Assembly: GCA_907164885.2 (NCBI GenBank)
Contig: OU015491.1
Span: 120,862,431-120,926,430 of the forward strand
DNA length: 64,000 nucleotides
Direction of reading: 5' to 3'
Source of the DNA: Dolomedes plantarius
Taxonomy: Eukaryota; Arthropoda; Arachnida; Araneae; Dolomedidae
The position numbers and the translations under genes are program-made. Of this stretch, positions 1-64,000 are shown piece after piece. Within the stretch, counting starts at the first letter, position 1. Every line of letters starts with the position of its first letter. Under the pieces are notes generated by a model. The model made no database searches, was not told the origin of the DNA, and worked only from the letters and a program-made list of their open reading frames with translations.

Positions 1-1567
1 GATTTTCACTATTGCAAAAGGAGAGAGGTAACAATACAAATTTTTGAGAACCAATACTAATTTTTGAGTACAATGTAGATATTCACCGCCTTCTTGGAAT
101 TTTACTTTGAGTTGTTTCACCTTGAAAAATGATTTAGTATCTGCTTGTGCAAACCGATAGATATTCGGAAAGGGTTTTCTCTACTATGAAAGAGACGAGT
201 GGTAACAATGTCGCTCAGATTTTATATTACTGTAAAAAAGGGAAAAAGGCTGTACGACCGCAGCTTGCTTTTCTTGATACATTCAGACAACGATAAAAAG
301 TTAATAGCTTCTTCTCTCTAATGTACCTCAACACCTCATTGTCTCTGGAAACTCTGCTTAACCTATCGTCGCTACCACCACTACTTTTAAGTCTTCCATG
401 TGCTCACTCTCTATCTGAGTTGTATAAAAAAAAGGACAGAAAAAAATTCCCTGTTCTAGTATTGTTTCCACAAATGTATAGACTATCTTTATCCAGGCCC
501 AGATTTCGCATGGGCAAGTGGGGCGCTTGCCCAGAGACCCCCCCTAATTTAGTATTATATTATACATAGTTTTGAGAATTTGGCTTTTGGTTAATACAGT
601 AAAGGGGGGCAGTACCGGCTACAGAAAAAAATCCTGGGTTGGATTTTTTACAGTCGGAATTCTGTGCACCGACTATAGTGAAAGCATGCTTACATCCGTA
701 AGCGTTTCTGTTTTTTTTTGGAAGGGGGGGGGGGGGGAATAACTCCAGACTGTGATCTATTTTGAATTTTAAAAAAAATTTCATGAATTTATTTATTAAC
801 ATTAAAAAGTAAATTAATTAATTAACACTCATTGTTATTATTATTATTAATTTTTTTTCTTCAAATTTTTGACTTGTTGGTCAAAATTATTTTGAATTTA
901 CGGTCCCGATTTACGGGAGGCCTGGGTGAGTGTCCCACATGTTCATGTGGAAATCTGAATCTTTTTAATCATGTTTTACAGTGTGAAAACTTTAATTACC
1001 ATGTTTCTATGAACTCGCTTTCTTGTTTGTGTGTGTGTCTGTCCAGTACAAATCTTGCAATCGATTTTTAACTAACTTCCCGATTAGCTAGACATTTGAA
1101 ACTTTTAGAATAGCTCAGAAGACGATGACAATGCATTATTTTAATACTTTTAACCATATTTAAGCAGACTTGAAATCATTTTCAGTTAATTTTGTTTTGT
1201 AGACTGGTGCAGCCATCTATTGGCCGAGTCGGGAATGAAAAGTTAAATGCAAGTTAATTTCCAATTAACTTCATTTTCTTTCACGTTGATGGAATAATTC
1301 ATCAAAAAAAATTTTTAAAAGTATTTATTAATACATAGAATTGTCAAATTTATATGATTCAACAGAAAATTTAAAAACATGGTATACAAAAAGTTCTTTT
1401 TATCTTGTAATTATTTTTACACTAAAATAAACTATCATTATCTACTTCGAAAGCCAACAGGAAAATTAATCAGAAGTAATCATATGTGTAAGAATTTGAT
1501 ATGTTTCAGTTATAAAAAGTCAGATTTATAACTGAAATACTAGATAAATACTAATCAATCAGAAAAG
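1..1567. other. Non-coding AT-rich flank, no gene seen
   Basis: I see no supported gene here. Open frames are short and low-complexity. Around 496-550 and 600-735 there are G-rich and C-rich runs next to a CAGGCCCAGATTT string that looks like the terminus of a non-autonomous hAT element, but I found no convincing partner end or duplication. Confidence 0.5.
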
Positions 1568-1578
1568 CATATATATTT

Positions 1579-1767
1579 TTAAATAGGCAAAAGGAGATGA
1601 AAAAAAACACAAATTAAACTTACTTCAACATCGTAAGTTTTATTTTTCATTGATGCATGAACGCATGCACATATAATCCTACACGGGTCTGAATACAACG
1701 ACGAATCTTCTACATGCTTTCGATTATAATCCAATGTTAAATCTTTAGGTAAAAGTTGTAAAATAAC
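1579..1767 (-). pseudogene. BEL/Pao-type gag fragment, downstream half
   Basis: Read on the minus strand, this short frame contains VILQLLPKDLTLDYNRKH. That resembles the stretch after the conserved SLGV region in Pao-type gag proteins (DUF1759 neighbourhood). The matching upstream half is on the same strand at 33411-33610 and ends in TYSNITPV. If everything from 1768 to 33407 plus one AAC copy is removed, the two halves join in frame. It therefore looks like one old gag interrupted by the large composite element. The family assignment rests on remembered motifs. The join fits well but the fragment is short. Confidence 0.5.
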
Positions 1768-3149
1768 TGCCATGAGCATATAGCCCACTCAAAATAGATT
1801 TTATGGCTAAAAAAAATTAAATTAAAGTTTTGAATATTGGTGGAGATATTTGTTTGGGCATACTGTTGAACATACTAAAAGTCCCCACCGATCAGGCTTG
1901 AGCTTTCTCCGCCATCTTGGAAAATGAGTAGACTTTTATAGTTTTTTGAAAGTAACTTGAGAAATATTGATTTTATGTAAAAAACTTTAATACAAAAATT
2001 GAAGAGCATTAAATTATGAACAAAAATATTATTTCCTTTCTTTATAAGTCTAACACGAACAAAGACAATTGACTTTGAAAGGAGCGAACTAGCACGCCTG
2101 GGACGCGCGGATACGCGGATCATCCCCATCGTGATGAGGGGATGACCGTGACCTTCGAAACCCAGGCTTCACAACTAGGTAGTGACGTCACACTACTGAG
2201 ATCTTTCCCGTGTTGATCCAACTCTCGAAAGCAGTGTGCAATATAGCATTGTTTACATAATTCTGTGAGAAAATTTGTTGTACTTACGAGCTTTTTAATG
2301 AATTGTTTCCTCCATAAAAAAGTGGAGAATCATCTTAGTGGAATATACAAATTAATAGTTTGCAATATTTGAAAATTTAATGTTTTTTAAGGAAAAAATT
2401 AAACAACAAAAATATTCAAAATTGAGCTACAGTACTCCTTTTAGTATATAAAATCATAAATCTTGATTGTAACTTTAAAGAACAAACACATCACACACAG
2501 GGAAAAAAAAAATTCTTGGTTGATTTCTATATGCACCACTAGACAATATTTTTCATAATTCGATTTTGTTTGATTTTTGCTGTTGATGATGAAAGGCTAC
2601 AAAGCAAAAATGAATAGCATTCTAACTACTACAATGAAAAAAATACAACCAGTTTTTAATCAATTTATTTAATTTCAATTACACATCACATTATTTAATA
2701 AAATTACACATAAAACATTTATCTAAATCTTATCAATACACAATATTATAATTAATGAAACAATAGAGACAGCTATACAGATATTTGAGACACTTAAGAA
2801 TTTTTAAGTGCCTCTAGCTTTCTCTTTGTTGCTTTATTAGATTTCTTTTTTGAGTGAGCAGCTAGAATTGCACCATCATATTTTCGAAGGTCACGGGATA
2901 ACCCGCGCGTGTGCACCAAAAGTCTTGTATACTCACGTTTGTCAAACCTCTATCAAAGCTCGAGAGAAAGTTGCAGCAAGATCCAATCTATTGTAATCCG
3001 GCTGTAATGTGAGGCTTGGTGGATCTTTTTATGTCATACTTCGGGTGCATTGGGAACATAATGGCTGGAAGTGGGTTAAAATAAATACTAACTTTGATGT
3101 ATGCAACTACGTCAGAAGAAAAAATGGTGCCTGACCATGCATACTCTAT
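1768..3149 (+). repeat. Left long inverted end of the PIN-domain element
   Basis: From 1803 (GGCTAAAAAAA) this reads almost base for base like the reverse complement of 32826-33392. Shared landmarks are GGTGGAGATRTTTGTTT, CCCCACCGATCAG, GCCATCTTGGAAAATG, GACTTTGAAAGGAGCGAACT, TGCACCAAAAGTCTTG and GACTGGAAGTGGGTTAAAAT (the last with one mismatch). Similarity looks like 80-90 percent. It stops near 3149 (CCATGCATAC), inside the region that codes for the protein's N-terminus in the right copy. The repeat is interrupted by the small element at 2124-2910. Confidence 0.75.
2124..2910. mobile_element. Small TIR element inserted in the left inverted end
   Basis: The right-hand copy of the long repeat reads straight from TCAT into GTGCACC. 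Here the same point carries 787 extra bases. The insert has inverted termini containing CCGTGACCTTCGAAA (2146-2160) and its complement (2882-2896). Near the right terminus a minus-strand frame ends in a basic stretch (HSKKKSNKATKRKLEALK) followed by a stop and an AT-rich tail with polyadenylation-like signals, so it may keep the 3' end of a former transposase gene. No target duplication could be fixed and the superfamily is unknown. Confidence 0.6.
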
Positions 3150-3761
3150 ACAACCGAAAGGAATACAACTGAAAGGAATGTTGCCTGGATGCCTCTTCAG
3201 TTGGGGGAAGAGACGAAATATATGGGGATATTTTAGTGACAAATTTTGCAAAGCATTTGTACTAAACTTATTTAGGGACTGTTCACTAGGATGTGCTCCA
3301 TACCAGATCAGAGAAAAACATTCTCCTGCTTAAGGAACATTATTGTGCGATGAGTTCCATTTATTAACTTCTGTAACGTTGTGCTCCATATCTTTATATT
3401 GGAACATTTTTAAACATTTTTTCTTTCCTTTGTTGAATGCTGCAGAAGTAGTATCGTATCCACTGAATGGAGAAAAATGATACTTTGGTATATCCCGATG
3501 ATTGTATTTTATTTGATGAATATATTTTTTTTCTTTGTTTTCTCTTTGCGTTGTTTGACAAGGAAAATATCTTTTTTCTGTAGGAGTGAGAGCTGTTAAT
3601 AGAACCTGGTGGTCAACATCTGCACTGATGATTACAACGATGTTATTACCAGAACAAGCTTCATTAATTGCAGTATTTACAATGAGAATGTCGGTGTCTT
3701 CATTAAATTGTCAGAATCGAATCCCATTGTTTTCCATCTCAATTGATAGTATGCTGATCAA
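3150..3761 (-). pseudogene. PIN-domain protein, C-terminal part (broken)
   Basis: The minus strand read from 3761 gives EDTDILIVNTAI, then SADVDHQVLLTALT, then FSGYDTTSAAF, and after a frame change PPTEEASRQHSFQLY. These follow the order of acidic motifs in FEN/XPG-like PIN nucleases: D-x-DT, E/D-D-x-D-LL-L and GCDTT. They also match a large arthropod family of long uncharacterised proteins. There are stops (after GIRF and after NNVP) and shifts. The region after HSFQLY, which in relatives continues into a Cys-rich tail, is missing and the inverted end begins instead. The upstream continuation is across the hAT at 10821-10940. Confidence 0.65.
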
Positions 3762-4388
3762 CAGGGGCGTTCCAACCCGGAGGTGCAAGGGGTGCGGGGC
3801 ACACGGGCGGCACATCAAGGGGGGCGGCAAGTCAGCCGCTCGGATAAAAAAAAAATTAAAACTAATTTATTAGAAAAATAACTAATATAAAAATATCACC
3901 ATTATGTTAGGTAACTACTTAGAGTTAAAAAATGCATTTTACAATTATAACTGGAAATAAACAGTAAGGTTTGGACTCAGAAGGGGAAGTGACGCGCCCA
4001 GGCGACAGTCGCGACCTATAGCCACAACTGTAGCTCTGTATAATAAGGCCCTTAGATTTATCGCTTTTGCGAAGTCAGTGTGTCTACAGGACATTGCTGA
4101 TCTAGTGTAATTTTTGTTTATGCGGCACATGCCGGATGTGATGAGGTTTGCGCGCGAAAAATGTTAAAAGAAGGTTATTCTGGGAGATTTTGTCTTAGGC
4201 TGAGGTCGTGTCAGATCATTTGCGCTCCCGGTATGTTATTTTTATTGTGATTTCGTTTTGTAACTCTGTGTCTCTCTATATATAATCAAATGTGTTTGAT
4301 TAAATTAAGACTTCGTTTTTATTTGGCGAAGCAAGAATGCCTATATTTTAATGATAATTTAAATTCGGCCATGGAGAAATTTACTTAA

Positions 4389-5812
4389 GGGGACAGTGGA
4401 CCTTCAAACCTAACTTTTTTTATTTTGAATGGATTTGCTTGAAATTTGAATATGTGATTAGTACCATAGATATGTAAAAGTGGTTAAAATTTAAAGATGA
4501 AATATTAATAATTTATGAATCATGAATTATTAATTATATCAAAAATTGGCCTCATTAAAAACGTTCAAGTGCATTTCTTTTGCATATAATATGGTCATAT
4601 TTATTTACAGGATACCTTATAGAACTAACAACGAAACTTACTGCTTATTTTAAGCATTCATTAAAAATATAAAGAGAAAAAAATAATAGTGAAAACACCC
4701 TTTTTATGACGCAAAATACCTATAAATCATCTTTTCAAGTACAAAATTTAGAAATTCTGAGCTACGAAGCATAATTTTTTTCAATAAGATTTATTTGATA
4801 TACAGTTAAGTATATAAAACTTAAATTTCAAAGCAATACGATCATTAGAAATGCGCCTGGAGTAGTTTGAATATTCGTATAACATGAAAATTTTTATTTT
4901 GAGAAAAACACATTTAAAGTTATTGCTGTTAGTAACCACATAATATCTAAATTAAATACAATGCCTATAACTAGGAAAGTAATCGCAGAAATAAAAAATT
5001 CTTTTTGCAACACATTTATACTCGTCCGTAGTTTCACAATTCAATAAAATAAAAAAAATCGAATTTTTGGACAAATTTCACAATTTTGAAAGTCCACTGT
5101 CCCGACAATGGACCATGAAACACTTTTTTTTTATTTATCAACCAATTGCTATGAAATTTTTTATACTTATACAGTGTTGTTTAGAGATGAAAATGCTAAA
5201 TTAAAAAAAGATCAGAATGTAATTAATTAAGATATTAATTAAAATCAGTTTGTTAAATACTCTACTTAAAAATGCTCCATGTGCATCAATTTTGTCTCAG
5301 ATATCTAATTTTCTTTCTTAAGCTAGCTTTATATAGTTATAATAAAAGTTAGTAGTAAATTAGATTTGCAGCCATATTTATAAAAACTAGAAAAGAAATC
5401 GATAAAAATAGGTCATTTTATGTAAAATTTTATGAATTTTTTTTTATTATTGTAAAAATTCTAAGGTGTTTTAAAATAGTATAATGAATTTATCACTAGG
5501 TTTTATTCTAACATATATAAATAATCATTTTATGAAATTTTATGAAAATTCAAGAAAAATTATGACGCATGGAACATTTTGAACTTACCGAAACGACATG
5601 AAAAGTTTCTTTGAGAAAATAGCATTTAAAGTTTTAATTTAATGTAACATTTCCATTGTTTAAGTTTGGAAAAATACTTATAACTCGGTTAATAATGATT
5701 GGATCAATATAACTTTTTTTTTAATTTAAAGCTGATGAGTTGCAGAATCATTTTCTGAAAAAAAAATCGTTTTTGAGACATATTTTTGTCAATCTGAAGG
5801 TCCATTGTCGCC
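4389..5812. mobile_element. TTAA-flanked MITE, head-to-tail dimer
   Basis: TTAA sits at 4385-4388 and 5813-5816. The outer ends are GGGGACAGTGGACCTTCA and the complement of GGCGACAATGGACCTTCA. In the middle, at 5091-5115, a right-type end (GTCCACTGTCCC) abuts a left-type end (GACAATGGACC). That gives two units of about 715 and 709 bp that also share internal wording. No coding capacity is seen. TTAA targets suggest a piggyBac-type or similar TTAA-specific transposase acting in trans. The superfamily is inferred only from TTAA. Confidence 0.7.
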
Positions 5813-6568
5813 TTAAACAAAACCACATTGGTTTTAGCAGCGCTACTCCACGTCGCAACCAGTTGGGAAATATATTGTTCGTTTTTGTTTTAGCACATTT
5901 TAACCCATCATCCCATCAAATCGCGTCGCATTGCCGGCATCGCATCGGTGCGGGCGGTTTTTGTCAGGTTGCAGGAAAATACTCTTTTATGCCCTGATCC
6001 TATAAATACACTGACCGGGATAATTTGCACTATATTAATTTTGAACGTGTCCATCTCAACAACTGAAAAACAAAGCTTTTTGTCTCTAATTTTTGTGCTC
6101 GATATTGTGATTGCTGACCAACAAAAATATTTCACAGGTAAGTAAACTTGGTGATATTTTTTCTTTTGAGCGGTTAGCGGTTAGAAATTGAAATAATACA
6201 TTTATGGTTTGACATTTGTTTTAAAAAAAACTAGGATTCATTACTTAATTCTATTTTAAAGGTTTTTATTTTATTTTGCAAATGTTAAACATATACTACA
6301 GGAACAAGTGTAAGCTTGAATTTTTGAACTGCATCACCTTATTTTTTTAACAGGTACGTGAAATATGGCAATTCAGAAATCGGGAAAATACGATTTTTTT
6401 TATTAAAGAAAACGTACGGGGAATTGTATTTAAAATATGAACAAAATTAAAATAAAATCGATTTGGAACGTTTCTTTGCAAAAGTCACTCTTTATCGAGA
6501 AACAGCTTAACTTTCATTGCGCCATTTTTATAAGTTCTTTACGAAAAGAACCTCATTTTTTTTTACAG

Positions 6569-9119
6569 ATGTCTGATAAACGTAAAAAGTTTTCTGGGGC
6601 CCAATACAGAAAAAGGAAACTTGAAAAAGAAGAATTAGTAAAGAAAGCTTGTGGTTCATTAAAAACATTTTTAATCCCAGCAAGATCGCATGAGGCGCCA
6701 TCAAGTTCCAGAGATACAAATATGACGGAGACCGAAATCACAAACCCCAAGGAAGATGTTTTAATCGCAGAACCAAGTCTTGAAACCAGTGAAACCGTGA
6801 CCAAAGATCATGAAGATTTTCTTCATCTTTCTTATAAAGATGATGTTTATAAGGATCCTAGCTGTTGGCCTTCCGTACCATCTGACAAAATTAAATTAAC
6901 TTTAGTAGAGTTAGGCCCTACCCAACTTACAGAAGCGGATCTAAACTTTCCTGTAAATAAAGATAACAGAGGTTTCTCATCTATTTATTATAAAAAAAAA
7001 TTAAGTAATGGGGAAATTATTCCAAGAGTTTGGCTAGTGTATTCTAAGTTGAAAGATTGTGTATTTTGTTTTCCCTGCAAATTATTTAAAACTTTTTCTA
7101 GTGCCTTTGTTGAGGGATATAGCGATTGGAGACATTTAACTCAGATTATTGAACGTCATGAAAAATCAAAAAGTCACATTTGTAATACAAAATCTTGGAT
7201 TGATTTAAATAAATCAATTTCTTCTGAAACAACTACTGATTCTCTAAATGAGAAATTAATAAATATGGAAAAAGATAGATGGGTTTCCGTGTTAAAAATT
7301 ATAATTTATACCGTTAAATTCTTAGCCGGTCAAAATTTGACTTTTAGAGGCAAAAATAATAAGTTATACGAGCAACGAAATGGAAACTTTTTAAAATTAA
7401 TTGAAGCAATTTCAAAGTTTAATGATACCATATCAGACCACCTCACTAGAATTAGCAGAAATCCATCAAGTATGCCTCATTATTTAGGTGTTCATATTCA
7501 AAATGAACTTATTTCCCTTTTGGGTCAAAAAATAAGACATGAAATAAATTCGCTCTTAAAAGTTAGTAAATATTATTCTATTATTTTAGATTCTATTATT
7601 TATTCTATTATTTATTCCACCCCTGATCTAAGTCACCAAGACCAACTTACTGTTGTAGTAAGATTTGTTCTATTAAATAATAATTCAAAGCAAATAGAAA
7701 TTAGGGAGCATTTTTAGGGATTTATTTCAATACCAGATTCGACAGGACAGGGTTTAACTGATATTTTATTAGATTTTTTGAGACTCACAACATTTGTTTG
7801 GGGGATTTAAGGGGGCAGGGTTATGATAATGGTGCGAATATGAAGGGTCGCAATAATGGTTTACAAAAAAAGTTCTTGACTTAAACCCTAGAGCTTTTTA
7901 TGTGCCTTGTGCGGCCCATAGTTTAAATTTAGTTGTTAATGACGCTGCAAAAGCGTCTTTAGAAATTACAAGCTTTTTTGTAATTGTACAGGAGCTATAC
8001 GTTTTCTTCTCCGCATCCAATAAACGTTGTAAGGTCTTAAAAAATGAAATCCCAACTTTAACGCTTAAACCCCTTTCAGATATTAGATGGGAAAGCAGAA
8101 TAGATGCGCTAAAAGTTCTTAGATACAATCTAACAAAAATATATGATGCTTTATATACCCTCTATTCTGATAATACTAGAGACTCTGAAACTAGAAACAT
8201 GGCAAATTCATTACTTTTGAAAATTAAGTCGTTTAAATTTATTTGTTCCATTATTACATGGTGTGTTAACAAAAATTAATATCGTAAGTAAAGCTATGCA
8301 GGAATCGGATGCTATACTTCCAAATATTATTTTAATGTTAGAGCAAACCAAAACATATTTATATAATATTAGGTCAGATAAAGGTTTTAGTGATATTTTA
8401 GAAGAGGCAAAAAATATTGCAGAAGATATCGATTGCGACCCTTCATTTCCTCTGGTTAATATTGTTGGACCCCGAACAAGAAAGCGTTTATTTGACTACG
8501 AATGTAAAGATGAGGCTCCAAAAAATCCAGAAGACCAATTCAAAATTAATTTTTACTTCGTAATATTGGACACTGCATTATCAAAAATAGAAGAAAGGTT
8601 CGAACAAATAAAACAACATCACACAGTTTTTTAAATTTTCTCAACGACCTCAATAATTTCTTTAAAACAGATAAATCAAATAGGTCTACAAAATGTAAAT
8701 CTGTGGAAATTATGTTACATGATCAATTTAAAAATGAAAAAGATATTATAGCTGAAGATTTATGCGATGAAATTGACAACGTTGCATCCTTTATTTCCCC
8801 TCAAATGAACGCGTTAAATGTGATTCAATACTTATTTACAAGTAACCTCATCTATCTGTTTCCAAATTTAGTGATTGCCATACGAATTTTTTTAACATTA
8901 CCCGTGACTGTGGCTAGCGGGGAAAGAAGCTTTTCAAAACTTAAAATAATAAAAAATTATTTGAGATCAACAATGGGACAAGAAAGGCTTTCAGACTTAT
9001 CTATTATTAGTATAGAAAAGGACATTTCGGAAGATATAGATGTATCAGATATTGAATTTGCATTAAAAAAGGCACGAAAAGCAAAGATTTTTTTAAGGTT
9101 TTTGACTGTCTGTTATTAA
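6569..9119 (+). pseudogene. hAT transposase, TTF/ZMYM1-type (frameshifted)
   Basis: The start is taken as the ATG at 6569 because it directly follows a pyrimidine tract and AG (an intron acceptor) and begins MSDKRKKFSGAQYRKRKLEK, a lysine/arginine-rich opening typical of the group. A TTF-type zinc finger follows near residue 150 (WLVYSKLKDCVFCFPCKLF, then a DWRHL block). The first catalytic Asp is in IILDS near residue 340, where a short duplication repeats IIYS. The frame closes at 7717. Coding continues in other frames: GYDNGANMKG (second Asp region) near 7820, VPCAAHSLNLVV from 7900, and the insertion domain to 8634. The C-terminal dimerisation block TVASGERSFSKLK follows near 8910. At least three shifts separate the pieces. 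Relatives are hAT transposases of the ZMYM1/Zaphod type. Confidence 0.9.
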
Positions 9120-9295
9120 GTATATGTATTAATAGATATGTGTTGTATGTATTTAATATAACGTATTCATTTGGTTACTATATCAATACATTGCAATTAT
9201 TATGTTAGGTTACACGTTGCAATTATTATGTTAGGTTACACGTTGCAATTATTATGTTAGGTTGTAAAATTAAAAAATAAACTGAATTTATAATA

Positions 9296-10687
9296 CACTC
9301 ATGGACAAAAAAATTAGCGCACCAAGAAGGAGTCGTCAAAATGAAACGAAATTTTACATACGTAATGACAACTTTGATATAATTAAATGATAAGAAAATC
9401 AAAGAAAAAGGATAATTTATTTAAGAGAAAACGGCAAAAGAACGGAGGAGTTAATACTCCGTTGGACCCCCTCTAGCGCGAATGCACGATGCGATACGAT
9501 CGGGCATTGAGTCATACAAGTTCTGTATGATGTCTTGAGACATTTCGTTCCATATTTGCTGTAACCTTGCCTCTAGTTCGTTCAAACTCGTGGGATGCCC
9601 AACTCGTCGTCCCAAATGATCCCAGATATGCTCGATTGGAGAAAAATCTGGGGATCGGGCAGGCCAAGGAAGGGTAGTAACAGTGCGGAGACAGTCTTGT
9701 GACACCCTTTTGCATGAGGCCGAGCATTGTCTTGTTGAAAAATGGCTCCTGGGAGCCGTTGCATGAGTGGCAACACATGTGGTTGCAGGATTTCATGAAC
9801 ATACCGCTCGGCTGTCATGGCGCCACTGAACAATACTAGGGGTGACCGTGTATACCATCACACCAGCTGTGAGAGCGATGTGTCGCTGTACAGCAAAGGC
9901 AGGATTGAAGCGTTCACCACGGACTCTCCACACACAAACACGATTGTCATCACTGCCGAGATTGAATCTGGATTCGTCGCTACAGACGACCTGGTTCCAT
10001 TCCGCTGCAGTCCAGTTTCTTCGTGCGTGGCAAAACTCCAAACGGAGGCGTCGATGGGTGGGCGTCAAGGGCAGCACACGTAATGGGCGCCGCGATACCA
10101 ACTGTCCTTCAGCCAGGCGCCTTCGTATGGTTCGAGAAGACACAGAGGCCCCTAGTGAAGGTGCTACCTGTGCCTGGATGGCGGCCGATGAAGCAGTTGG
10201 CTGTACGCGTGCATTTCTTACGATGTGGCGGTCTTCTCGACGACTGGTCTGTCGAGGGCGTCCTGAGCCTGGTCTTCGTGTACATGACATCTCTCGGGTC
10301 CACTGGTCCCAACACCTCCTCACAACACAATCAGAGCGGCCTAATTGACGAGCTACTCGCCTAGCTGACCACCCAGCTTCAATCATCCCGACGATTCTCC
10401 CCCTCTCAAACTGCGACAACTGCTTATATTGTCTTCGAACACCGCATAATGGCATGTCTATCTCAGCTCTTCCTTTGTAAATGATTCAGCACACTCAAAC
10501 AAGCTTTGGTTGCCTGTTTTATACTCCACAGAGTACGATGTTCAACGCCCTCTACCGGCTATACGTAATGCGCAATCACGCTGCATTTCTAATCATTTGC
10601 ATATCTCCCCGACATGTACGTTCATTGCAAGTTTCGTTACGATCCCGCAATTATTTCTTGGTGCGCAAATTTTTTTGTCCATGAGTG
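9296..10687 (-). mobile_element. Tc1-like element, copy 1
   Basis: Inverted ends CACTCATGGACAAAAAAATT are flanked by TA (9294-9295 and 10688-10689). The element lies in the 3' non-coding part of the hAT. It is nearly identical to copy 2 at 42598-44010 but has lost about 20 bp inside the gene. The length of 1.39 kb is normal for Tc1-like elements. Confidence 0.93.
9451..10455 (-). pseudogene. Tc1-like transposase, DD34E (frameshifted)
   Basis: The gene begins at the ATG at 10455 with a helix-turn-helix N-terminus (QLSQFERGRIVGMIEAGWSA), then a second HTH region with an AT-hook-like GRPRQ. The catalytic triad is visible: CSDESRF (Asp), QQDNARPH (Asp) and SPIEHIWD (Glu), with the spacing of a DD34E enzyme. 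A small deletion after TAGVMV removes the WGAIAYN segment and shifts the frame, and another shift follows NARPH. The protein ends at RARGGPTEY. It is about 335 residues when read through the shifts, the usual family length. It cuts and pastes its own element at TA sites, and this copy cannot be functional as it stands. Confidence 0.92.
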
Positions 10688-10820
10688 TATTTTCTGTAAT
10701 TCGTTGTTTCATTTAAGGTAAAAATATTTCAGATAAATTTCAATTAATCCATAATGTATGAGGGGGGGGCGGCAAAATTATTCTCGCACACGGGCGGCAG
10801 CTACCCTAGGAACGGCCCTG

Positions 10821-10940
10821 CTGATCAATTTGCTCTTGTTTTCATTTGAAAGGAACTGATCTTGTTGAACAGTAATTCGCATGTTTCCATCAAAATTTAT
10901 GTCTACAGATTTTTTCATAATAGACTGTATATTTTGTTAA
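10821..10940 (-). pseudogene. PIN-domain protein, middle piece
   Basis: On the minus strand this reads DINFDGNMRITVQQDQFLSN and on to NKSKLIS. In the family this stretch lies between the FDGY motif and the DADT motif. It is cut on one side by the hAT at its 8-bp duplication and on the other by the piggyBac at TTAA (10937-10940). Confidence 0.7.
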
Positions 10941-12870
10941 CCCATTAATGCCGACTTCGTTTTCTTTAACCATTTTTGTTACTTCTCTCATATTTGTATG
11001 TTTTAAGTCTATTAATGCGTATTACACTAAAATTATATTTTTGTTGCACTTTAACTATATTTTTTTTACTGGTACGTTTTCGTACCAATCGGCGTATGTG
11101 TGTAGTACACATCGAGAATAAAAGCTAATATTACATTTACTTATTAATGAAAATAATAACAAAATCGGGAATACCACAATTAAATGAAAAGCACGTTAGA
11201 TGATTTTCTGACAGAATAAAAGAATAAAATGTCTATTGAGTGCAAACATGACAGTTTTTATGGCACTGAGGATGATGTGGCACATTACACTTTTCGCGCT
11301 TGTAGCTGCTTCTACCGGAACAGTTCTTGCAACGGGCATGTTCTTGATCTGATCTGATTCACCAGTGACTATTCTTGTCAAATCTTATTTGTGAGGCCAC
11401 TTTATGCCTAAATGAAATTGGCTTACCTGGCCCTCTAGGCAATGTTCCATAAGTGAATAACAATTCCTGTGCGCATTGTCGTACGAACTCAAGAAGTAGG
11501 ATTTCATCACTATCATTTTTCATTTTATACAATTTCCATCCATTTATAACATTGGCACTAAGTACAAACGAAAACAATGGCAACCACCACTTTTTAGAAC
11601 GAATTATTACGCGATAATGTGCCACAGCTTGATCAACAAGGTCGAACAGTGGAGGGCCCGGCCCATGTACTGTAGTTACCACTACTCTTCCTGAACAAGG
11701 TCGACACCACCTATTATAAATTTTTGGCTGTTGTGGCATGGAAACATTAATTTTCTTCATTCTGCGGCACTCCATCGAGTAGCAGATACAATAGGTTTTG
11801 TAGAAACTCCTTTAATTGCAACAGTAACACTTTTTTGTCATTCCATTTGACGATACTGATATCTTCATGACATATATATTCATATGTCCTCCTTGCCGAC
11901 TTTTTCTATGGATGATAAAGATTTCTTTGGATGATAAAGGAACATTTTTCAGCTTATTTTCTCTCAATGTCCCGGTTCCTGCTATGCCTCTTTTCGATAG
12001 CTCTTTCAGCAAGGGAATGCTAGTAAATAAGTGTCCATGACAACATGTGTCGCAGGTGGGATCTCGCATTTGTCTAGTAACCCAAGAACAACATCGGCAC
12101 CTTGGCCTAAATCAGATTTTGATAATTTTGTAGATGCTCCACAATAAGGTTCAGCATGCAATAAAAGACCATTACAAGAACACAGAGTCCAAAGTTTGAA
12201 GCCAAAACGTATTGGCTTACCTCTTATGAATTGTTTTAGTCCGTGGTGCCCGAAATATGGAATTATAGACTCATCTACACTCAAAATTTTATACCAACAG
12301 CATAAAAGCATGACTTTTAAGGGGCAACAATTTATAAAATACACTTTTATAACAATGATTTAAAGTCAAAATATTATTTCAAAAAATTTTAATTCAAACG
12401 TGAAAGATTTTCGATTTTAATTCAAACTTGAAAGATTTCCGATTTTAATTCAAACTTGACTATACAATAGCCGGTTGGTACGGTTTCGTACCAACGATAT
12501 ATTAGTTTTTATATTTTATAAAACAAAGCAAAACATGACTTTCGAGTTGCATGAATTTATAAAATACACTTTTATAACAGTGATTAATAGTCAATATATA
12601 ATTTTGAGATAAATCCAAAACTCTTAACTTACTATTTTCTATGTGATGTCCGAGGCATATTGTTTCACGACGCTTTCACCTGTATGACTGAGCATAACGT
12701 CAAATAACAAGATGAACTTGAGAGAAAATGGAGGAAAATCTATTTTTCCCGCTATCAGTGAACTATTCTTGAAGCACATGACAATATTGGACAACTAGAC
12801 ACATTTAGTGCAGAGAAAAATAACTATTCTTAAGCTGGTACGTTTTCGTACCAATAGGCATTAATGGGTT
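10941..12870 (-). mobile_element. piggyBac-like element with broken transposase
   Basis: TTAA lies at 10937-10940 and 12871-12874, with ends CCCATTAATGCC on the left and the complement AACCCATTAATGCC on the right. Minus-strand remnants between 12344 and 11196 resemble a piggyBac (DDE_Tnp_1_7) transposase. The catalytic block SVDESIIPYFGHHG is followed by KQFIRGKPIRFGFKLW, then VVMDTYL, and a His/Cys-rich C-terminal region near 11220-11330. Several shifts and stops break it. Subterminal palindromes and a triplicated AT-rich motif at 12391-12460 are part of the element. It is inserted in the PIN-domain pseudogene, whose frame resumes across it. Confidence 0.88.
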
Positions 12871-13015
12871 TTAATTTAATTTTTTTACACTTTTAGTGGT
12901 TTTGGATTAGCCATTAAAAACGACTATACAGCTGGTCCTAAAATGATTTTTTGTATAGTTAACTTAATTTGTACAAACAGCCGAAAAAGTTAATTTTGCT
13001 TCCCATTTGAAAAGG
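12871..13015 (-). pseudogene. PIN-domain protein, piece with the FDGY-like motif
   Basis: On the minus strand this reads PFQMGSKIN, then with shifts a stretch ending IVVFNGYS (one stop within) and KTTKSV. The FNGY corresponds to the first acidic motif (FDGY) of the family, here Asp to Asn. The Gypsy element interrupts it at 13016 and the piggyBac at TTAA. Confidence 0.6.
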
Positions 13016-13077
13016 TGTGGGGAACTTTTTATTTTCAGTGCCACCAGATGTCAGCGCTAGCGAACGTCAGCGTATAG

Positions 13078-13973
13078 TAGGGATGCGACATCGATGTCGA
13101 TGTTTTCAAAACATCGATGTTTTGATAAAAAACATCGATGTTTTAAACATCGATTTATTGAAGCCGATGTTTAGCCGATGTAAAAAAACATCGATGTTTT
13201 TTTAACATCGATGTTTTGTGCTCGATGTTTTACGTTGTCTCGATATTTTTTTAATGAAAAAGTACCGTAATTAAAAAAATTTACCACGTAGCATAATTTT
13301 CACACTCAGTAAATGTAAGTCTGAATTCTGAAAAGGACGAATACAAAAGGGGGAATGATTCCTTAGCAAACAGACAAATGGCAATTAGCAACCAATGAAC
13401 CAATCAGAGCGCTTGGAATGTTCCTGACACTCCAGAACCTTCCATGGTGTTTTATTTTACAAATAGTATATACACGAGTGCATCCATTTAAGTTTTTGTT
13501 TCTTTCTGGTTTTATATAAGTTGACGTTAATATTATTAGTAAGATGCCTCCCAAAAGAACCGTTTTGAAATATTTTTACAAAACTTCTGACAAATTGGCG
13601 AAATGCAATATTTGCCGTAAGTCCCTTAAAACTTCTCGCAATACCACGAATTTATCTGGACATTTGAAGGCAAAACATGGCGGTATTTACAACGAGAATT
13701 TTGAGTCATCAATGTAGCCCAAAGCAACCAAGTTTTTGTCATTTATGTCTGCCCAATCAGAGAGTAAAATTAAATCACCCCTCCCCCCACGACTAACGGA
13801 AATAACATTAATATTAGAGATTACTAAACTAGTTTTAAAAAATGGATGTTCTAAAACATCGATGTTTAAAAACATCGATGGTTTTTGGGCGATGTTTTAT
13901 TAGCATCGATGTTTTAATATTGAATATCGATGTTTCAAAACATCGATGTTTTGTTATCGATGTCGCATCACTA
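13078..13973 (+). mobile_element. BED-type hAT, short copy (copy 1)
   Basis: A perfect 8-bp duplication GCGTATAG lies at 13070-13077 and 13974-13981. The ends are TAGGGATGCGACATCGAT and the complement of TAGTGATGCGACATCGAT. Both ends are packed with the palindrome ACATCGATGT. The 896-bp copy keeps the promoter and the start of the gene but has lost nearly all of the transposase. It sits in the Gypsy 5' LTR. Confidence 0.92.
13544..13717 (+). pseudogene. BED zinc finger start of a hAT transposase (57 codons)
   Basis: The ATG at 13544 opens a BED finger with CNIC near residues 21-24 and HLKAKH near 39-45 (Cys2-His2 arrangement), and the frame stops at 13717 after NFESSM. BED fingers bind DNA in ZBED/hAT transposases. 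CCAAT boxes (about 13391 and 13400), two inverted GAA/TTC pairs and a TATA-like TATATAA at about 13512 precede it. The catalytic part is absent. It could still be expressed as a small DNA-binding peptide, but that is speculation. Confidence 0.75.
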
Positions 13974-14296
13974 GCGTATAGATACATGCGCTGGCGTCTG
14001 CTCCGCAAACACTGCGCATAGGCAGATGCGCGCGAAGAAGCGAATAAAAAAAACGGACTCTGGCAACAGATAGGATAGTTCAAGCGATAGCCCACCCGGA
14101 CAGGACACTGACACCTGTTGGTCAGATTTCGCTTGCGACCTGTGAATGTTAATCGCTCTTGAATTTTTCTTCTCTCTGTAATCATTTAACTACGTAAAAA
14201 TAAATCGAATTTGTTAAATTCACAAAAACCTTCCGATTTGACTCTTGTTGGAAGTATTGTGTATTGCAATCACCACAAATGGTGACCGGCTCCTGC

Positions 14297-14892
14297 AACA
14301 AGTGTTTCTAACTTCTTGGATATGCTAATCCATGTTCATCATCATCCAGCGCAAGTATTTTCATTGTGAGTTGCTGTCTTCTGTGTTCATGAAAGACCTA
14401 GTTCCTCTCCGCACCAGTTATTTCCTGCATTTTTAATTATTTTAGTGCAATATTTTCACGAAGACCAAAAGTGATTTTTTTTTCCCCGTCGAACTCATGC
14501 ACTTGGTTTTTTTTCTCTTCAACACAGTGTTTCACGAATTTCTAATGATCCGTGCTGGTGAGTTATGATTTCTGTTTTAAATTTGTATTACCTGACATAA
14601 TCAACACGCAAGGTAAGCTCATTTTCTTACCCATTTTTTTTCCCATTTCCTTAACGTTCAGAAATTTTGTTGAAAGCGTAGGTAAAGAATCCATCTAACG
14701 GCATTTGACTGGGGTTTGCGCAGATTGTTTAACATATTGACTCAGTTTATCTTATACTTTATTGCATAATTATCCTTATATTATTATACAGTCTTGCATT
14801 TTTATTGTGTCAACTTTATTGCATAATTTATAGTGTTATACCCTTATATTATTGTATAGTTTTGTATTTTTACTGTGTCATCCCATTTCAAT
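14297..14892 (+). other. Gypsy leader, no gene
   Basis: This is the untranslated stretch between the 5' LTR and gag. It is AT-rich, with a partly repeated block (ATTGCATAATTAT-like) at 14760-14870. No reading frame is supported. Confidence 0.5.
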
Positions 14893-15296
14893 ATGTCTCT
14901 ACCAATACCACAAGATGCATCGTTGGCAGATCCCAGTGTCGCTCGCGTTTTGGTAAAACCCCCACCGTTTTAGAAGGTTAATCCAACGATATGGTTTGCG
15001 CAGCTTGAGGCACAGTTTGAGATATCCGGAATCACAGCGGACAAAACTGTTAGATATAATCGCTTCTCTTATTGATTTAACCCTATCGCATTCCTGATTG
15101 GCCATTGCTTTAATCCTTGCCTATGTATATATACCGCTGTTTTTGTGTCTATGTAAGTCTTGTCTTACATGGACAAGACTTATATAGTGTTGTCAATTAA
15201 ACCCACGTTATCTTCTGCCTCTGATGTCGTTCTTGAATTTCTTACAGCAGAGCGTGGTTCAAGTTTTGGTCTAGAATCGTTTCTAATTTAGGCGCA

Positions 15297-16676
15297 ATGA
15301 ACGACGAAGTAAAATACAGCCTTGAACAGTTTAATGGATTAAATTTCAATTTGTGATGCAGAAGAATTGAATCAGTATTTGCTGCAAAGAACTTGGACAT
15401 TTATTTAGAAAATGAAGCTGATGTAACGAAAGCAGAAGTTGCCGCCGGCAAGAAGGCTTATGCCTTGATGTTATCATTTTTGAGTGACAAAATTTTAGTT
15501 TCGCTTTCAGAAGAAAATACGTGTGCTACAATTCTCACCAAGTTGAAATCGATATATGCAAGAGAAGGTGCTGTAAGTCAAATATTAGTCACAAAAAGGC
15601 TCGTAACGTTGAAAAAGAAAAAGGAAATTTCTATGCAAGAACATATTGATGAAGTTAACGGACTTGTAACGCAGTTAAAGTCGTGTGGCGCGACACTGAA
15701 TGATATGGATGTTGTCGTGTACCTTTTTATGTAACTGCTACCGTAATATGACTCAGCGAAGTCTGCAATCGAAAATCAACCATCGAATAACTTGACGTTA
15801 GAGTTTGTGTGTGGCAGACTTCTGGATGCCGAAGCTTTATTGAAGGATCGTCGAACTTCAGAATCGAAACTAGTAAAGAGTGAATCATCGAATAACGTTG
15901 CTTTTTCTACAAATTATCGAAATGCCGTCTGTTTCAAGTGCTTTAGAGGTGGACACACCACCAAATTTTGCCGTATGAATTTGGTTTGCTATCTGTGTTG
16001 TAGAAAAGGACATGTAAAACGAGACTGCCGGTCTCAGACTGTAAAGAGCTCTCCACCGAAAGAAGCAGCAGTAGCGGAGACCTTTGTTGCAGGAAAAACG
16101 GAAATACAAACTTTTATCGTTGATAGCGGTGCGACGTCTCATATGTGTTCACATCAAGAATGGTTTGAAGAATTGAATCCCTCAACCGGAACTGTGTCTT
16201 GTGCATCAAAATTAAGTCAGCTAGAAGTTAAAGGAATTGGAACTATTCGTGGCACGTTGGAAAACAAACAAGAAATACTCCCTACCGATGTACTGTACAT
16301 TCCTCAATTGAATGGAAATCTTATTTCTGTGAAACAAATTCAAAAGGCTGGATATTCCCTTACTTTCAAAAACGAAGGAGCTGTTGTTGAAAAAGGATAT
16401 GCTTGTGATTTTACGCCCGTGTCAAATTCATTTTTGGCAGAAAAAGAAGCTGAACTTTGGCATCGCAGACTAGGTCATTCAGGGAATTATGTTATGAAGA
16501 GGCTCGGGCTACCTACGAGTGATTCTTTTTGTGAAAACTGTGTACTAGCAAAGCAGCCCGCGAATCCCATCGGAAAAGGAAACAGAAGCAGAGAAAAAGC
16601 CCCTATGAAAATGATTCATTCTATTTGTGTGGACCCGTTGAACCACAGACTCCGTCAGGAGAAAGGTAAGTCTTGA
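15297..16676 (+). pseudogene. Copia gag and protease region
   Basis: The start is MNDEVKYSLEQFNGLNF at 15297, with a stop soon after. The UBN2-type gag core continues from 15393 (AYALMLSFLSDKILVSLSEE) to 15734. After a break, 15792-16676 carries two CCHC zinc knuckles: CFKCFRGGHTTKFC (near residue 47) and CYLCCRKGHVKRDC (near residue 66). The aspartic protease signature FIVDSGATSHMC follows near residue 107. Then comes the GAG-pre-integrase block ELWHRRLGHSGN and a CENC pair. The gag packages RNA and the protease matures the polyprotein. Confidence 0.93.
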
Positions 16677-17554
16677 CTTTAGCTGATGACTATTCTCGTT
16701 TTTGTGAAGTGCGTCTGATTAAGAGGAAAAGTGATGTTGCTTCAGAGATAAAGAAGTTTCTTAAGTTGAATGACAGTGTCAGAGGAATTCGTTGTGATAA
16801 TGCTCAAGAATATTTATCTGGTGAACTCAAACAAATTGTAGACAAAGCTGGTGTGACTATTGATCCTTGTCCCCCTTATACCCCTGAATTAAATGGAGTT
16901 GCAGAAAGAATGAATAGGACACTTTTTGAAAAGGGTCGTGCTTTACTATATGATTCAAATTTGCCTAAGAATTGTTGGGGATATACTATTCAAGTTGCTG
17001 CTTAACTTCATAACAGAATTCCCAGTTCAAGCATCGATAATAATATTCGATATGAAATGAAGTATTCCAGTAAACCTGATATGAGTCAAATTAAAGTATT
17101 TGGATGCGATGTCTATGTTAAAATTCCAGATGCTCACAGAAGGAAGCTTGATCCAAAATCGAAAAGGATGATCTTTGTTGGATACACTAACATGAGATAC
17201 AGAGTCATGGATCCCCTTACAAGAAGAGTATTCTTTTAAAGAAACGTCCAATTTAATGAAAAGAAAGTAGTGATAAATTATTCAACTAATACTTTAAATT
17301 CTAGAGATTCAGGGGAAGAAGACAAAGAAAGAGAGATGGATTTTAAGGAAGAAGCTAAAAAAGAGATAGACTTAAAAGAAGAAGTTGAAAGTGAGACAAA
17401 TTTTAAAGAAGAACCTGAGACCATAGATGTAAATGAAGAACATGTTAGAAGGTCTCAAAGACAGAGAAAATTTCCATCTAAATATGAACCATATGAAGTA
17501 ATGCTTGCAACACATGAAGTATTAAACTTTGAGGATATAAAATCTTTACCCTAA
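16673..17554 (+). pseudogene. Copia integrase
   Basis: The core contains ADDYSRF, then CDNAQEY (second catalytic Asp) and PYTPELNGVAERMNRT (Glu). A stop at 17003-17005 and another near 17237 break it. The continuation reads KVFGCDVYVKIPDAHRRKLD, KSKRMIFVGYT, then an acidic linker (17270-17440) and RRSQRQRKFPSKYEPYE. All are characteristic of Copia integrase C-termini. The first Asp lies in the damaged junction near 16640. Confidence 0.92.
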
Positions 17555-17627
17555 AAAGAGCAAGTCCAATGGAAAGCTGCTATGGACAAAGAAATCCTCT
17601 CCATGGAAGTAAACAAAGTCTGGGAAT

Positions 17628-18078
17628 CAGGGCCCGATTTAGAAAATTCTGGACTATAGGCACAACTTGAGAAGGGGGCCCCCTAACACTGATGTGAGCT
17701 TAAAATTTCCAAAATTGACACACCAAAAAGAATAATGTGAAAGTACCATTTTACCAAGAATTGGCTATTTGAAGCGTAGAAGCCTAGAACATTATCATAT
17801 AACAAAAAGCAATAGAACATATTAACTTCACCATTATAACACCAATACAATGAAAACCAGAAAAACTTATTAATCCCTTATATACACTATAACATATATA
17901 TGATGAACTATACATATAACTGTACATATGATGAACCAATCAATCAAATTTGAAAGGAAATTTTTTTAAAAAAGGTAAAATAAAAAAAAATTGAATTGGG
18001 AATTTTTTCTTTTAAAATAAAAATTTTGGGGGGCCCCTAGGCCCAGGCCTACTGGGCCTAATGGAAAATCAGGGCCTG
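17628..18078. mobile_element. hAT MITE, 451 bp
   Basis: A perfect 8-bp duplication CTGGGAAT lies at 17620-17627 and 18079-18086. The ends are CAGGGCCCGATTT and the complement of CAGGCCCTGATTT. Inside, GGGGGCCCCCTAA-type blocks occur near both ends. It has no coding capacity and is the innermost element of the nest (gag remnant, PIN element, Gypsy, Copia, MITE). Confidence 0.92.
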
Positions 18079-18133
18079 CTGGGAATTAGTTGACCTACCA
18101 GCAGATGAGAAGAAACCAATAACTTGCAAGTGG

Positions 18134-19492
18134 GTGTTCAAAAGAAAAAGAGATGGTACATATAAAGCTCGTCTCGTTGCCAGAGGATTTCAACAGAAGG
18201 AAGGAATTGATTATATTGAAACCTTCTCTCCGATAATCAATATCTCATCTCTTAGACTAGTTTTGGCCATAATATTGCAAGAAAATCTACATGCTTATAC
18301 AATGGATGTAAAAACTACATTTCTAAACGGTGATTTAGATGAGACTGTGTACATGTGTCAGCCAGAAGGATATGACGACAAATCAGGCAGATTTTGTAAA
18401 CTTCTCAAGAGTCTGTATGGGTTGAAACAGGCTCCAAGGCAATGGTATCATAAATTTCTACAGTTCATGAACCAAATCAATTTCAAGCAATCGAATTTTG
18501 ATCCGTGTATCTTCATTCGAGTTGTTAATGGAAAGAAGATGATTGTTTGTCTTTATGTGGATGACCTGCTTCTAGCCGGATCAGATATTACTGAGATGGA
18601 AACTGTCATTAAACTTTTGCAGGACCGGTTTCAGATGTCAAAATCTGAGCCACTGACTGATTATCTAGGAATGCGATTGTATTTTACAGACAAAGAACTG
18701 TATCTTGATCAGGAGGATTACATCTTGAAAATTTTGAAATTTTTCAATATGAGTGACTGCAAACCATGTTCTACTCCTTTAGAGCCAAAATCTACCCCCA
18801 GCTGATTTCTCTAAAGGTCCCGTATTTGAAGGGCCTTACGTGAACTTGTTGGCTCCCTGCTTTATTTGGCCGTAACTTCGAGACCAGATATTCTTTTTTC
18901 GGTTAACTGCCTCAGCGAACTTCAGGAAAAACCAACCGTTGCTGCCTGGACTGGATTAAAACGAATTTGAAGATATCTGAAAGATTCCTCATCTCTTTAA
19001 CTTGTTTATAAAAAGGGTGATGATTTTAATCTTAATTTGTATGTTGATGCGGATTGGGCTTCTAATTCAGTTGACAGAAAGCCAATGACTGGGTAAGTTT
19101 TAATGTTTAATAATTGCGCCATTCTTTGGTGTTGTAAAAAGCAAAATTGTATTTCTCTTTCATCAACAGAAGCAGAAATTATTGCTGTGTGTAAATCTTT
19201 CCAAGATCTTTTATTCTATAAAAATGTTATAAATGAAATTTCTCATGTAAATAATGTTTTAGTTTTTGAAGACGATCAGTCAGCTATCAAAAGTGTATTG
19301 AATGGAAATATTTGTGCCAGGTTAAAGCATTTAGTTGTAAAATTAAAGTACATAAGGGAAGCTTTAAGACAAAATGATATATGTGTGAAATATATTTGTA
19401 CTGAATCGCAAATTGCTGATCTTTTTACTAAATGTTTACCAAAATGTAAATTGGAAAAATTATTATTTTTGTGTTCTATGCGAAGCGATTAA
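18134..19492 (+). pseudogene. Copia reverse transcriptase and RNase H
   Basis: RT begins at the KWVFKRKRDG block and shows RLVARGFQQKEGIDY, MDVKTTFLNGDLDE (first catalytic region), LLKSLYGLKQAPRQWY and CLYVDDLLLAG, the active-site YVDD. Stops and shifts between 18800 and 19100 break the connection (VNCLSELQEKPT near 18905). RNase H follows with CCKKQNCISLSSTEAEI and DDQSAIKSV, to 19492. It would synthesise cDNA and degrade the RNA strand if intact. Confidence 0.93.
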
Positions 19493-20296
19493 GGGGAAGT
19501 GTTAGATATAATCGATTCGCTTATTGGTTTAACCCTATAAGCTCTAACTTCCTGATTGGCCAGTGCTTTAATCCTTGACTATACCGCTGTTTTTGTGTCT
19601 ATGTAAGTCTTGTCTTTGTGTTGTCAATTAAACCCACGTTATATTGTGCCTCTGATGTCGTTCTTGAATTCCTTACAAAAACCATGTATCATCATGCGCT
19701 TTCCGCTGTTAATTCAGAAATCCTCAACGCCGTTAGTGACATCATTTTGAAACCTCCAGCAGAGGAGAGATATAAGACCCTAAAGAATCGCTTGATTGAA
19801 TTACATTCCGAAAGCCAAGAATCGAAAATTTGCCGTCTCTTACAAGGAATAAAACTTGGCGATCAATGTCCGTCACAGTTGCTCACCCGTATGCGGTCTC
19901 TCACCGGAGAGACTTTGCCCCAACTGGCAATAACTGCTGACAAAATATCAGACCTAGTTTATACTCCTAGTATAAATTCAGCTGTTTTCCACAAAATTCC
20001 CACCTGGAGCTACAAATTGCTCAGTTAACCAAACAAATCAGTGAACTTTACTCGCTTATACATCAGCGCGGACGTTCCCAGGATAGGCGCTCGAACTGGC
20101 AACACGGCAGAAGGCGTAGTCAGTCCCCCGGAAGAAATCGCCAGTATAAAGAACCGTCAAACAACCAATATTTTTACCCCACTAATTTCGGTTCTAACGC
20201 AAGAAAGTGCAACCCATGTACTTTCAGTAATTCGGGAAACTAGATCGGCGGTCGCCTGATAGCCATACTTACGATTGCCACGTTAATCGCATTCTT

Positions 20297-22584
20297 TTGG
20301 CTGATCCGTCAACTAAGTTGGAATTTCTCATAGATACCGGCGCCGATATCTCAGTCATTCCTCGACGTATCACTCCTCAGGCAAAAGCTCGTGACAGTTT
20401 AGTCCTTTTCGCGGCCAATGGTTCCGACATATCTACCTTTGGTACCAAACTCCTGACATTGGATTTACATTTACGCCGTACTTTTCAGTGGTCGTTTGTC
20501 ATAGCCGACGTAAATCAACCAATCATATGTTCCGATTTCCTTAAACATTTCAATTTATTAGTTGACGTCAAAAACAATAGATTAATTGGTGCCGAGACAA
20601 AATTGTGCTACGGTGATAAAACCCCTAAGGATAACCCTCTTAGCACGAATATTTCAATTCTTTCAGGAGATTCTAAATTTGAAAAAATGCTAAGCACGTA
20701 TCCAGAACTTACAAACCCCTCTCAAATTTCTAATAGAGTACTTGCTAACCCATGTCAACATTCTAATAACATACAACAATCAACTATATTCCATCATATT
20801 GAAACTAAACAACCTCCCGTATTTGCAAAACCCCGACGTCTGTCTCCGGAACTTCTCCGGGCTGCACGTCAGGAATTTGAGTTCCTTTTGTCTCAAGGCA
20901 TCATTCGTCCCTCAAAGAGTCCATGGGCAAGTCCCCTGCACATGGTAAAAAAGCTTATAGCGACTGGCGTCCATGTGGCGACTACCGTCGTCTAAATTCG
21001 GTGACAATTCCTGAACGATACCCAGTCCCTCACATACAGGATTGTACTCAAATTTTCTGCAAAATTATTTTTTCAACCTTGGACTTAGCTCGCGCATACC
21101 ACCAAATTCCCGTTTATCCCGAAGACATACCCAAGACCGCAGTCACGACTCCATTTGGTCTCTTCGAATTCCTGTCCACCCCCTTTGGTCTACGTAATGC
21201 AGGGCCGCAATGTGGTGGTCGATGCTTTGTCACGCATCGAAACAATCGATAACACACCAGTTGATTTTTCTACGCTCGCTGCAGCTCAAAACGATGATAA
21301 TGAGTTACAACATCTGTTGAAAGACTCTAATTGCTCACTACAACTCCGTCCATTGAAGTTTGGCTCAGAACTGTCTATAATTTGTGACACGATCAACAAT
21401 AACATCAGACCCTATGTACCTGCCGGCCTGCGTAAGAAAATATTTTGTTCTTTGCACAATCTGTCGCATCCAGGAAATCGTGCAACTAAGAAACTCGTCA
21501 TGGAGTGATATATCTGGCCGGCAATTTCCAAAGATGTTGCTGAGTAGACCCGTTCCTGTATTGAGTGCCAACGATCAAAAGTCTCGAGGCATAACCATTG
21601 TCCCATCCAAGCATCCACGATTCAGAATCAGAGGTTCGATCATGTGCATGTGGATTTGGTTGGCCCCTTGCCGCTTTCGGATGATTTTTGCTACCTGTTG
21701 ACGTGAGTCGATAGATTCACCAGATGGCCTGAAGCTATCCCTATTGGTGACGTAACAGCGGAAACCGTCGCCCGTGCCTTCCTAAATCATTGGATTGCCC
21801 GGTTTGGCGTACCATTTGTGATCACGACGGATCAGGGACGAGAGTTCCAATCGTCGTTGTTTCGATTATTAACGTCTTTGCTTGGCACGCGGCGCATCCG
21901 TACAACACCATACCATCCCCAGAATGATGGGCTAGTTCAGCGTTTCCACCGCTCGTTGAAACAAGCCCTGATGTGCCACCGAACCATCAAGTGGACAGAA
22001 ACACTTCCGTTGGTTCTTCTAGGACTTCGGTCCGCATTTAAAAATGATTTACAGTGTACGGCCTCAGAACTGGTCTAGTGTTCTACTCTAATTCCACCAG
22101 GGGAATTTATCTCTCCATCAGCAGCTCCAGTGGATGAGCCAGCCATTTTGTGCAACTGTTGCGAGAGATAATGCAAGTATTGGCTCCTAAACAAACGTCT
22201 GCACACAATAAAATCAAAATTTTCACGCATCCTGCACTTGAGACCTGCTCTCATGCTTTCATCCGACGCGATGGAGTGAAGAAGTCTCTCCAACCCCCTT
22301 ATAGTGGACCGTACAAAATCGTTGCACGAACACAAACGCATTTTACATTGCTCGTCAAAGGTTTGCAATCTGTCATCAGCCTCGACCGTTTGAAACTGGC
22401 ATTTTTCATGGCAGGTGCCAGCAACGATATCGTGGCTCCTCAAGGTTCCTCCAAACATGACGATTTGCTTACCCTTGATGCATTACCGCCAGCCTCCTCC
22501 AGGGACCAGCAAGATCTTCAGAATGTACCAACTACTGTTACACGCTCTGGACGGCATGTCCGCTTTAACCCACGGTGGCTTTAA
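20297..22584 (+). pseudogene. Gypsy pol: protease, RT remnant, integrase
   Basis: The protease signature FLIDTGADISVIP is near 20330. RT starts with PVFAKPRRLSPELLRAARQE, and after a frameshift near 20940 continues [16 protein letters not shown] and [14 protein letters not shown] to STPFGLRNA (about 21205). The YVDD/FxDD part, thumb and RNase H are deleted: the next codons are [12 protein letters not shown], which normally lie several hundred residues later. Integrase keeps the HHCC finger (HNLSHPGNRATKKLVME, CIECQRSK) and the two Asp motifs (VHVDLVGPLP, TTDQGREF). The Glu position reads GLVQRFHRSLK, where relatives have VERFHR. Stops occur near 21508, 21546 and 21702. The C-terminal VTRSGRHVRFNPRW ends at 22584. 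Confidence 0.92.
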
Positions 22585-22620
22585 CTCCTCGTACCTTCGG
22601 TACTTGGGGGGGGGGAGTAC

Positions 22621-22989
22621 TGTAGGGAACTCTTTATTTTCAGTGCCACCAGATGTCAGCGCTAGCGAACGTCAACGTATAGATAAATGCGCTGGCGTCT
22701 GCTCCGCGAACACTGCGCATAGGCAGATGCGCGCGAAGAAGCGAATAAAAAAACAGACTCTGGCAACAGATAGGATAGTTCAAGCGATAGCCCACCCGGA
22801 CAGGACACTGACACCTGTTGGTCAGATTTCGCTCGCGACCTGTGAATTTTAATCGCTCTTGAATTTTTCTTCTCTCTGTAATTATTTAACTACGTAAAAA
22901 TAAATCGTTGTTAAATTCACTAAAACCTTCTGATATGACTCTTGATGAAGTATTGTGCATTACAATCACCACAAATGGTGATTTCTACA
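22621..22989 (+). repeat. Gypsy 3' LTR
   Basis: It begins TGTAGGGAACTC after the G-rich tract and matches the 5' LTR through AATCACCACAAATGGTGA. The right boundary is set at TTCTACA before the AAGG duplication. The LTR contains a polyadenylation-like AATAAATCG stretch near 22899. Confidence 0.8.
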
Positions 22990-23270
22990 AAGGTGTACCA
23001 CTGTTGACGCAGTTCAGGAGGTTAAGTTCTTTGCTTGGAACTTCAAAAACGATGTGCATGGCCAATGTTGTTGTCTCTCGCATGCCATCTTCATTAAACA
23101 GAGCCAACGGAAAAGGAGCCAACTCATATTCTAGAGAAAATGCTAGCTCTTCGTCGTTTTGTTTAGCAATTGCTATCCCCTGAAAAAGCAACAATGGGTT
23201 TACTACTGTAATGAAACCGTTTAGTTTCACCGCACAAGTGACGGGAAAACTTTTTCCTTCCGTGATAACT
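22990..23270 (-). pseudogene. PIN-domain protein, middle piece before the nuclease part
   Basis: The minus-strand frame reads SFPVTCAVKLNGFITVVNPL, then QNDEELAFSLEYELAPFPLA and LFNEDGMRETTT. This corresponds to the block that in relatives starts at the repeated-protein hallmark INPLLLFQRI and YELAPYPLSLFDE. The left edge is the Gypsy duplication. The right edge at 23263-23270 is one copy of the BED-hAT duplication (GTGATAAC). Confidence 0.72.
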
Positions 23271-23522
23271 AGGGATGTGACATCGATGTCGATGTTTTCA
23301 AAACATCGATTTATTGGTCGATTTTTTTAACATCGATGTTTTGTGCTCGATGTTTTTTTAACATCGATGTTTTGTGCTCTGTGTTTTACGTTGCCTCAAT
23401 GTTTTTTTAATGAAAAAGTACCATTATAAAAAAAATTTATCACGTAGCATAATTTTCCCACTCAGTAAATGTAAGTCTGAATTCTGAAAAGGACGAATAC
23501 AAAAGGGGGAACGATTCCTTAG

Positions 23523-25832
23523 TGATACAACGCCTCCTGAACATATAAATAATTATCAAATTATCCTAGTTATCAATTTTAATTTGTAAAGTTAAATTTA
23601 GATTTATATTCAAGCCACGTGCTAAATAAGGCAGGCGAAGCATCAGATACATATAAAACGAAAGCACTTTATTTGGTTACAATGAACATTATAAAAAATA
23701 TCAATTAATAAATTTTGATTTCATATAATATTTTACAAGATGGAGAGAGGGATATTTACTGAGGGATAACGTACTCGCAGGTGGTTCTTTATGTTCTTTG
23801 TGTTCGCTTACAAGCGTTCGAAAACCTCCGTCCGCTGCGACCTTCCTTCTGCTTCCGAGACAAGATCTGCCCGCCAACCGGCATTGGCGCGGTCCCCCGT
23901 CGCCAAACAGCGCGCAGCGCCAAATTCGAAATGTGAGTACGCTCCCTAACATCCCTTCCCTCCTTGAAAAACATGCAAAGCATGTAGATGACTTCCGTAC
24001 AAAATAAATTGAAGTTGGTGATGATCAGTCACAGATGATTACATATTTTTTCAGCAAGGTGAAAAGTTCTCACGAAATGAAGTCCTAAACGGTGGCTCCG
24101 GAACAAACGGCTAACGTAGGAAAAAAAAAATTTCTTTCTCTTGTTAGCACAACAGAGATCAATGGAGAACGCCAGTTGTAAGTACGAACAACACATCTTT
24201 AAAGATGAGGCTGGCATGATTCTTCAAACACAAAACTATGTGGAGACGTTACACTCGTGCGAAGGCGAAGAATGCGTAATTATTTTACGCTGTAATAAGC
24301 AACACACTGAAGAAAGTAGACACATATTTAATAAGAACGGACGTGACAGTGAGCCAGTCTCCCTCACCACTCTCTCCATACTCTAAAAACCAAAAGGCTT
24401 GTACATCCGTAATGTGCTCAACAAACATTGTAATGTTAGGGAGCGTACTCACATTTCGAATTTGGCGATCGTCAGCTTTTCCAATTCGCTCCACCGCGTT
24501 AATTGGCTGACTTCGTCGATCCTATCTAAAAAATTCTTAATATCCCCCTTCTCTGGAAAATGTGGGTATAAGTTCAATACAACTGAGGTTGATGGTGGGC
24601 AAATTTGCCCGAGGGGATGGGTCCCTTTGTCTACGTGGCGGTATTTTTCACAATTTTGTAAATGTAAAAGCACAATAATTAACGGGAAAAAAAAATTGAA
24701 AAAAAAAATATGATAAATCGTAAATATAATCTATATGCGTGTACACAGAAATATATCTTAAACACTATTACATTTGTAAAACATATAACAATATTAAACT
24801 GGTTTCTTTGTTTTCTGATGAAACACACATATAAATGCAATGAATATACATTATCAATAATATAATCTACATGCGCGTACACAGGAATATATCTAAACAC
24901 TATTATATTTGTAAAACATATCAATATTAAACTGGTTTCTTTGTTCAGTAATTTGTTTCCATTAGTTTTCTACTTAAACATCTATATATCAGAAATGGCA
25001 TGCAAAAATCAGTATGAAATTCATCAATATAAATCACACTTTATGTGAGTTGAAAATACTTTATGCAATAATTGATAGCACTCTTAAAAAAATTGTTTAA
25101 ATAATACACAGTCAGTGTATCTTAGTATTCACAAAACCAATATTGAATCCGCTCAGCACATGGAACATACCGCTACTTCTGTTTTTTACTTTTTCAAAAG
25201 AAAAAAAATATTTACTTCAAAAATAAGAGGAAAATCGATAAAATTCATATCTCAATTGTCACGTGAAAAAAGTACCCCAAAATTTTTACGATGGAGACAG
25301 ATTGTGCTAAGCGCATTCAATGGCGTCCCCAACCGACAGCATGTCATAACAGAGAAAAAAAAAATTATATTTATTGACTGGAAGATCCTGGTCACAGCAC
25401 CAATGATACAACGCCTCCTGAACATATAAATAATTATCAAATTATCCTAGTTATCAATTTTAATTTGTAAAGTTAAATTTAGATTTAGATTCAAGCCACG
25501 TGCTAAATAAGGCAGGCGAAGCATCAGATACATATAAAACGAAAGCACTTTATTTGGTTGCAATGAACATTATAAAAAATATCAATTAATAAATTTTGAT
25601 TTCATATAATATTTTACAAGATGGAGAGAGGGATATTTACTGAGGGATAACGTACTCACAGGTGGTTCTTTATGTTTTTTGTGTTCGCTTACAAGCGTTC
25701 GAAAACCTCCGTCCGCTGCGACCTTCCTTCTGCTTCCGAGACAAGATCTGCCCGCCAACCGGCATTGGCGCGGTCCCCCGTCGCCAAACAGCGCGCAGCG
25801 CCAAATTCGAAATGTGAGTACGCTCCCTAACA
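23523..25832 (-). mobile_element. Short non-autonomous LTR retroelement
   Basis: Two 429-bp direct repeats (23523-23951 and 25404-25832) differ at only about four positions by eye. TTAG duplicates flank them (23519-23522 and 25833-25836). The related BED-hAT copy at 13078-13973 has a single CCTTAGCAAACAG at this point (about 13359-13371), an empty site. On the minus strand the element starts TGTTAGGGAGCG. A primer binding site TTGGTGCTGTGACCAGGATC reads from 25403 and a polypurine tract AAGGAGGGAAGGGA lies next to 23952. The interior (1.45 kb) lacks pol and holds only a gag remnant. It probably relies on enzymes of a Gypsy-like relative. Confidence 0.92.
23952..25403 (-). pseudogene. Interior of the LTR element with gag remnant
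   Basis: The only recognisable coding stretch is minus strand at about 24673-24471. It contains GDIKNFLDRIDEVSQLTRWS and ELEKLTIAK, resembling the start of a Gypsy-type gag capsid. It breaks off into an inverted piece of LTR (24432-24470, reading TGTTAGGGAGCGTACTCACA on the plus strand). Protease, RT and integrase are absent. The rest is AT-rich and shows repeated ATATAATCTAYATGCG blocks around 24725 and 24860. Confidence 0.7.
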
Positions 25833-26013
25833 TTAGCAAACAGACAAATGGTAATCAACAACCAATGAACCAATCAGAGCGCTTGGAATGTTCCTGACAC
25901 TCCAGAACATTCCATGGGGTTTTATTTTACAAATAGTATATACACGAGAGCAGCCGTTTAAGTTTTTGTTTTGTTCTAGTTCTAAATAAGTTGACGTTAA
26001 TTTTATTAGTAAG

Positions 26014-26250
26014 ATGCCTCTCAAAAGTACCGTTTGGAAATATTTTTGCAAAACCTCTGACAAATTGGCGAAATGCAATATTTGCCTTAAGTCCCTCAAA
26101 ACTTCTGGCAATACCACGAATTTATCTGGACATTTGAAGGCAAAACATGGCGATATTTACAACGAGAATTTTGAAGTCATCAGTGTAGCCCAAGGCAAAA
26201 GCAACCAAGTTTTTGTCATTTGTGTCAGCCCAATCAGAGAGAAAAATTAA
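26014..26250 (+). pseudogene. BED zinc finger start of hAT transposase, copy 2 (78 codons)
   Basis: The ATG at 26014 opens MPLKSTVWKYFCKTSDKLAK, with CNIC near residue 21 and HLKAKH near 40, matching copy 1 at 13544 with a few substitutions. The frame then runs into VISVAQGKSNQVF and stops at 26250. The DDE and dimerisation domains are missing. The upstream sequence repeats the CCAAT boxes, inverted GAA/TTC pairs and TATA-like region of copy 1. Confidence 0.75.
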
Positions 26251-26433
26251 ATCACCCCCCTCCCACGACTAACCGAAGTAACATTAATGTTAGAGATTAC
26301 TAAACCAGTTTTTAAAAATAGATGTTCTAAAACATCGATGGTTTTTGGGCGATGTTTTATTAGCATCGATGTTTTAATATTGAATATCGATGTTTCAAAA
26401 CATCGATGTTTTGTTATCGATGTCGCATCCCTA

Positions 26434-27222
26434 GTGAGAACTTCACATTTGAAAAATTGTTTTCAACATTCTTTGTCACTGCTTTTTTCCAACATCAATA
26501 GCAATGTAGCAGTTTATACTTGCGTCTCAAATACCTCTGGAGGCTATTGACATTTTATCATCCTTCTGAAATAGTGGATGGTTTTTAAACCAATCTACAA
26601 GCTTCTGGACATCTCTTGCATCTCATTATTTACGTGACTGTTCTAAATCAACGTGTTTATCGGATGAGACAAATACTTTACCCTGAGGTTCTGAAAAATT
26701 CGCAAATGTCGTGAGTAGCAGTCGTTCCCAAGATCCATTTACTGAGGACACAATCAATAATTCTTGGGCCATGAGTGAGATCACCGGTGCTTTTCATGCA
26801 TAAATGTTTGTCCGATAGCCATTTCTGACCACACCCAACTTAAAAATTTGTCCGTTCTTCGAACTGTAAAATATCCTTCTTTTATGAAATTGTCATATTC
26901 TTCAGTACTCATTTTGGACTTAAGGTGGAGCATATTCTACAGATATAAGTGGTTAGCTTTACAAAAAATGACCACTTGCATGAAAAATTGGGATCATTTG
27001 ATGAACACAAGGAAGGTGTTCATTCCAATCATGCGATCGTTCTGCGTAAATATATTCTTTCATAAGGTTTACCATTTCAAATTACTGAACTCAGAGGGCT
27101 GCAGTTGGGCCATTCTCTTTCAACTGCTTCAAAGTCTTTCTCATTTTAATCTCGACGCCTCGTATATGAGTATGTCCGTTTATGGTTTCAGCGATAGTAG
27201 TTCAGTAGCAAAATCTCTAAAT
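26434..27222 (-). pseudogene. PIN-domain protein, central piece
   Basis: On the minus strand, with many stops and shifts, one can read KEYIYAERSHDWNEHLPCV, then (other frame) FIKEGYFTVRRTDKFLSWVW followed by SEMAIGQTFMHEK. Relatives of this repeat family have a block like GYHTVRRSDRFWAGLSTDL followed by IEQVLMRS here. Further on, LVDWFKNHPLFQ and KNVENNFSN appear near 26590-26450. It joins the next piece across the BED-hAT at 23271-26433 and the previous one across the Pao element. Confidence 0.72.
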
Positions 27223-27532
27223 TGTTAGGGACTTTCAAATAATCCCTCAAAAGTGGACTGTATTTAAAATTTATTATACATCAAATATTTTCGTCTTATA
27301 CATTAAAATGGAGCCCCAAGGCTCAATAATAAAAACGAGCATGACAGCTCATAAAGCAAGAGCACGATAGCTCACAAGAACGAGCACGATAGCTCACAAG
27401 CACTACCAACCACCTTCGAACAGTGCCAGGTAGACTAAAAAGCACAAGCACGTGAACGCCGCCAATTCTCAAGAAGAGCCATTGCTCTTGGCGATTTATC
27501 ACCTGGGTTGGGGAATTTTTCGAGCATTAACA

Positions 27533-28077
27533 TCCCGGCCCCGTTGGAGGTCTTAACATTCAACACAGATTTGCAATTTTTACATAAGTTGCATCACACA
27601 AAGTACAATAATCAAATTTCGAGTATAATCAAAAATACAATAATAAAGTTTTAGACTTAAAAATATCAAACAATTGAATAAAATATAAAATCAATACAAT
27701 ACAATCACATATAATTCTGAAAATCATAGTGAGTAAGCTTAATAAAAGGTACAGTTAAAATGGCATAAGGTAAAGTCCCTTGAATCTTCATTCAAATAAA
27801 ATATAGATATATAAACACAACCAGTATTTCCCTATAACGACTGAAACAGCCAAGTATCTAATTATCAGTTTCAACAGGCAAAATACAGAGTTTCGAGATG
27901 GGTCTTTTCAAATTTCCATGCGCAGTGCGCACATCGGCTACTCTTATGCAACCATCCTCCCCATAAATTGCATTAATAATTCTCCCTAGAATTTGCATTT
28001 TGGAAGGTTATCCTCCCTTAAAATCACCATCATACCTGGTTTCACGTTATTTTTGTAAATTGCCATTTGTGTCGGTG
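27533..28077. other. 3' non-coding part of Pao element 1
   Basis: AT-rich sequence between the integrase remnant and the LTR. I see no frame or structure in it beyond the polypurine tract next to the LTR. Confidence 0.5.
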
Positions 28078-30384
28078 TTAGAAGTGTGTCAAACAATCTA
28101 AGCTCCATCTCTTCCATACTATTTGGGTCAATTTTTCCACACGTTTCCATCTATATAAACGATTGATAGGTATCTCAGTGATATCTGGTTCGAAAATTGT
28201 ATTTATAGCTCGACCGATCAAAAAATGACCTGGAGTCAAGGCCTCTAGGTCATTAATGTCTGACGAATTTTGTCTAGTGTAATACAACAGCGCTTGTTAG
28301 CTAATACGCAAGTATCTCTTATGGAAGTGTTCTAAAATTAGGTAAGTTACCTTACCTTTAATTGGCAAAATAATTTGATGGTTTTTATCAAAATTGACCT
28401 CTGCGTTCTGGAGCCGCCCTCCTACTCGTAGAATTCCCTTATCGTCTATGAAAGGATGCAAAGATCTTAGAATACTCTTACCTGAGAGCTGTTTACCCTT
28501 CATCAAGCATTTAATTTCATTACCAAAGTTAACCTATTGAGTATACTGTATTAATTTATTTTCTGCAAACCGGAATGCATCCCTAGCTGTTGGACCAGTC
28601 TGACGAGGTAGCTTCTTTCTGCAATTATCTAAGAATCTGTAAACAAAACTCATTACTTTAATTAGTTTAAGACAATTATTAGTAGAAAGAACAAGATAAG
28701 TAATAACGCAATTATTCACTGTAGAGGTCAGATTAACATTCCTTTGCTGTTTGAGTTCACAAATGAAATCACTAAGAGTTGTCACATGTTCTGGGTCACA
28801 AGGTTCTCCCATCACTGTAGATTCTCTAAAGAATGATGGACCATGCCACCATAATTCCTGCATCTGGATCTGATCAGGCATCAGACCCCTTGAAAGCAAA
28901 TCAGCCGGATTTTCCGAAGACGATACGTGGCTCCACTAATAGTCCGCAGTCAGTTCCTGAATTGTTGCAAATCTGTTTGCCAACGAAAGTTTTCAATTCG
29001 TGGAGATTTTTTCAACCATGCAAGCACTGTGGTTGAATCCGACCACAAATTCACGGTGCAATCCTTAAATTTTAAAGCCCTCACAACCTTTTGCCTGAGG
29101 TGTGTCAGCAAGAGCGCGGCGGAAAGCTCTAAGCGAGGAATATTATCTGGGTTGACAGGCGCAACCCTTGACTTGCTGCACAAAAGGTGAACGGAATTAG
29201 TAAAATTGGAGGTCTTGTATTGGGCGTAAATAGCAGCACCATAAGCGACTGATGAGGCATCCGCAAAACGATGAAGGGTGACTCTGTCATTATTCTCGAA
29301 AAACCTTGGAATTGCTATATTTTCAATATTTGGTAACAAGGACACAAATTCTATCCACTTCATTGTAAAGGACTCTGGTAACGGTGTATCCCAGTCCAAC
29401 TGAATCATCCAGAGATCCTGCATGAATAGCTTTGCCCTCGTAATCACAGGGCCTATCAGCCCGAGTGGATCAAAAACTCTAGAAATATCCGAAAGAACTG
29501 TTCGTCTAGTGTAGGTTATCTGAGGTTGAATTGACACCTTATAGGAAAAACAGTCATTACCAAGCTTCCATAGCACACCTAAAGCCTTAACAGATATTTC
29601 TTGATTAAACTCATCAAAGGAGTAAATCTCAGCCCCAGACTCATCATTCATGAGACTGGCATCATTGAGTTCCATTTATGAAGCGTCATACCTTCCCGTT
29701 CAAGTAAGAGGACTAACTGACGCTTCAACTCCCTTGAAGACCTCAATCATGTGATCCGGTAAGAATATCATCCATATAAAAGTCCTCCCGAGCAGCCGAA
29801 GCCGCGTTTGGGAACAAATCCTCCTCATCTTCACATAACTGCCTTAATGCTCTTGTAGCTAAATAAGGCGCATTCTTTGTTCCATAAGTAACTGTGCAAA
29901 GTTTTCAAGTTTTAACTGAATCAATTGAGGTTTCTCGCCTTACAATTCTCTGCAAGTCTCTCCGAGTGGGTTCTATCAGTATCTGATGATACATCATTCG
30001 GATATCCCCGGTAAATACGAAAACATGCTTTCTAAAACGTAGCATTATGGAAAAGAGATCCTGTTGGGGTAATTTACCATTCAATTGAAGTTGATTTAAA
30101 GAGACACCAGCAGATGTTAAGGCAGACCCGTTAAAAACAACTCTCAATTTAGTTGATGATTTCTCCGGTCGGAAAACGCCATGATGTGGAAAATAGTAAC
30201 AACAGTCAGGCTCAATTTCATCAGAAACTTCCTCCATATGGCCCAAATTTTGATATTCCTGAATAAAATCAACATACAATTTTTTCAAATTTGGGTTACG
30301 CTCTAAGCATTTTGAAAGAGAATTTAAACGGTCAATTGCCATAGATCTAGATTTACCTAATATCCTATCGGTCTTCAATGACAT
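28078..30384 (-). pseudogene. Pao 1 RT, RNase H and integrase remnant
   Basis: RT begins near 30230 with YFPHHGVFRPEKSSTKLRVV and FNGSALTSAGVSLNQLQLNG, and DIRMMYHQILIEPTRRD holds the first catalytic Asp. After a shift, TYGTKNAPYLATRAL and the active site DFYMDDILTG appear near 29890-29740. RNase H is recognised by HRFADASSVAYGAAIY and LWSDSTTVLAWLKKSPR (29300-29000). The integrase keeps its entry region (DKGILRVGGRLQNAEV, LEHFHKR) and a C-terminal LTPGHFLIGRAIN block. The DDE core between them is deleted. Several shifts are present. Confidence 0.9.
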
Positions 30385-30520
30385 ACTAACGACGTATCGA
30401 CCATCCTGTGTTCTAGAATGAGTTTCGATGAAGTATCTTTCACATTCTTTTTCTTCACTACTTAAAATAGGGTCCGAACTATCAACCGCCTCTATTTCCC
30501 AAAAGCCGCGAAGGGTTTCT

Positions 30521-32334
30521 TCAAGATTTAATGTTTCCTGTACAAACCCACAGTAAATATGTCCTCCTGAATTTCTTACTAAGCTCGAACCGATTACAAT
30601 ATACCCAAATGCTGTCTCCTGTAATATTAGTCATGAATCCTTCATATAAATTTTTTCCCGTTCTTAACATATCAAAAAATAATCCCGCTCCAAGTAACGC
30701 ATCGTCCCTTTCAGGTTTGAAGAATGCCGGGTCGGCTAATTCAATATTTTTATCCAACTTCCTGAGATCTATTTTTACATACGTGGAAGGGCTAACCAGC
30801 GTAATTTTTGGCACAATCATAAATTCTATTGCTCTCACAAAGTCATTGGATTTATTCGAAATTTCGGTCGACACCTGAGCCTTCACCGGTATAATAACCC
30901 CATTTAAATCAGAAATTGGAATATTTAATTTTTCTCTTTTCAATCTCAAACGATCTCCACTTTCCAAAGAGATTGCTCTAACTTGGTACCCAGAATCATA
31001 GATACATCGCAGTGGGTGTTTATTTCCGCTTCTATCTCTGACATAGATAATTGCTGTGGCTAGGTTTACCCTAGACACACTCTCAGGACAACTGGCACTA
31101 GCGCAGACAGCCGACGTCTGCCCAAGGTCAGAAGATGGCTCCCTGTTCTGCTGAGAAGGCGACGAGAAATGAGTTTTGTCCAAAACATTTCCTTCCTCCG
31201 CTTTCGAATTGTAAGGTAAAAGTGAGTTATGCCTTTTACCACAAAATTTGCACACAAATGTAGACTTGCAATCAGCAACCCTGCAAGACTGATTCAAACA
31301 ATTTATGCCCAGTGAGAATTTTTTAACCAAATTGAATCTCTGTTTTGTGTCCATGCGAAGAAATTCTGAACATTTAAAGATGGAATGCATTCGCGATTTA
31401 CAAATCACACAGGACAAACCCAATGTTGAATCAACCATAAAGCTTTTAATATTAGAAACCATCTTTCGTTTCATTTGATTCGAATGTCCGTGAAAATTTT
31501 CCAGAAAGGTACAACGCGTTTTTAAAAAGTCTATTAAATCATCCCATTTCCGTAAATCCGAAGTTTTCAAAGTCATTTCGAAAAGTTTTCTCGGTTCCTT
31601 GTCAATTTTCTGGAGTACAATATTAATCAAAATATTCAAACTCAATTGATCCAACTGCAAATCCAGAGAAATCAATGCTCTAACTTGTTTTATTATCTTA
31701 TCAACAAGAGATCGTAATTCAACAGCCGATTCCTGAGTAATATTTTCCAAATTCAAAAGTTCATTTATATGCGTGTTACCAGTAATCGTTTAGGATCATA
31801 ACTCTCTTGTAGCGCCTTAAAAAGTGAATCGAAAGTGTCCTCGGTAGTTTGAATTTGCTTAGCATTACCGGTTAGCGAAGACTGCAAATAGAACAGTTTT
31901 TGTGATTCATCTAAGTTTTTATTTGAAGAAATCAAAGAATCAAATTGGGCCTTAAAATTATGCCAATCCTCAATATTACCCAAAAATCTTGGCAATGCAA
32001 TATCAGGCAATTTTATTTTAACGTTATTGGTTTGAACACTCAAATTTTCTAATTGAGATTTAATTCTAAGGAATCCTACCTCCGACTCCTCGATTTCTTG
32101 TTCAATGTCTTCCAAAGCGCTATCCACCTGAATAAAATCCTTCTCTTCTGCAATTTCATAATAGTCCAGTCGCAGCTCTTCCAGCTGATTTTTAACTGTT
32201 TCCAAATTATTCATTTTTGCAGAAATTGCAATGGAAACGCGTGAAGCATTTTCTTCTTTCAAATACTTCGAGAGTCTGACAACCTTTGCCTTGAAGGTTC
32301 CTCTCCTTCTATTGAGGCTCTTCAAATTCGCCAT
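30521..32334 (-). pseudogene. Pao 1 gag and protease
   Basis: Gag starts at 32334 (MANLKSLNRRRGTFKAKVV) with a coiled-coil-like region, then the DUF1759-type block IALPRFLGNIEDWHNFKAQF and SLTGNAKQI. A frameshift near 31760 leads into 31756-30521. That carries Cys-rich motifs (CVICKSRMHSIFKC, CKFCGKRH) and a protease with CIYDSGYQVRAI, where relatives read DSGSQ. About 600 residues in all, normal for the family apart from the shift. Confidence 0.9.
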
Positions 32335-32711
32335 TTAATATACCAGCGCGAAACGTTTTTCAAACGAAAAGCTTATGTCCATAGGCCACTAAATCTTCAC
32401 TCTGCGGTCGCACGGACCAAAATGTTAGGGACTTTCAAATAATCCCTCAAAAGTGGACTGTACTTAAAATTTATTATACATCAAATATTTTCGTCTTATA
32501 CATTAAAATCGAGCCCCAAGGCTCAATAATAAAAAAGAGCACGACAGCTCATAAAGCAAGAGCACGATAGCTCACAAGCACTACCAACCACCTTCGAACA
32601 GTGCCACAGGTAGACTAAAAACACAATCACGTGAACGCCATCAATTCTCAAGAAGAGCTATTGATCTTGGCAATTTATCACCTGGTTTGGAGAATTTTTC
32701 GAGCATTAACA

Positions 32712-32890
32712 TCTGAAGCATTAACACAACTCGTGGAGATTATTGCTTTTGATATCAGATATGTCCATAGCTTCAAAAATTATTTTTGCTAAAGCTGTTT
32801 GGGTAAATAAATGACCTAGGAATTTTCTAGCGTATGCATGGCCAGGCAATATTTTTTCTACTAACGTAGTTACATGCATCAAAGTTAGTA
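32712..32890 (-). pseudogene. PIN-domain protein, N-terminal piece
   Basis: The minus-strand frame from about 32880 reads LMHVTTLVEKILPGHAYARK and then FLGHLFTQTALAKIIFEAMD before a stop. The block resembles the RAIRGH-type region upstream of the central part in the family. The first third lies inside the inverted end, so the left end (3090-3149) contains a plus-strand version (LMYATTSEEKMVPDHAY). Confidence 0.6.
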
Positions 32891-33407
32891 TTCATTTTAA
32901 CCCACTTCCAGTCATTATTATATGCACAACGCAACCTAAGTATGACATAAAAAGATAGAATCCGCAAAGTCTCACAATGAAACCTGATAACAATGAAATG
33001 GATGTTGCTGAAACTTTCTCTCGAGCTTTGATATGTACAGGTATGACAAACGTGAGCATGCAAGACTTTTGGTGCACATGACCAGCGCATCCGCGTCCAA
33101 GATGTGATAGTTCGCTCCTTTCAAAGTCAGTTATCTTTGTTCCTGTTAGACATAAAAAAATTTAAATAATGTTTTTGTACATAATTTAATGCTCTTCAAT
33201 TTTTGTATTCAATTTTTTTTACATAAAATCAATATTTCTCTAGATACAAACAAAAAAAGTTTACACATTTTCCAAGATGGCGGCGAAAGCTCAAGTCTGA
33301 TCGGTGGGGTCTTTTAGTATGTTCATTAGGATGCCTAAACAAACATCTCCACCAATTTTCAAAACTTTCATATTTTTTTAGCCATTCGTCAAAATCGGGT
33401 CTATTTC
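32826..33407 (-). repeat. Right long inverted end of the PIN-domain element
   Basis: It matches the complement of 1768-2123 plus 2911-3149. Unlike the left copy it has no insert, so it shows the pre-insertion state at the point where the left end carries 787 extra bases. The outer tip reads TTTTTTAGCCATTCGTCAAA, then GGGTCTATTTC before AAC. Confidence 0.75.
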
Positions 33408-33410
33408 AAC

Positions 33411-33610
33411 AGGGGTAATATTACTGTATGTTTTTGGTTCTACACCTAAAGAGGTTAAACTACGCACATTCATTTCAATGTCATCATGTAATATTTTAAT
33501 TTTTAGAAATGTCACTAGACTTATACACCGGAGATAAATTAAGCAGTTTATTCATGTGAGAACTAATAATATCTTTACTGCCAAAAATTTGTCTTCTAAA
33601 ATTTTGTTTT
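33411..33610 (-). pseudogene. BEL/Pao-type gag fragment, upstream half
   Basis: The minus strand reads QIFGSKDIISSHMNKLLNLS, then ILHDDIEMNVRSLTSLGVEP and KTYSNITPV. This is the characteristic gag block of Pao-type elements (HMNxLLNLP followed by the SLGV motif). It ends at the PIN element and continues at 1767 (VILQLLPKDL). Its sequence differs from both complete Pao elements in the window, so it belongs to an older insertion. Confidence 0.7.
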
Positions 33611-33960
33611 TTTTTAATTTTGATGTTATTTGGTATACATTTCAACAGGTTTCAAGAGTAAAAAAATATTGGCTTTGAAGTAAAAAATCATCGATATTTC
33701 TCTGTATGGACGTTAGCATGGGTAACACTTAGTTCTGGTCTTTAAAGTAGAAAGTGACGTCACACTCCGATGGCGTATTTGGACCTCTGTTTGTTTTCAT
33801 CCGTCAACATTCTTGGGGCCTATGTCAAATTTATTTGCACATGTTCGAGGCATCCGAGACAATTTCCTAAATGACAGATCGAGAAACTTTAGGAAAATGC
33901 TTCATGAATTTCATAACCAATGTTGAGTCGGCTTTGTTGAATGTGATCATTTATTTATCC
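33611..33960. other. No gene seen
   Basis: AT-rich sequence between the gag fragment and the left end of the next hAT element, containing one 8-bp duplication copy (ATTTATCC, 33953-33960). No coding signal is supported. Confidence 0.5.
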
Positions 33961-34751
33961 AAGGGGTTCGGCAACCCGGTGCCCGCGAAATAATTTAAAA
34001 GTGCCCGCCGTTGAAATATCTAAATTTTAGATATTTGGACAAGAAACACTCGTAGTTGTAATGAATAATTTTAGTAAAAAAATAATAAATCGTAAAAATC
34101 AAAACCTGAGCAGCCTGCTCTCTCGACAGCGTCGCTCTCCCCTCCCTGTGAGTCAGCTTCTTTTTCCTGCTCTGAAATCTCCTGCTCTGAAATTTCCTGC
34201 TCTGAAACTCTCTTTGCGCGTCGACAAATACTTGTGAATCTTTGTTTTCCAATATGAAATACTTAAAATCATAGTACCGATCAAGCCTCACTGACATTCA
34301 TTTGGATAAATGCCTGAGAATTGGTAATTCAACTTATGTGCCACATTGCAAAGAGTTGGCTGCACATTTGCAATGTCAGATATCGCATAAATTATCAATT
34401 TTAAGATTGTTGTTGCGTGCTCAAGCCTTAAATTTTACCTTTCAATAGAAAACTCAATTCGACAACATTATTCATCACAAGATACGTGAAGCAGTGTCTA
34501 CCATTTCTATTTATTACATCTAATTCCAAGAAAACTGGAAACGAATATATGATGCTGCCATACATAAATAAAGATATTATGCTAAAAGAACGATAATACA
34601 TGAAATAAAGAGTCAATAATGTAAAGTCGCTGGCTTGTAGAATATGACGTAAAATAAAACTTGTGAAGTTATATCAGAATGGAACATCCTCCCAACTTGG
34701 GATGTCAGAGGACATCTCAACAAAATCTTCATAAAATCTAATATTTCACTA

Positions 34752-34990
34752 TCACAAGTCCAGTTTTTTAGGTAGTTTAATAGTCCGACCACTTCTAGTC
34801 ACACGAGAAGAGGTTTTATCGGTATCCTCTTCGTCTCTTTTAGGGTGACAATCTATGACCTTGGGGAGAGATTCTTCGGGAATCTGATCACTAGGAATTT
34901 CCCTAAAATTGTGAACAATACCTGGCCAACTTTTAGAAGATACTTCCAACAGGAAAATTCTTTGAATCGTCCTTAATAATTCGGAATGAT
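34752..34990 (-). pseudogene. Pao 2 integrase C-terminus
   Basis: The frame reads ELLRTIQRIFLLEVSS, then later VTRSGRTIKLPKKLDL and a stop at 34752. This tail is typical of Pao polyproteins. It is separated from the rest of the integrase by the non-LTR insertion at 35004-36154. Confidence 0.85.
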
Positions 34991-35003
34991 TTTCTGTTCG
35001 TAA

Positions 35004-36154
35004 GCTTAAGCTTAGCATCGTCCCACCTTGACGGCATCCAACAGAGTTTTTATGAAGACCGGTCGTCGCGAAGGAGCACATCCCTAGCTCCGACACTTAG
35101 CAACATAAACAACTTTACCGAGTCGCTCCACATCGGCCAACCGCCTGCAGAACGACTTTTTCGCTATAGCACATACTTTATTAAAATGGGTTACATTCAG
35201 CAAAATACATCGAGATAGATCAGCTGGACGTGTTCGTCCATGAGCCTTTAAACGATTTTGCTTACTACTTTGCAACAGTAGTAATCGTTATATAGTTTAT
35301 ATTTACTCCACAGTCTTGCATTCCCTGGCAGATCGGCGCGCAGGTCATCAAAGTTTCTGCAGTCGAATAGACAGTGCTCGACTGTCTGAATCTCGCCACA
35401 ACTGCAGTTGTCCGACTTCCCGAAGAATTTGGCCTGGTACTGGCCAAAGCTGCCGTGCCCAGTGATCGCCTGGTTCCCCGGGAAGTCACCTTGGGCTCTA
35501 TCCAGGCTGACATTCTGGACGATTTCCTGCGTCCGCCTGCCTTTGGTGGACTCATTCCACCTTTCTTGCCACAATCTTAAGGCATCTTTCAGGAGTATGC
35601 CTTTTAGCTGGTTCTTGGTCCGTTTATAGTCGTTGGTAATGGTGGAAAGTTGAGTCGCTCTTTTGGCGACTTCATCCACCTCTTCATTTTTACAATTGCC
35701 GTCATGGGCTTTCACCCAATGCCAGGTAATTTTTAAGCCGTTATTATTGATACTCTTTTTCAGGTTCTCCACCAGCCGACATTTAAAGTTCTTGGTTTTG
35801 AGCGCTTGCAGTGCACTCATGGAGTCCGTATAGACATCGAACTCTTTGGTTCGAGTCTTTATTGCGTCCTCGATCGCCATCTCTATTGCCCTTAACTCAG
35901 CCTGATAAGAGGAACTATGATCTCAGTTCCTCTCCATTAGATCATAAAGCCTTAAGTTGTTATCATACTTGATAACACCTGACCCGACTTTGCCTTCCAT
36001 CTTCGAGCCGTCTGTGTAGTACTGGGTACTACACCTTGGCTCGAGTTTGGCCGACCAGTCAATGCTGCTGATATCCTTGATCAGATGGATATCAAAGTTT
36101 CTCACTTCGCAGCTGTTACCATCGAGCACAAGACCATTAAGGGCATATGCCCCA
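35004..36154 (-). mobile_element. 5'-truncated non-LTR retrotransposon with RNase H
   Basis: A 13-bp duplication TTTCTGTTCGTAA flanks it (34991-35003 and 36155-36167). The minus strand begins with a damaged ORF2 end containing RNase H: TQYYTDGSKMEGKVGSG (Asp), QAELRAIEMAIE (Glu), DVYTDSMSALQAL (Asp), WHWVKAHDGNCKNEEVDEVA (His, Asp). A stop interrupts it near 35930. A Cys-rich region DNCSCGEIQTVEHCLFDCR follows. Elements with this layout belong to the I/R1/jockey-type groups. The RT and endonuclease are missing because of 5' truncation, as is usual for such insertions. Confidence 0.9.
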
Positions 36155-37295
36155 TTTCTGTTCGTAAACGAACCAATCGAACAACATTGTCAGGACCTGG
36201 AAGAAGTTCGATGACCAGTCCAAGGGGCCAATTAATGCGTTTAGCATTATCGCAACCAATAAGCACTACGTCACCTATAGATATTTCATACTGATTTATT
36301 TTGGATGCTTTCCGCTGAACCAAAAGGGCTAGATACTCAGACCTGAAACGTTTGCGGAGATCTTTCATAATCTTCTGTCGATAGCGTAGCCTCCTATTTA
36401 AGGATTGCTCGTCCACTTCATCACAATCCGGAACATTGGTATCTCTGATATCATGCAGAAACAATGATGGTGAGAGTGGAATTAATTCATCATTTTCCGA
36501 GATGTAAGTTAGAGGACGTGAATTGATGATTGCTTCCGTATCGCATACGACTGTGGTCAATTCTTCGAAAGATAGGTGTGCTTTTCCTAAGACTTTTCTG
36601 AGTATTTGCTTTAAAATAACTATCAACCTCTTCCACCATCCTCCCCGCCATGGTGCAGCTGGAGGTATGAAACGCCATTCGATTTTTCTGGAAATACTAC
36701 GTTTTGTAATTTCCTCCCAGTCGATGGCTTTCAATGCATTTGAGGCACCGACGAAGTTCGTTCCATTATCACAAAATATTACTGACGGCCTTCCCCTTCT
36801 AGCAACGAATCTTCTGAATGATTGGAAGAACGATTCAGTAGATATAGCTGTTAAAAGTTCTAGATGAATCGCTCTGTAAACGGCACATGTGAATACACAT
36901 ATCCAAACCTTTTTACTTCCTTTCAAAAACAAAGGCCCAGCGAGATCCATTCACACGCACTGAAACACAGCAGAATCATTTACTCTTTCTGGTGGGAGAC
37001 GTACAACTGCAGCATTCAGACGTTTTTCCTTCTGACGTTTACAAATGACACACCTTGAAATCACTCGTCCAATGGTTTTCCTGGAATTCAATATCCAATA
37101 TTGCTCTCTCAATATGTTTAACAATATTTGCGTACCAGCATGTAGATTTTTCTTGTGAAAAGTCATAATGAGTCTTTCAACAGCAGGATGAAAGGAAGGT
37201 AAAACTGCAGGAATCTTAAAATTTTCGCTATCTTCACGGTGGATTAATTTTGTTCTCACACGGATAACTCCCTGGGGATCTCTGAAAGTATTCAA
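36155..37295 (-). pseudogene. Pao 2 integrase, zinc finger and core
   Basis: The N-terminal HHCC finger is at 37295-36955 (MTFHKKNLHAGTQILLN, RCVICKRQK). A small break precedes the core frame from 36950. The core shows MDLAGPLFLKGSKKVW (first Asp), IFCDNGTNFVGA (second Asp) and PWRGGWWKRLI. Relatives have Glu in the last motif (WWERLI) and here it is Lys. The C-terminal part (LRYRQKIMKDLRKRF, IGDVVLIGCDNAKRINWPLG) is well kept. Without the Glu the protein should not catalyse strand transfer. Confidence 0.9.
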
Positions 37296-37343
37296 GGATT
37301 TTAGTTTTTTAACTGCATCACTTGTTAATGTTTCGCCTTGTAT

Positions 37344-40250
37344 TCACTTTATAACGTTTTCTTCGGCCTCTTTGAATTCTTGAAAAGATAGCTCTCCAAT
37401 TTTTTTAATAGTTGGCTGTCTGCAATTAAAAAGGAATCTTTTTATCCAGCCAACCATTCGGACAATTTTGTCATAATCTGAGAAAAACCTATAATACCAC
37501 ATTAGTCCATGGTACTTGCAAAGTTCATTACCTTGCTTTCTAGAGGTATCACACCAAACACAAACCGAACCCTGAGTCAATAGACAGGTGCCTTCGGTTT
37601 AAGGCGTTCCTCTCCTCTCCTGCAATGCTGATTTCAGATCAGGAGTCGATTCGCCCAACGGCCAATCTCCAGGAGAACTTCTTAGCCATGCTGGACCCTC
37701 CCACCACCGAGAGGTCATAAGATATCCAATAGAACAACCCCTGGATGGGAGATCTTCAGGATTAACATCCCCAGGCACATGTCTCCAAAGTTCTGGTCTA
37801 GTAAGGCTCTTGATCTCTCTTACACGGTTACTTACAAATACCGACCAAATCTCATCATTCTGGATTCAAGCCAAAACTGTGGTGGAATCGGTCCAAAAAT
37901 AAAAGTCTATGTCATTCCTCTCCGAGTAGTGAAGTCCTTCCACCACAGTGGAACACAATCTTGCTCCAATGAGCGCTGATATCAACTCCAAACGTGGAAT
38001 AGTGCGTACTTTAGGAGGAGCAACTCGAGACTTGGCGGCTAAAAGATAAACTTTTGCAATTTGGTTCACTTCCACTCGGATAAAAATAACGGTTGCATAA
38101 GCATTTTGGCTCGCATCGCAAAAAGTGTGAATACTAATCTTTTGTTGCTCAGTAGAAAAAATGTGAAGCCAACGGGGTATACTTATGTTTTTCAATAAAT
38201 GCAGATCTTTGAACCAATTTGAAAATTATTTTTTACTTTTAATATCAATTTCTGAGTCCCAAGATATATTTTCCTTCCAAAGTCTCTGCAGTAGTAACTT
38301 CGAGAAAAGTAAAGCAGGGCAAACAAATCCTATCGGGTTGAATATTTTATGCGATATGGACAAAATCTTCCTTTTGGTAATATCAGCTAGTTGAAATTGA
38401 TCTAAGCAATCTAAATTTAAGCGTAGTTTGTCCTGATCTCGCTCCCAAGATACACCCAATATTAACGAAGTGCCCTTTTCTCCAGTACTTTGCCAGTCTC
38501 TTAAATTAAATTTTCCTTTTTCCGTAATACCCCGGGCTTCTTCTTTAAATTGGAATAATTTCTCTTTTGTTTCGACACTCGTAGCAACATTGTCCACGTA
38601 GAAACCACGTCCTTCAATTTCTTTATCAATTCTATATCATATCTGGAATCTTCACAATATTTGCTTAAATGGAAGTCTATGACCGCACCAAGCAAGTACG
38701 AATTACTCTTCACACCCAAAACAACTCTCCTATGACGGAAAATTTTTAATTCCTGATCGTCAGTCCACCATAAAAATCGTAGATAATTTCTGTCTTTATC
38801 TCGTATGCTAATCTTCAAAAATGCCTTTTCTATATCTGCAGACACTCCATATTTTCTCTCTCGAAACCTCAAAATTGGAGATGGAATTAGTTCAATGAGG
38901 TTGGGTCCGCAATTTAAACATTGGTTTAATGATGGAGTGCCTTTTTCCCTAGCTGAGGCATCAAACACTGGTCTTATCCTTGTGGTTCCGTAATGTTTTA
39001 TTACCGGTCTGTGCGGGAGATAATGTACTGTTGATTCTTTATCTGCAGGTGGTACTTCTTCAATAAAGCCTAATTTTTGCCATTCTGTCAACGTATTACT
39101 ATATGGATCGTAAAGGTTTTCGGAATGAAGCCTTTTTGTTATTTTTTCTAATATTTTCAGAGCTAATTCTTTATAAGAGGGTAAAGGCAGATGTTCTTCT
39201 TTCCATGAAAGCTTAACTTCATAACGACCCTCTTCGGTTACTGATATAGAATTTAAAAAATTCATTTTCGTTTGAAAATCTTCTTTTTTAGATTTTACCT
39301 TAGCGGAATCTGTAATTCCGATAACATCAAGGCTCCATAGATCCGTGATAGAAGCTTCTTGGATAAATAATGAAGTCACAGTCATTGCCAAGTTCTCAGC
39401 TTCACCGTTAAAAGGAACCTGACCCATTAATGTCCAACCTAAACGAGTTTCGATCGCAAGAAGTCCGCAAGATAAATTTATTTGTCTTCCTGTGAACATT
39501 TTGGCCGCGAGATCAGCTCCGATCAAAATCTCAATAGGTTCTAGTGGATCATCAGTATGAGTGATATAAACATTAAGACATCTAGTTTTTTCCATCCAGG
39601 GACCTCTTTTTACGGAACTGACATTTCCGCAAATTATGGGCTGGTCCAAAATTTCAAAATTTTCAATATAATTGCTATCAAGATTTCCCAATTTAACATT
39701 ATAACAGGAATAGTTTCTCTGTGAAGTCTTAAGTCCACCGAAAAGGGAATGAATTATAACTTACTGTCTTAATGATTCACAACCCAATTCCGTGGCCGTT
39801 TCTTTAAGAATAGATGACCTTTGGGCTCCTATATCAACGAGAGCTCGAACAGGTCTCCTCCGGAATGGTCCCCCAGCAATAATCTTCAAAGTTTGTAAAA
39901 ACACAACGAGACCCTTGGCAAAACTAGCCAACGAGGAAAGATGTTGCTCCGGTTTTATCTCATTAAAACTATTTTCTTTAGTTTCTCCTTTCTTTTCAGA
40001 TAGTACCGGACACATAAGTGGGACATGATGCTTACTACATATTATACATTTGAGCCTAGTTCGGCACCGCTTTGCATTATGACCGACCTTTAAACATGAA
40101 AAACATGCCCGTTTAACTCTCAGTGTCTGTTGTTTATCATCAAACGACATTTTTTGAGCAATGAAACAGTCAGAACTAAGATGGGCTTTTGAACAAAAAA
40201 TGCAGACTAACCTTGTTTTATTGTGAACTAGTCTGAGTAATTACTTCATA
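37344..40250 (-). pseudogene. Pao 2 zinc knuckles, protease, RT and RNase H
   Basis: In coding order: gag knuckles CIFCSKAHLSSDC and CFSCLKVGHNAKRC with CIICSKHHVPLMCP (40230-40010); protease RALVDIGAQRSSIL (relatives usually DSGAQ); then the 39691-38501 frame with GLLAIETRLGWTLMGQVP, RPVFDASAREKGTPSLNQCL and SADIEKAFLKISI (catalytic Asp). A shift near 38600 leads to RGFYVDNVATSVE (YVDN active site, normal for this group). RNase H follows (HTFCDASQNAYATVIFI, YFWTDSTTVLA, 38195-37866), then the RNase H-integrase linker (37580-37344). Shifts near 39700, 38600 and 38200 make it non-functional. Confidence 0.9.
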
Positions 40251-40521
40251 CCTAAAAAAAAAAAAAAATTAAACTTAGAATATAAATATGAATTCACAAA
40301 ACATACACAATATATTTACTAGAATATATTTCATAACATTCAAAAACTTGTCTATTAAAATGAACAATTAATGTTAATTCTATACCATAAAATTTTTCTA
40401 TGAACTCGAATAGGAAAATATTGCTGATCTACAATTTCACATGATATTTCAGTAAATTTCTCTTCAGGCAATCTTTTAATTTTGTGAGTGTGTATTTTAT
40501 ATTAAGTCTGCTCTAAAATAT

Positions 40522-40770
40522 TTATCTTACTAAAGAGTAATAATAAAATAATAATATACTATCCAACAGTTCTTTGGTGTCATTATTGTGTAGCTCCTGC
40601 TCAAGCTTTGAAAGCTCCTCCATCGTTTGAAGAGGTAGTTTTATCGCCTCTTTAGCCATTTTAGCTTCATTAATGTCTATCTGGGGTAATGCCTTGTAAC
40701 CATCACCCTTCTCTTTAAAATAAGACACAATATCAAGGCTTTCACCATCAAAATGTGTAAGTGGAACCAC
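40522..40770 (-). pseudogene. DUF4806-like fragment
   Basis: The 82-codon frame reads MVPLTHFDGESLDIVSYFKE and later IKLPLQTMEELSKLEQELHN and NDTKELLDSIL. The second part resembles the start of the DUF4806 domain found in arthropod proteins of unknown function, usually preceded by a basic N-terminal region and followed by about 50 more residues that are absent here. An upstream frame at 41027-40833 gives no recognisable match. It may be a captured host fragment or part of an element. Confidence 0.4.
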
Positions 40771-41027
40771 TCTAGAACTTAACAGTAATTCTAATTTAAT
40801 ACAAGACTGTAACCTTAGTTTTTTTTCACACTCTAATAGTTATCTGATTTTTTTTTATTCAACCAGTTATTTCTTATATTTTTAAAATTATGCACAGAAT
40901 TTATTAAAAAGAACAGTGGCCTATCTTTATCTGTTGGGTGAGGACTCAGGCATGAGATGTTTAAAAAATTATTTGTTCTATCTATAAAATACAATACCAC
41001 TGTTAATGGCCGTAATTGTTCAGACAT

Positions 41028-41407
41028 TTCTTTAGTTTAATAGTTATATGTATGTAGAGAAAATTCATTAACTGTAGATATTAATTTGGTTGATTATTTG
41101 TATAGTTTTCGGTTTTATCTAATTGTTACGCCACTGACCAGGAATATTTTCTCTTCATAACGGCATCACCTGAAGCGCTCTTCGTAATGTTCCGATGCCG
41201 GCTTCTTAATGCGTGACGTTGGTCATAAGCTACGGAGAGGTCAGTGAGATAGATTCGTTGAGTTTAGAATACTTTTATATACAGAACTTTTATTTATCAG
41301 AAGTTGTGCATGAATTAACAAGTGGTTTCATCCAGGTATAAAAATATTCTTCTAGTTATGTTAGTTATTATTATATATTAGCAATTACTTTGTAGTTACC
41401 CTAATCA
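41028..41407. other. Non-coding stretch upstream of the hAT fragment
   Basis: It contains ATTGTTACGCCACTG at about 41123-41137, which looks like the right end of a hAT element beginning CAGTGGCGTAACAAT, but I found no left partner. The rest may be the promoter of the transposase at 41408. Confidence 0.4.
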
Positions 41408-42280
41408 TGTCAGCACAGGAACCAAAGAAAAAACTTCTATACAACTATAATTTTCATGAAGAATGGGAAGAGAAATATTTTTTTATACATTTTAAGAAGA
41501 AATGTATTTGTCTGATTTGTGGTTCAACAGTTACTGTTGGGAAAAAAATGCAACATAGAACGACATTTCACAACAGTTCATAAAAAATATGATACTGAAT
41601 ATCCTCCTAACAGCAATTCAAGAAAATGTAAATTGAAAAAAATGAAAACCGCATTAATTGCCCAACAATCTTTGTTTACCAGGCCCGTGAATAAATCAAA
41701 AGCTGCTACTATTGCATCGTTTAAGATTTCCCATATACTTGCAATGCACAAAAAACCTTTTAAGGATGGTAACATAATTAAAGAATTAATGCTTGCTGCA
41801 TCAGAGACATTATTTCAAGAATTTAAAAATAAGAATGAAATTATGTTAGCTATCCAGGAAGTTCAATTATCCAGAAATTCAGTAACTCGTAGAATAGAAG
41901 CAATATCTGTGAATATCAGAGAACAATTAAAAGATGATTTACAAAAATGTGTTTTTCTAAGTTTACAGTGTGATGAATCAACAGATATCTGTAATGTAGC
42001 ACAAATAAATATTTTTATAAGGATGGTTTTTCAAAGATTGCTCAGCAAAGGAAGATATACTGTCAGTTTTGCCATTAAAAGGGAATACACGTGGGTACGA
42101 CATATACCAAGCTATTAAAAATCATATTACAAAAATTAATCTTCCGCTTCAATTAATACTTTAATGTTACATTTTGAAATAAGGTGGCTTAGTAAGGGAA
42201 AAGTCTAGGAACGATTTTTAGAGCTTCTTCCAGATATAAAACAGTTTGTAGAGTATAAATTAAAGAAAACAAATCATGAA
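41408..42280 (+). pseudogene. hAT transposase, ZBED/GTF2IRD2/EPM2AIP1-like (truncated)
   Basis: The ATG at 41408 begins MSAQEPKKKLLYNYNFHEEW, then a BED-like finger CICLICGSTVTVGKK. After a one-base shift near 41546 it continues NIERHFTTVHKKYDTEYPPN. The body reads VQLSRNSVTRRIEAISVNIR and the catalytic start LQCDESTDICNVAQI (first Asp). After 42118 only FEIRWLSKGKV and a short block ending near 42280 remain, so the middle and C-terminus are deleted. It belongs to the domesticable hAT group represented in vertebrates by GTF2IRD2 and ZBED5. Confidence 0.85.
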
Positions 42281-42597
42281 TAATGCATTAATATAATTGA
42301 AAATATAATGATAATAAGTAAACTAAAATATAAATTATGCAACAAGGACCTGCCACTAACAACACAATATATTTACTAGAATATATTTTGTAACATTCAA
42401 ACACTTGTCTATTAAAATGAACAATTAATGTTACTTCTATACCATAAAATTTTTCTATGAACTCTAATAGGAGGAAAATATTGCTGATCTACAATTTCAC
42501 TGATAAAATACTCTATTTCTCAATTCAGTTACTCAATTTACTAGCTGTGGTAAAGATTTATCAGCTTTTCTTAACAATTTCTTAATTTAACATTATA

Positions 42598-44010
42598 CAC
42601 TCATAGACAAAAAAATTAGCGCACCAAGAAGGAGTCGTCAAAATGAAACGAAATTTTACATACGTAATGACTTCTTTGATATAAGTAAATGATAAGAAAA
42701 TCAAAGAAAAATGATAATTTATTTCAGAGAAAAAGGCAAAAGAACGGAGGAGTTAATACTCCGTTGGACCCCCTCTAGCGCGAATGCACGATGCGATACG
42801 ATCGGGCATTGAGTCATACAAGTTCTGTATGATGTATTGAGACATTTCGTTCCATATTTGCTGTAACCTTGCCTCTAATTCGTTCAAACTCGTGGGATGC
42901 CCAACTCGTCGTCACAAATGATCCCAGATATGGTCGATTGGAGACAAATCTGGGGATCGGGCAGGCCAAGGAAGGGTAGTAACAGTGCGGAGACAGTCTT
43001 GTGACACCCTTGCCGTATGAGGCCGAGCATTGTCTTGTTGAAAAATGGCTCCTGGGAGCCGTTGCATGAGTGGCAACACATGTGGTTGCAGGATTTCATG
43101 AACATACCGCTGAGCTGTCATGGTGCCACGGAACAATACTAGGAGTGACCGTGTATTGTAGGCAATGGCACCCCATACCATCACACCAGCTGTGGGAGCG
43201 ATGTGTCGCTGTACAGCAAAGACAGGATTGAAGCATTCACCACAGGCTCTCCACACACGAACACGATTGTCATCACTGCCGAGATTGAATCTGGATTCGT
43301 CGCTAAAGACGACCTGGTTCTATTCCGCTGCAGTCCAGTTTCCTCGTGCGCGGCAAAACTCCAAACGGAGGCGTCGATGGGTGGGTGTCAAGGGCAGCAC
43401 ACGTAATGGGCGCCGCAATACCAACTGTCCTTCAGCCAGGCGCCTTCGTATGGTTCGAGAAGACACAGAGTCCTCTAGTGAAGGTGCTACCTGTGCCTGG
43501 ATGGCGGCCGATGAAGCAGTTGGCTGTACTCGTGCATTTCTTACGATGTGGCGGTCTTCTCGACGACTGGTCTGTCGAGGGCGTCCTGATTCTGGTCTTC
43601 GTGTACATGACATCTCTCGGGTCGACTGGTCCCAACACCTCCTCACAGCACAATCAGAGCTGCCAAATTGACGAGCTACTCACCTAGCTGATCACCCAGC
43701 TTCCATCATCCCGACGATTCTCCCCCTCTCAAACTGCGACAACTGCTTATATTGTCGTCGAACACGGCGTAATGGCATGTCTATCTCAGCTCTTCCTTTG
43801 TAAATGATTCAGCACACTCAAACAAGCTTTGGTTACCTGTTTTATACTCCACAGAGTGCGATGTTCAACGCTCTCTACCGGCTATACGTAATGCGCAATC
43901 ACGCTGCATTTCTAATCATTTGCATATCTCCCCGACATGTACCTTTATTGCAAGTTTCGTTACGATCCCGCAATTATTTCTTGGTGCGCTAATTTTTTTG
44001 TCCATGAGTG
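42598..44010 (-). mobile_element. Tc1-like element, copy 2
   Basis: Inverted ends are CACTCATAGACAAAAAAATT and the complement of CACTCATGGACAAAAAAATT, flanked by TA (42596-42597 and 44011-44012). The minus-strand transposase gene spans about 43770-42745 and is collinear with copy 1, but keeps WGAIAYNTRSLL. Premature stops occur within the first 40 codons (EAG stop, and again soon after), after NWTAAE (Trp to stop) and after HIWDHL (Arg to stop). DD34E motifs remain: SDESRFN, QQDNARPHTARV, SPIDHIWD (Glu altered to Asp at this position). It is inactive. Confidence 0.92.
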
Positions 44011-44139
44011 TATTTTGTTATATAGTGTTTCGGGTATGGTAAAATAAGAGGAATTTATATTTTGAGAAAACTGCAAAAATAACTTTTTTGCATTATAAAC
44101 AACAAATTACACATTAAAATGCTCCCGTTTTGTAAAATT

Positions 44140-47057
44140 CCCCTTCTTTACGTTCCAAAACAGTAATTTTTTGTCTTTCTAGCTGCTCTCAGGAATTTCC
44201 TGCGTATCTTTGATTTCATTTGACTCTGAAATATTGAGTTATGAATTCTAAGACCATCCAAATTTTTATAGCCTTTCAAATTATATTATTCGTGCTATTC
44301 GTTCAGGTTATTCGTGCTTGAAGCACAGTTAAAAAGTGCAGCTATGACATTTTGTTGTATTCCCTTTAAATTTCCTACAGTACTTCGTACCACAGTAATT
44401 CTGTAGGCGATCAATGAATGAATCGCTCACTTTTCCTTTTCCTGAAAAACCTTTAGTTTTCGTTTTTTAATTTTCTTAGACGTGAGCCAACTCTTTGGGC
44501 ATGTCCAATACATTCCATTTTAGTTATGCTATTGTCTCCATACATATCTTTCACATTAAAAAAACCCTTCGAGTCACCGTCCCCATAATATCCTGTGTAT
44601 TGCAATTTGCATTTTTCCTTTGAGCGACCAAATATTCGTGATGCACCCACAATTTCCATCTTTGAAGCAGAGCCTTGAAAATTATATTGACATATATGCT
44701 CAGCTTTTAATGTTTCAAACTCTAAATTTTTAGGTAGTCTTTCCAATTTTTTACATGTCGGACAGTACGAAGATAAAATTTCTATGTCCAGAACTTTACC
44801 GGTATCAATGGAAACAGCAGCAACACACCCATTCAGAGACGTGTAGCCTCTGCGTTCCCCTGTGCCATCCACAGAAACCCCACATTCCAGCATTCCAGAT
44901 TCATGATTTTGTTTCTGCTCAAGATCATTTGCAGCCTTTTTTCATCATATGTTTGTAATGAAGCGCCTTCGATTTTAAAGAAAAATTAAATTTCTTTTAG
45001 AGAGATAAAGTGATCGAAGGCTGTTTCATTACATTTTTGTTAGAAGGTTAGAAAGCCGTCTTTGATTAGAGAACGGGTCTGTCGTCTTTGTGACTTAGCC
45101 AATTTAAAAGTTCCTAAGCGTCTATGGTTTCCGATCCTAGACAAGATTAGCGGGGATTGGAGCCACATTTGACGTTAAAGGAAAATACACTATTGTCAAC
45201 AAATTTATGAGGGTCTGTTTGGGAGGTAGACTGCAAAACACGTGGACTGGACTTTGGGTGGTCTGGATTGTGACGCAAGGAAGGCATGCATGTGTTTAGG
45301 GGTTATCCAATCAGAGAAGTGAAAATTGATGCTAAGTGGTGGATTTTTGAAAGCTTTCCTGAATGGATTAGGAGTCATGAGAAGGCGTGGACATTGTTGT
45401 GAAAAAATAAAATAAATAGAAGACTTAGAGTTTTTTTTCGAGGATTCACTCTGCATGCGTGCCCGGGTTCCTTTTCCCCGGTGCTTAGCATCGCAGGTGA
45501 TGAAGTGTTGTTATTTTTAACTGTCGAGGAACAGTTGAGCTTGTCCGGGAGTTCCCGATGAAATATGTCGTTTAGCGGAGCAGAAATCCGGTTGAAGTGT
45601 CCCGGTATGATAGTTACCTGATCCTGATACTAGAATTTGTTTTTACTGATGATGAAAATCTAGTTGCTGCCTTCACCAATAAATGATTTGAAAGTATAGA
45701 TGAAGAGAATTGCGCCTTCACGTTGGAGTCCCGAGTGAATCGTTCCGGAGATGAAAAGCGTTTTCAATAGAGAGTGTGTGAGGACCTCCTGACAAATACC
45801 CCCATCTTTTGAAAAGAGCGGAAGAAGCATACGATAGATGATCACGATCGAGGCCCCTGTCAGCCTAAGATGTTGAGTGCCAGCCACCTTAGAAGGAAGG
45901 AACGAGGCCCAATGCCCGATGAGGGCGTCGAGCCCCGTGTTCCAGTGCGGTTAGCATCCAAATGAGTGAGTGAAAATCATTTTGTTTTGTTCATACCCCA
46001 CCATGCTAAATGAAAGATTAGTGCGGGAATAGTGTTTTAAAAGATAATTTTGATGAATAAGAGTTCTTTGCTATGAGTATGATTAATAATTATATGCTCC
46101 CTGAATCCAAAAAGTATAGGATAATTAATAGACATCTTTTTAAATATAAATTAAAAGAAAATGCCAAAAGTTAATGAAAAATGAGTAATTTGTGTACCAA
46201 GTTTTTTTTGTTGATGTTGTTATTGATTTAAATTGTAAATAGTAGTGCTGTAAATAAATTAGTTTTTTTTTTTTTGTAAATATGAAATTTAGTCAGTCAT
46301 CCTTGTGTTTGTAGTTGATCTAAAGGAAGGTTTAGGAGCAAAGTTTGTTTGACCTGTTCGTTTGCCAAATTGTCAAGAACTTTGGGTTGTATTCAACCAA
46401 ATAAATAATAAAACACAACGCACCCAAATAATGTCTATAAATAAATAATTTGTACTAACCAAAATAATTTACGAATCACGCCCAAAATAAATACCTAAGA
46501 CAGGCAATACGACATGTTCTGCAACATCTGCAACAACTTTTGAAAGTTTCCCTTCCACAGCTTTGTAAGCTGCTTTAGTCAGTGCATGTAAATTCAACGT
46601 TGAACATAATTTATATGCTGCAGCAAAACCTTTACCAACCTGGTGCATGCCATACACTAGTCTGGTATTTATTTCAGAAGAATTAACTTTTTTTTTTGAA
46701 GAAGCAAAACCTTTATGGAAGTCACAGTTTTTACACTGAATATAAAAATGTGAGCACAGCCCATATCTTGATTCCTCACATAATGTTTGTTTATCTGCAA
46801 AACAGTTTGGACAGCAGAGTTCAGATATTATATTTAAAAGAATTCCAATATCTAAAATTCTAAAACCACTCATTGAACCACAGTTTTCATTTGTTGATAT
46901 AGAACTAGCCGTCTGTAGCTTTGAAAAACTGGCAGAAAAACTTTTATCACCAACAGATGCAGCATTATGCATTTCACTTTCAACAGGACTATTATTTATT
47001 TGTAAATTTATCACCATAAAACTTACGTTTGCGTTTTCTAGAAGTACTTTTTGGCAT
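44140..47057 (-). pseudogene. Mutator-like transposase domain protein, interrupted
   Basis: The N-terminus starts at the ATG at 47057 (MPKSTSRKRKRKFYGDKFTN), then after a shift the 47017-46469 frame carries SGFRILDIGILLNIISELCC and Cys pairs (CCPNC, CKNCDF). It ends INTRLVYGMHQVGKGFAAAY and on to KVVADVAEHVVLPVL. The second half resumes at about 44990 (SLQTYDEK), then AANDLEQKQNHESGMLECGV and SVDGTGERRGYTSLNG with YYGDGDSKGFFNVKDMYG and CIGHAQRVGSRLRKL. It runs out of frame to KGFSGKGKVSDSFIDRLQNY near 44380. This is the Mutator-like transposase domain family of arthropod genomes. The gap at about 45000-46465 is an insertion or an intron. Confidence 0.85.
44991..46468. other. Unclassified sequence inside the Mutator-like gene
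   Basis: I see no coding similarity. GC content is higher than in the surroundings at 45420-45980, with CCCGGGTTCC, TTTCCCCGGTGC and a repeated GAGGCCC/GAGCCCCG motif. It could be an LTR or leader of an unknown element. No inverted ends or target duplication were recognised. Confidence 0.4.
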
Positions 47058-47980
47058 TTTTGTTGAAAAAAAATAAAAATATCGAGAAAAATAAATGGAT
47101 TTAGTGACTTTCAAATGATTAGATCAAAAGCAAACTCGTGCGTAAACAATGATTTGGAATGCACATTTTAATGCCAATTTCTAAAACAAAATTCGGTAAA
47201 TAACGTTGCCAGATGTAATTCTTAATATTATTAAGTTGCTTAAAAAACTATTTTTGTGTTTTTATGTGCGTATATAATCAGTTTTTCTAACAAAATCATG
47301 AAAAACAGCGATGTAAACAAAGATTTTTGCTTACTTCCGGTTTGCAGAAACGTACATTCAGTTGTAAAATTTCCCAGCCAAGCAATATTAAAATATCTAA
47401 AACTTGGGTTCTAGACTAGTTAGAAACAAAATTCAAACAGATTTTGAAAGTAAAAGATTGGGCATGCATAAAATAGCAAAAATAAAAAAAATCCATATTG
47501 TGACAGAAATTGACGTTTCAAAGGTGTCCTTATACCTTAAGCATAAATTATTTAAGAATCAACACTTACCTTAAAACAAATAAAGGAAGTCGATATAAAC
47601 TTGTTGAGCAAGGATATCCGCAATATTCCGCTGTGATTATAGATCCAAATGAAGAATTCATGTGGACTCGGTAACAAATAACACAGCAGCAGTGTAGTTT
47701 GTTCATCAGGCTATATAGATGGCGCTTTTGGACGGAGCTGGTCTAAAAGAGCTCCATAAGATGTCTATATCAGTATCTTTTATAGACTTCATCTATTAGA
47801 GATCGAAACTTAGAGGACTTATAGATGTATATAATACGTCTTAGATCTCTAATAGACGTCGAAATGAAGTACGACTATTAGACATCTATCATCTTATAGA
47901 GTTCTATAGTACGTCCTGGATGTCATGGATGAATTTCGAGCTCTAATAGACGACCATTAGCTCTGTGTGGTTGTGTGGGT
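47058..47980. other. Non-coding stretch with an AGACGTC-like repeat cluster
   Basis: AT-rich sequence without a supported gene. A plus-strand run near 47570-47670 (KGSRYKLVEQGYPQYSAVII) is an open stretch I cannot assign. From about 47735 to 47960 the motif CTATTAGA/TCTAATAGACG and ATAGACATC-type words recur on both strands. Confidence 0.4.
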
Positions 47981-48610
47981 AATTTGTCATATATATCATG
48001 AATTGGTAAAGGCTTCGCTACATTTTTCATAACTAATTTCAAAAGTTCTCTAATATACACCTCGACCAACATATCCTCCTGACCGAACGTTCTTTCATAC
48101 TCTCGATCACTTTTGGGTAATTTTGAGCTGTCGGTGGGAAACTTTGCACAACTTCCCTTGCCTTCGAACCCTCTTGAGTCGATTGTATCAAATATTGAAA
48201 TTTGTCCTCTGGAGTCAAGCTTGTATCGTCATGTATTTTTGAAAATTGGCTCCAGAACCCAAGCCATTCCATTAATTCCCCGTTATACTTCTTCAGTTCA
48301 ATTTTAGGTAGTTTGTATCTTAGGATTTCATTAACAACATTCAACGATTTATCAGCTTTATCGCGATTATTCTTTTCAATAGACAATTTTAATTTTAAAA
48401 ATCTCTCTTCATATTCATCGCATACTGAAATTTATTTTTCTAAATCTGCTTCACTCATTTCTTTCAACATTGTATAGAAAATACTTTTATCTAATTCTCT
48501 TAATTTCTCAATTTTAGACTGAATAATTAGAAATTTAGTATTTACCTCTGAATCGTCATATCCTTCTTCATCTAGAAGAGCTTCTAACATATTACTCTGT
48601 TTTGTAAATG
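47981..48610 (-). pseudogene. Pao 2 gag, 5' part
   Basis: On the minus strand from 48610: AFTKQSNMLEALLDEEGYDD, then KLRELDKSIFYTMLKEMSEA, one stop near 48435, and LPKIELKKYNGELMEWLGFW. This is followed by DKFQYLIQSTQEGSKAREVV and IRELLKLVMKN. This is the DUF1759-type gag. The first codons are replaced by Tc1 sequence and the frame runs on from the transposase without a stop. After IHDIYDKL the gag is interrupted near 47980. Confidence 0.88.
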
Positions 48611-49470
48611 CAGAGTGATATCCAATACCGCCCCATACCATAATGCCCGGTGCAGGACCAGTGTGGCGGTGCATAACGCAGCTGTTCAGCATCCTCTCTT
48701 CACGGTGTCTCCAGACTCGAATGCGACCATCGTGGTGTTGCAGACAGAAGCGTGACTCGTCAGTAAAGACAATTTCATTCCATTCTGCCGTCCACATCCT
48801 TCTGTCATCGCACCATTGGCGGCGGAGACGTCTGTGGTTCTGCGTCAAGGGTAGACAAAGCAATGGACGTCTTGCGGACAGACCACTCTGCTGTAAACGG
48901 CGTCGAATGGTACGCGCAGACACTGGATTATGCGTTACAGACTGCATGTGCTGTGCTATGGTTCATGATGTGACTGAGCGATCCGTCACTGCCATGCGCA
49001 CAATTTGCCTGTCATCACGTGAAGTGGTGCGCTGAGGTGGATGCGATCGAACACGCCGGTCCGTCGTACCCTCCTGCATCCAACGATCACATATCCGCAT
49101 TACAGTTGTTTGGTTTCGTCCAACACGACTACCGATTTCCCTGAAAGATAATCCACAATCTCGGTAGGCCACTATCCTTCCTCTGTCGAACTCGGATACT
49201 TGATCAAAAGATGATCGCTGTTTTCGACGAGGCATAATTGATCGTTTTTTTTTTGAAAAAACCACAAGAAAAACACAATTGCCGAACTTGAAATCGTCGA
49301 AATCTCCAAGCCTTAAATAGCGCTTTGAAGTGGCGCCACAGGCGCGCGTGATGTGCGTCTGCGCTGAAATTCTAATCATTTGCATATATCACCTCCGCTA
49401 ATGCATGTTGTAAATTTCATGTTATTTGCATGTTTTCTTCAGGGTGTTGCATTTACAGTGGCCAGCAGTG
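48611..49470 (-). mobile_element. Half of a second-family Tc1-like element
   Basis: The outer end is the complement of CACTGCTGGCCACTGTAAAT, next to TA (49471-49472) in the Pao 2 5' LTR. The transposase starts at about 49235 (MPRRKQRSSFDQVSEFDRGR), with an HTH (LSFREIGSRVGRNQTTVMRI) and the SARTIRRRLQQSGLSARRP block. The first catalytic Asp is in FTDESRF. One stop interrupts it near 48962. Sequence breaks off after GIMVWGGIGYHS at 48611, so the second Asp, the Glu and the other end are gone. Confidence 0.92.
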
Positions 49471-49733
49471 TACATGAAATAAAGAGTCAATAATGTAAAG
49501 TCGCTGGCTTGTAGAATATGACGTAAAATAAAACGTGAAGTTATATCAGAATGGAACAATTGTTCTGTTTAAATTGAAATTTGAATTTTTTCCTTAAAAA
49601 TTTATGTCGCATTAATATTTTCATGTTTAAATATTAACCCTCCGTTCCTCTTCAACCTGCGATGCCCGTCGAACTCTCGCATTTCTGAAATATGCCCTAC
49701 TAGTAAAAGAGGTTGCCGACCCCTAATCTATCC

Positions 49734-50867
49734 TTTTTGTCTGTTTAAAAAATGGCACAGTTTTCGAACATTTCCCTTGTTTATCACGTCTCCATAAACT
49801 TTAATGATTTGGCGGCGAACATCTGCTGGGCAATTTCTTTTCTTTTATAAAATGTATCAATAAACGCACTTTGCATTTGACAAAATTAGCGGTCAACGCA
49901 TTATTAATGAAAATGCAAAGCACAGAATAATATAATAAGAACAGGGCCGGCGACAGGGGGGGGGGGGGCAAAGGGGGCAAATGCACAGGGGCCCGGGCCT
50001 GCAGGGAGCCCGGGCCCAAAACAAATAATTAAAAATAAAAATTTAAAGTTTAAATAAATTTAAATGCCAAAAAGAATACAATTTTTTGTTGTTTAAAAAG
50101 TGAAAAAAAGAAATCAAGGTAGAGCGTGTGTCTGCAGCAGAGCAGTAAACTTTAAAATGCGGTGCATTTGATGCTGTAATTCAGTTTTGAGATGGTATGA
50201 GGTAGTGAAGTATTTCTGACGTATTCCAGTATTTCTCCTTATATCCCGGCATTTCGTAGAACTGAAAGGACTATTGTGCGGGTCGGCACAGCTTAGGAAG
50301 GGTCGTCGCTTTTTGAAGTCAGCCCAAATGTAACTAACGATCTTTGCCTTTTCAAGTGGGCAGTCTTTTTATTTAGGTGCTAACGACATGACTCGTCACA
50401 AGGGAGTGGCTACCAGTCAGCACACAATCAAAGCTCAGCGGACTCCTCTTTGGAAGTGAATAGGCCAGACGGTGTGTCTCCAGAATTTCACCACGGGGTT
50501 GAAAAAAACAGCCTTTTTTGGACAAGAGGGCTGCAGAGGTGTTAAAAGCAAGCAGCGTTTGGCTGACGGGGACAGGGAGGGGTTTAATTGTCATCGAGTT
50601 CATTGGAGAACGCGGTGGACGCAGCAAAAAGGTTGCGCGATGATTATGTCCGGACTTAGAGCGGAAAAATCGACCGTATTTTAGGCGAGAAAACCTGAAA
50701 GGTACTTTAAGTGCCTCTTTAGAACTTTGTATTAATTTAAATAAAAAGAGTTCGACTCGACAGGAAAAAGTGGAGTCCTTGCAAGAAAAGTCGAACAGTG
50801 TGTATAGCCAGTTGCAACAGCAATCTTTCCATAAAGGAGGTAAATCCATTTGAAACATCTTCTAGAG
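49734..50867. other. Non-coding, with a hAT-like end
   Basis: CAGGGCCGGCGACAGGGG at about 49943 followed by GGGGCAAATGCACAGGGGCC looks like the left end of a non-autonomous hAT (GC-rich, CAGGGCC start). The partner end was not found. The rest shows no coding support. Confidence 0.4.
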
Positions 50868-51172
50868 CAGCGCTTCTTAAACTTTTTTTCATTCATGACC
50901 TCTTGTTATCATCGAGATTTTTTCGCGCCCCCAGGAAATAAGGATATAAAGATAAATATTTCCTCAATAATTTATTTTTTGGTAAACAATATACATATGA
51001 AAAATAGTAGTACATATGAAAAACAGTAGTAAATAAAATAAAATATATGTGTTAGATACTCAGGGCAGGCAACAAGAATTAAATTCATGTATCAGAATTA
51101 AATTTTCGCGAACCCTTAAATTTTGCTTTTTGACCGCATTTGGAGTCGCGACCCACAGTTTAAGAAACGCTG
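50868..51172. mobile_element. hAT MITE, 305 bp
   Basis: A perfect 8-bp duplication TTCTAGAG lies at 50860-50867 and 51173-51180. The ends are CAGCGCTTCTTAAACTTT and the complement of CAGCGTTTCTTAAACTGTGG, a terminus style common in hAT elements. The interior is AT-rich with ACATATGAAAAAYAGTAGTA repeated once. Confidence 0.93.
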
Positions 51173-51801
51173 TTCTAGAGAGGTCTTTGTGATAATTATC
51201 TCGGGCTATATTAATTGTTAGGTAGGTTTAAATCAGTCTAAATTTAATTCAAGTGAAACAAATTATTCGCATGCGTAGATAATTTTGTAGAACTAGGGGC
51301 TTAGACCCCATACCCCCAGCGGTTTCGGAGGAGATAGCGTGACAAGCTTTTGACAGCGGCGGCGGCTGCGGCAGCGGCAGTTACTTTTTCTTAGAATAGA
51401 GAGAATCATATTAGAGGATTTTTAAATCCTTTAGTTGAGAGTCCAGAAGTTAAACCAATTAATGTTTTAAAGAAAATTAGTTCAAGAACGAACGGTTTTC
51501 AAATTTTTGGTAATTGATCGGGTAAATGTCTCAAGTTGAGGGGACAAAACTGTTTAAAGTTTAAACAAGGTAAAGATTTTTATAAGTGTTCCGTTTAAAC
51601 GGAATAGTAATATTATAAATAATATTTGTAGACAAAGCATTTTTCAATAATATGAATAATTAGTTAAATTTTACTTGAGGTATCCGAAAAAGATTGAAAA
51701 AGTACAAAAGCATATGAATATAACATTTGTGATTGACTTTTAATCACAAATGTTATACTTGCAATATTAGTGCAAATCGATTGAAAGGGTCGTCAGACAA
51801 G

Positions 51802-51879
51802 GATTCTAAATTTGAAAAAATGCTAAGCACGTATCCAGAACTTACAAACCCCTCTCAAATTTCTAATAGAGTACTTGCT
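51802..51879 (+). repeat. 78-bp copy of Gypsy pol sequence
   Basis: The stretch is identical as read to 20669-20746 of the Gypsy element (protease-RT linker, GATTCTAAATTTG to GAGTACTTGCT) and in the same orientation. It is immediately followed by the 28-bp tandem repeat. Confidence 0.9.
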
Positions 51880-51880
51880 T

Positions 51881-51964
51881 AAACTTGTGAAGGAATGTGC
51901 TCACCGATAAACTTGTGAAGGAATGTGCTCACCGATAAACTTGTGAAGGAATGTGCTCACCGGA
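51881..51964 (+). repeat. 28-bp tandem repeat, three units
   Basis: The units 51881-51908, 51909-51936 and 51937-51964 are identical except for the last two bases of the third. Each contains GTGAAGGAATGTGCTCACCG. Confidence 0.95.
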
Positions 51965-52445
51965 CATTTCGGTAGGTGCGTCAAGTCCGATTAGGGTTAA
52001 TATATTTTTTTGGGCTTACTGAAGCACTCTGGGTTCTAAATTTTTAAATTTCTCTCCCGTGCTGCAATTAACTAATAAACAGGAAATCAAACATTCCGCC
52101 TTTTTTTCAGCCAAACCTAAAAGAACTGAATTATTTAGAACCTGGGATGCCGACGCTTTTTCGACGTAACAAACCCGCTAAAATGTCCTGGCAGAAATAG
52201 CTCCTTGATAGTTGCAAAAGTCACTAAATATTTGACATAAAAGCGGATTACGATGCAATAACGAAACATGTTAACTACTGTGTTTAAAAATGTTATCAAT
52301 TGAAAGCTTCAGTATTTAATTTCTGACGTATTCAAATCATCTATTGATAATTAATAGTTAGATGATGCATGTGAATTTGTTAATTTTTTTAAAATTATTG
52401 TTTTTTCAAGGATTATGGACACACATTGAAGTTGGTTAGTTCTTA

Positions 52446-52635
52446 GGGCCTGTTCACATACGAGTCCGTGCAGTTGCGTTAAGGGAAAGATGACGTTGAG
52501 ACGAAATTAAACCAATCATAGGCGTTAAAAATTCCATTGCTAATCGTTTGGAGGCCTATGATTGGTTTATTTTCGTCCCAACGTCATCTTTTCCTTAACG
52601 CCAAGTAACGCACGGACTCCTATGTGAACAGGCCC
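52446..52635. mobile_element. Hairpin MITE upstream of ERH
   Basis: The ends GGGCCTGTTCACATA are inverted and flanked by TA (52444-52445 and 52636-52637). Pairing continues for about 80 bases per arm (GAGTCCGTGC, AAGATGACGTTG, CGAAA, AAACCAATCATAGG on both arms), leaving a short loop. The 190-bp unit is nearly a perfect foldback. TA flanks suggest a Tc1/mariner-type source, inferred from the target alone. Confidence 0.88.
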
Positions 52636-53075
52636 TAAATCCTGCTTTATACTCAAGATTAAAATGTTTTAAAAAAGGAAACAAAAAAACATTCTTTTAA
52701 AAGTATTTTACAATTATTCTTGTTAGGCAGTTGGGAAATTTATATTTTTAAAACGTGAGAGTCCGCAGGAATCGATCCAGTTGTGATTTGTGTGAGTTGA
52801 TTTGCGAAATTCATCATTGCACTGACTGGTTTCATTCTTGTGTCTTTACTCCTTGGTACTTTTAAAAAGTGATAACTTCTTTTCGTTTTAATAGTTGGCA
52901 TTTACAGTGAATCCTTTGGAATATTTGTTGAATAAAATTTTATGTGTTTTTGAGGCTTGTAGTACATTCAATTAGTTTTATTATCTTATAATATTTGTTA
53001 GCATTAGGTATTTTTTGTCTAAGGTTAGCGGTGTTTAGTTCTCGTTTTGTATATTGTTGACTCCCTTGTGTAATA

Positions 53076-56000
53076 ATGGTATGTAATTTACGCTGTACTT
53101 TATTCACAATACACTGTTGAAGTGAGGCTTTATACATGTTTTATTTTTATTTTTTCAGTCTCATGCTATATTACTGATTCAGCCTGGTAAGCCGGAAACC
53201 AGGACTTATTCAGATTTTGAGTCTGTAAATGAATGTATGGAAGGTAAGCTTTCTTCGTTTTTAACATGTGAATGCTTTACGTTTCTGGTGAATTTCTGAC
53301 AAAGTAAAAATTTTGATGATAGTTTATGCCTTTCATCGTGATTTTTCAGCGTGGTTTAGTGGTAATTTGACTAACTAATTAAGGAGAAAGGGGCTTCTAA
53401 TTTTATTAATTTAGTTGAACGCCAGCCCAATATTTATGCATTTTCTTAGCGTCTCGCATTGTTTTAAGACATTTGCTTTGCTAATGTGAAATAACTTTTC
53501 ACACCTGAATCTTTATTTAGTTGTTGCGTATGATAACTACATGATTGCAAGTATAAGTTTGACGTTACTTAAATTTGGTAGTTTTAGTTGTTTTCTAAAA
53601 TTTTTACTCTTGAGTTCAAATATTTTATGATGAAACCGAAGGAGTATTGGCAGTATTGTAGGACTCTGAAAATATTTATGGTACCTAAAAGGGATCTGTT
53701 TCTGATTCTCCAATAGCTAGTTTAAGGCATTTTTTATAGTTTTACCAACTTAGAAATATGGTAGGAAAATGTTGGCATGTAGGGTTGTCTGTTAACCTGA
53801 GAATTTTCTATACATATTCATAGGCGTAGTGTGCTTCTAACTTTTGGGGTGGGGTTGGGGGCTTGAATTGAATTCAGCTAGGGCCCTCCTCAGCACATTT
53901 TCTACTGGATGGTCCTTAAAATATGAAATCTAAAATTTTTTTAAATAACAAAAGAATTGATAAAAGATGGTTTTTTTTATATTACTTTAGTACTGCTGGA
54001 TTTTCACTTGCCCCATAAAAATGTGTCAGGGGAAGTGAAAACAGGAAGGTCGGGGCTTTCAAGTAGGATAGGAGATGTAAATTGAACTAATAGGCTAGAG
54101 AAAAAGAATTTTTTTGTTTTGAACTTTTAATATGCATTTGGTACTCACAACAAATATATACAAATATACTTATTTTGTTAATATTCGGAGGAACAGCTTC
54201 CCAATTTACCCGGGTGCTCGCCAAGAGCCAATTTTTTTTATGCCAACCTTGGCGCCATTGTTATTTGTCCCAGTCCTCCGCACGGCGAGTAGGACTAGTT
54301 CTTAAACCCTGCTCCTTCACGCTTCTCATCTGATAACATGGAACACAACTTATTTATTAAACTTTTTTCCTGTCCATATTTTTGTTCATCATTGACCGTA
54401 CTACAACTACACTTAAAAGGAAAATAGGCCTTCTTGTTAATTAAAATTTAAAACAACTATAGTATTTAAGTTACTTATAAATAACTACAGCTTAAAATAG
54501 TGCCCTTTTTAAGCTAGTTACCTCTAAAATTAGTATTTTTTTTTTTTTTTTTTTAAAGGAATCAGCATTGTTTGGATGTACCCTGCACTCATCCCAATTT
54601 ATTTCCCTAACAATTTCTAAAAATGTTAAAATTGCATACCCCTAATCCCGCAAGACTTTGTAAAAAGATATTCTGCAAGATAGAACTCGAAATTGCTCTG
54701 ACGTTTATAGGACGGAAGAGTACTCTTCACATGTTGCCACTGACTCGCTATTGTATTAGTGTGGCAACCTGTGTCCTTATTAACAAACTCTATGCTGTGA
54801 TTGACTGTCAAATGGGTAAAACCCTCACTCTCTTAACAGTTATACACTTTCCAGCAATCGGAATAAATTTTGGTGTGTGGGAGAATCCATTCTTTATTTA
54901 AACCTACAATTAAAGATTCATGAGTACATGATCGTTAAGTATTTCCATTGAACGATCATGTACTTCAACTAAAAATAATTTACCTGTACCATGTTCCACA
55001 CCACTGAATACGCATTGAACTTCAACTGGGTGGCCTTGATGATACTTTCTTTTGCCACATTTAGACTCATCAATCTCAACAATTTTGTGAGCTCCACCCA
55101 GTTTTTCCGAATTAGTTTCAATGTAGTTGACCATAACTTCCCTAACAAACTGCCTCCAGTCGGCTACAGTTTCAGAGCTGAATGAATATTCAGAAATCAA
55201 GCTCTTAGCAGATACCTTTTTAGAAAGCCTGTATGTTAATAAAAGCACCTCTACCATAGTTAAATTAGAATGTGAAAACCGCGAGGTTGCCTTAATGGTT
55301 TTACTGGCATTACAATATTTGCCACCTGTTTTTTTCCCAGATCGCCAAACATAACCATCTGTCAGTGCTTTCCTTTCACTTAAATACATATCCTTATTAC
55401 ACTTAGGGCACTTAAAACTACTCACCAAAATAGAACATTCCCTTAAAAATCTGTGAAAAAAGAGGCTATTTCTAGAAATATCATCTACAAATAACCTATA
55501 AGGGATACCTTCCGAGCCGAAAGCATGCTTACTGTCAATTTTGTAATCCAACTTGGGTAGTCTAACTAATGCAGTCTGATATTTAGAAACAATACTGCTA
55601 ATGGGAAACATAACTATTTAGTTTAATTTAATAAAGTAATAAAAAAATTAAGTTTTTTTACAAAATAAAAAAAAAATTCTAAAATAATATCTAATTGACA
55701 AATTTAATCACTACAAATGAAGTAAAAATAAATTCAAATTTGCCAATCTAATTGAATCTATTTTAATTTAATATAAATATATTATATGTTAATATATTAT
55801 GCTATATATATGTATAAATATGCTATCTATAAATATATTAAGCAAAAATAAAATATATAAACTAATGAAAATCTGATTAAAATATGATACAAATTACTCA
55901 CGTGGAAAAAATGTTTGCAAAAAATCTGTGCAATCTATTTAAATTTAATGTAAATGTATTATATATTAATATAGTAAACTATTTATATATGTATAAATAA

Positions 56001-59000
56001 GCTATGTATAAGTATATTTTGCTTAAATAAAATACAAAAACTCTAAAAATGAGGTTAGAAAATCATATAGTCACAAAGCATGTGTTAATCCAATGAAGAA
56101 TCTGCAATAACCGATAATCCAATTGCTCTGGTGGTTAAGCAGCTAATAGAGTAGGAAAAAAAAATCTGAACTGACTTTTGACCTCCCTGAACCAGCTAGC
56201 TTACTATTACAGCAACCCTTGTGACGCAGCTCATCGAGGCGGGTTTTCCGAGCCAAGGGAACGAACCATGCCACAAGGATTGGCGTGAAATCGGGTCAAT
56301 AAGAAATCTTAGCCTATTCGGACATTGCTGACACTGCCAACTTGAACAACAAATACCTCCACAACGAAAGAATGTTAAAAAATAGTCTTTTTTTTTTTTT
56401 TCAGCATGAAATAACTTCTTTCACTTGCCCCACTTATTTTGCCATAAGCAACTATGATTTATTGGGACCTGTGTACTCTCTTGCCCCCAAGTGTGGGGGC
56501 AAGTGAGCATGCAAAACACAAAAACTTAAATTATTAACAGCAAAAAAGTTCTAAATAGATTTTATAAAAAATAAAACTCTATATGTAGAATATAACCAAA
56601 AGTATGTATGCAAATTTTCATACAAATACAACTACTTGTTAAAACTTTTTTAGATTCAAAGTGGAATTATGATTTTGCAATCTCACTTACCCCACTTCAC
56701 CCTATAGGCTAATGTGAGTGATACTTCAAAATTGCAAATTTAGTAAATGCTAAGCGGTATGTAAAATGATCATGATCTCACATGCATAAAAAAATTTGTT
56801 AAAACTACAAAATTAATCCTTGTCTATCTTATTGTTACTTAGGATTAGTAAAGTTAATTTGTTTCAATAGCATGTAAAATACAAATATGGTAAATTGTTG
56901 TGTGAACAATATTCAAATTGAAAAATTTCTTCTGGGACATGTATTCTTTTATTGGTTATTTACCTGAATAGGCCTGTTAGGATTTCAAAATTTTCAAACT
57001 GTGCTTTTTATTGAATTTTTAAGGATTTTGATTATATATAGTGCTCAGACTTGTACTGCACAGTTTGTTTATTTAGAGAAAAATCAAATATATTTTATAT
57101 AATAATGGTAAAGTATCAGTTGATATCACAGATTTTTAAATCCCATGTCAAGCAATGGGAATTAGCAAATGCATGTTATTAAATTGTATATTTAGTTGTG
57201 TTACAAAGTGTTTTAAACTTTTGACTCATTAAATTTTTATCTGATATTAAATTGAGTATTGTGAAAAAATTTAATTTTTTTTTAAATGTATTGAAATGAG
57301 TAATTTTTTTGGAAAACATACTTATTGCATTGAAAGATCTGTTTCCAAAATCAGAAAACAGAATTTGGGGATATGCAGTCTCAAATCTGTTATAAAAAAA
57401 TACTGAGCTTGATATAAGGATCAGATTTGTTAGGACAACTGATGTTACCTTAATCAAAAAAAAAAAAGGTATAAATATATTACTCTTAGGTTAAACATTT
57501 TTTTAAAAGTATATTGCTTTAGAGCTAAAGAACACTTTAGAGTTTTAAATTCAAAAGAAATAACATATCAATGTAAACTTGATAGGGCTACTAGATAGTG
57601 TAGGACAGGTTATGTTAGATGTGAAAATTTTAATTTGACAGGCAGCAAAGTCGGCAAATTTATGCATTTAAATATTTTTATTCTTAGTTTAAACCAGATC
57701 CCTGAAAAGGGAGCCTATTGTTGAAATTAAATTTTAGGCAGTAGTATTAATTTTTGATGGAGTACCTTGGCAATTTTTAGCTACATGGGCTGGGCAAACT
57801 GATACTTAAGTTTAAAACCTACTTATTAACCCGTCGTTGGTAGCACCAATTTGAGTAACAACAGTGGTCACGCGTGAGTTTTTCTCACACTACCCTTTTC
57901 CGCTGTTTTAAGTTGTCTACTCAATAACAACACTTCAAAATTGTTTCTTTTCAAGGAATTACATTAATATTTAGCAATCATGAACAAGGAAATTACAATT
58001 AAAATTATTTTATAGCTATTATTCAGGAAAATTAATAGCAAAAGTGAAACAAAAAAAAATCTCACCTGCTTTATGAATCAAATTTATAAAAAACATATTA
58101 TTTATACTTTATTAGAACGTCAACTGTAAGTCTTATAAATTAGATGACATGGACCTGATAAATAAAATGTCTTTATTAACACAGCATTCAAGGCACGCGT
58201 AAGTTGAATGTTCAGTACAAATAGGTCGCACACAGGTAACACAACCCTTTTTTAACTTCCTATTTTTTTCTTCGAAGTCAGAATGCACAAAATCCGGTGG
58301 TTTCGACATTTCACTTGATTCTTGAGGAGCCTTCAACTCCTGTTATTTGGATAATTGCAGTTCGCAATGCGGGTTACAAGTTTGGAACTGAATAACGGGT
58401 CACCAGGTGAGGTTTCATGAGTTCCAATGCTAATTCCTTCAAGAAGGCTCATCTAGCCATCGTATTGTTTTTATTTGCAATATATATAATTTAGTTGTTG
58501 ATACCTCCAATATTCATAAAAAAAAAATGTCAATGGCCATCTGCAACTTATTCTCAAAACAGTACTCACCTTTGAGTACGTCGACAACACCCTTAGTGAT
58601 ATTATAAAAAGTAATAATCCCTGGTTTGGTGAGGATGCCAGAATCTTCATCTATTTTGTTATCATTGTGCAAAGAGGAGTAAAAAGAACATTCTTGCCTT
58701 TCTTTGGCATATAAGACACTAAATTATCAGTTGACGAAAATGCAAACATACTGCTTTGTTCGTTCCTATATTTTGTACTCAGAAAGATAGTAGCACTTCT
58801 TTTTTTATTTTTGTTAGTATACCAATAATGGTTGTTCTTTTCTGAAGGAGTTCTTCAGCTAATGGGAGAGATGTAAAATAATTGTCCATTGTAACATTTC
58901 TTCCAGTGTTCAGTATTGGGGAAACAATATGCTTTACCACGCTACTTGCACTATTATCAACTGTATATGGGCCCTCAGGCTGCTTGCATGCATATATTTC

Positions 59001-62000
59001 TAAGTTACTGCAGTAGAATGTGCGAGCATCGACAAGAGCATATATTTTTATTCCGTATTTGGAAGGCTTATTTGGAATGTACTGTCGGAATTTGCATCGC
59101 CCCCTAAAACCTTGTAGCATTTCATCCACTGTCGCATATTCACCAATTTGATAGTTTTCTTTACATCGGCTTACAAATTCTCAAAAAGCTTCCTTATTGG
59201 AGCTAAATTATCGGAAGCTTTCAAACTTCTTGATCTTCAATGTTATCAAATCTTAGTGCACGTAATAGTAAGTAAAATCTCCTGATAGACATTGTTGCCC
59301 TAAAACACTCTGGAGCAGTACCGTCATTCTTGAACATTTCTTCTATGTTGGTATGGTGCACTTTCTTTAATTCGGTGAGATAAAACAATCCCAGTAAGGC
59401 TCTTAGTTCTACAAAGTTGGTGTCACTGCAATCCCTTCCACAGCTACAGTTTGTTCACATTTTAGCAAGACAAATGTTGGTGCAGTTGACAATTTCCTTC
59501 ATTATATCGTCTGTAATAAATAATTTCCAACAATCTAATACGGATGCTGCACTTTTAGCAGCTTGTTTTACTCTGGGAACATAAATCACAACATTATGCT
59601 TTTTTTTTCTTCCCCCCCCCCCCCTTGGCACACATTATGGCGAGGTGAATGAGCGGACCATATTGTTTCTTTTCCAACGTAAACAGATATTGCAGCATCA
59701 GAACTATCCGTAGCCTCCTCCTCATCTGATTCCTCAATACAAGACTGTTCTGTGTGTGTATTATGGTCACTTTTTTCAGTTTCAGCATTTTCACTTGCGT
59801 AAGAATCTGAATCTTCTTCCCCTTCAACTGTAGTTTCTATTACCTTTTTGGATAGATCACACTCTTGCTGAAGCCAGGATGGATTTTTTTTTTTTTATAT
59901 AATGACCCTCCACTTTTCTCTAGTGCTAACTGTACCATTCGCCGACTGTAACTCAATGGTCCAACTTTTTGCATCATAAAAAATATATTTTCTCTAAAGT
60001 ACAGAATAACACTGATCAAAATGCCCTGCTACTAACAAACAAAATTTGCAAATAAAATTAGGCGACAAGCCTACTCACATCATTGCGTTATCTATAAAAA
60101 TAGCACAAATGCTAGTGGTCTCTTGGTGAGAAATGCTTTCACGTGATGCAAACGCCAGTGGTCGCTCGATGAGAGAAATGGCTCACACAAAGGACACCAA
60201 AGCAAATAGCGGGCTGTTTGAAGGTCAAACACGACCTGATTCTTTTCAGAACTGATAACAGATTGTTAAGGAGATTCGAAGAGTCAGCTAGACAGCGGGT
60301 GGTGTCCCCAGGGTCACTTTCAAATAATGGGTGCAATTTACATGATAAGCGTGAGAGAAATGCTCATAGCGCGACCAATGACAGGTTAATGGCTGCATAA
60401 ACCTATTTCAACAATGGGTTTCAAATCTTCAGATACTTAATGATAAAAGGAAGTACCTCTTTGTTTTTCAGCCATTGTCTGGCAAAAAAATACGAATTTC
60501 CAGAAGCTATAAACTTGGCAAATGTTGTAAATGAGAAAAATTACATCAAAAATTTTTTGAAAATATGTAGAACCTATGCAAAACTGATTTGAAGAAATTA
60601 TTTTATGTTAAGAAGAATTAACTTCAGACTAATATTAAATTTAAATATATTTGAAAGTTTTCACACATGGGTTTTCCAGTACTTTTTTTATCCTTTTTAT
60701 TTGGAACTCAAATGCTCTTAAATTTTGTATTTGCTGGATTTTATGCTTCAGAGATTTATTAGGTTGACAAAGTAATTTTGGTTTTTTAGTGTGAAATAAA
60801 ACTCAGTTTTTTTCTGTACAAAAAATACTTTAATCAAATATCTTCATTCTGTTCAATGACGTTTTGCCATCTTTTTGGTAACTTCATGATTCTGCGCTCA
60901 TAGAATTTCTGGTACTTATCAGCAAAAAACTCATCCTAATGCGATTTGAGGTTATCGTTATTACTGAAATTTTTACCGAAGTTTTGTAAACTTCAAAATA
61001 AATGATAATCTGATGGTGCAAGGTCTGGTCTATATGGGGGATGCGACATCACTTCCTAACCAAGCTCTAATAATTTGTTACGTGTTGCTAAAGATGTATG
61101 AGGCCTCGCATTTTCGTGGCAGAACATGATTCCTTTGCGATTTGCCAATCTGGCCTTTTCTCTTTGATTTCTTCCTCTAATTTCATAAGTTGTTGGCAGT
61201 AAACATCAGAGTTGATCGTTTGGTTGCTTAGAAGCAGCTCAAAATACATAACACCTTTATAATCCCACCAAATTGATAGCATGATCTTTTTCTGATGCAA
61301 TTCAGATTTCGATATAGTTTGTGCTGGTTCATCTTGCTTGGACCATGATCTTTTTCAATTAATGTTATTGTAGACGATCCATTTTTCATCACCAGTGATA
61401 ATTTGGTTCAAAAAAGGGTCAATTGCATTATGTATGAAATGTATATCGCAAATATTGATTTGTTGTGTTAAGTGAGTTTCTTTCAATTCTTGCGGAACCC
61501 AAATATTGAGCTTCTTAACGAGTCCAAGGCATCTTATGGGATTTTCAATTGTGTGTGATACATTTAACCTTTTTGTAGTATCTTGCGCAGTTATATGACA
61601 ATTTGATTCAATTATGGCTTTCATTTTGTCATCATCAACTTCAGACTGTTGACCAGAACGCTGGTCATCTTTAAGTGAAAAATCTTCAGAGTGAAATTTT
61701 TTAAACCAATTCATCAATCGAACCAAGCCATATGACAAAGCTCTTAACCAAGCCATATGACAAAATTCTCTTATTTGATGCATGTATATTAGTGTCTAAC
61801 ATTCTCTTTTGTTGGTTTTATTAATAAGTGAAATTTACAGCTTCTGTACTTTTTTCATTCTAGGTGTGTGTCATTTGTTTGAAGACCATTTAAAAAGGCA
61901 GAATCCAAACACAGCTTCTATAACTTATGATATCAGCCAGTTGTTTGATTTTATTGATAACTTGGATGACCTCAGCTGTTTGGTGTAAGCTTATCTCTAT

Positions 62001-63254
62001 TTTTTCAAAAACTTTAATCATAAATGAATTGTTAAAATCATTAAATTACCCAGAAGCACTCTTGTGAAGATTGGGAGAATCAAAAATAATAAACTTTTAT
62101 TTTTATATATATATATATATACCCTTTAATACACTGAATAACCACAAAGTGTATTCTAACTGCTGCATGAAAAATTTTTAATTGGTGTTTGTAAAACATG
62201 AAAGTAAATATTTAAAAAAGTAATAAAACAGCTCATAAGACATTTTCCGTATGCTAAGGGCCTTGAGAATCCAGTATAAAATATCGTTATGTAACCTGTG
62301 ATAATTATCCTGTGGGAATAGTTTGTAAAGCCATCTAAACTATTCTTAAAGGTTTCACAAGTATGATGTGAAGTTGCATTTCTCTACCTCATTATACTCC
62401 TAATTGACATTCTAAAATACTGTTGTAGAATACAGAATTTTCAGAATTAGGTAAAAAATGTTTCAGTTTATCACAGATATTTTAAGATGACACCAATAAA
62501 GCCATTTTATGCAGGAATTATATGAGAAAACAAGACTCAGGATAATAGTTGGCTAACTTATGAGTTAAGAACCAAAAAATTAAAGGGAATGTTTTTTAAA
62601 TCAAGGAGTTTAGAAGAAAGGGCAAGGCTTTGTCATGGAACTTACCAAGCCACCTTCTTTCTTCCTTGAATTCCTCTTAAAAGTTTGATTTATATACAAT
62701 CTTCATGTGTTATTTGTGAATTAAGCAAATGGTTATAAGCAAATTTTATGGTGTGGGATACAAACTATCTTTGATGTCCAGTTAATATTTATGTCTGATA
62801 TAGGAATCCATTCTTACCATATTAGCTTGTTATATCCATATGCTTTTGTTGGTGACATCAAAGCAATTTACCTTGAACTTAATGTACAGTCTGTGCATGT
62901 TTATCAATGCAGTTATTTTATCTAATAACATGAATTTATGTAAAATAATTTTTCAAATTTGAAGATCGTAGAAAAATCTCTCATTTCAAAATATGCAACA
63001 ACTAGTTGGTCTTTAAACCATGTATTTTGTATTATTAATACAAAGCTAATACATGTTTTATGTAAATTGAATTTTGCAAGTATTTGGTAACTCATCTACA
63101 AAATGGATTATTAAAAAGAGATTTTAAGTACTGAAAACTGCTTTTTCTTTCTAGTTTCCAGAAATCTACCATGACTTATGCTCCATACAACAAAGATTGG
63201 ATTAAAGAGAAGATTTATATATTGCTGCGACGACAAGCAACCAAGAATCAGTGA
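53076..63254 (+). CDS. ERH: Enhancer of rudimentary homologue, four coding exons
   Basis: Coding segments are 53076-53078 (ATG only), 53159-53243, 61864-61984 and 63155-63254, 102 codons plus stop. All introns obey GT/AG: donors GTATGT, GTAAGC, GTAAGC, with pyrimidine tracts before each acceptor. The protein shows the conserved family landmarks: [20 protein letters not shown] then [26 protein letters not shown] then LDDLSCLVF; and [20 protein letters not shown] at the C-terminus. ERH is a small, highly conserved nuclear dimer of about 104 residues that partners RNA-processing and splicing factors. Length and ending match the family. The ATG-only first coding exon is inferred, because the family begins MS and the acceptor is directly followed by TCTCAT (Ser-His). 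5' UTR exons are not identified. Intron 2 is 8.6 kb and holds three transposons. It is the only intact gene of the window. Confidence 0.95.
53244..54909. other. ERH intron 2, first part
   Basis: AT-rich intron sequence. CACTTGCCCC-type words occur near 54010, 56422, 56492 and 56690 on either side of the ISXO2-like remnant. A T-run at 54536-54556 is notable. No gene is supported. Confidence 0.5.
54910..55611 (-). pseudogene. ISXO2/Merlin-like transposase, truncated
   Basis: The 233-codon frame starts [21 protein letters not shown] zinc-ribbon region is formed by [10 protein letters not shown] and later [10 protein letters not shown] helical part ([20 protein letters not shown]) and the DDE start [20 protein letters not shown] follow, with the first catalytic Asp in IDES. 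The frame stops after NDHVLMNL, where relatives continue to the second and third acidic residues, so the catalytic domain is cut. Animal proteins of this type belong to Merlin elements or ISXO2-like domesticated genes. It lies antisense in ERH intron 2. No inverted ends were found. Confidence 0.85.
55612..57829. other. ERH intron 2, middle part
   Basis: Very AT-rich, with TATATTAATATA-type duplicated words at 55770-55830 and 55940-56010. At 56120-56340 there is a more GC-balanced stretch (GGTGGTTAAGCAGC, then complement of GGTTCGTTCCCTTGGC) that faintly recalls a tRNA-derived SINE, too weak to call. A 20-bp-scale TA run is absent here. Confidence 0.45.
57830..60385 (-). mobile_element. piggyBac-like element 2 in ERH intron 2
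   Basis: TTAA lies at 57826-57829 and 60386-60389. Ends are CCCGTCGTTGGTAGCACC and the complement of CCTGTCATTGGTCGCGC. Minus-strand transposase pieces: an acidic N-terminal part (59900-59594); then [20 protein letters not shown] (first Asp), [20 protein letters not shown] (second) and [18 protein letters not shown] (third) at 59129-58779. A C-terminal Cys-rich finger follows ([20 protein letters not shown], near 58250-58180). Shifts separate the pieces. AGTGGTC-type words recur near both ends. This copy is unrelated at its termini to the first piggyBac at 10941. Confidence 0.9.
60390..60757. other. ERH intron 2, spacer between piggyBac and mariner
   Basis: AT-rich intron sequence with nothing recognisable. 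Confidence 0.5.
60758..61797 (-). mobile_element. mariner element, 5'-truncated, in ERH intron 2
   Basis: The left end reads TTAGGTTGACAAAGTAATTT, a standard mariner terminus. The minus-strand transposase lacks the first part and starts near 61780. It shows the HTH and WVPQEL-like block ([16 protein letters not shown]) and the catalytic [13 protein letters not shown] (Asp). After a shift come [20 protein letters not shown] and, near 61130-61040, ENARPHTS, where relatives have DNARPH, then [13 protein letters not shown] with the third Asp. The DD34D spacing identifies mariner. The right end is missing, about 65 bp before the ERH exon 3 acceptor. Confidence 0.9.
61985..63154. other. ERH intron 3
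   Basis: AT-rich intron with a (TA)n microsatellite at about 62103-62120. No gene or element is recognised. It ends with the acceptor TTTTTCTTTCTAG. Confidence 0.6.
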
Positions 63255-64000
63255 TTTTCATGGCAAAATTACATTGTCTATCATATTGTTAGTCATTTTA
63301 AAAAATTCTTTTTTACATACTGTTAAATATTGCATCCTAACCATTAATAAACAATGTGAACACTGAATTATATGAAAGCGACGTATCTTTCCAATTAGTT
63401 TTGTATTTTACTTTTTACTTCTTTACTTTGGAGTAAAACTTTTAATATTTTGAAGTTGTGCATAGTAATGCCACCCATGTATGAAGCACTTTTTTTAAAA
63501 ATTTCCTTAGTTACGTTCGTTGTCTTGCACGTTTTTAACTTCATATGACTGGTCTCTTATTTTACATATCAATGTTCCTGTTGTAAATTTTCATTTTTCT
63601 CATGTGATAAGTGTTAATAAATTCACTTGGTGATCATGCCTCTTTTCACTGGCCTTTTTTCTTCATATTCTTAGTATTCAACCAGTTTTCGTTTTTCAGT
63701 ATTAAACCTTTCCATTCTTAAACAACCTTCAGGAGATTATTCTTAATTGTTTAAAACATGTAGATTCATTAATTCATAATTTCATTGTAATGTATATGAA
63801 CTTATCAATGCAGACATCAATTTTCTTCCTTTTTAAAAAAATTTAAAATTTGAATTTAAAGTGACATTTTTTTCATTAGTAGAAAGTGATATTAAATAGT
63901 CTCCCGAGTTTTTTCATTTTTGGATGTTTAGAGAATAAGAAAATTAGTATCAAGTCTTAAATTCTTGGATCTGCTTAATTCCTTTGGGTTTATTCGAAAA
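63255..64000 (+). other. ERH 3' UTR and downstream flank
   Basis: The stop codon is at 63252-63254. Polyadenylation signals AATAAA lie at 63346-63351 and 63616-63621, so the 3' UTR is probably about 110 or 380 bases. Beyond that the sequence is AT-rich without a supported gene. Confidence 0.6.

Follow-up and report, generated by a model that had tools for sequence, protein, structure and literature searches.

The window analysed here is a stretch of 64,000 nt from contig OU015491.1 of Dolomedes plantarius (GCA_907164885.2), in which a mobile element spans positions 1781-33417. Two inverted arms enclose six minus-strand pieces of one decayed protein, interspersed with nested transposons; after removal of the nested insertions the element measures 3345 bp (approximately 3.35 kb). 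From left to right the features are:

1778..1780, no strand: left copy of the target-site duplication (ATA), placed by the termini of 19 copies and ten empty sites
1781..2123, plus strand: left inverted arm, outer, non-coding part, beginning TAGCCCACTCAAAATAG, placed by comparison of termini
2124..2909, no strand: insertion of 0.79 kb inside the left arm, with ends CGTGACCTTCGAAA / TTTCGAAGGTCACG; absent from the right arm
2910..3153, plus strand: inner part of the left arm; transposase coding sequence, copied in inverted orientation (region of the second catalytic Asp, D to V, then a stop)
3149..3762, minus strand (protein read 3749-3180): gene piece 6, nuclease part, with the relics EDTD, ADVD and GYDTT
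3763..10814, outer limits approximate, plus strand: nested element with a second element (9290-10693) inside, from ORFs and a self-match
10815..11045, minus strand (protein read 10978-10820): gene piece 5, nuclease
11046..12873, limits approximate, no strand: nested piggyBac-like element (DDE_Tnp_1_7 below cut-off, 19.9 against 22.4 bits)
12874..13015, minus strand (protein read 12987-12874): gene piece 4, VVFNG-stop, a relic of VVFDGY
13016..22981, limits approximate, plus strand: nested LTR retroelements, from repeat pairs and ORFs
22982..23269, minus strand (protein read 23275-22973): gene piece 3, between the transposase and nuclease parts
23270..26434, no strand: nested repeats, among them a short element whose 430-bp direct ends are 99% identical
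26435..27218, minus strand (protein read 27213-26400): gene piece 2, transposase part; catalytic Glu position is Gly (SEMAIGQ)
27219..32713, minus strand: nested LTR retroelement, LTRs 95.6% identical
32714..33078, minus strand (protein read 33074-32715): gene piece 1 and inner right arm; transposase, LTFV (for TFDQP) to GHAYAR
33078..33417, minus strand: right inverted arm, outer part; minus strand begins TACCCCTGTTGAAATAG
33418..33420, no strand: right copy of the target-site duplication (ATA), placed by the termini of 19 copies and the empty sites

The two inverted repeats of about 0.6 kb described in the first-pass annotation are present. Positions 1803-2123 of the left arm match 33385-33078 inverted (84.8%, E 3e-84) and positions 2910-3148 match 33078-32828 inverted (82.5%, E 3e-54), the left arm being divided by an insert at 2124-2909 that the right arm does not have. 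Both arms contain the Asp-to-Val change and the stop. They diverge by 12-14% (K2P 0.13-0.16), against 4.4% for the LTRs of the retroelement at 27219-32713, which we take to be BEL-like; this is consistent with a later arrival of the nested insertions.

The insert in the left arm has inverted ends around CGTGACCTTCGAAA and is possibly a small non-autonomous element. The insertion at 3763-10814 is presumably a hAT-like element holding a Tc1-like element at 9290-10693, and the latter is 94.7% identical over 1425 bp to an element at 42592-44016 that we likewise assume to be Tc1-like. The LTR retroelements at 13016-22981 are presumably gypsy-like and copia-like. The short element with direct ends lies at 23523-25833, within a repeat also found at 13078-13974. 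A minus-strand ORF in the same 64-kb stretch (54910-55617) looks, as far as we can judge, like an ISXO2/Merlin-type transposase. Rfam gave no matches at gathering scores in the window.

The six coding pieces were confirmed as parts of one protein: with stops replaced by X, their joint reading aligns from one end to the other with a single family (37% identity to P0001 over 99% of the query, E 2.5e-141). The window copy begins at approximately residue 576 of the 1473-aa relative P0022, so the first catalytic Asp region is missing; TFDQP has become TFVIP, and Gly occupies the Glu position. The order of FEN/XPG motifs that had been read from the sequence survives as a series of relics, but not in its letters: FNG-stop stands for FDGY, EDTD for DADx, ADVD for GEDVDL and GYDTT for GCDTT. 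Similarly, a coding part does lie inside the inverted end, but it comes from the middle of the transposase domain and is not the N-terminus of the gene.

Termini and target site

The termini of 19 copies, the window included, read TACCCCAGTC on one side and GACTGGGCTA on the other. An exact 3-bp duplication flanks 14 of the 19 pairs, against a chance expectation (1 in 64) of approximately 0.3 among 19 copies, and a 4-bp match is seen in none; flanks without a matching 3-bp duplication are those of L012, L014, L018, L023 and L025. Since a flank match over 4-8 bp is absent in all 19 copies, there is no 8-bp duplication. The 3-bp target duplication that had been considered possible is thus real, with ATA at the window, and the suggested size of about 3.2 kb agrees with that of the window element without inserts and of the family (about 3.2-3.5 kb).

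Of the 14 matches to a 200-base query joining both flanks, two are the flanks of the window element itself. From the remaining twelve target copies ten were fetched, and all ten are unbroken across the junction, which reads GAGCATATTACTG exactly in five and with 1-2 substitutions in the other five; L036 and L037 lie only 1.3 kb apart, and the independence of these two is uncertain. Empty sites, which the first-pass annotation would have sought in relatives, are available in the same genome, and they demonstrate the boundaries of one insertion in a DDE-XPG family. The target (1600-1780 and 33421-33560) is a repeated sequence with one open frame (..LGVEPKTYSNMLMAVILQLLPKDL..) and at least ten other copies; we assume that it resembles a retroelement gag.

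The boundaries had been drawn at 1768-33407, with AAC on both sides and flanks rejoining in frame. The left limit includes 13 bp of target and the right flank holds the last 10 bp of the element. The frame is indeed open across the true join (..TYSN-MLMAVILQLLPKDL..), but the duplication is ATA: because the other copies and the ten empty sites fix the ends 13 and 10 bp away, the AAC pair is a coincidence. The peptide across the former junction has no homologue and no Pfam family, only weak matches at chance level.

Copies in the source genome

Copies were sought in the source assembly (2.78 Gb, 390 contigs). A 582-bp end query gave at least 42 matches, 79-100% identical (best 40 of 2768 first-look candidates scored), and the family apparently has a high copy number. 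Twenty loci were fetched with flanks; these are the best-scoring places rather than a random sample. Both inverted arms and the gene pieces in the same order are found in 17 of the 20 (in L020 without piece 5 and part of piece 6), in line with the prediction of many copies with inverted ends at the same boundaries. The further expectation that ends are always paired with the gene holds for these 17 but not throughout: L023 consists of arms without gene pieces (1.2 kb) and L017 is a lone arm. L021 is truncated.

The lesions are common to the family. The second catalytic Asp is Val in all 18 aligned copies (GTC in 16, GTT and GTG in one each), and a stop follows the GSGLK stretch in the same 18 (TAA in 17, TGA in the window), with a further stop two codons earlier in 13 of them. 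In all 17 fetched copies, stops or a frame change break the nuclease reading. We discounted a stop counted in 16 of 18 copies at codon 174 of the nuclease piece, as it comes after an indel relative to the window and lies outside the copies' own frame. Lesions common to all 18 copies point to a founder that was already non-functional, and hence to a family that was probably moved by a transposase in trans, as judged from sequence.

Bases 163-784 of gene piece 2 have no match within the 20 arm-selected loci. The window represents a longer form with 622 bp of extra transposase sequence, for which at least 50 matches were obtained (best 40 of 84 candidates scored). Four long-form loci were fetched. 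L032, L034 and L035 begin with the same 5' end as the window family, and their 3' terminus was not found within the stretches fetched; L032 and L035 have parts of the inverted 3' arm only, L034 has no inverted 3' arm in the stretch fetched, and in L033 only the 3' inverted arm is seen. Complete arm pairs have thus been seen in the shorter form and the window, not in the fetched stretches of L032-L035, which are perhaps truncated or have retained an older 3' end.

Transposase and nuclease in one protein family

A search with the window protein matched a family of animal proteins, of which 18 among 6854 candidates reach E 0.01 or better; an alignment query raised the number to at least 464 at E 1e-5 (best 7994 candidates by common words scored, 120 listed). 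In the same genome a full-length protein query gave at least 41 matches (scoring covered 32 of 12,843 first-look candidates). Several of these have long open frames, and three open relatives were fetched. L029 (6066 bp) and L030 (6060 bp) are 99.3% identical to each other, with inverted ends of approximately 367 bp (93-94% alike) and TAGTCCAGTCAA as termini; their target duplications are cta and gat. L031 (5859 bp) has TAGTCCGGTCAA as termini and inverted ends of 146 bp (90% alike), and its duplication, gtct, is 4 bp long. All three have an open frame between the inverted ends, and their duplications of 3, 3 and 4 bp include none of 8 bp (tested to 8 bp). The Glu motif is present in L030 and L031 and was not found in L029 by the pattern used. 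Because they are 32-33% identical to the window protein, we regard them as sister families and not as its direct source.

In the relatives a DDE-type domain lies upstream of the nuclease in the same protein. The predicted structure of the nuclease part bears out the FEN/XPG assignment: it has the fold and, in the C-terminal half, the acidic motif series of FEN1, Exo1, XPG and GEN1. Those are host repair enzymes, whereas here the nuclease is one domain of a transposon protein. For the model of the transposase half, the best structural neighbours listed are the P element, hAT (Hermes) and Transib-RAG1 transposases (the comparison lists for both models were each filled by one domain). The duplications of these three groups are 8 or 5 bp (8 bp for hAT and P element), and we know of no FEN/XPG domain in their transposases. 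The hAT and P element groups were set aside, as no copy has an 8-bp duplication. The window gene is what remains of a protein of approximately 1470 aa that joined a DDE-type transposase to a FEN/XPG-type nuclease in a single chain.

Pfam, NCBIfam and PDB sequence searches gave no useful name beyond DUF6589 (PF20231). In a scan of 14 relatives one exceeds the Pfam cut-off (P0110, 30.3 against 27), six fall below it and seven are not listed; DUF6589 is precomputed in 7 of the 120 listed family proteins. Scans of the viral contigs and genome contigs collections gave no relative. These results link DDE-XPG transposons to a large family of animal proteins, most of which appear in the search listings without a name or as 'hypothetical'. 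One close relative of the transposase family (P0002) is filed under the rust fungus Austropuccinia psidii, on a 5.2-kb contig, perhaps as a result of contamination or transfer.

Classification and origin of the long ends

AcademX was reportedly first described by Kapitonov and Jurka, and its nuclease is of the XPG type. According to PMC10045372, AcademX encodes a nuclease and makes 3-4-bp duplications, whereas AcademH encodes a helicase and makes duplications of 9-10 bp. Academ is listed among the DDD/E superfamilies (PMC9587614), has a mean length of 5565 bp in a bivalve library (PMC10294476) and is reported from all species of one arthropod survey (PMC6327564).

The AcademX features (TIRs, a 3-4-bp duplication, a DDD/E transposase and an XPG/FEN-type nuclease) are present here, and the open relatives (5.9-6.1 kb) come near the Academ mean length. 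Unlike AcademX, the window family arose by deletion and carries a duplicate of coding sequence in its ends. AcademH belongs by name to the same superfamily but was set aside by duplication length, the window family having 3 bp and the open relatives 3-4 bp. We place the window element in a non-autonomous family whose kind is already known (Academ) but whose end structure is unusual. The term undescribed can hold only for this particular family, on which a literature search found no paper; the combination of DDD/E transposase, nuclease and 3-4-bp duplication is the published AcademX outline (PMC10045372, PMC9587614).

We are highly confident in reading the locus as a cut-and-paste DNA transposon of the Academ superfamily (AcademX type), present here as a dead and non-autonomous copy, trans mobilisation and end duplication included. 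The long-form copies, in which no complete pair of arms was seen, and the Argonaute entries lower this confidence slightly. In full-length relatives, the DDE-type domain of a single protein of approximately 1470 aa would cut at the TIRs and join the ends to the target, leaving the 3- or 4-bp duplication seen in the sequence, and the C-terminal FEN/XPG-like nuclease probably trims the cut ends where these form flap or hairpin intermediates. Before spreading, the window family lost approximately the first two fifths of the protein, the second catalytic Asp and the frame, and it would have been moved in trans by a related transposase. The present copy inserted at ATA within the repeated sequence, and other transposons have since inserted into it.

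The first-pass annotation had considered that a nuclease might stand in for a DDE transposase. That a FEN/XPG-type nuclease alone moves the element, which would make it a new kind, is extremely unlikely: although the 3.5-kb copies retain nuclease pieces without most of the transposase part, their nuclease reading is broken throughout, and all searched transposase and nuclease motifs stand in one chain in 68 of 130 listed relatives and in the open copies of the same genome. The gene being a remnant of a protein with both domains, in which the window copy has lost part of the DDE-type domain, the nuclease does not replace the transposase. It might also be argued that DDE + XPG elements form a superfamily separate from Academ whose 3-4-bp duplication is alike by chance. 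The assignment to Academ rests on domain anatomy and duplication length, because the family was set against Academ by description and not by named Academ sequences; furthermore, 13 of the 14 members scanned miss the DUF6589 cut-off, and a literature search found no account of what DUF6589 means for Academ. Given that the window family and its relatives show every testable feature of the published AcademX outline, we consider such a separate superfamily very unlikely.

Turning to the long ends, the inner part of each window arm is inverted transposase coding sequence with the same lesions on both sides. The simplest account that we infer is that one end took approximately 0.25-0.35 kb of the neighbouring transposase coding DNA with it when it was copied, in inverted orientation, past the former opposite end, for instance via faulty repair during excision. 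The result would be inverted ends of 0.6-0.7 kb. That the long arms are instead the original TIRs of the family could be read from all 17 complete arm-selected copies, which have long arms that are 88-96% alike within a copy (16 measured, gaps ignored). This seems unlikely in view of the coding content and matching lesions of the inner arms, of the TIRs of the open relatives (approximately 367 or 146 bp), which lie outside the gene, and of an older inverted copy (74-80%) of approximately positions 160-308, which all 16 copies examined have immediately inside the left arm. We discarded concerted evolution between the arms, as the blastn mean within copies is 87.5% (16 copies) against 87.4% between copies (28 pairs of 8 copies).

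Under the preferred account of end duplication, copying an end with coding DNA to the other end might have created a symmetric parasite with two strong ends, on which the DDE-XPG transposase acts more efficiently than on the element that encodes it, and the fused nuclease may itself contribute to such end duplications via hairpin or flap processing; we regard this as a rather doubtful extension. Foldback-type elements have long inverted arms around a short core, as does the window element, whose arms differ in holding one element end plus its own coding DNA. The family offers a clear case of non-autonomous elements with captured coding sequence in long ends, which aids correct repeat annotation. 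In L012 (C14:46498500-46507900), a copy without a matching duplication, the two types of end have changed places with respect to the gene, perhaps through an inversion between the arms.
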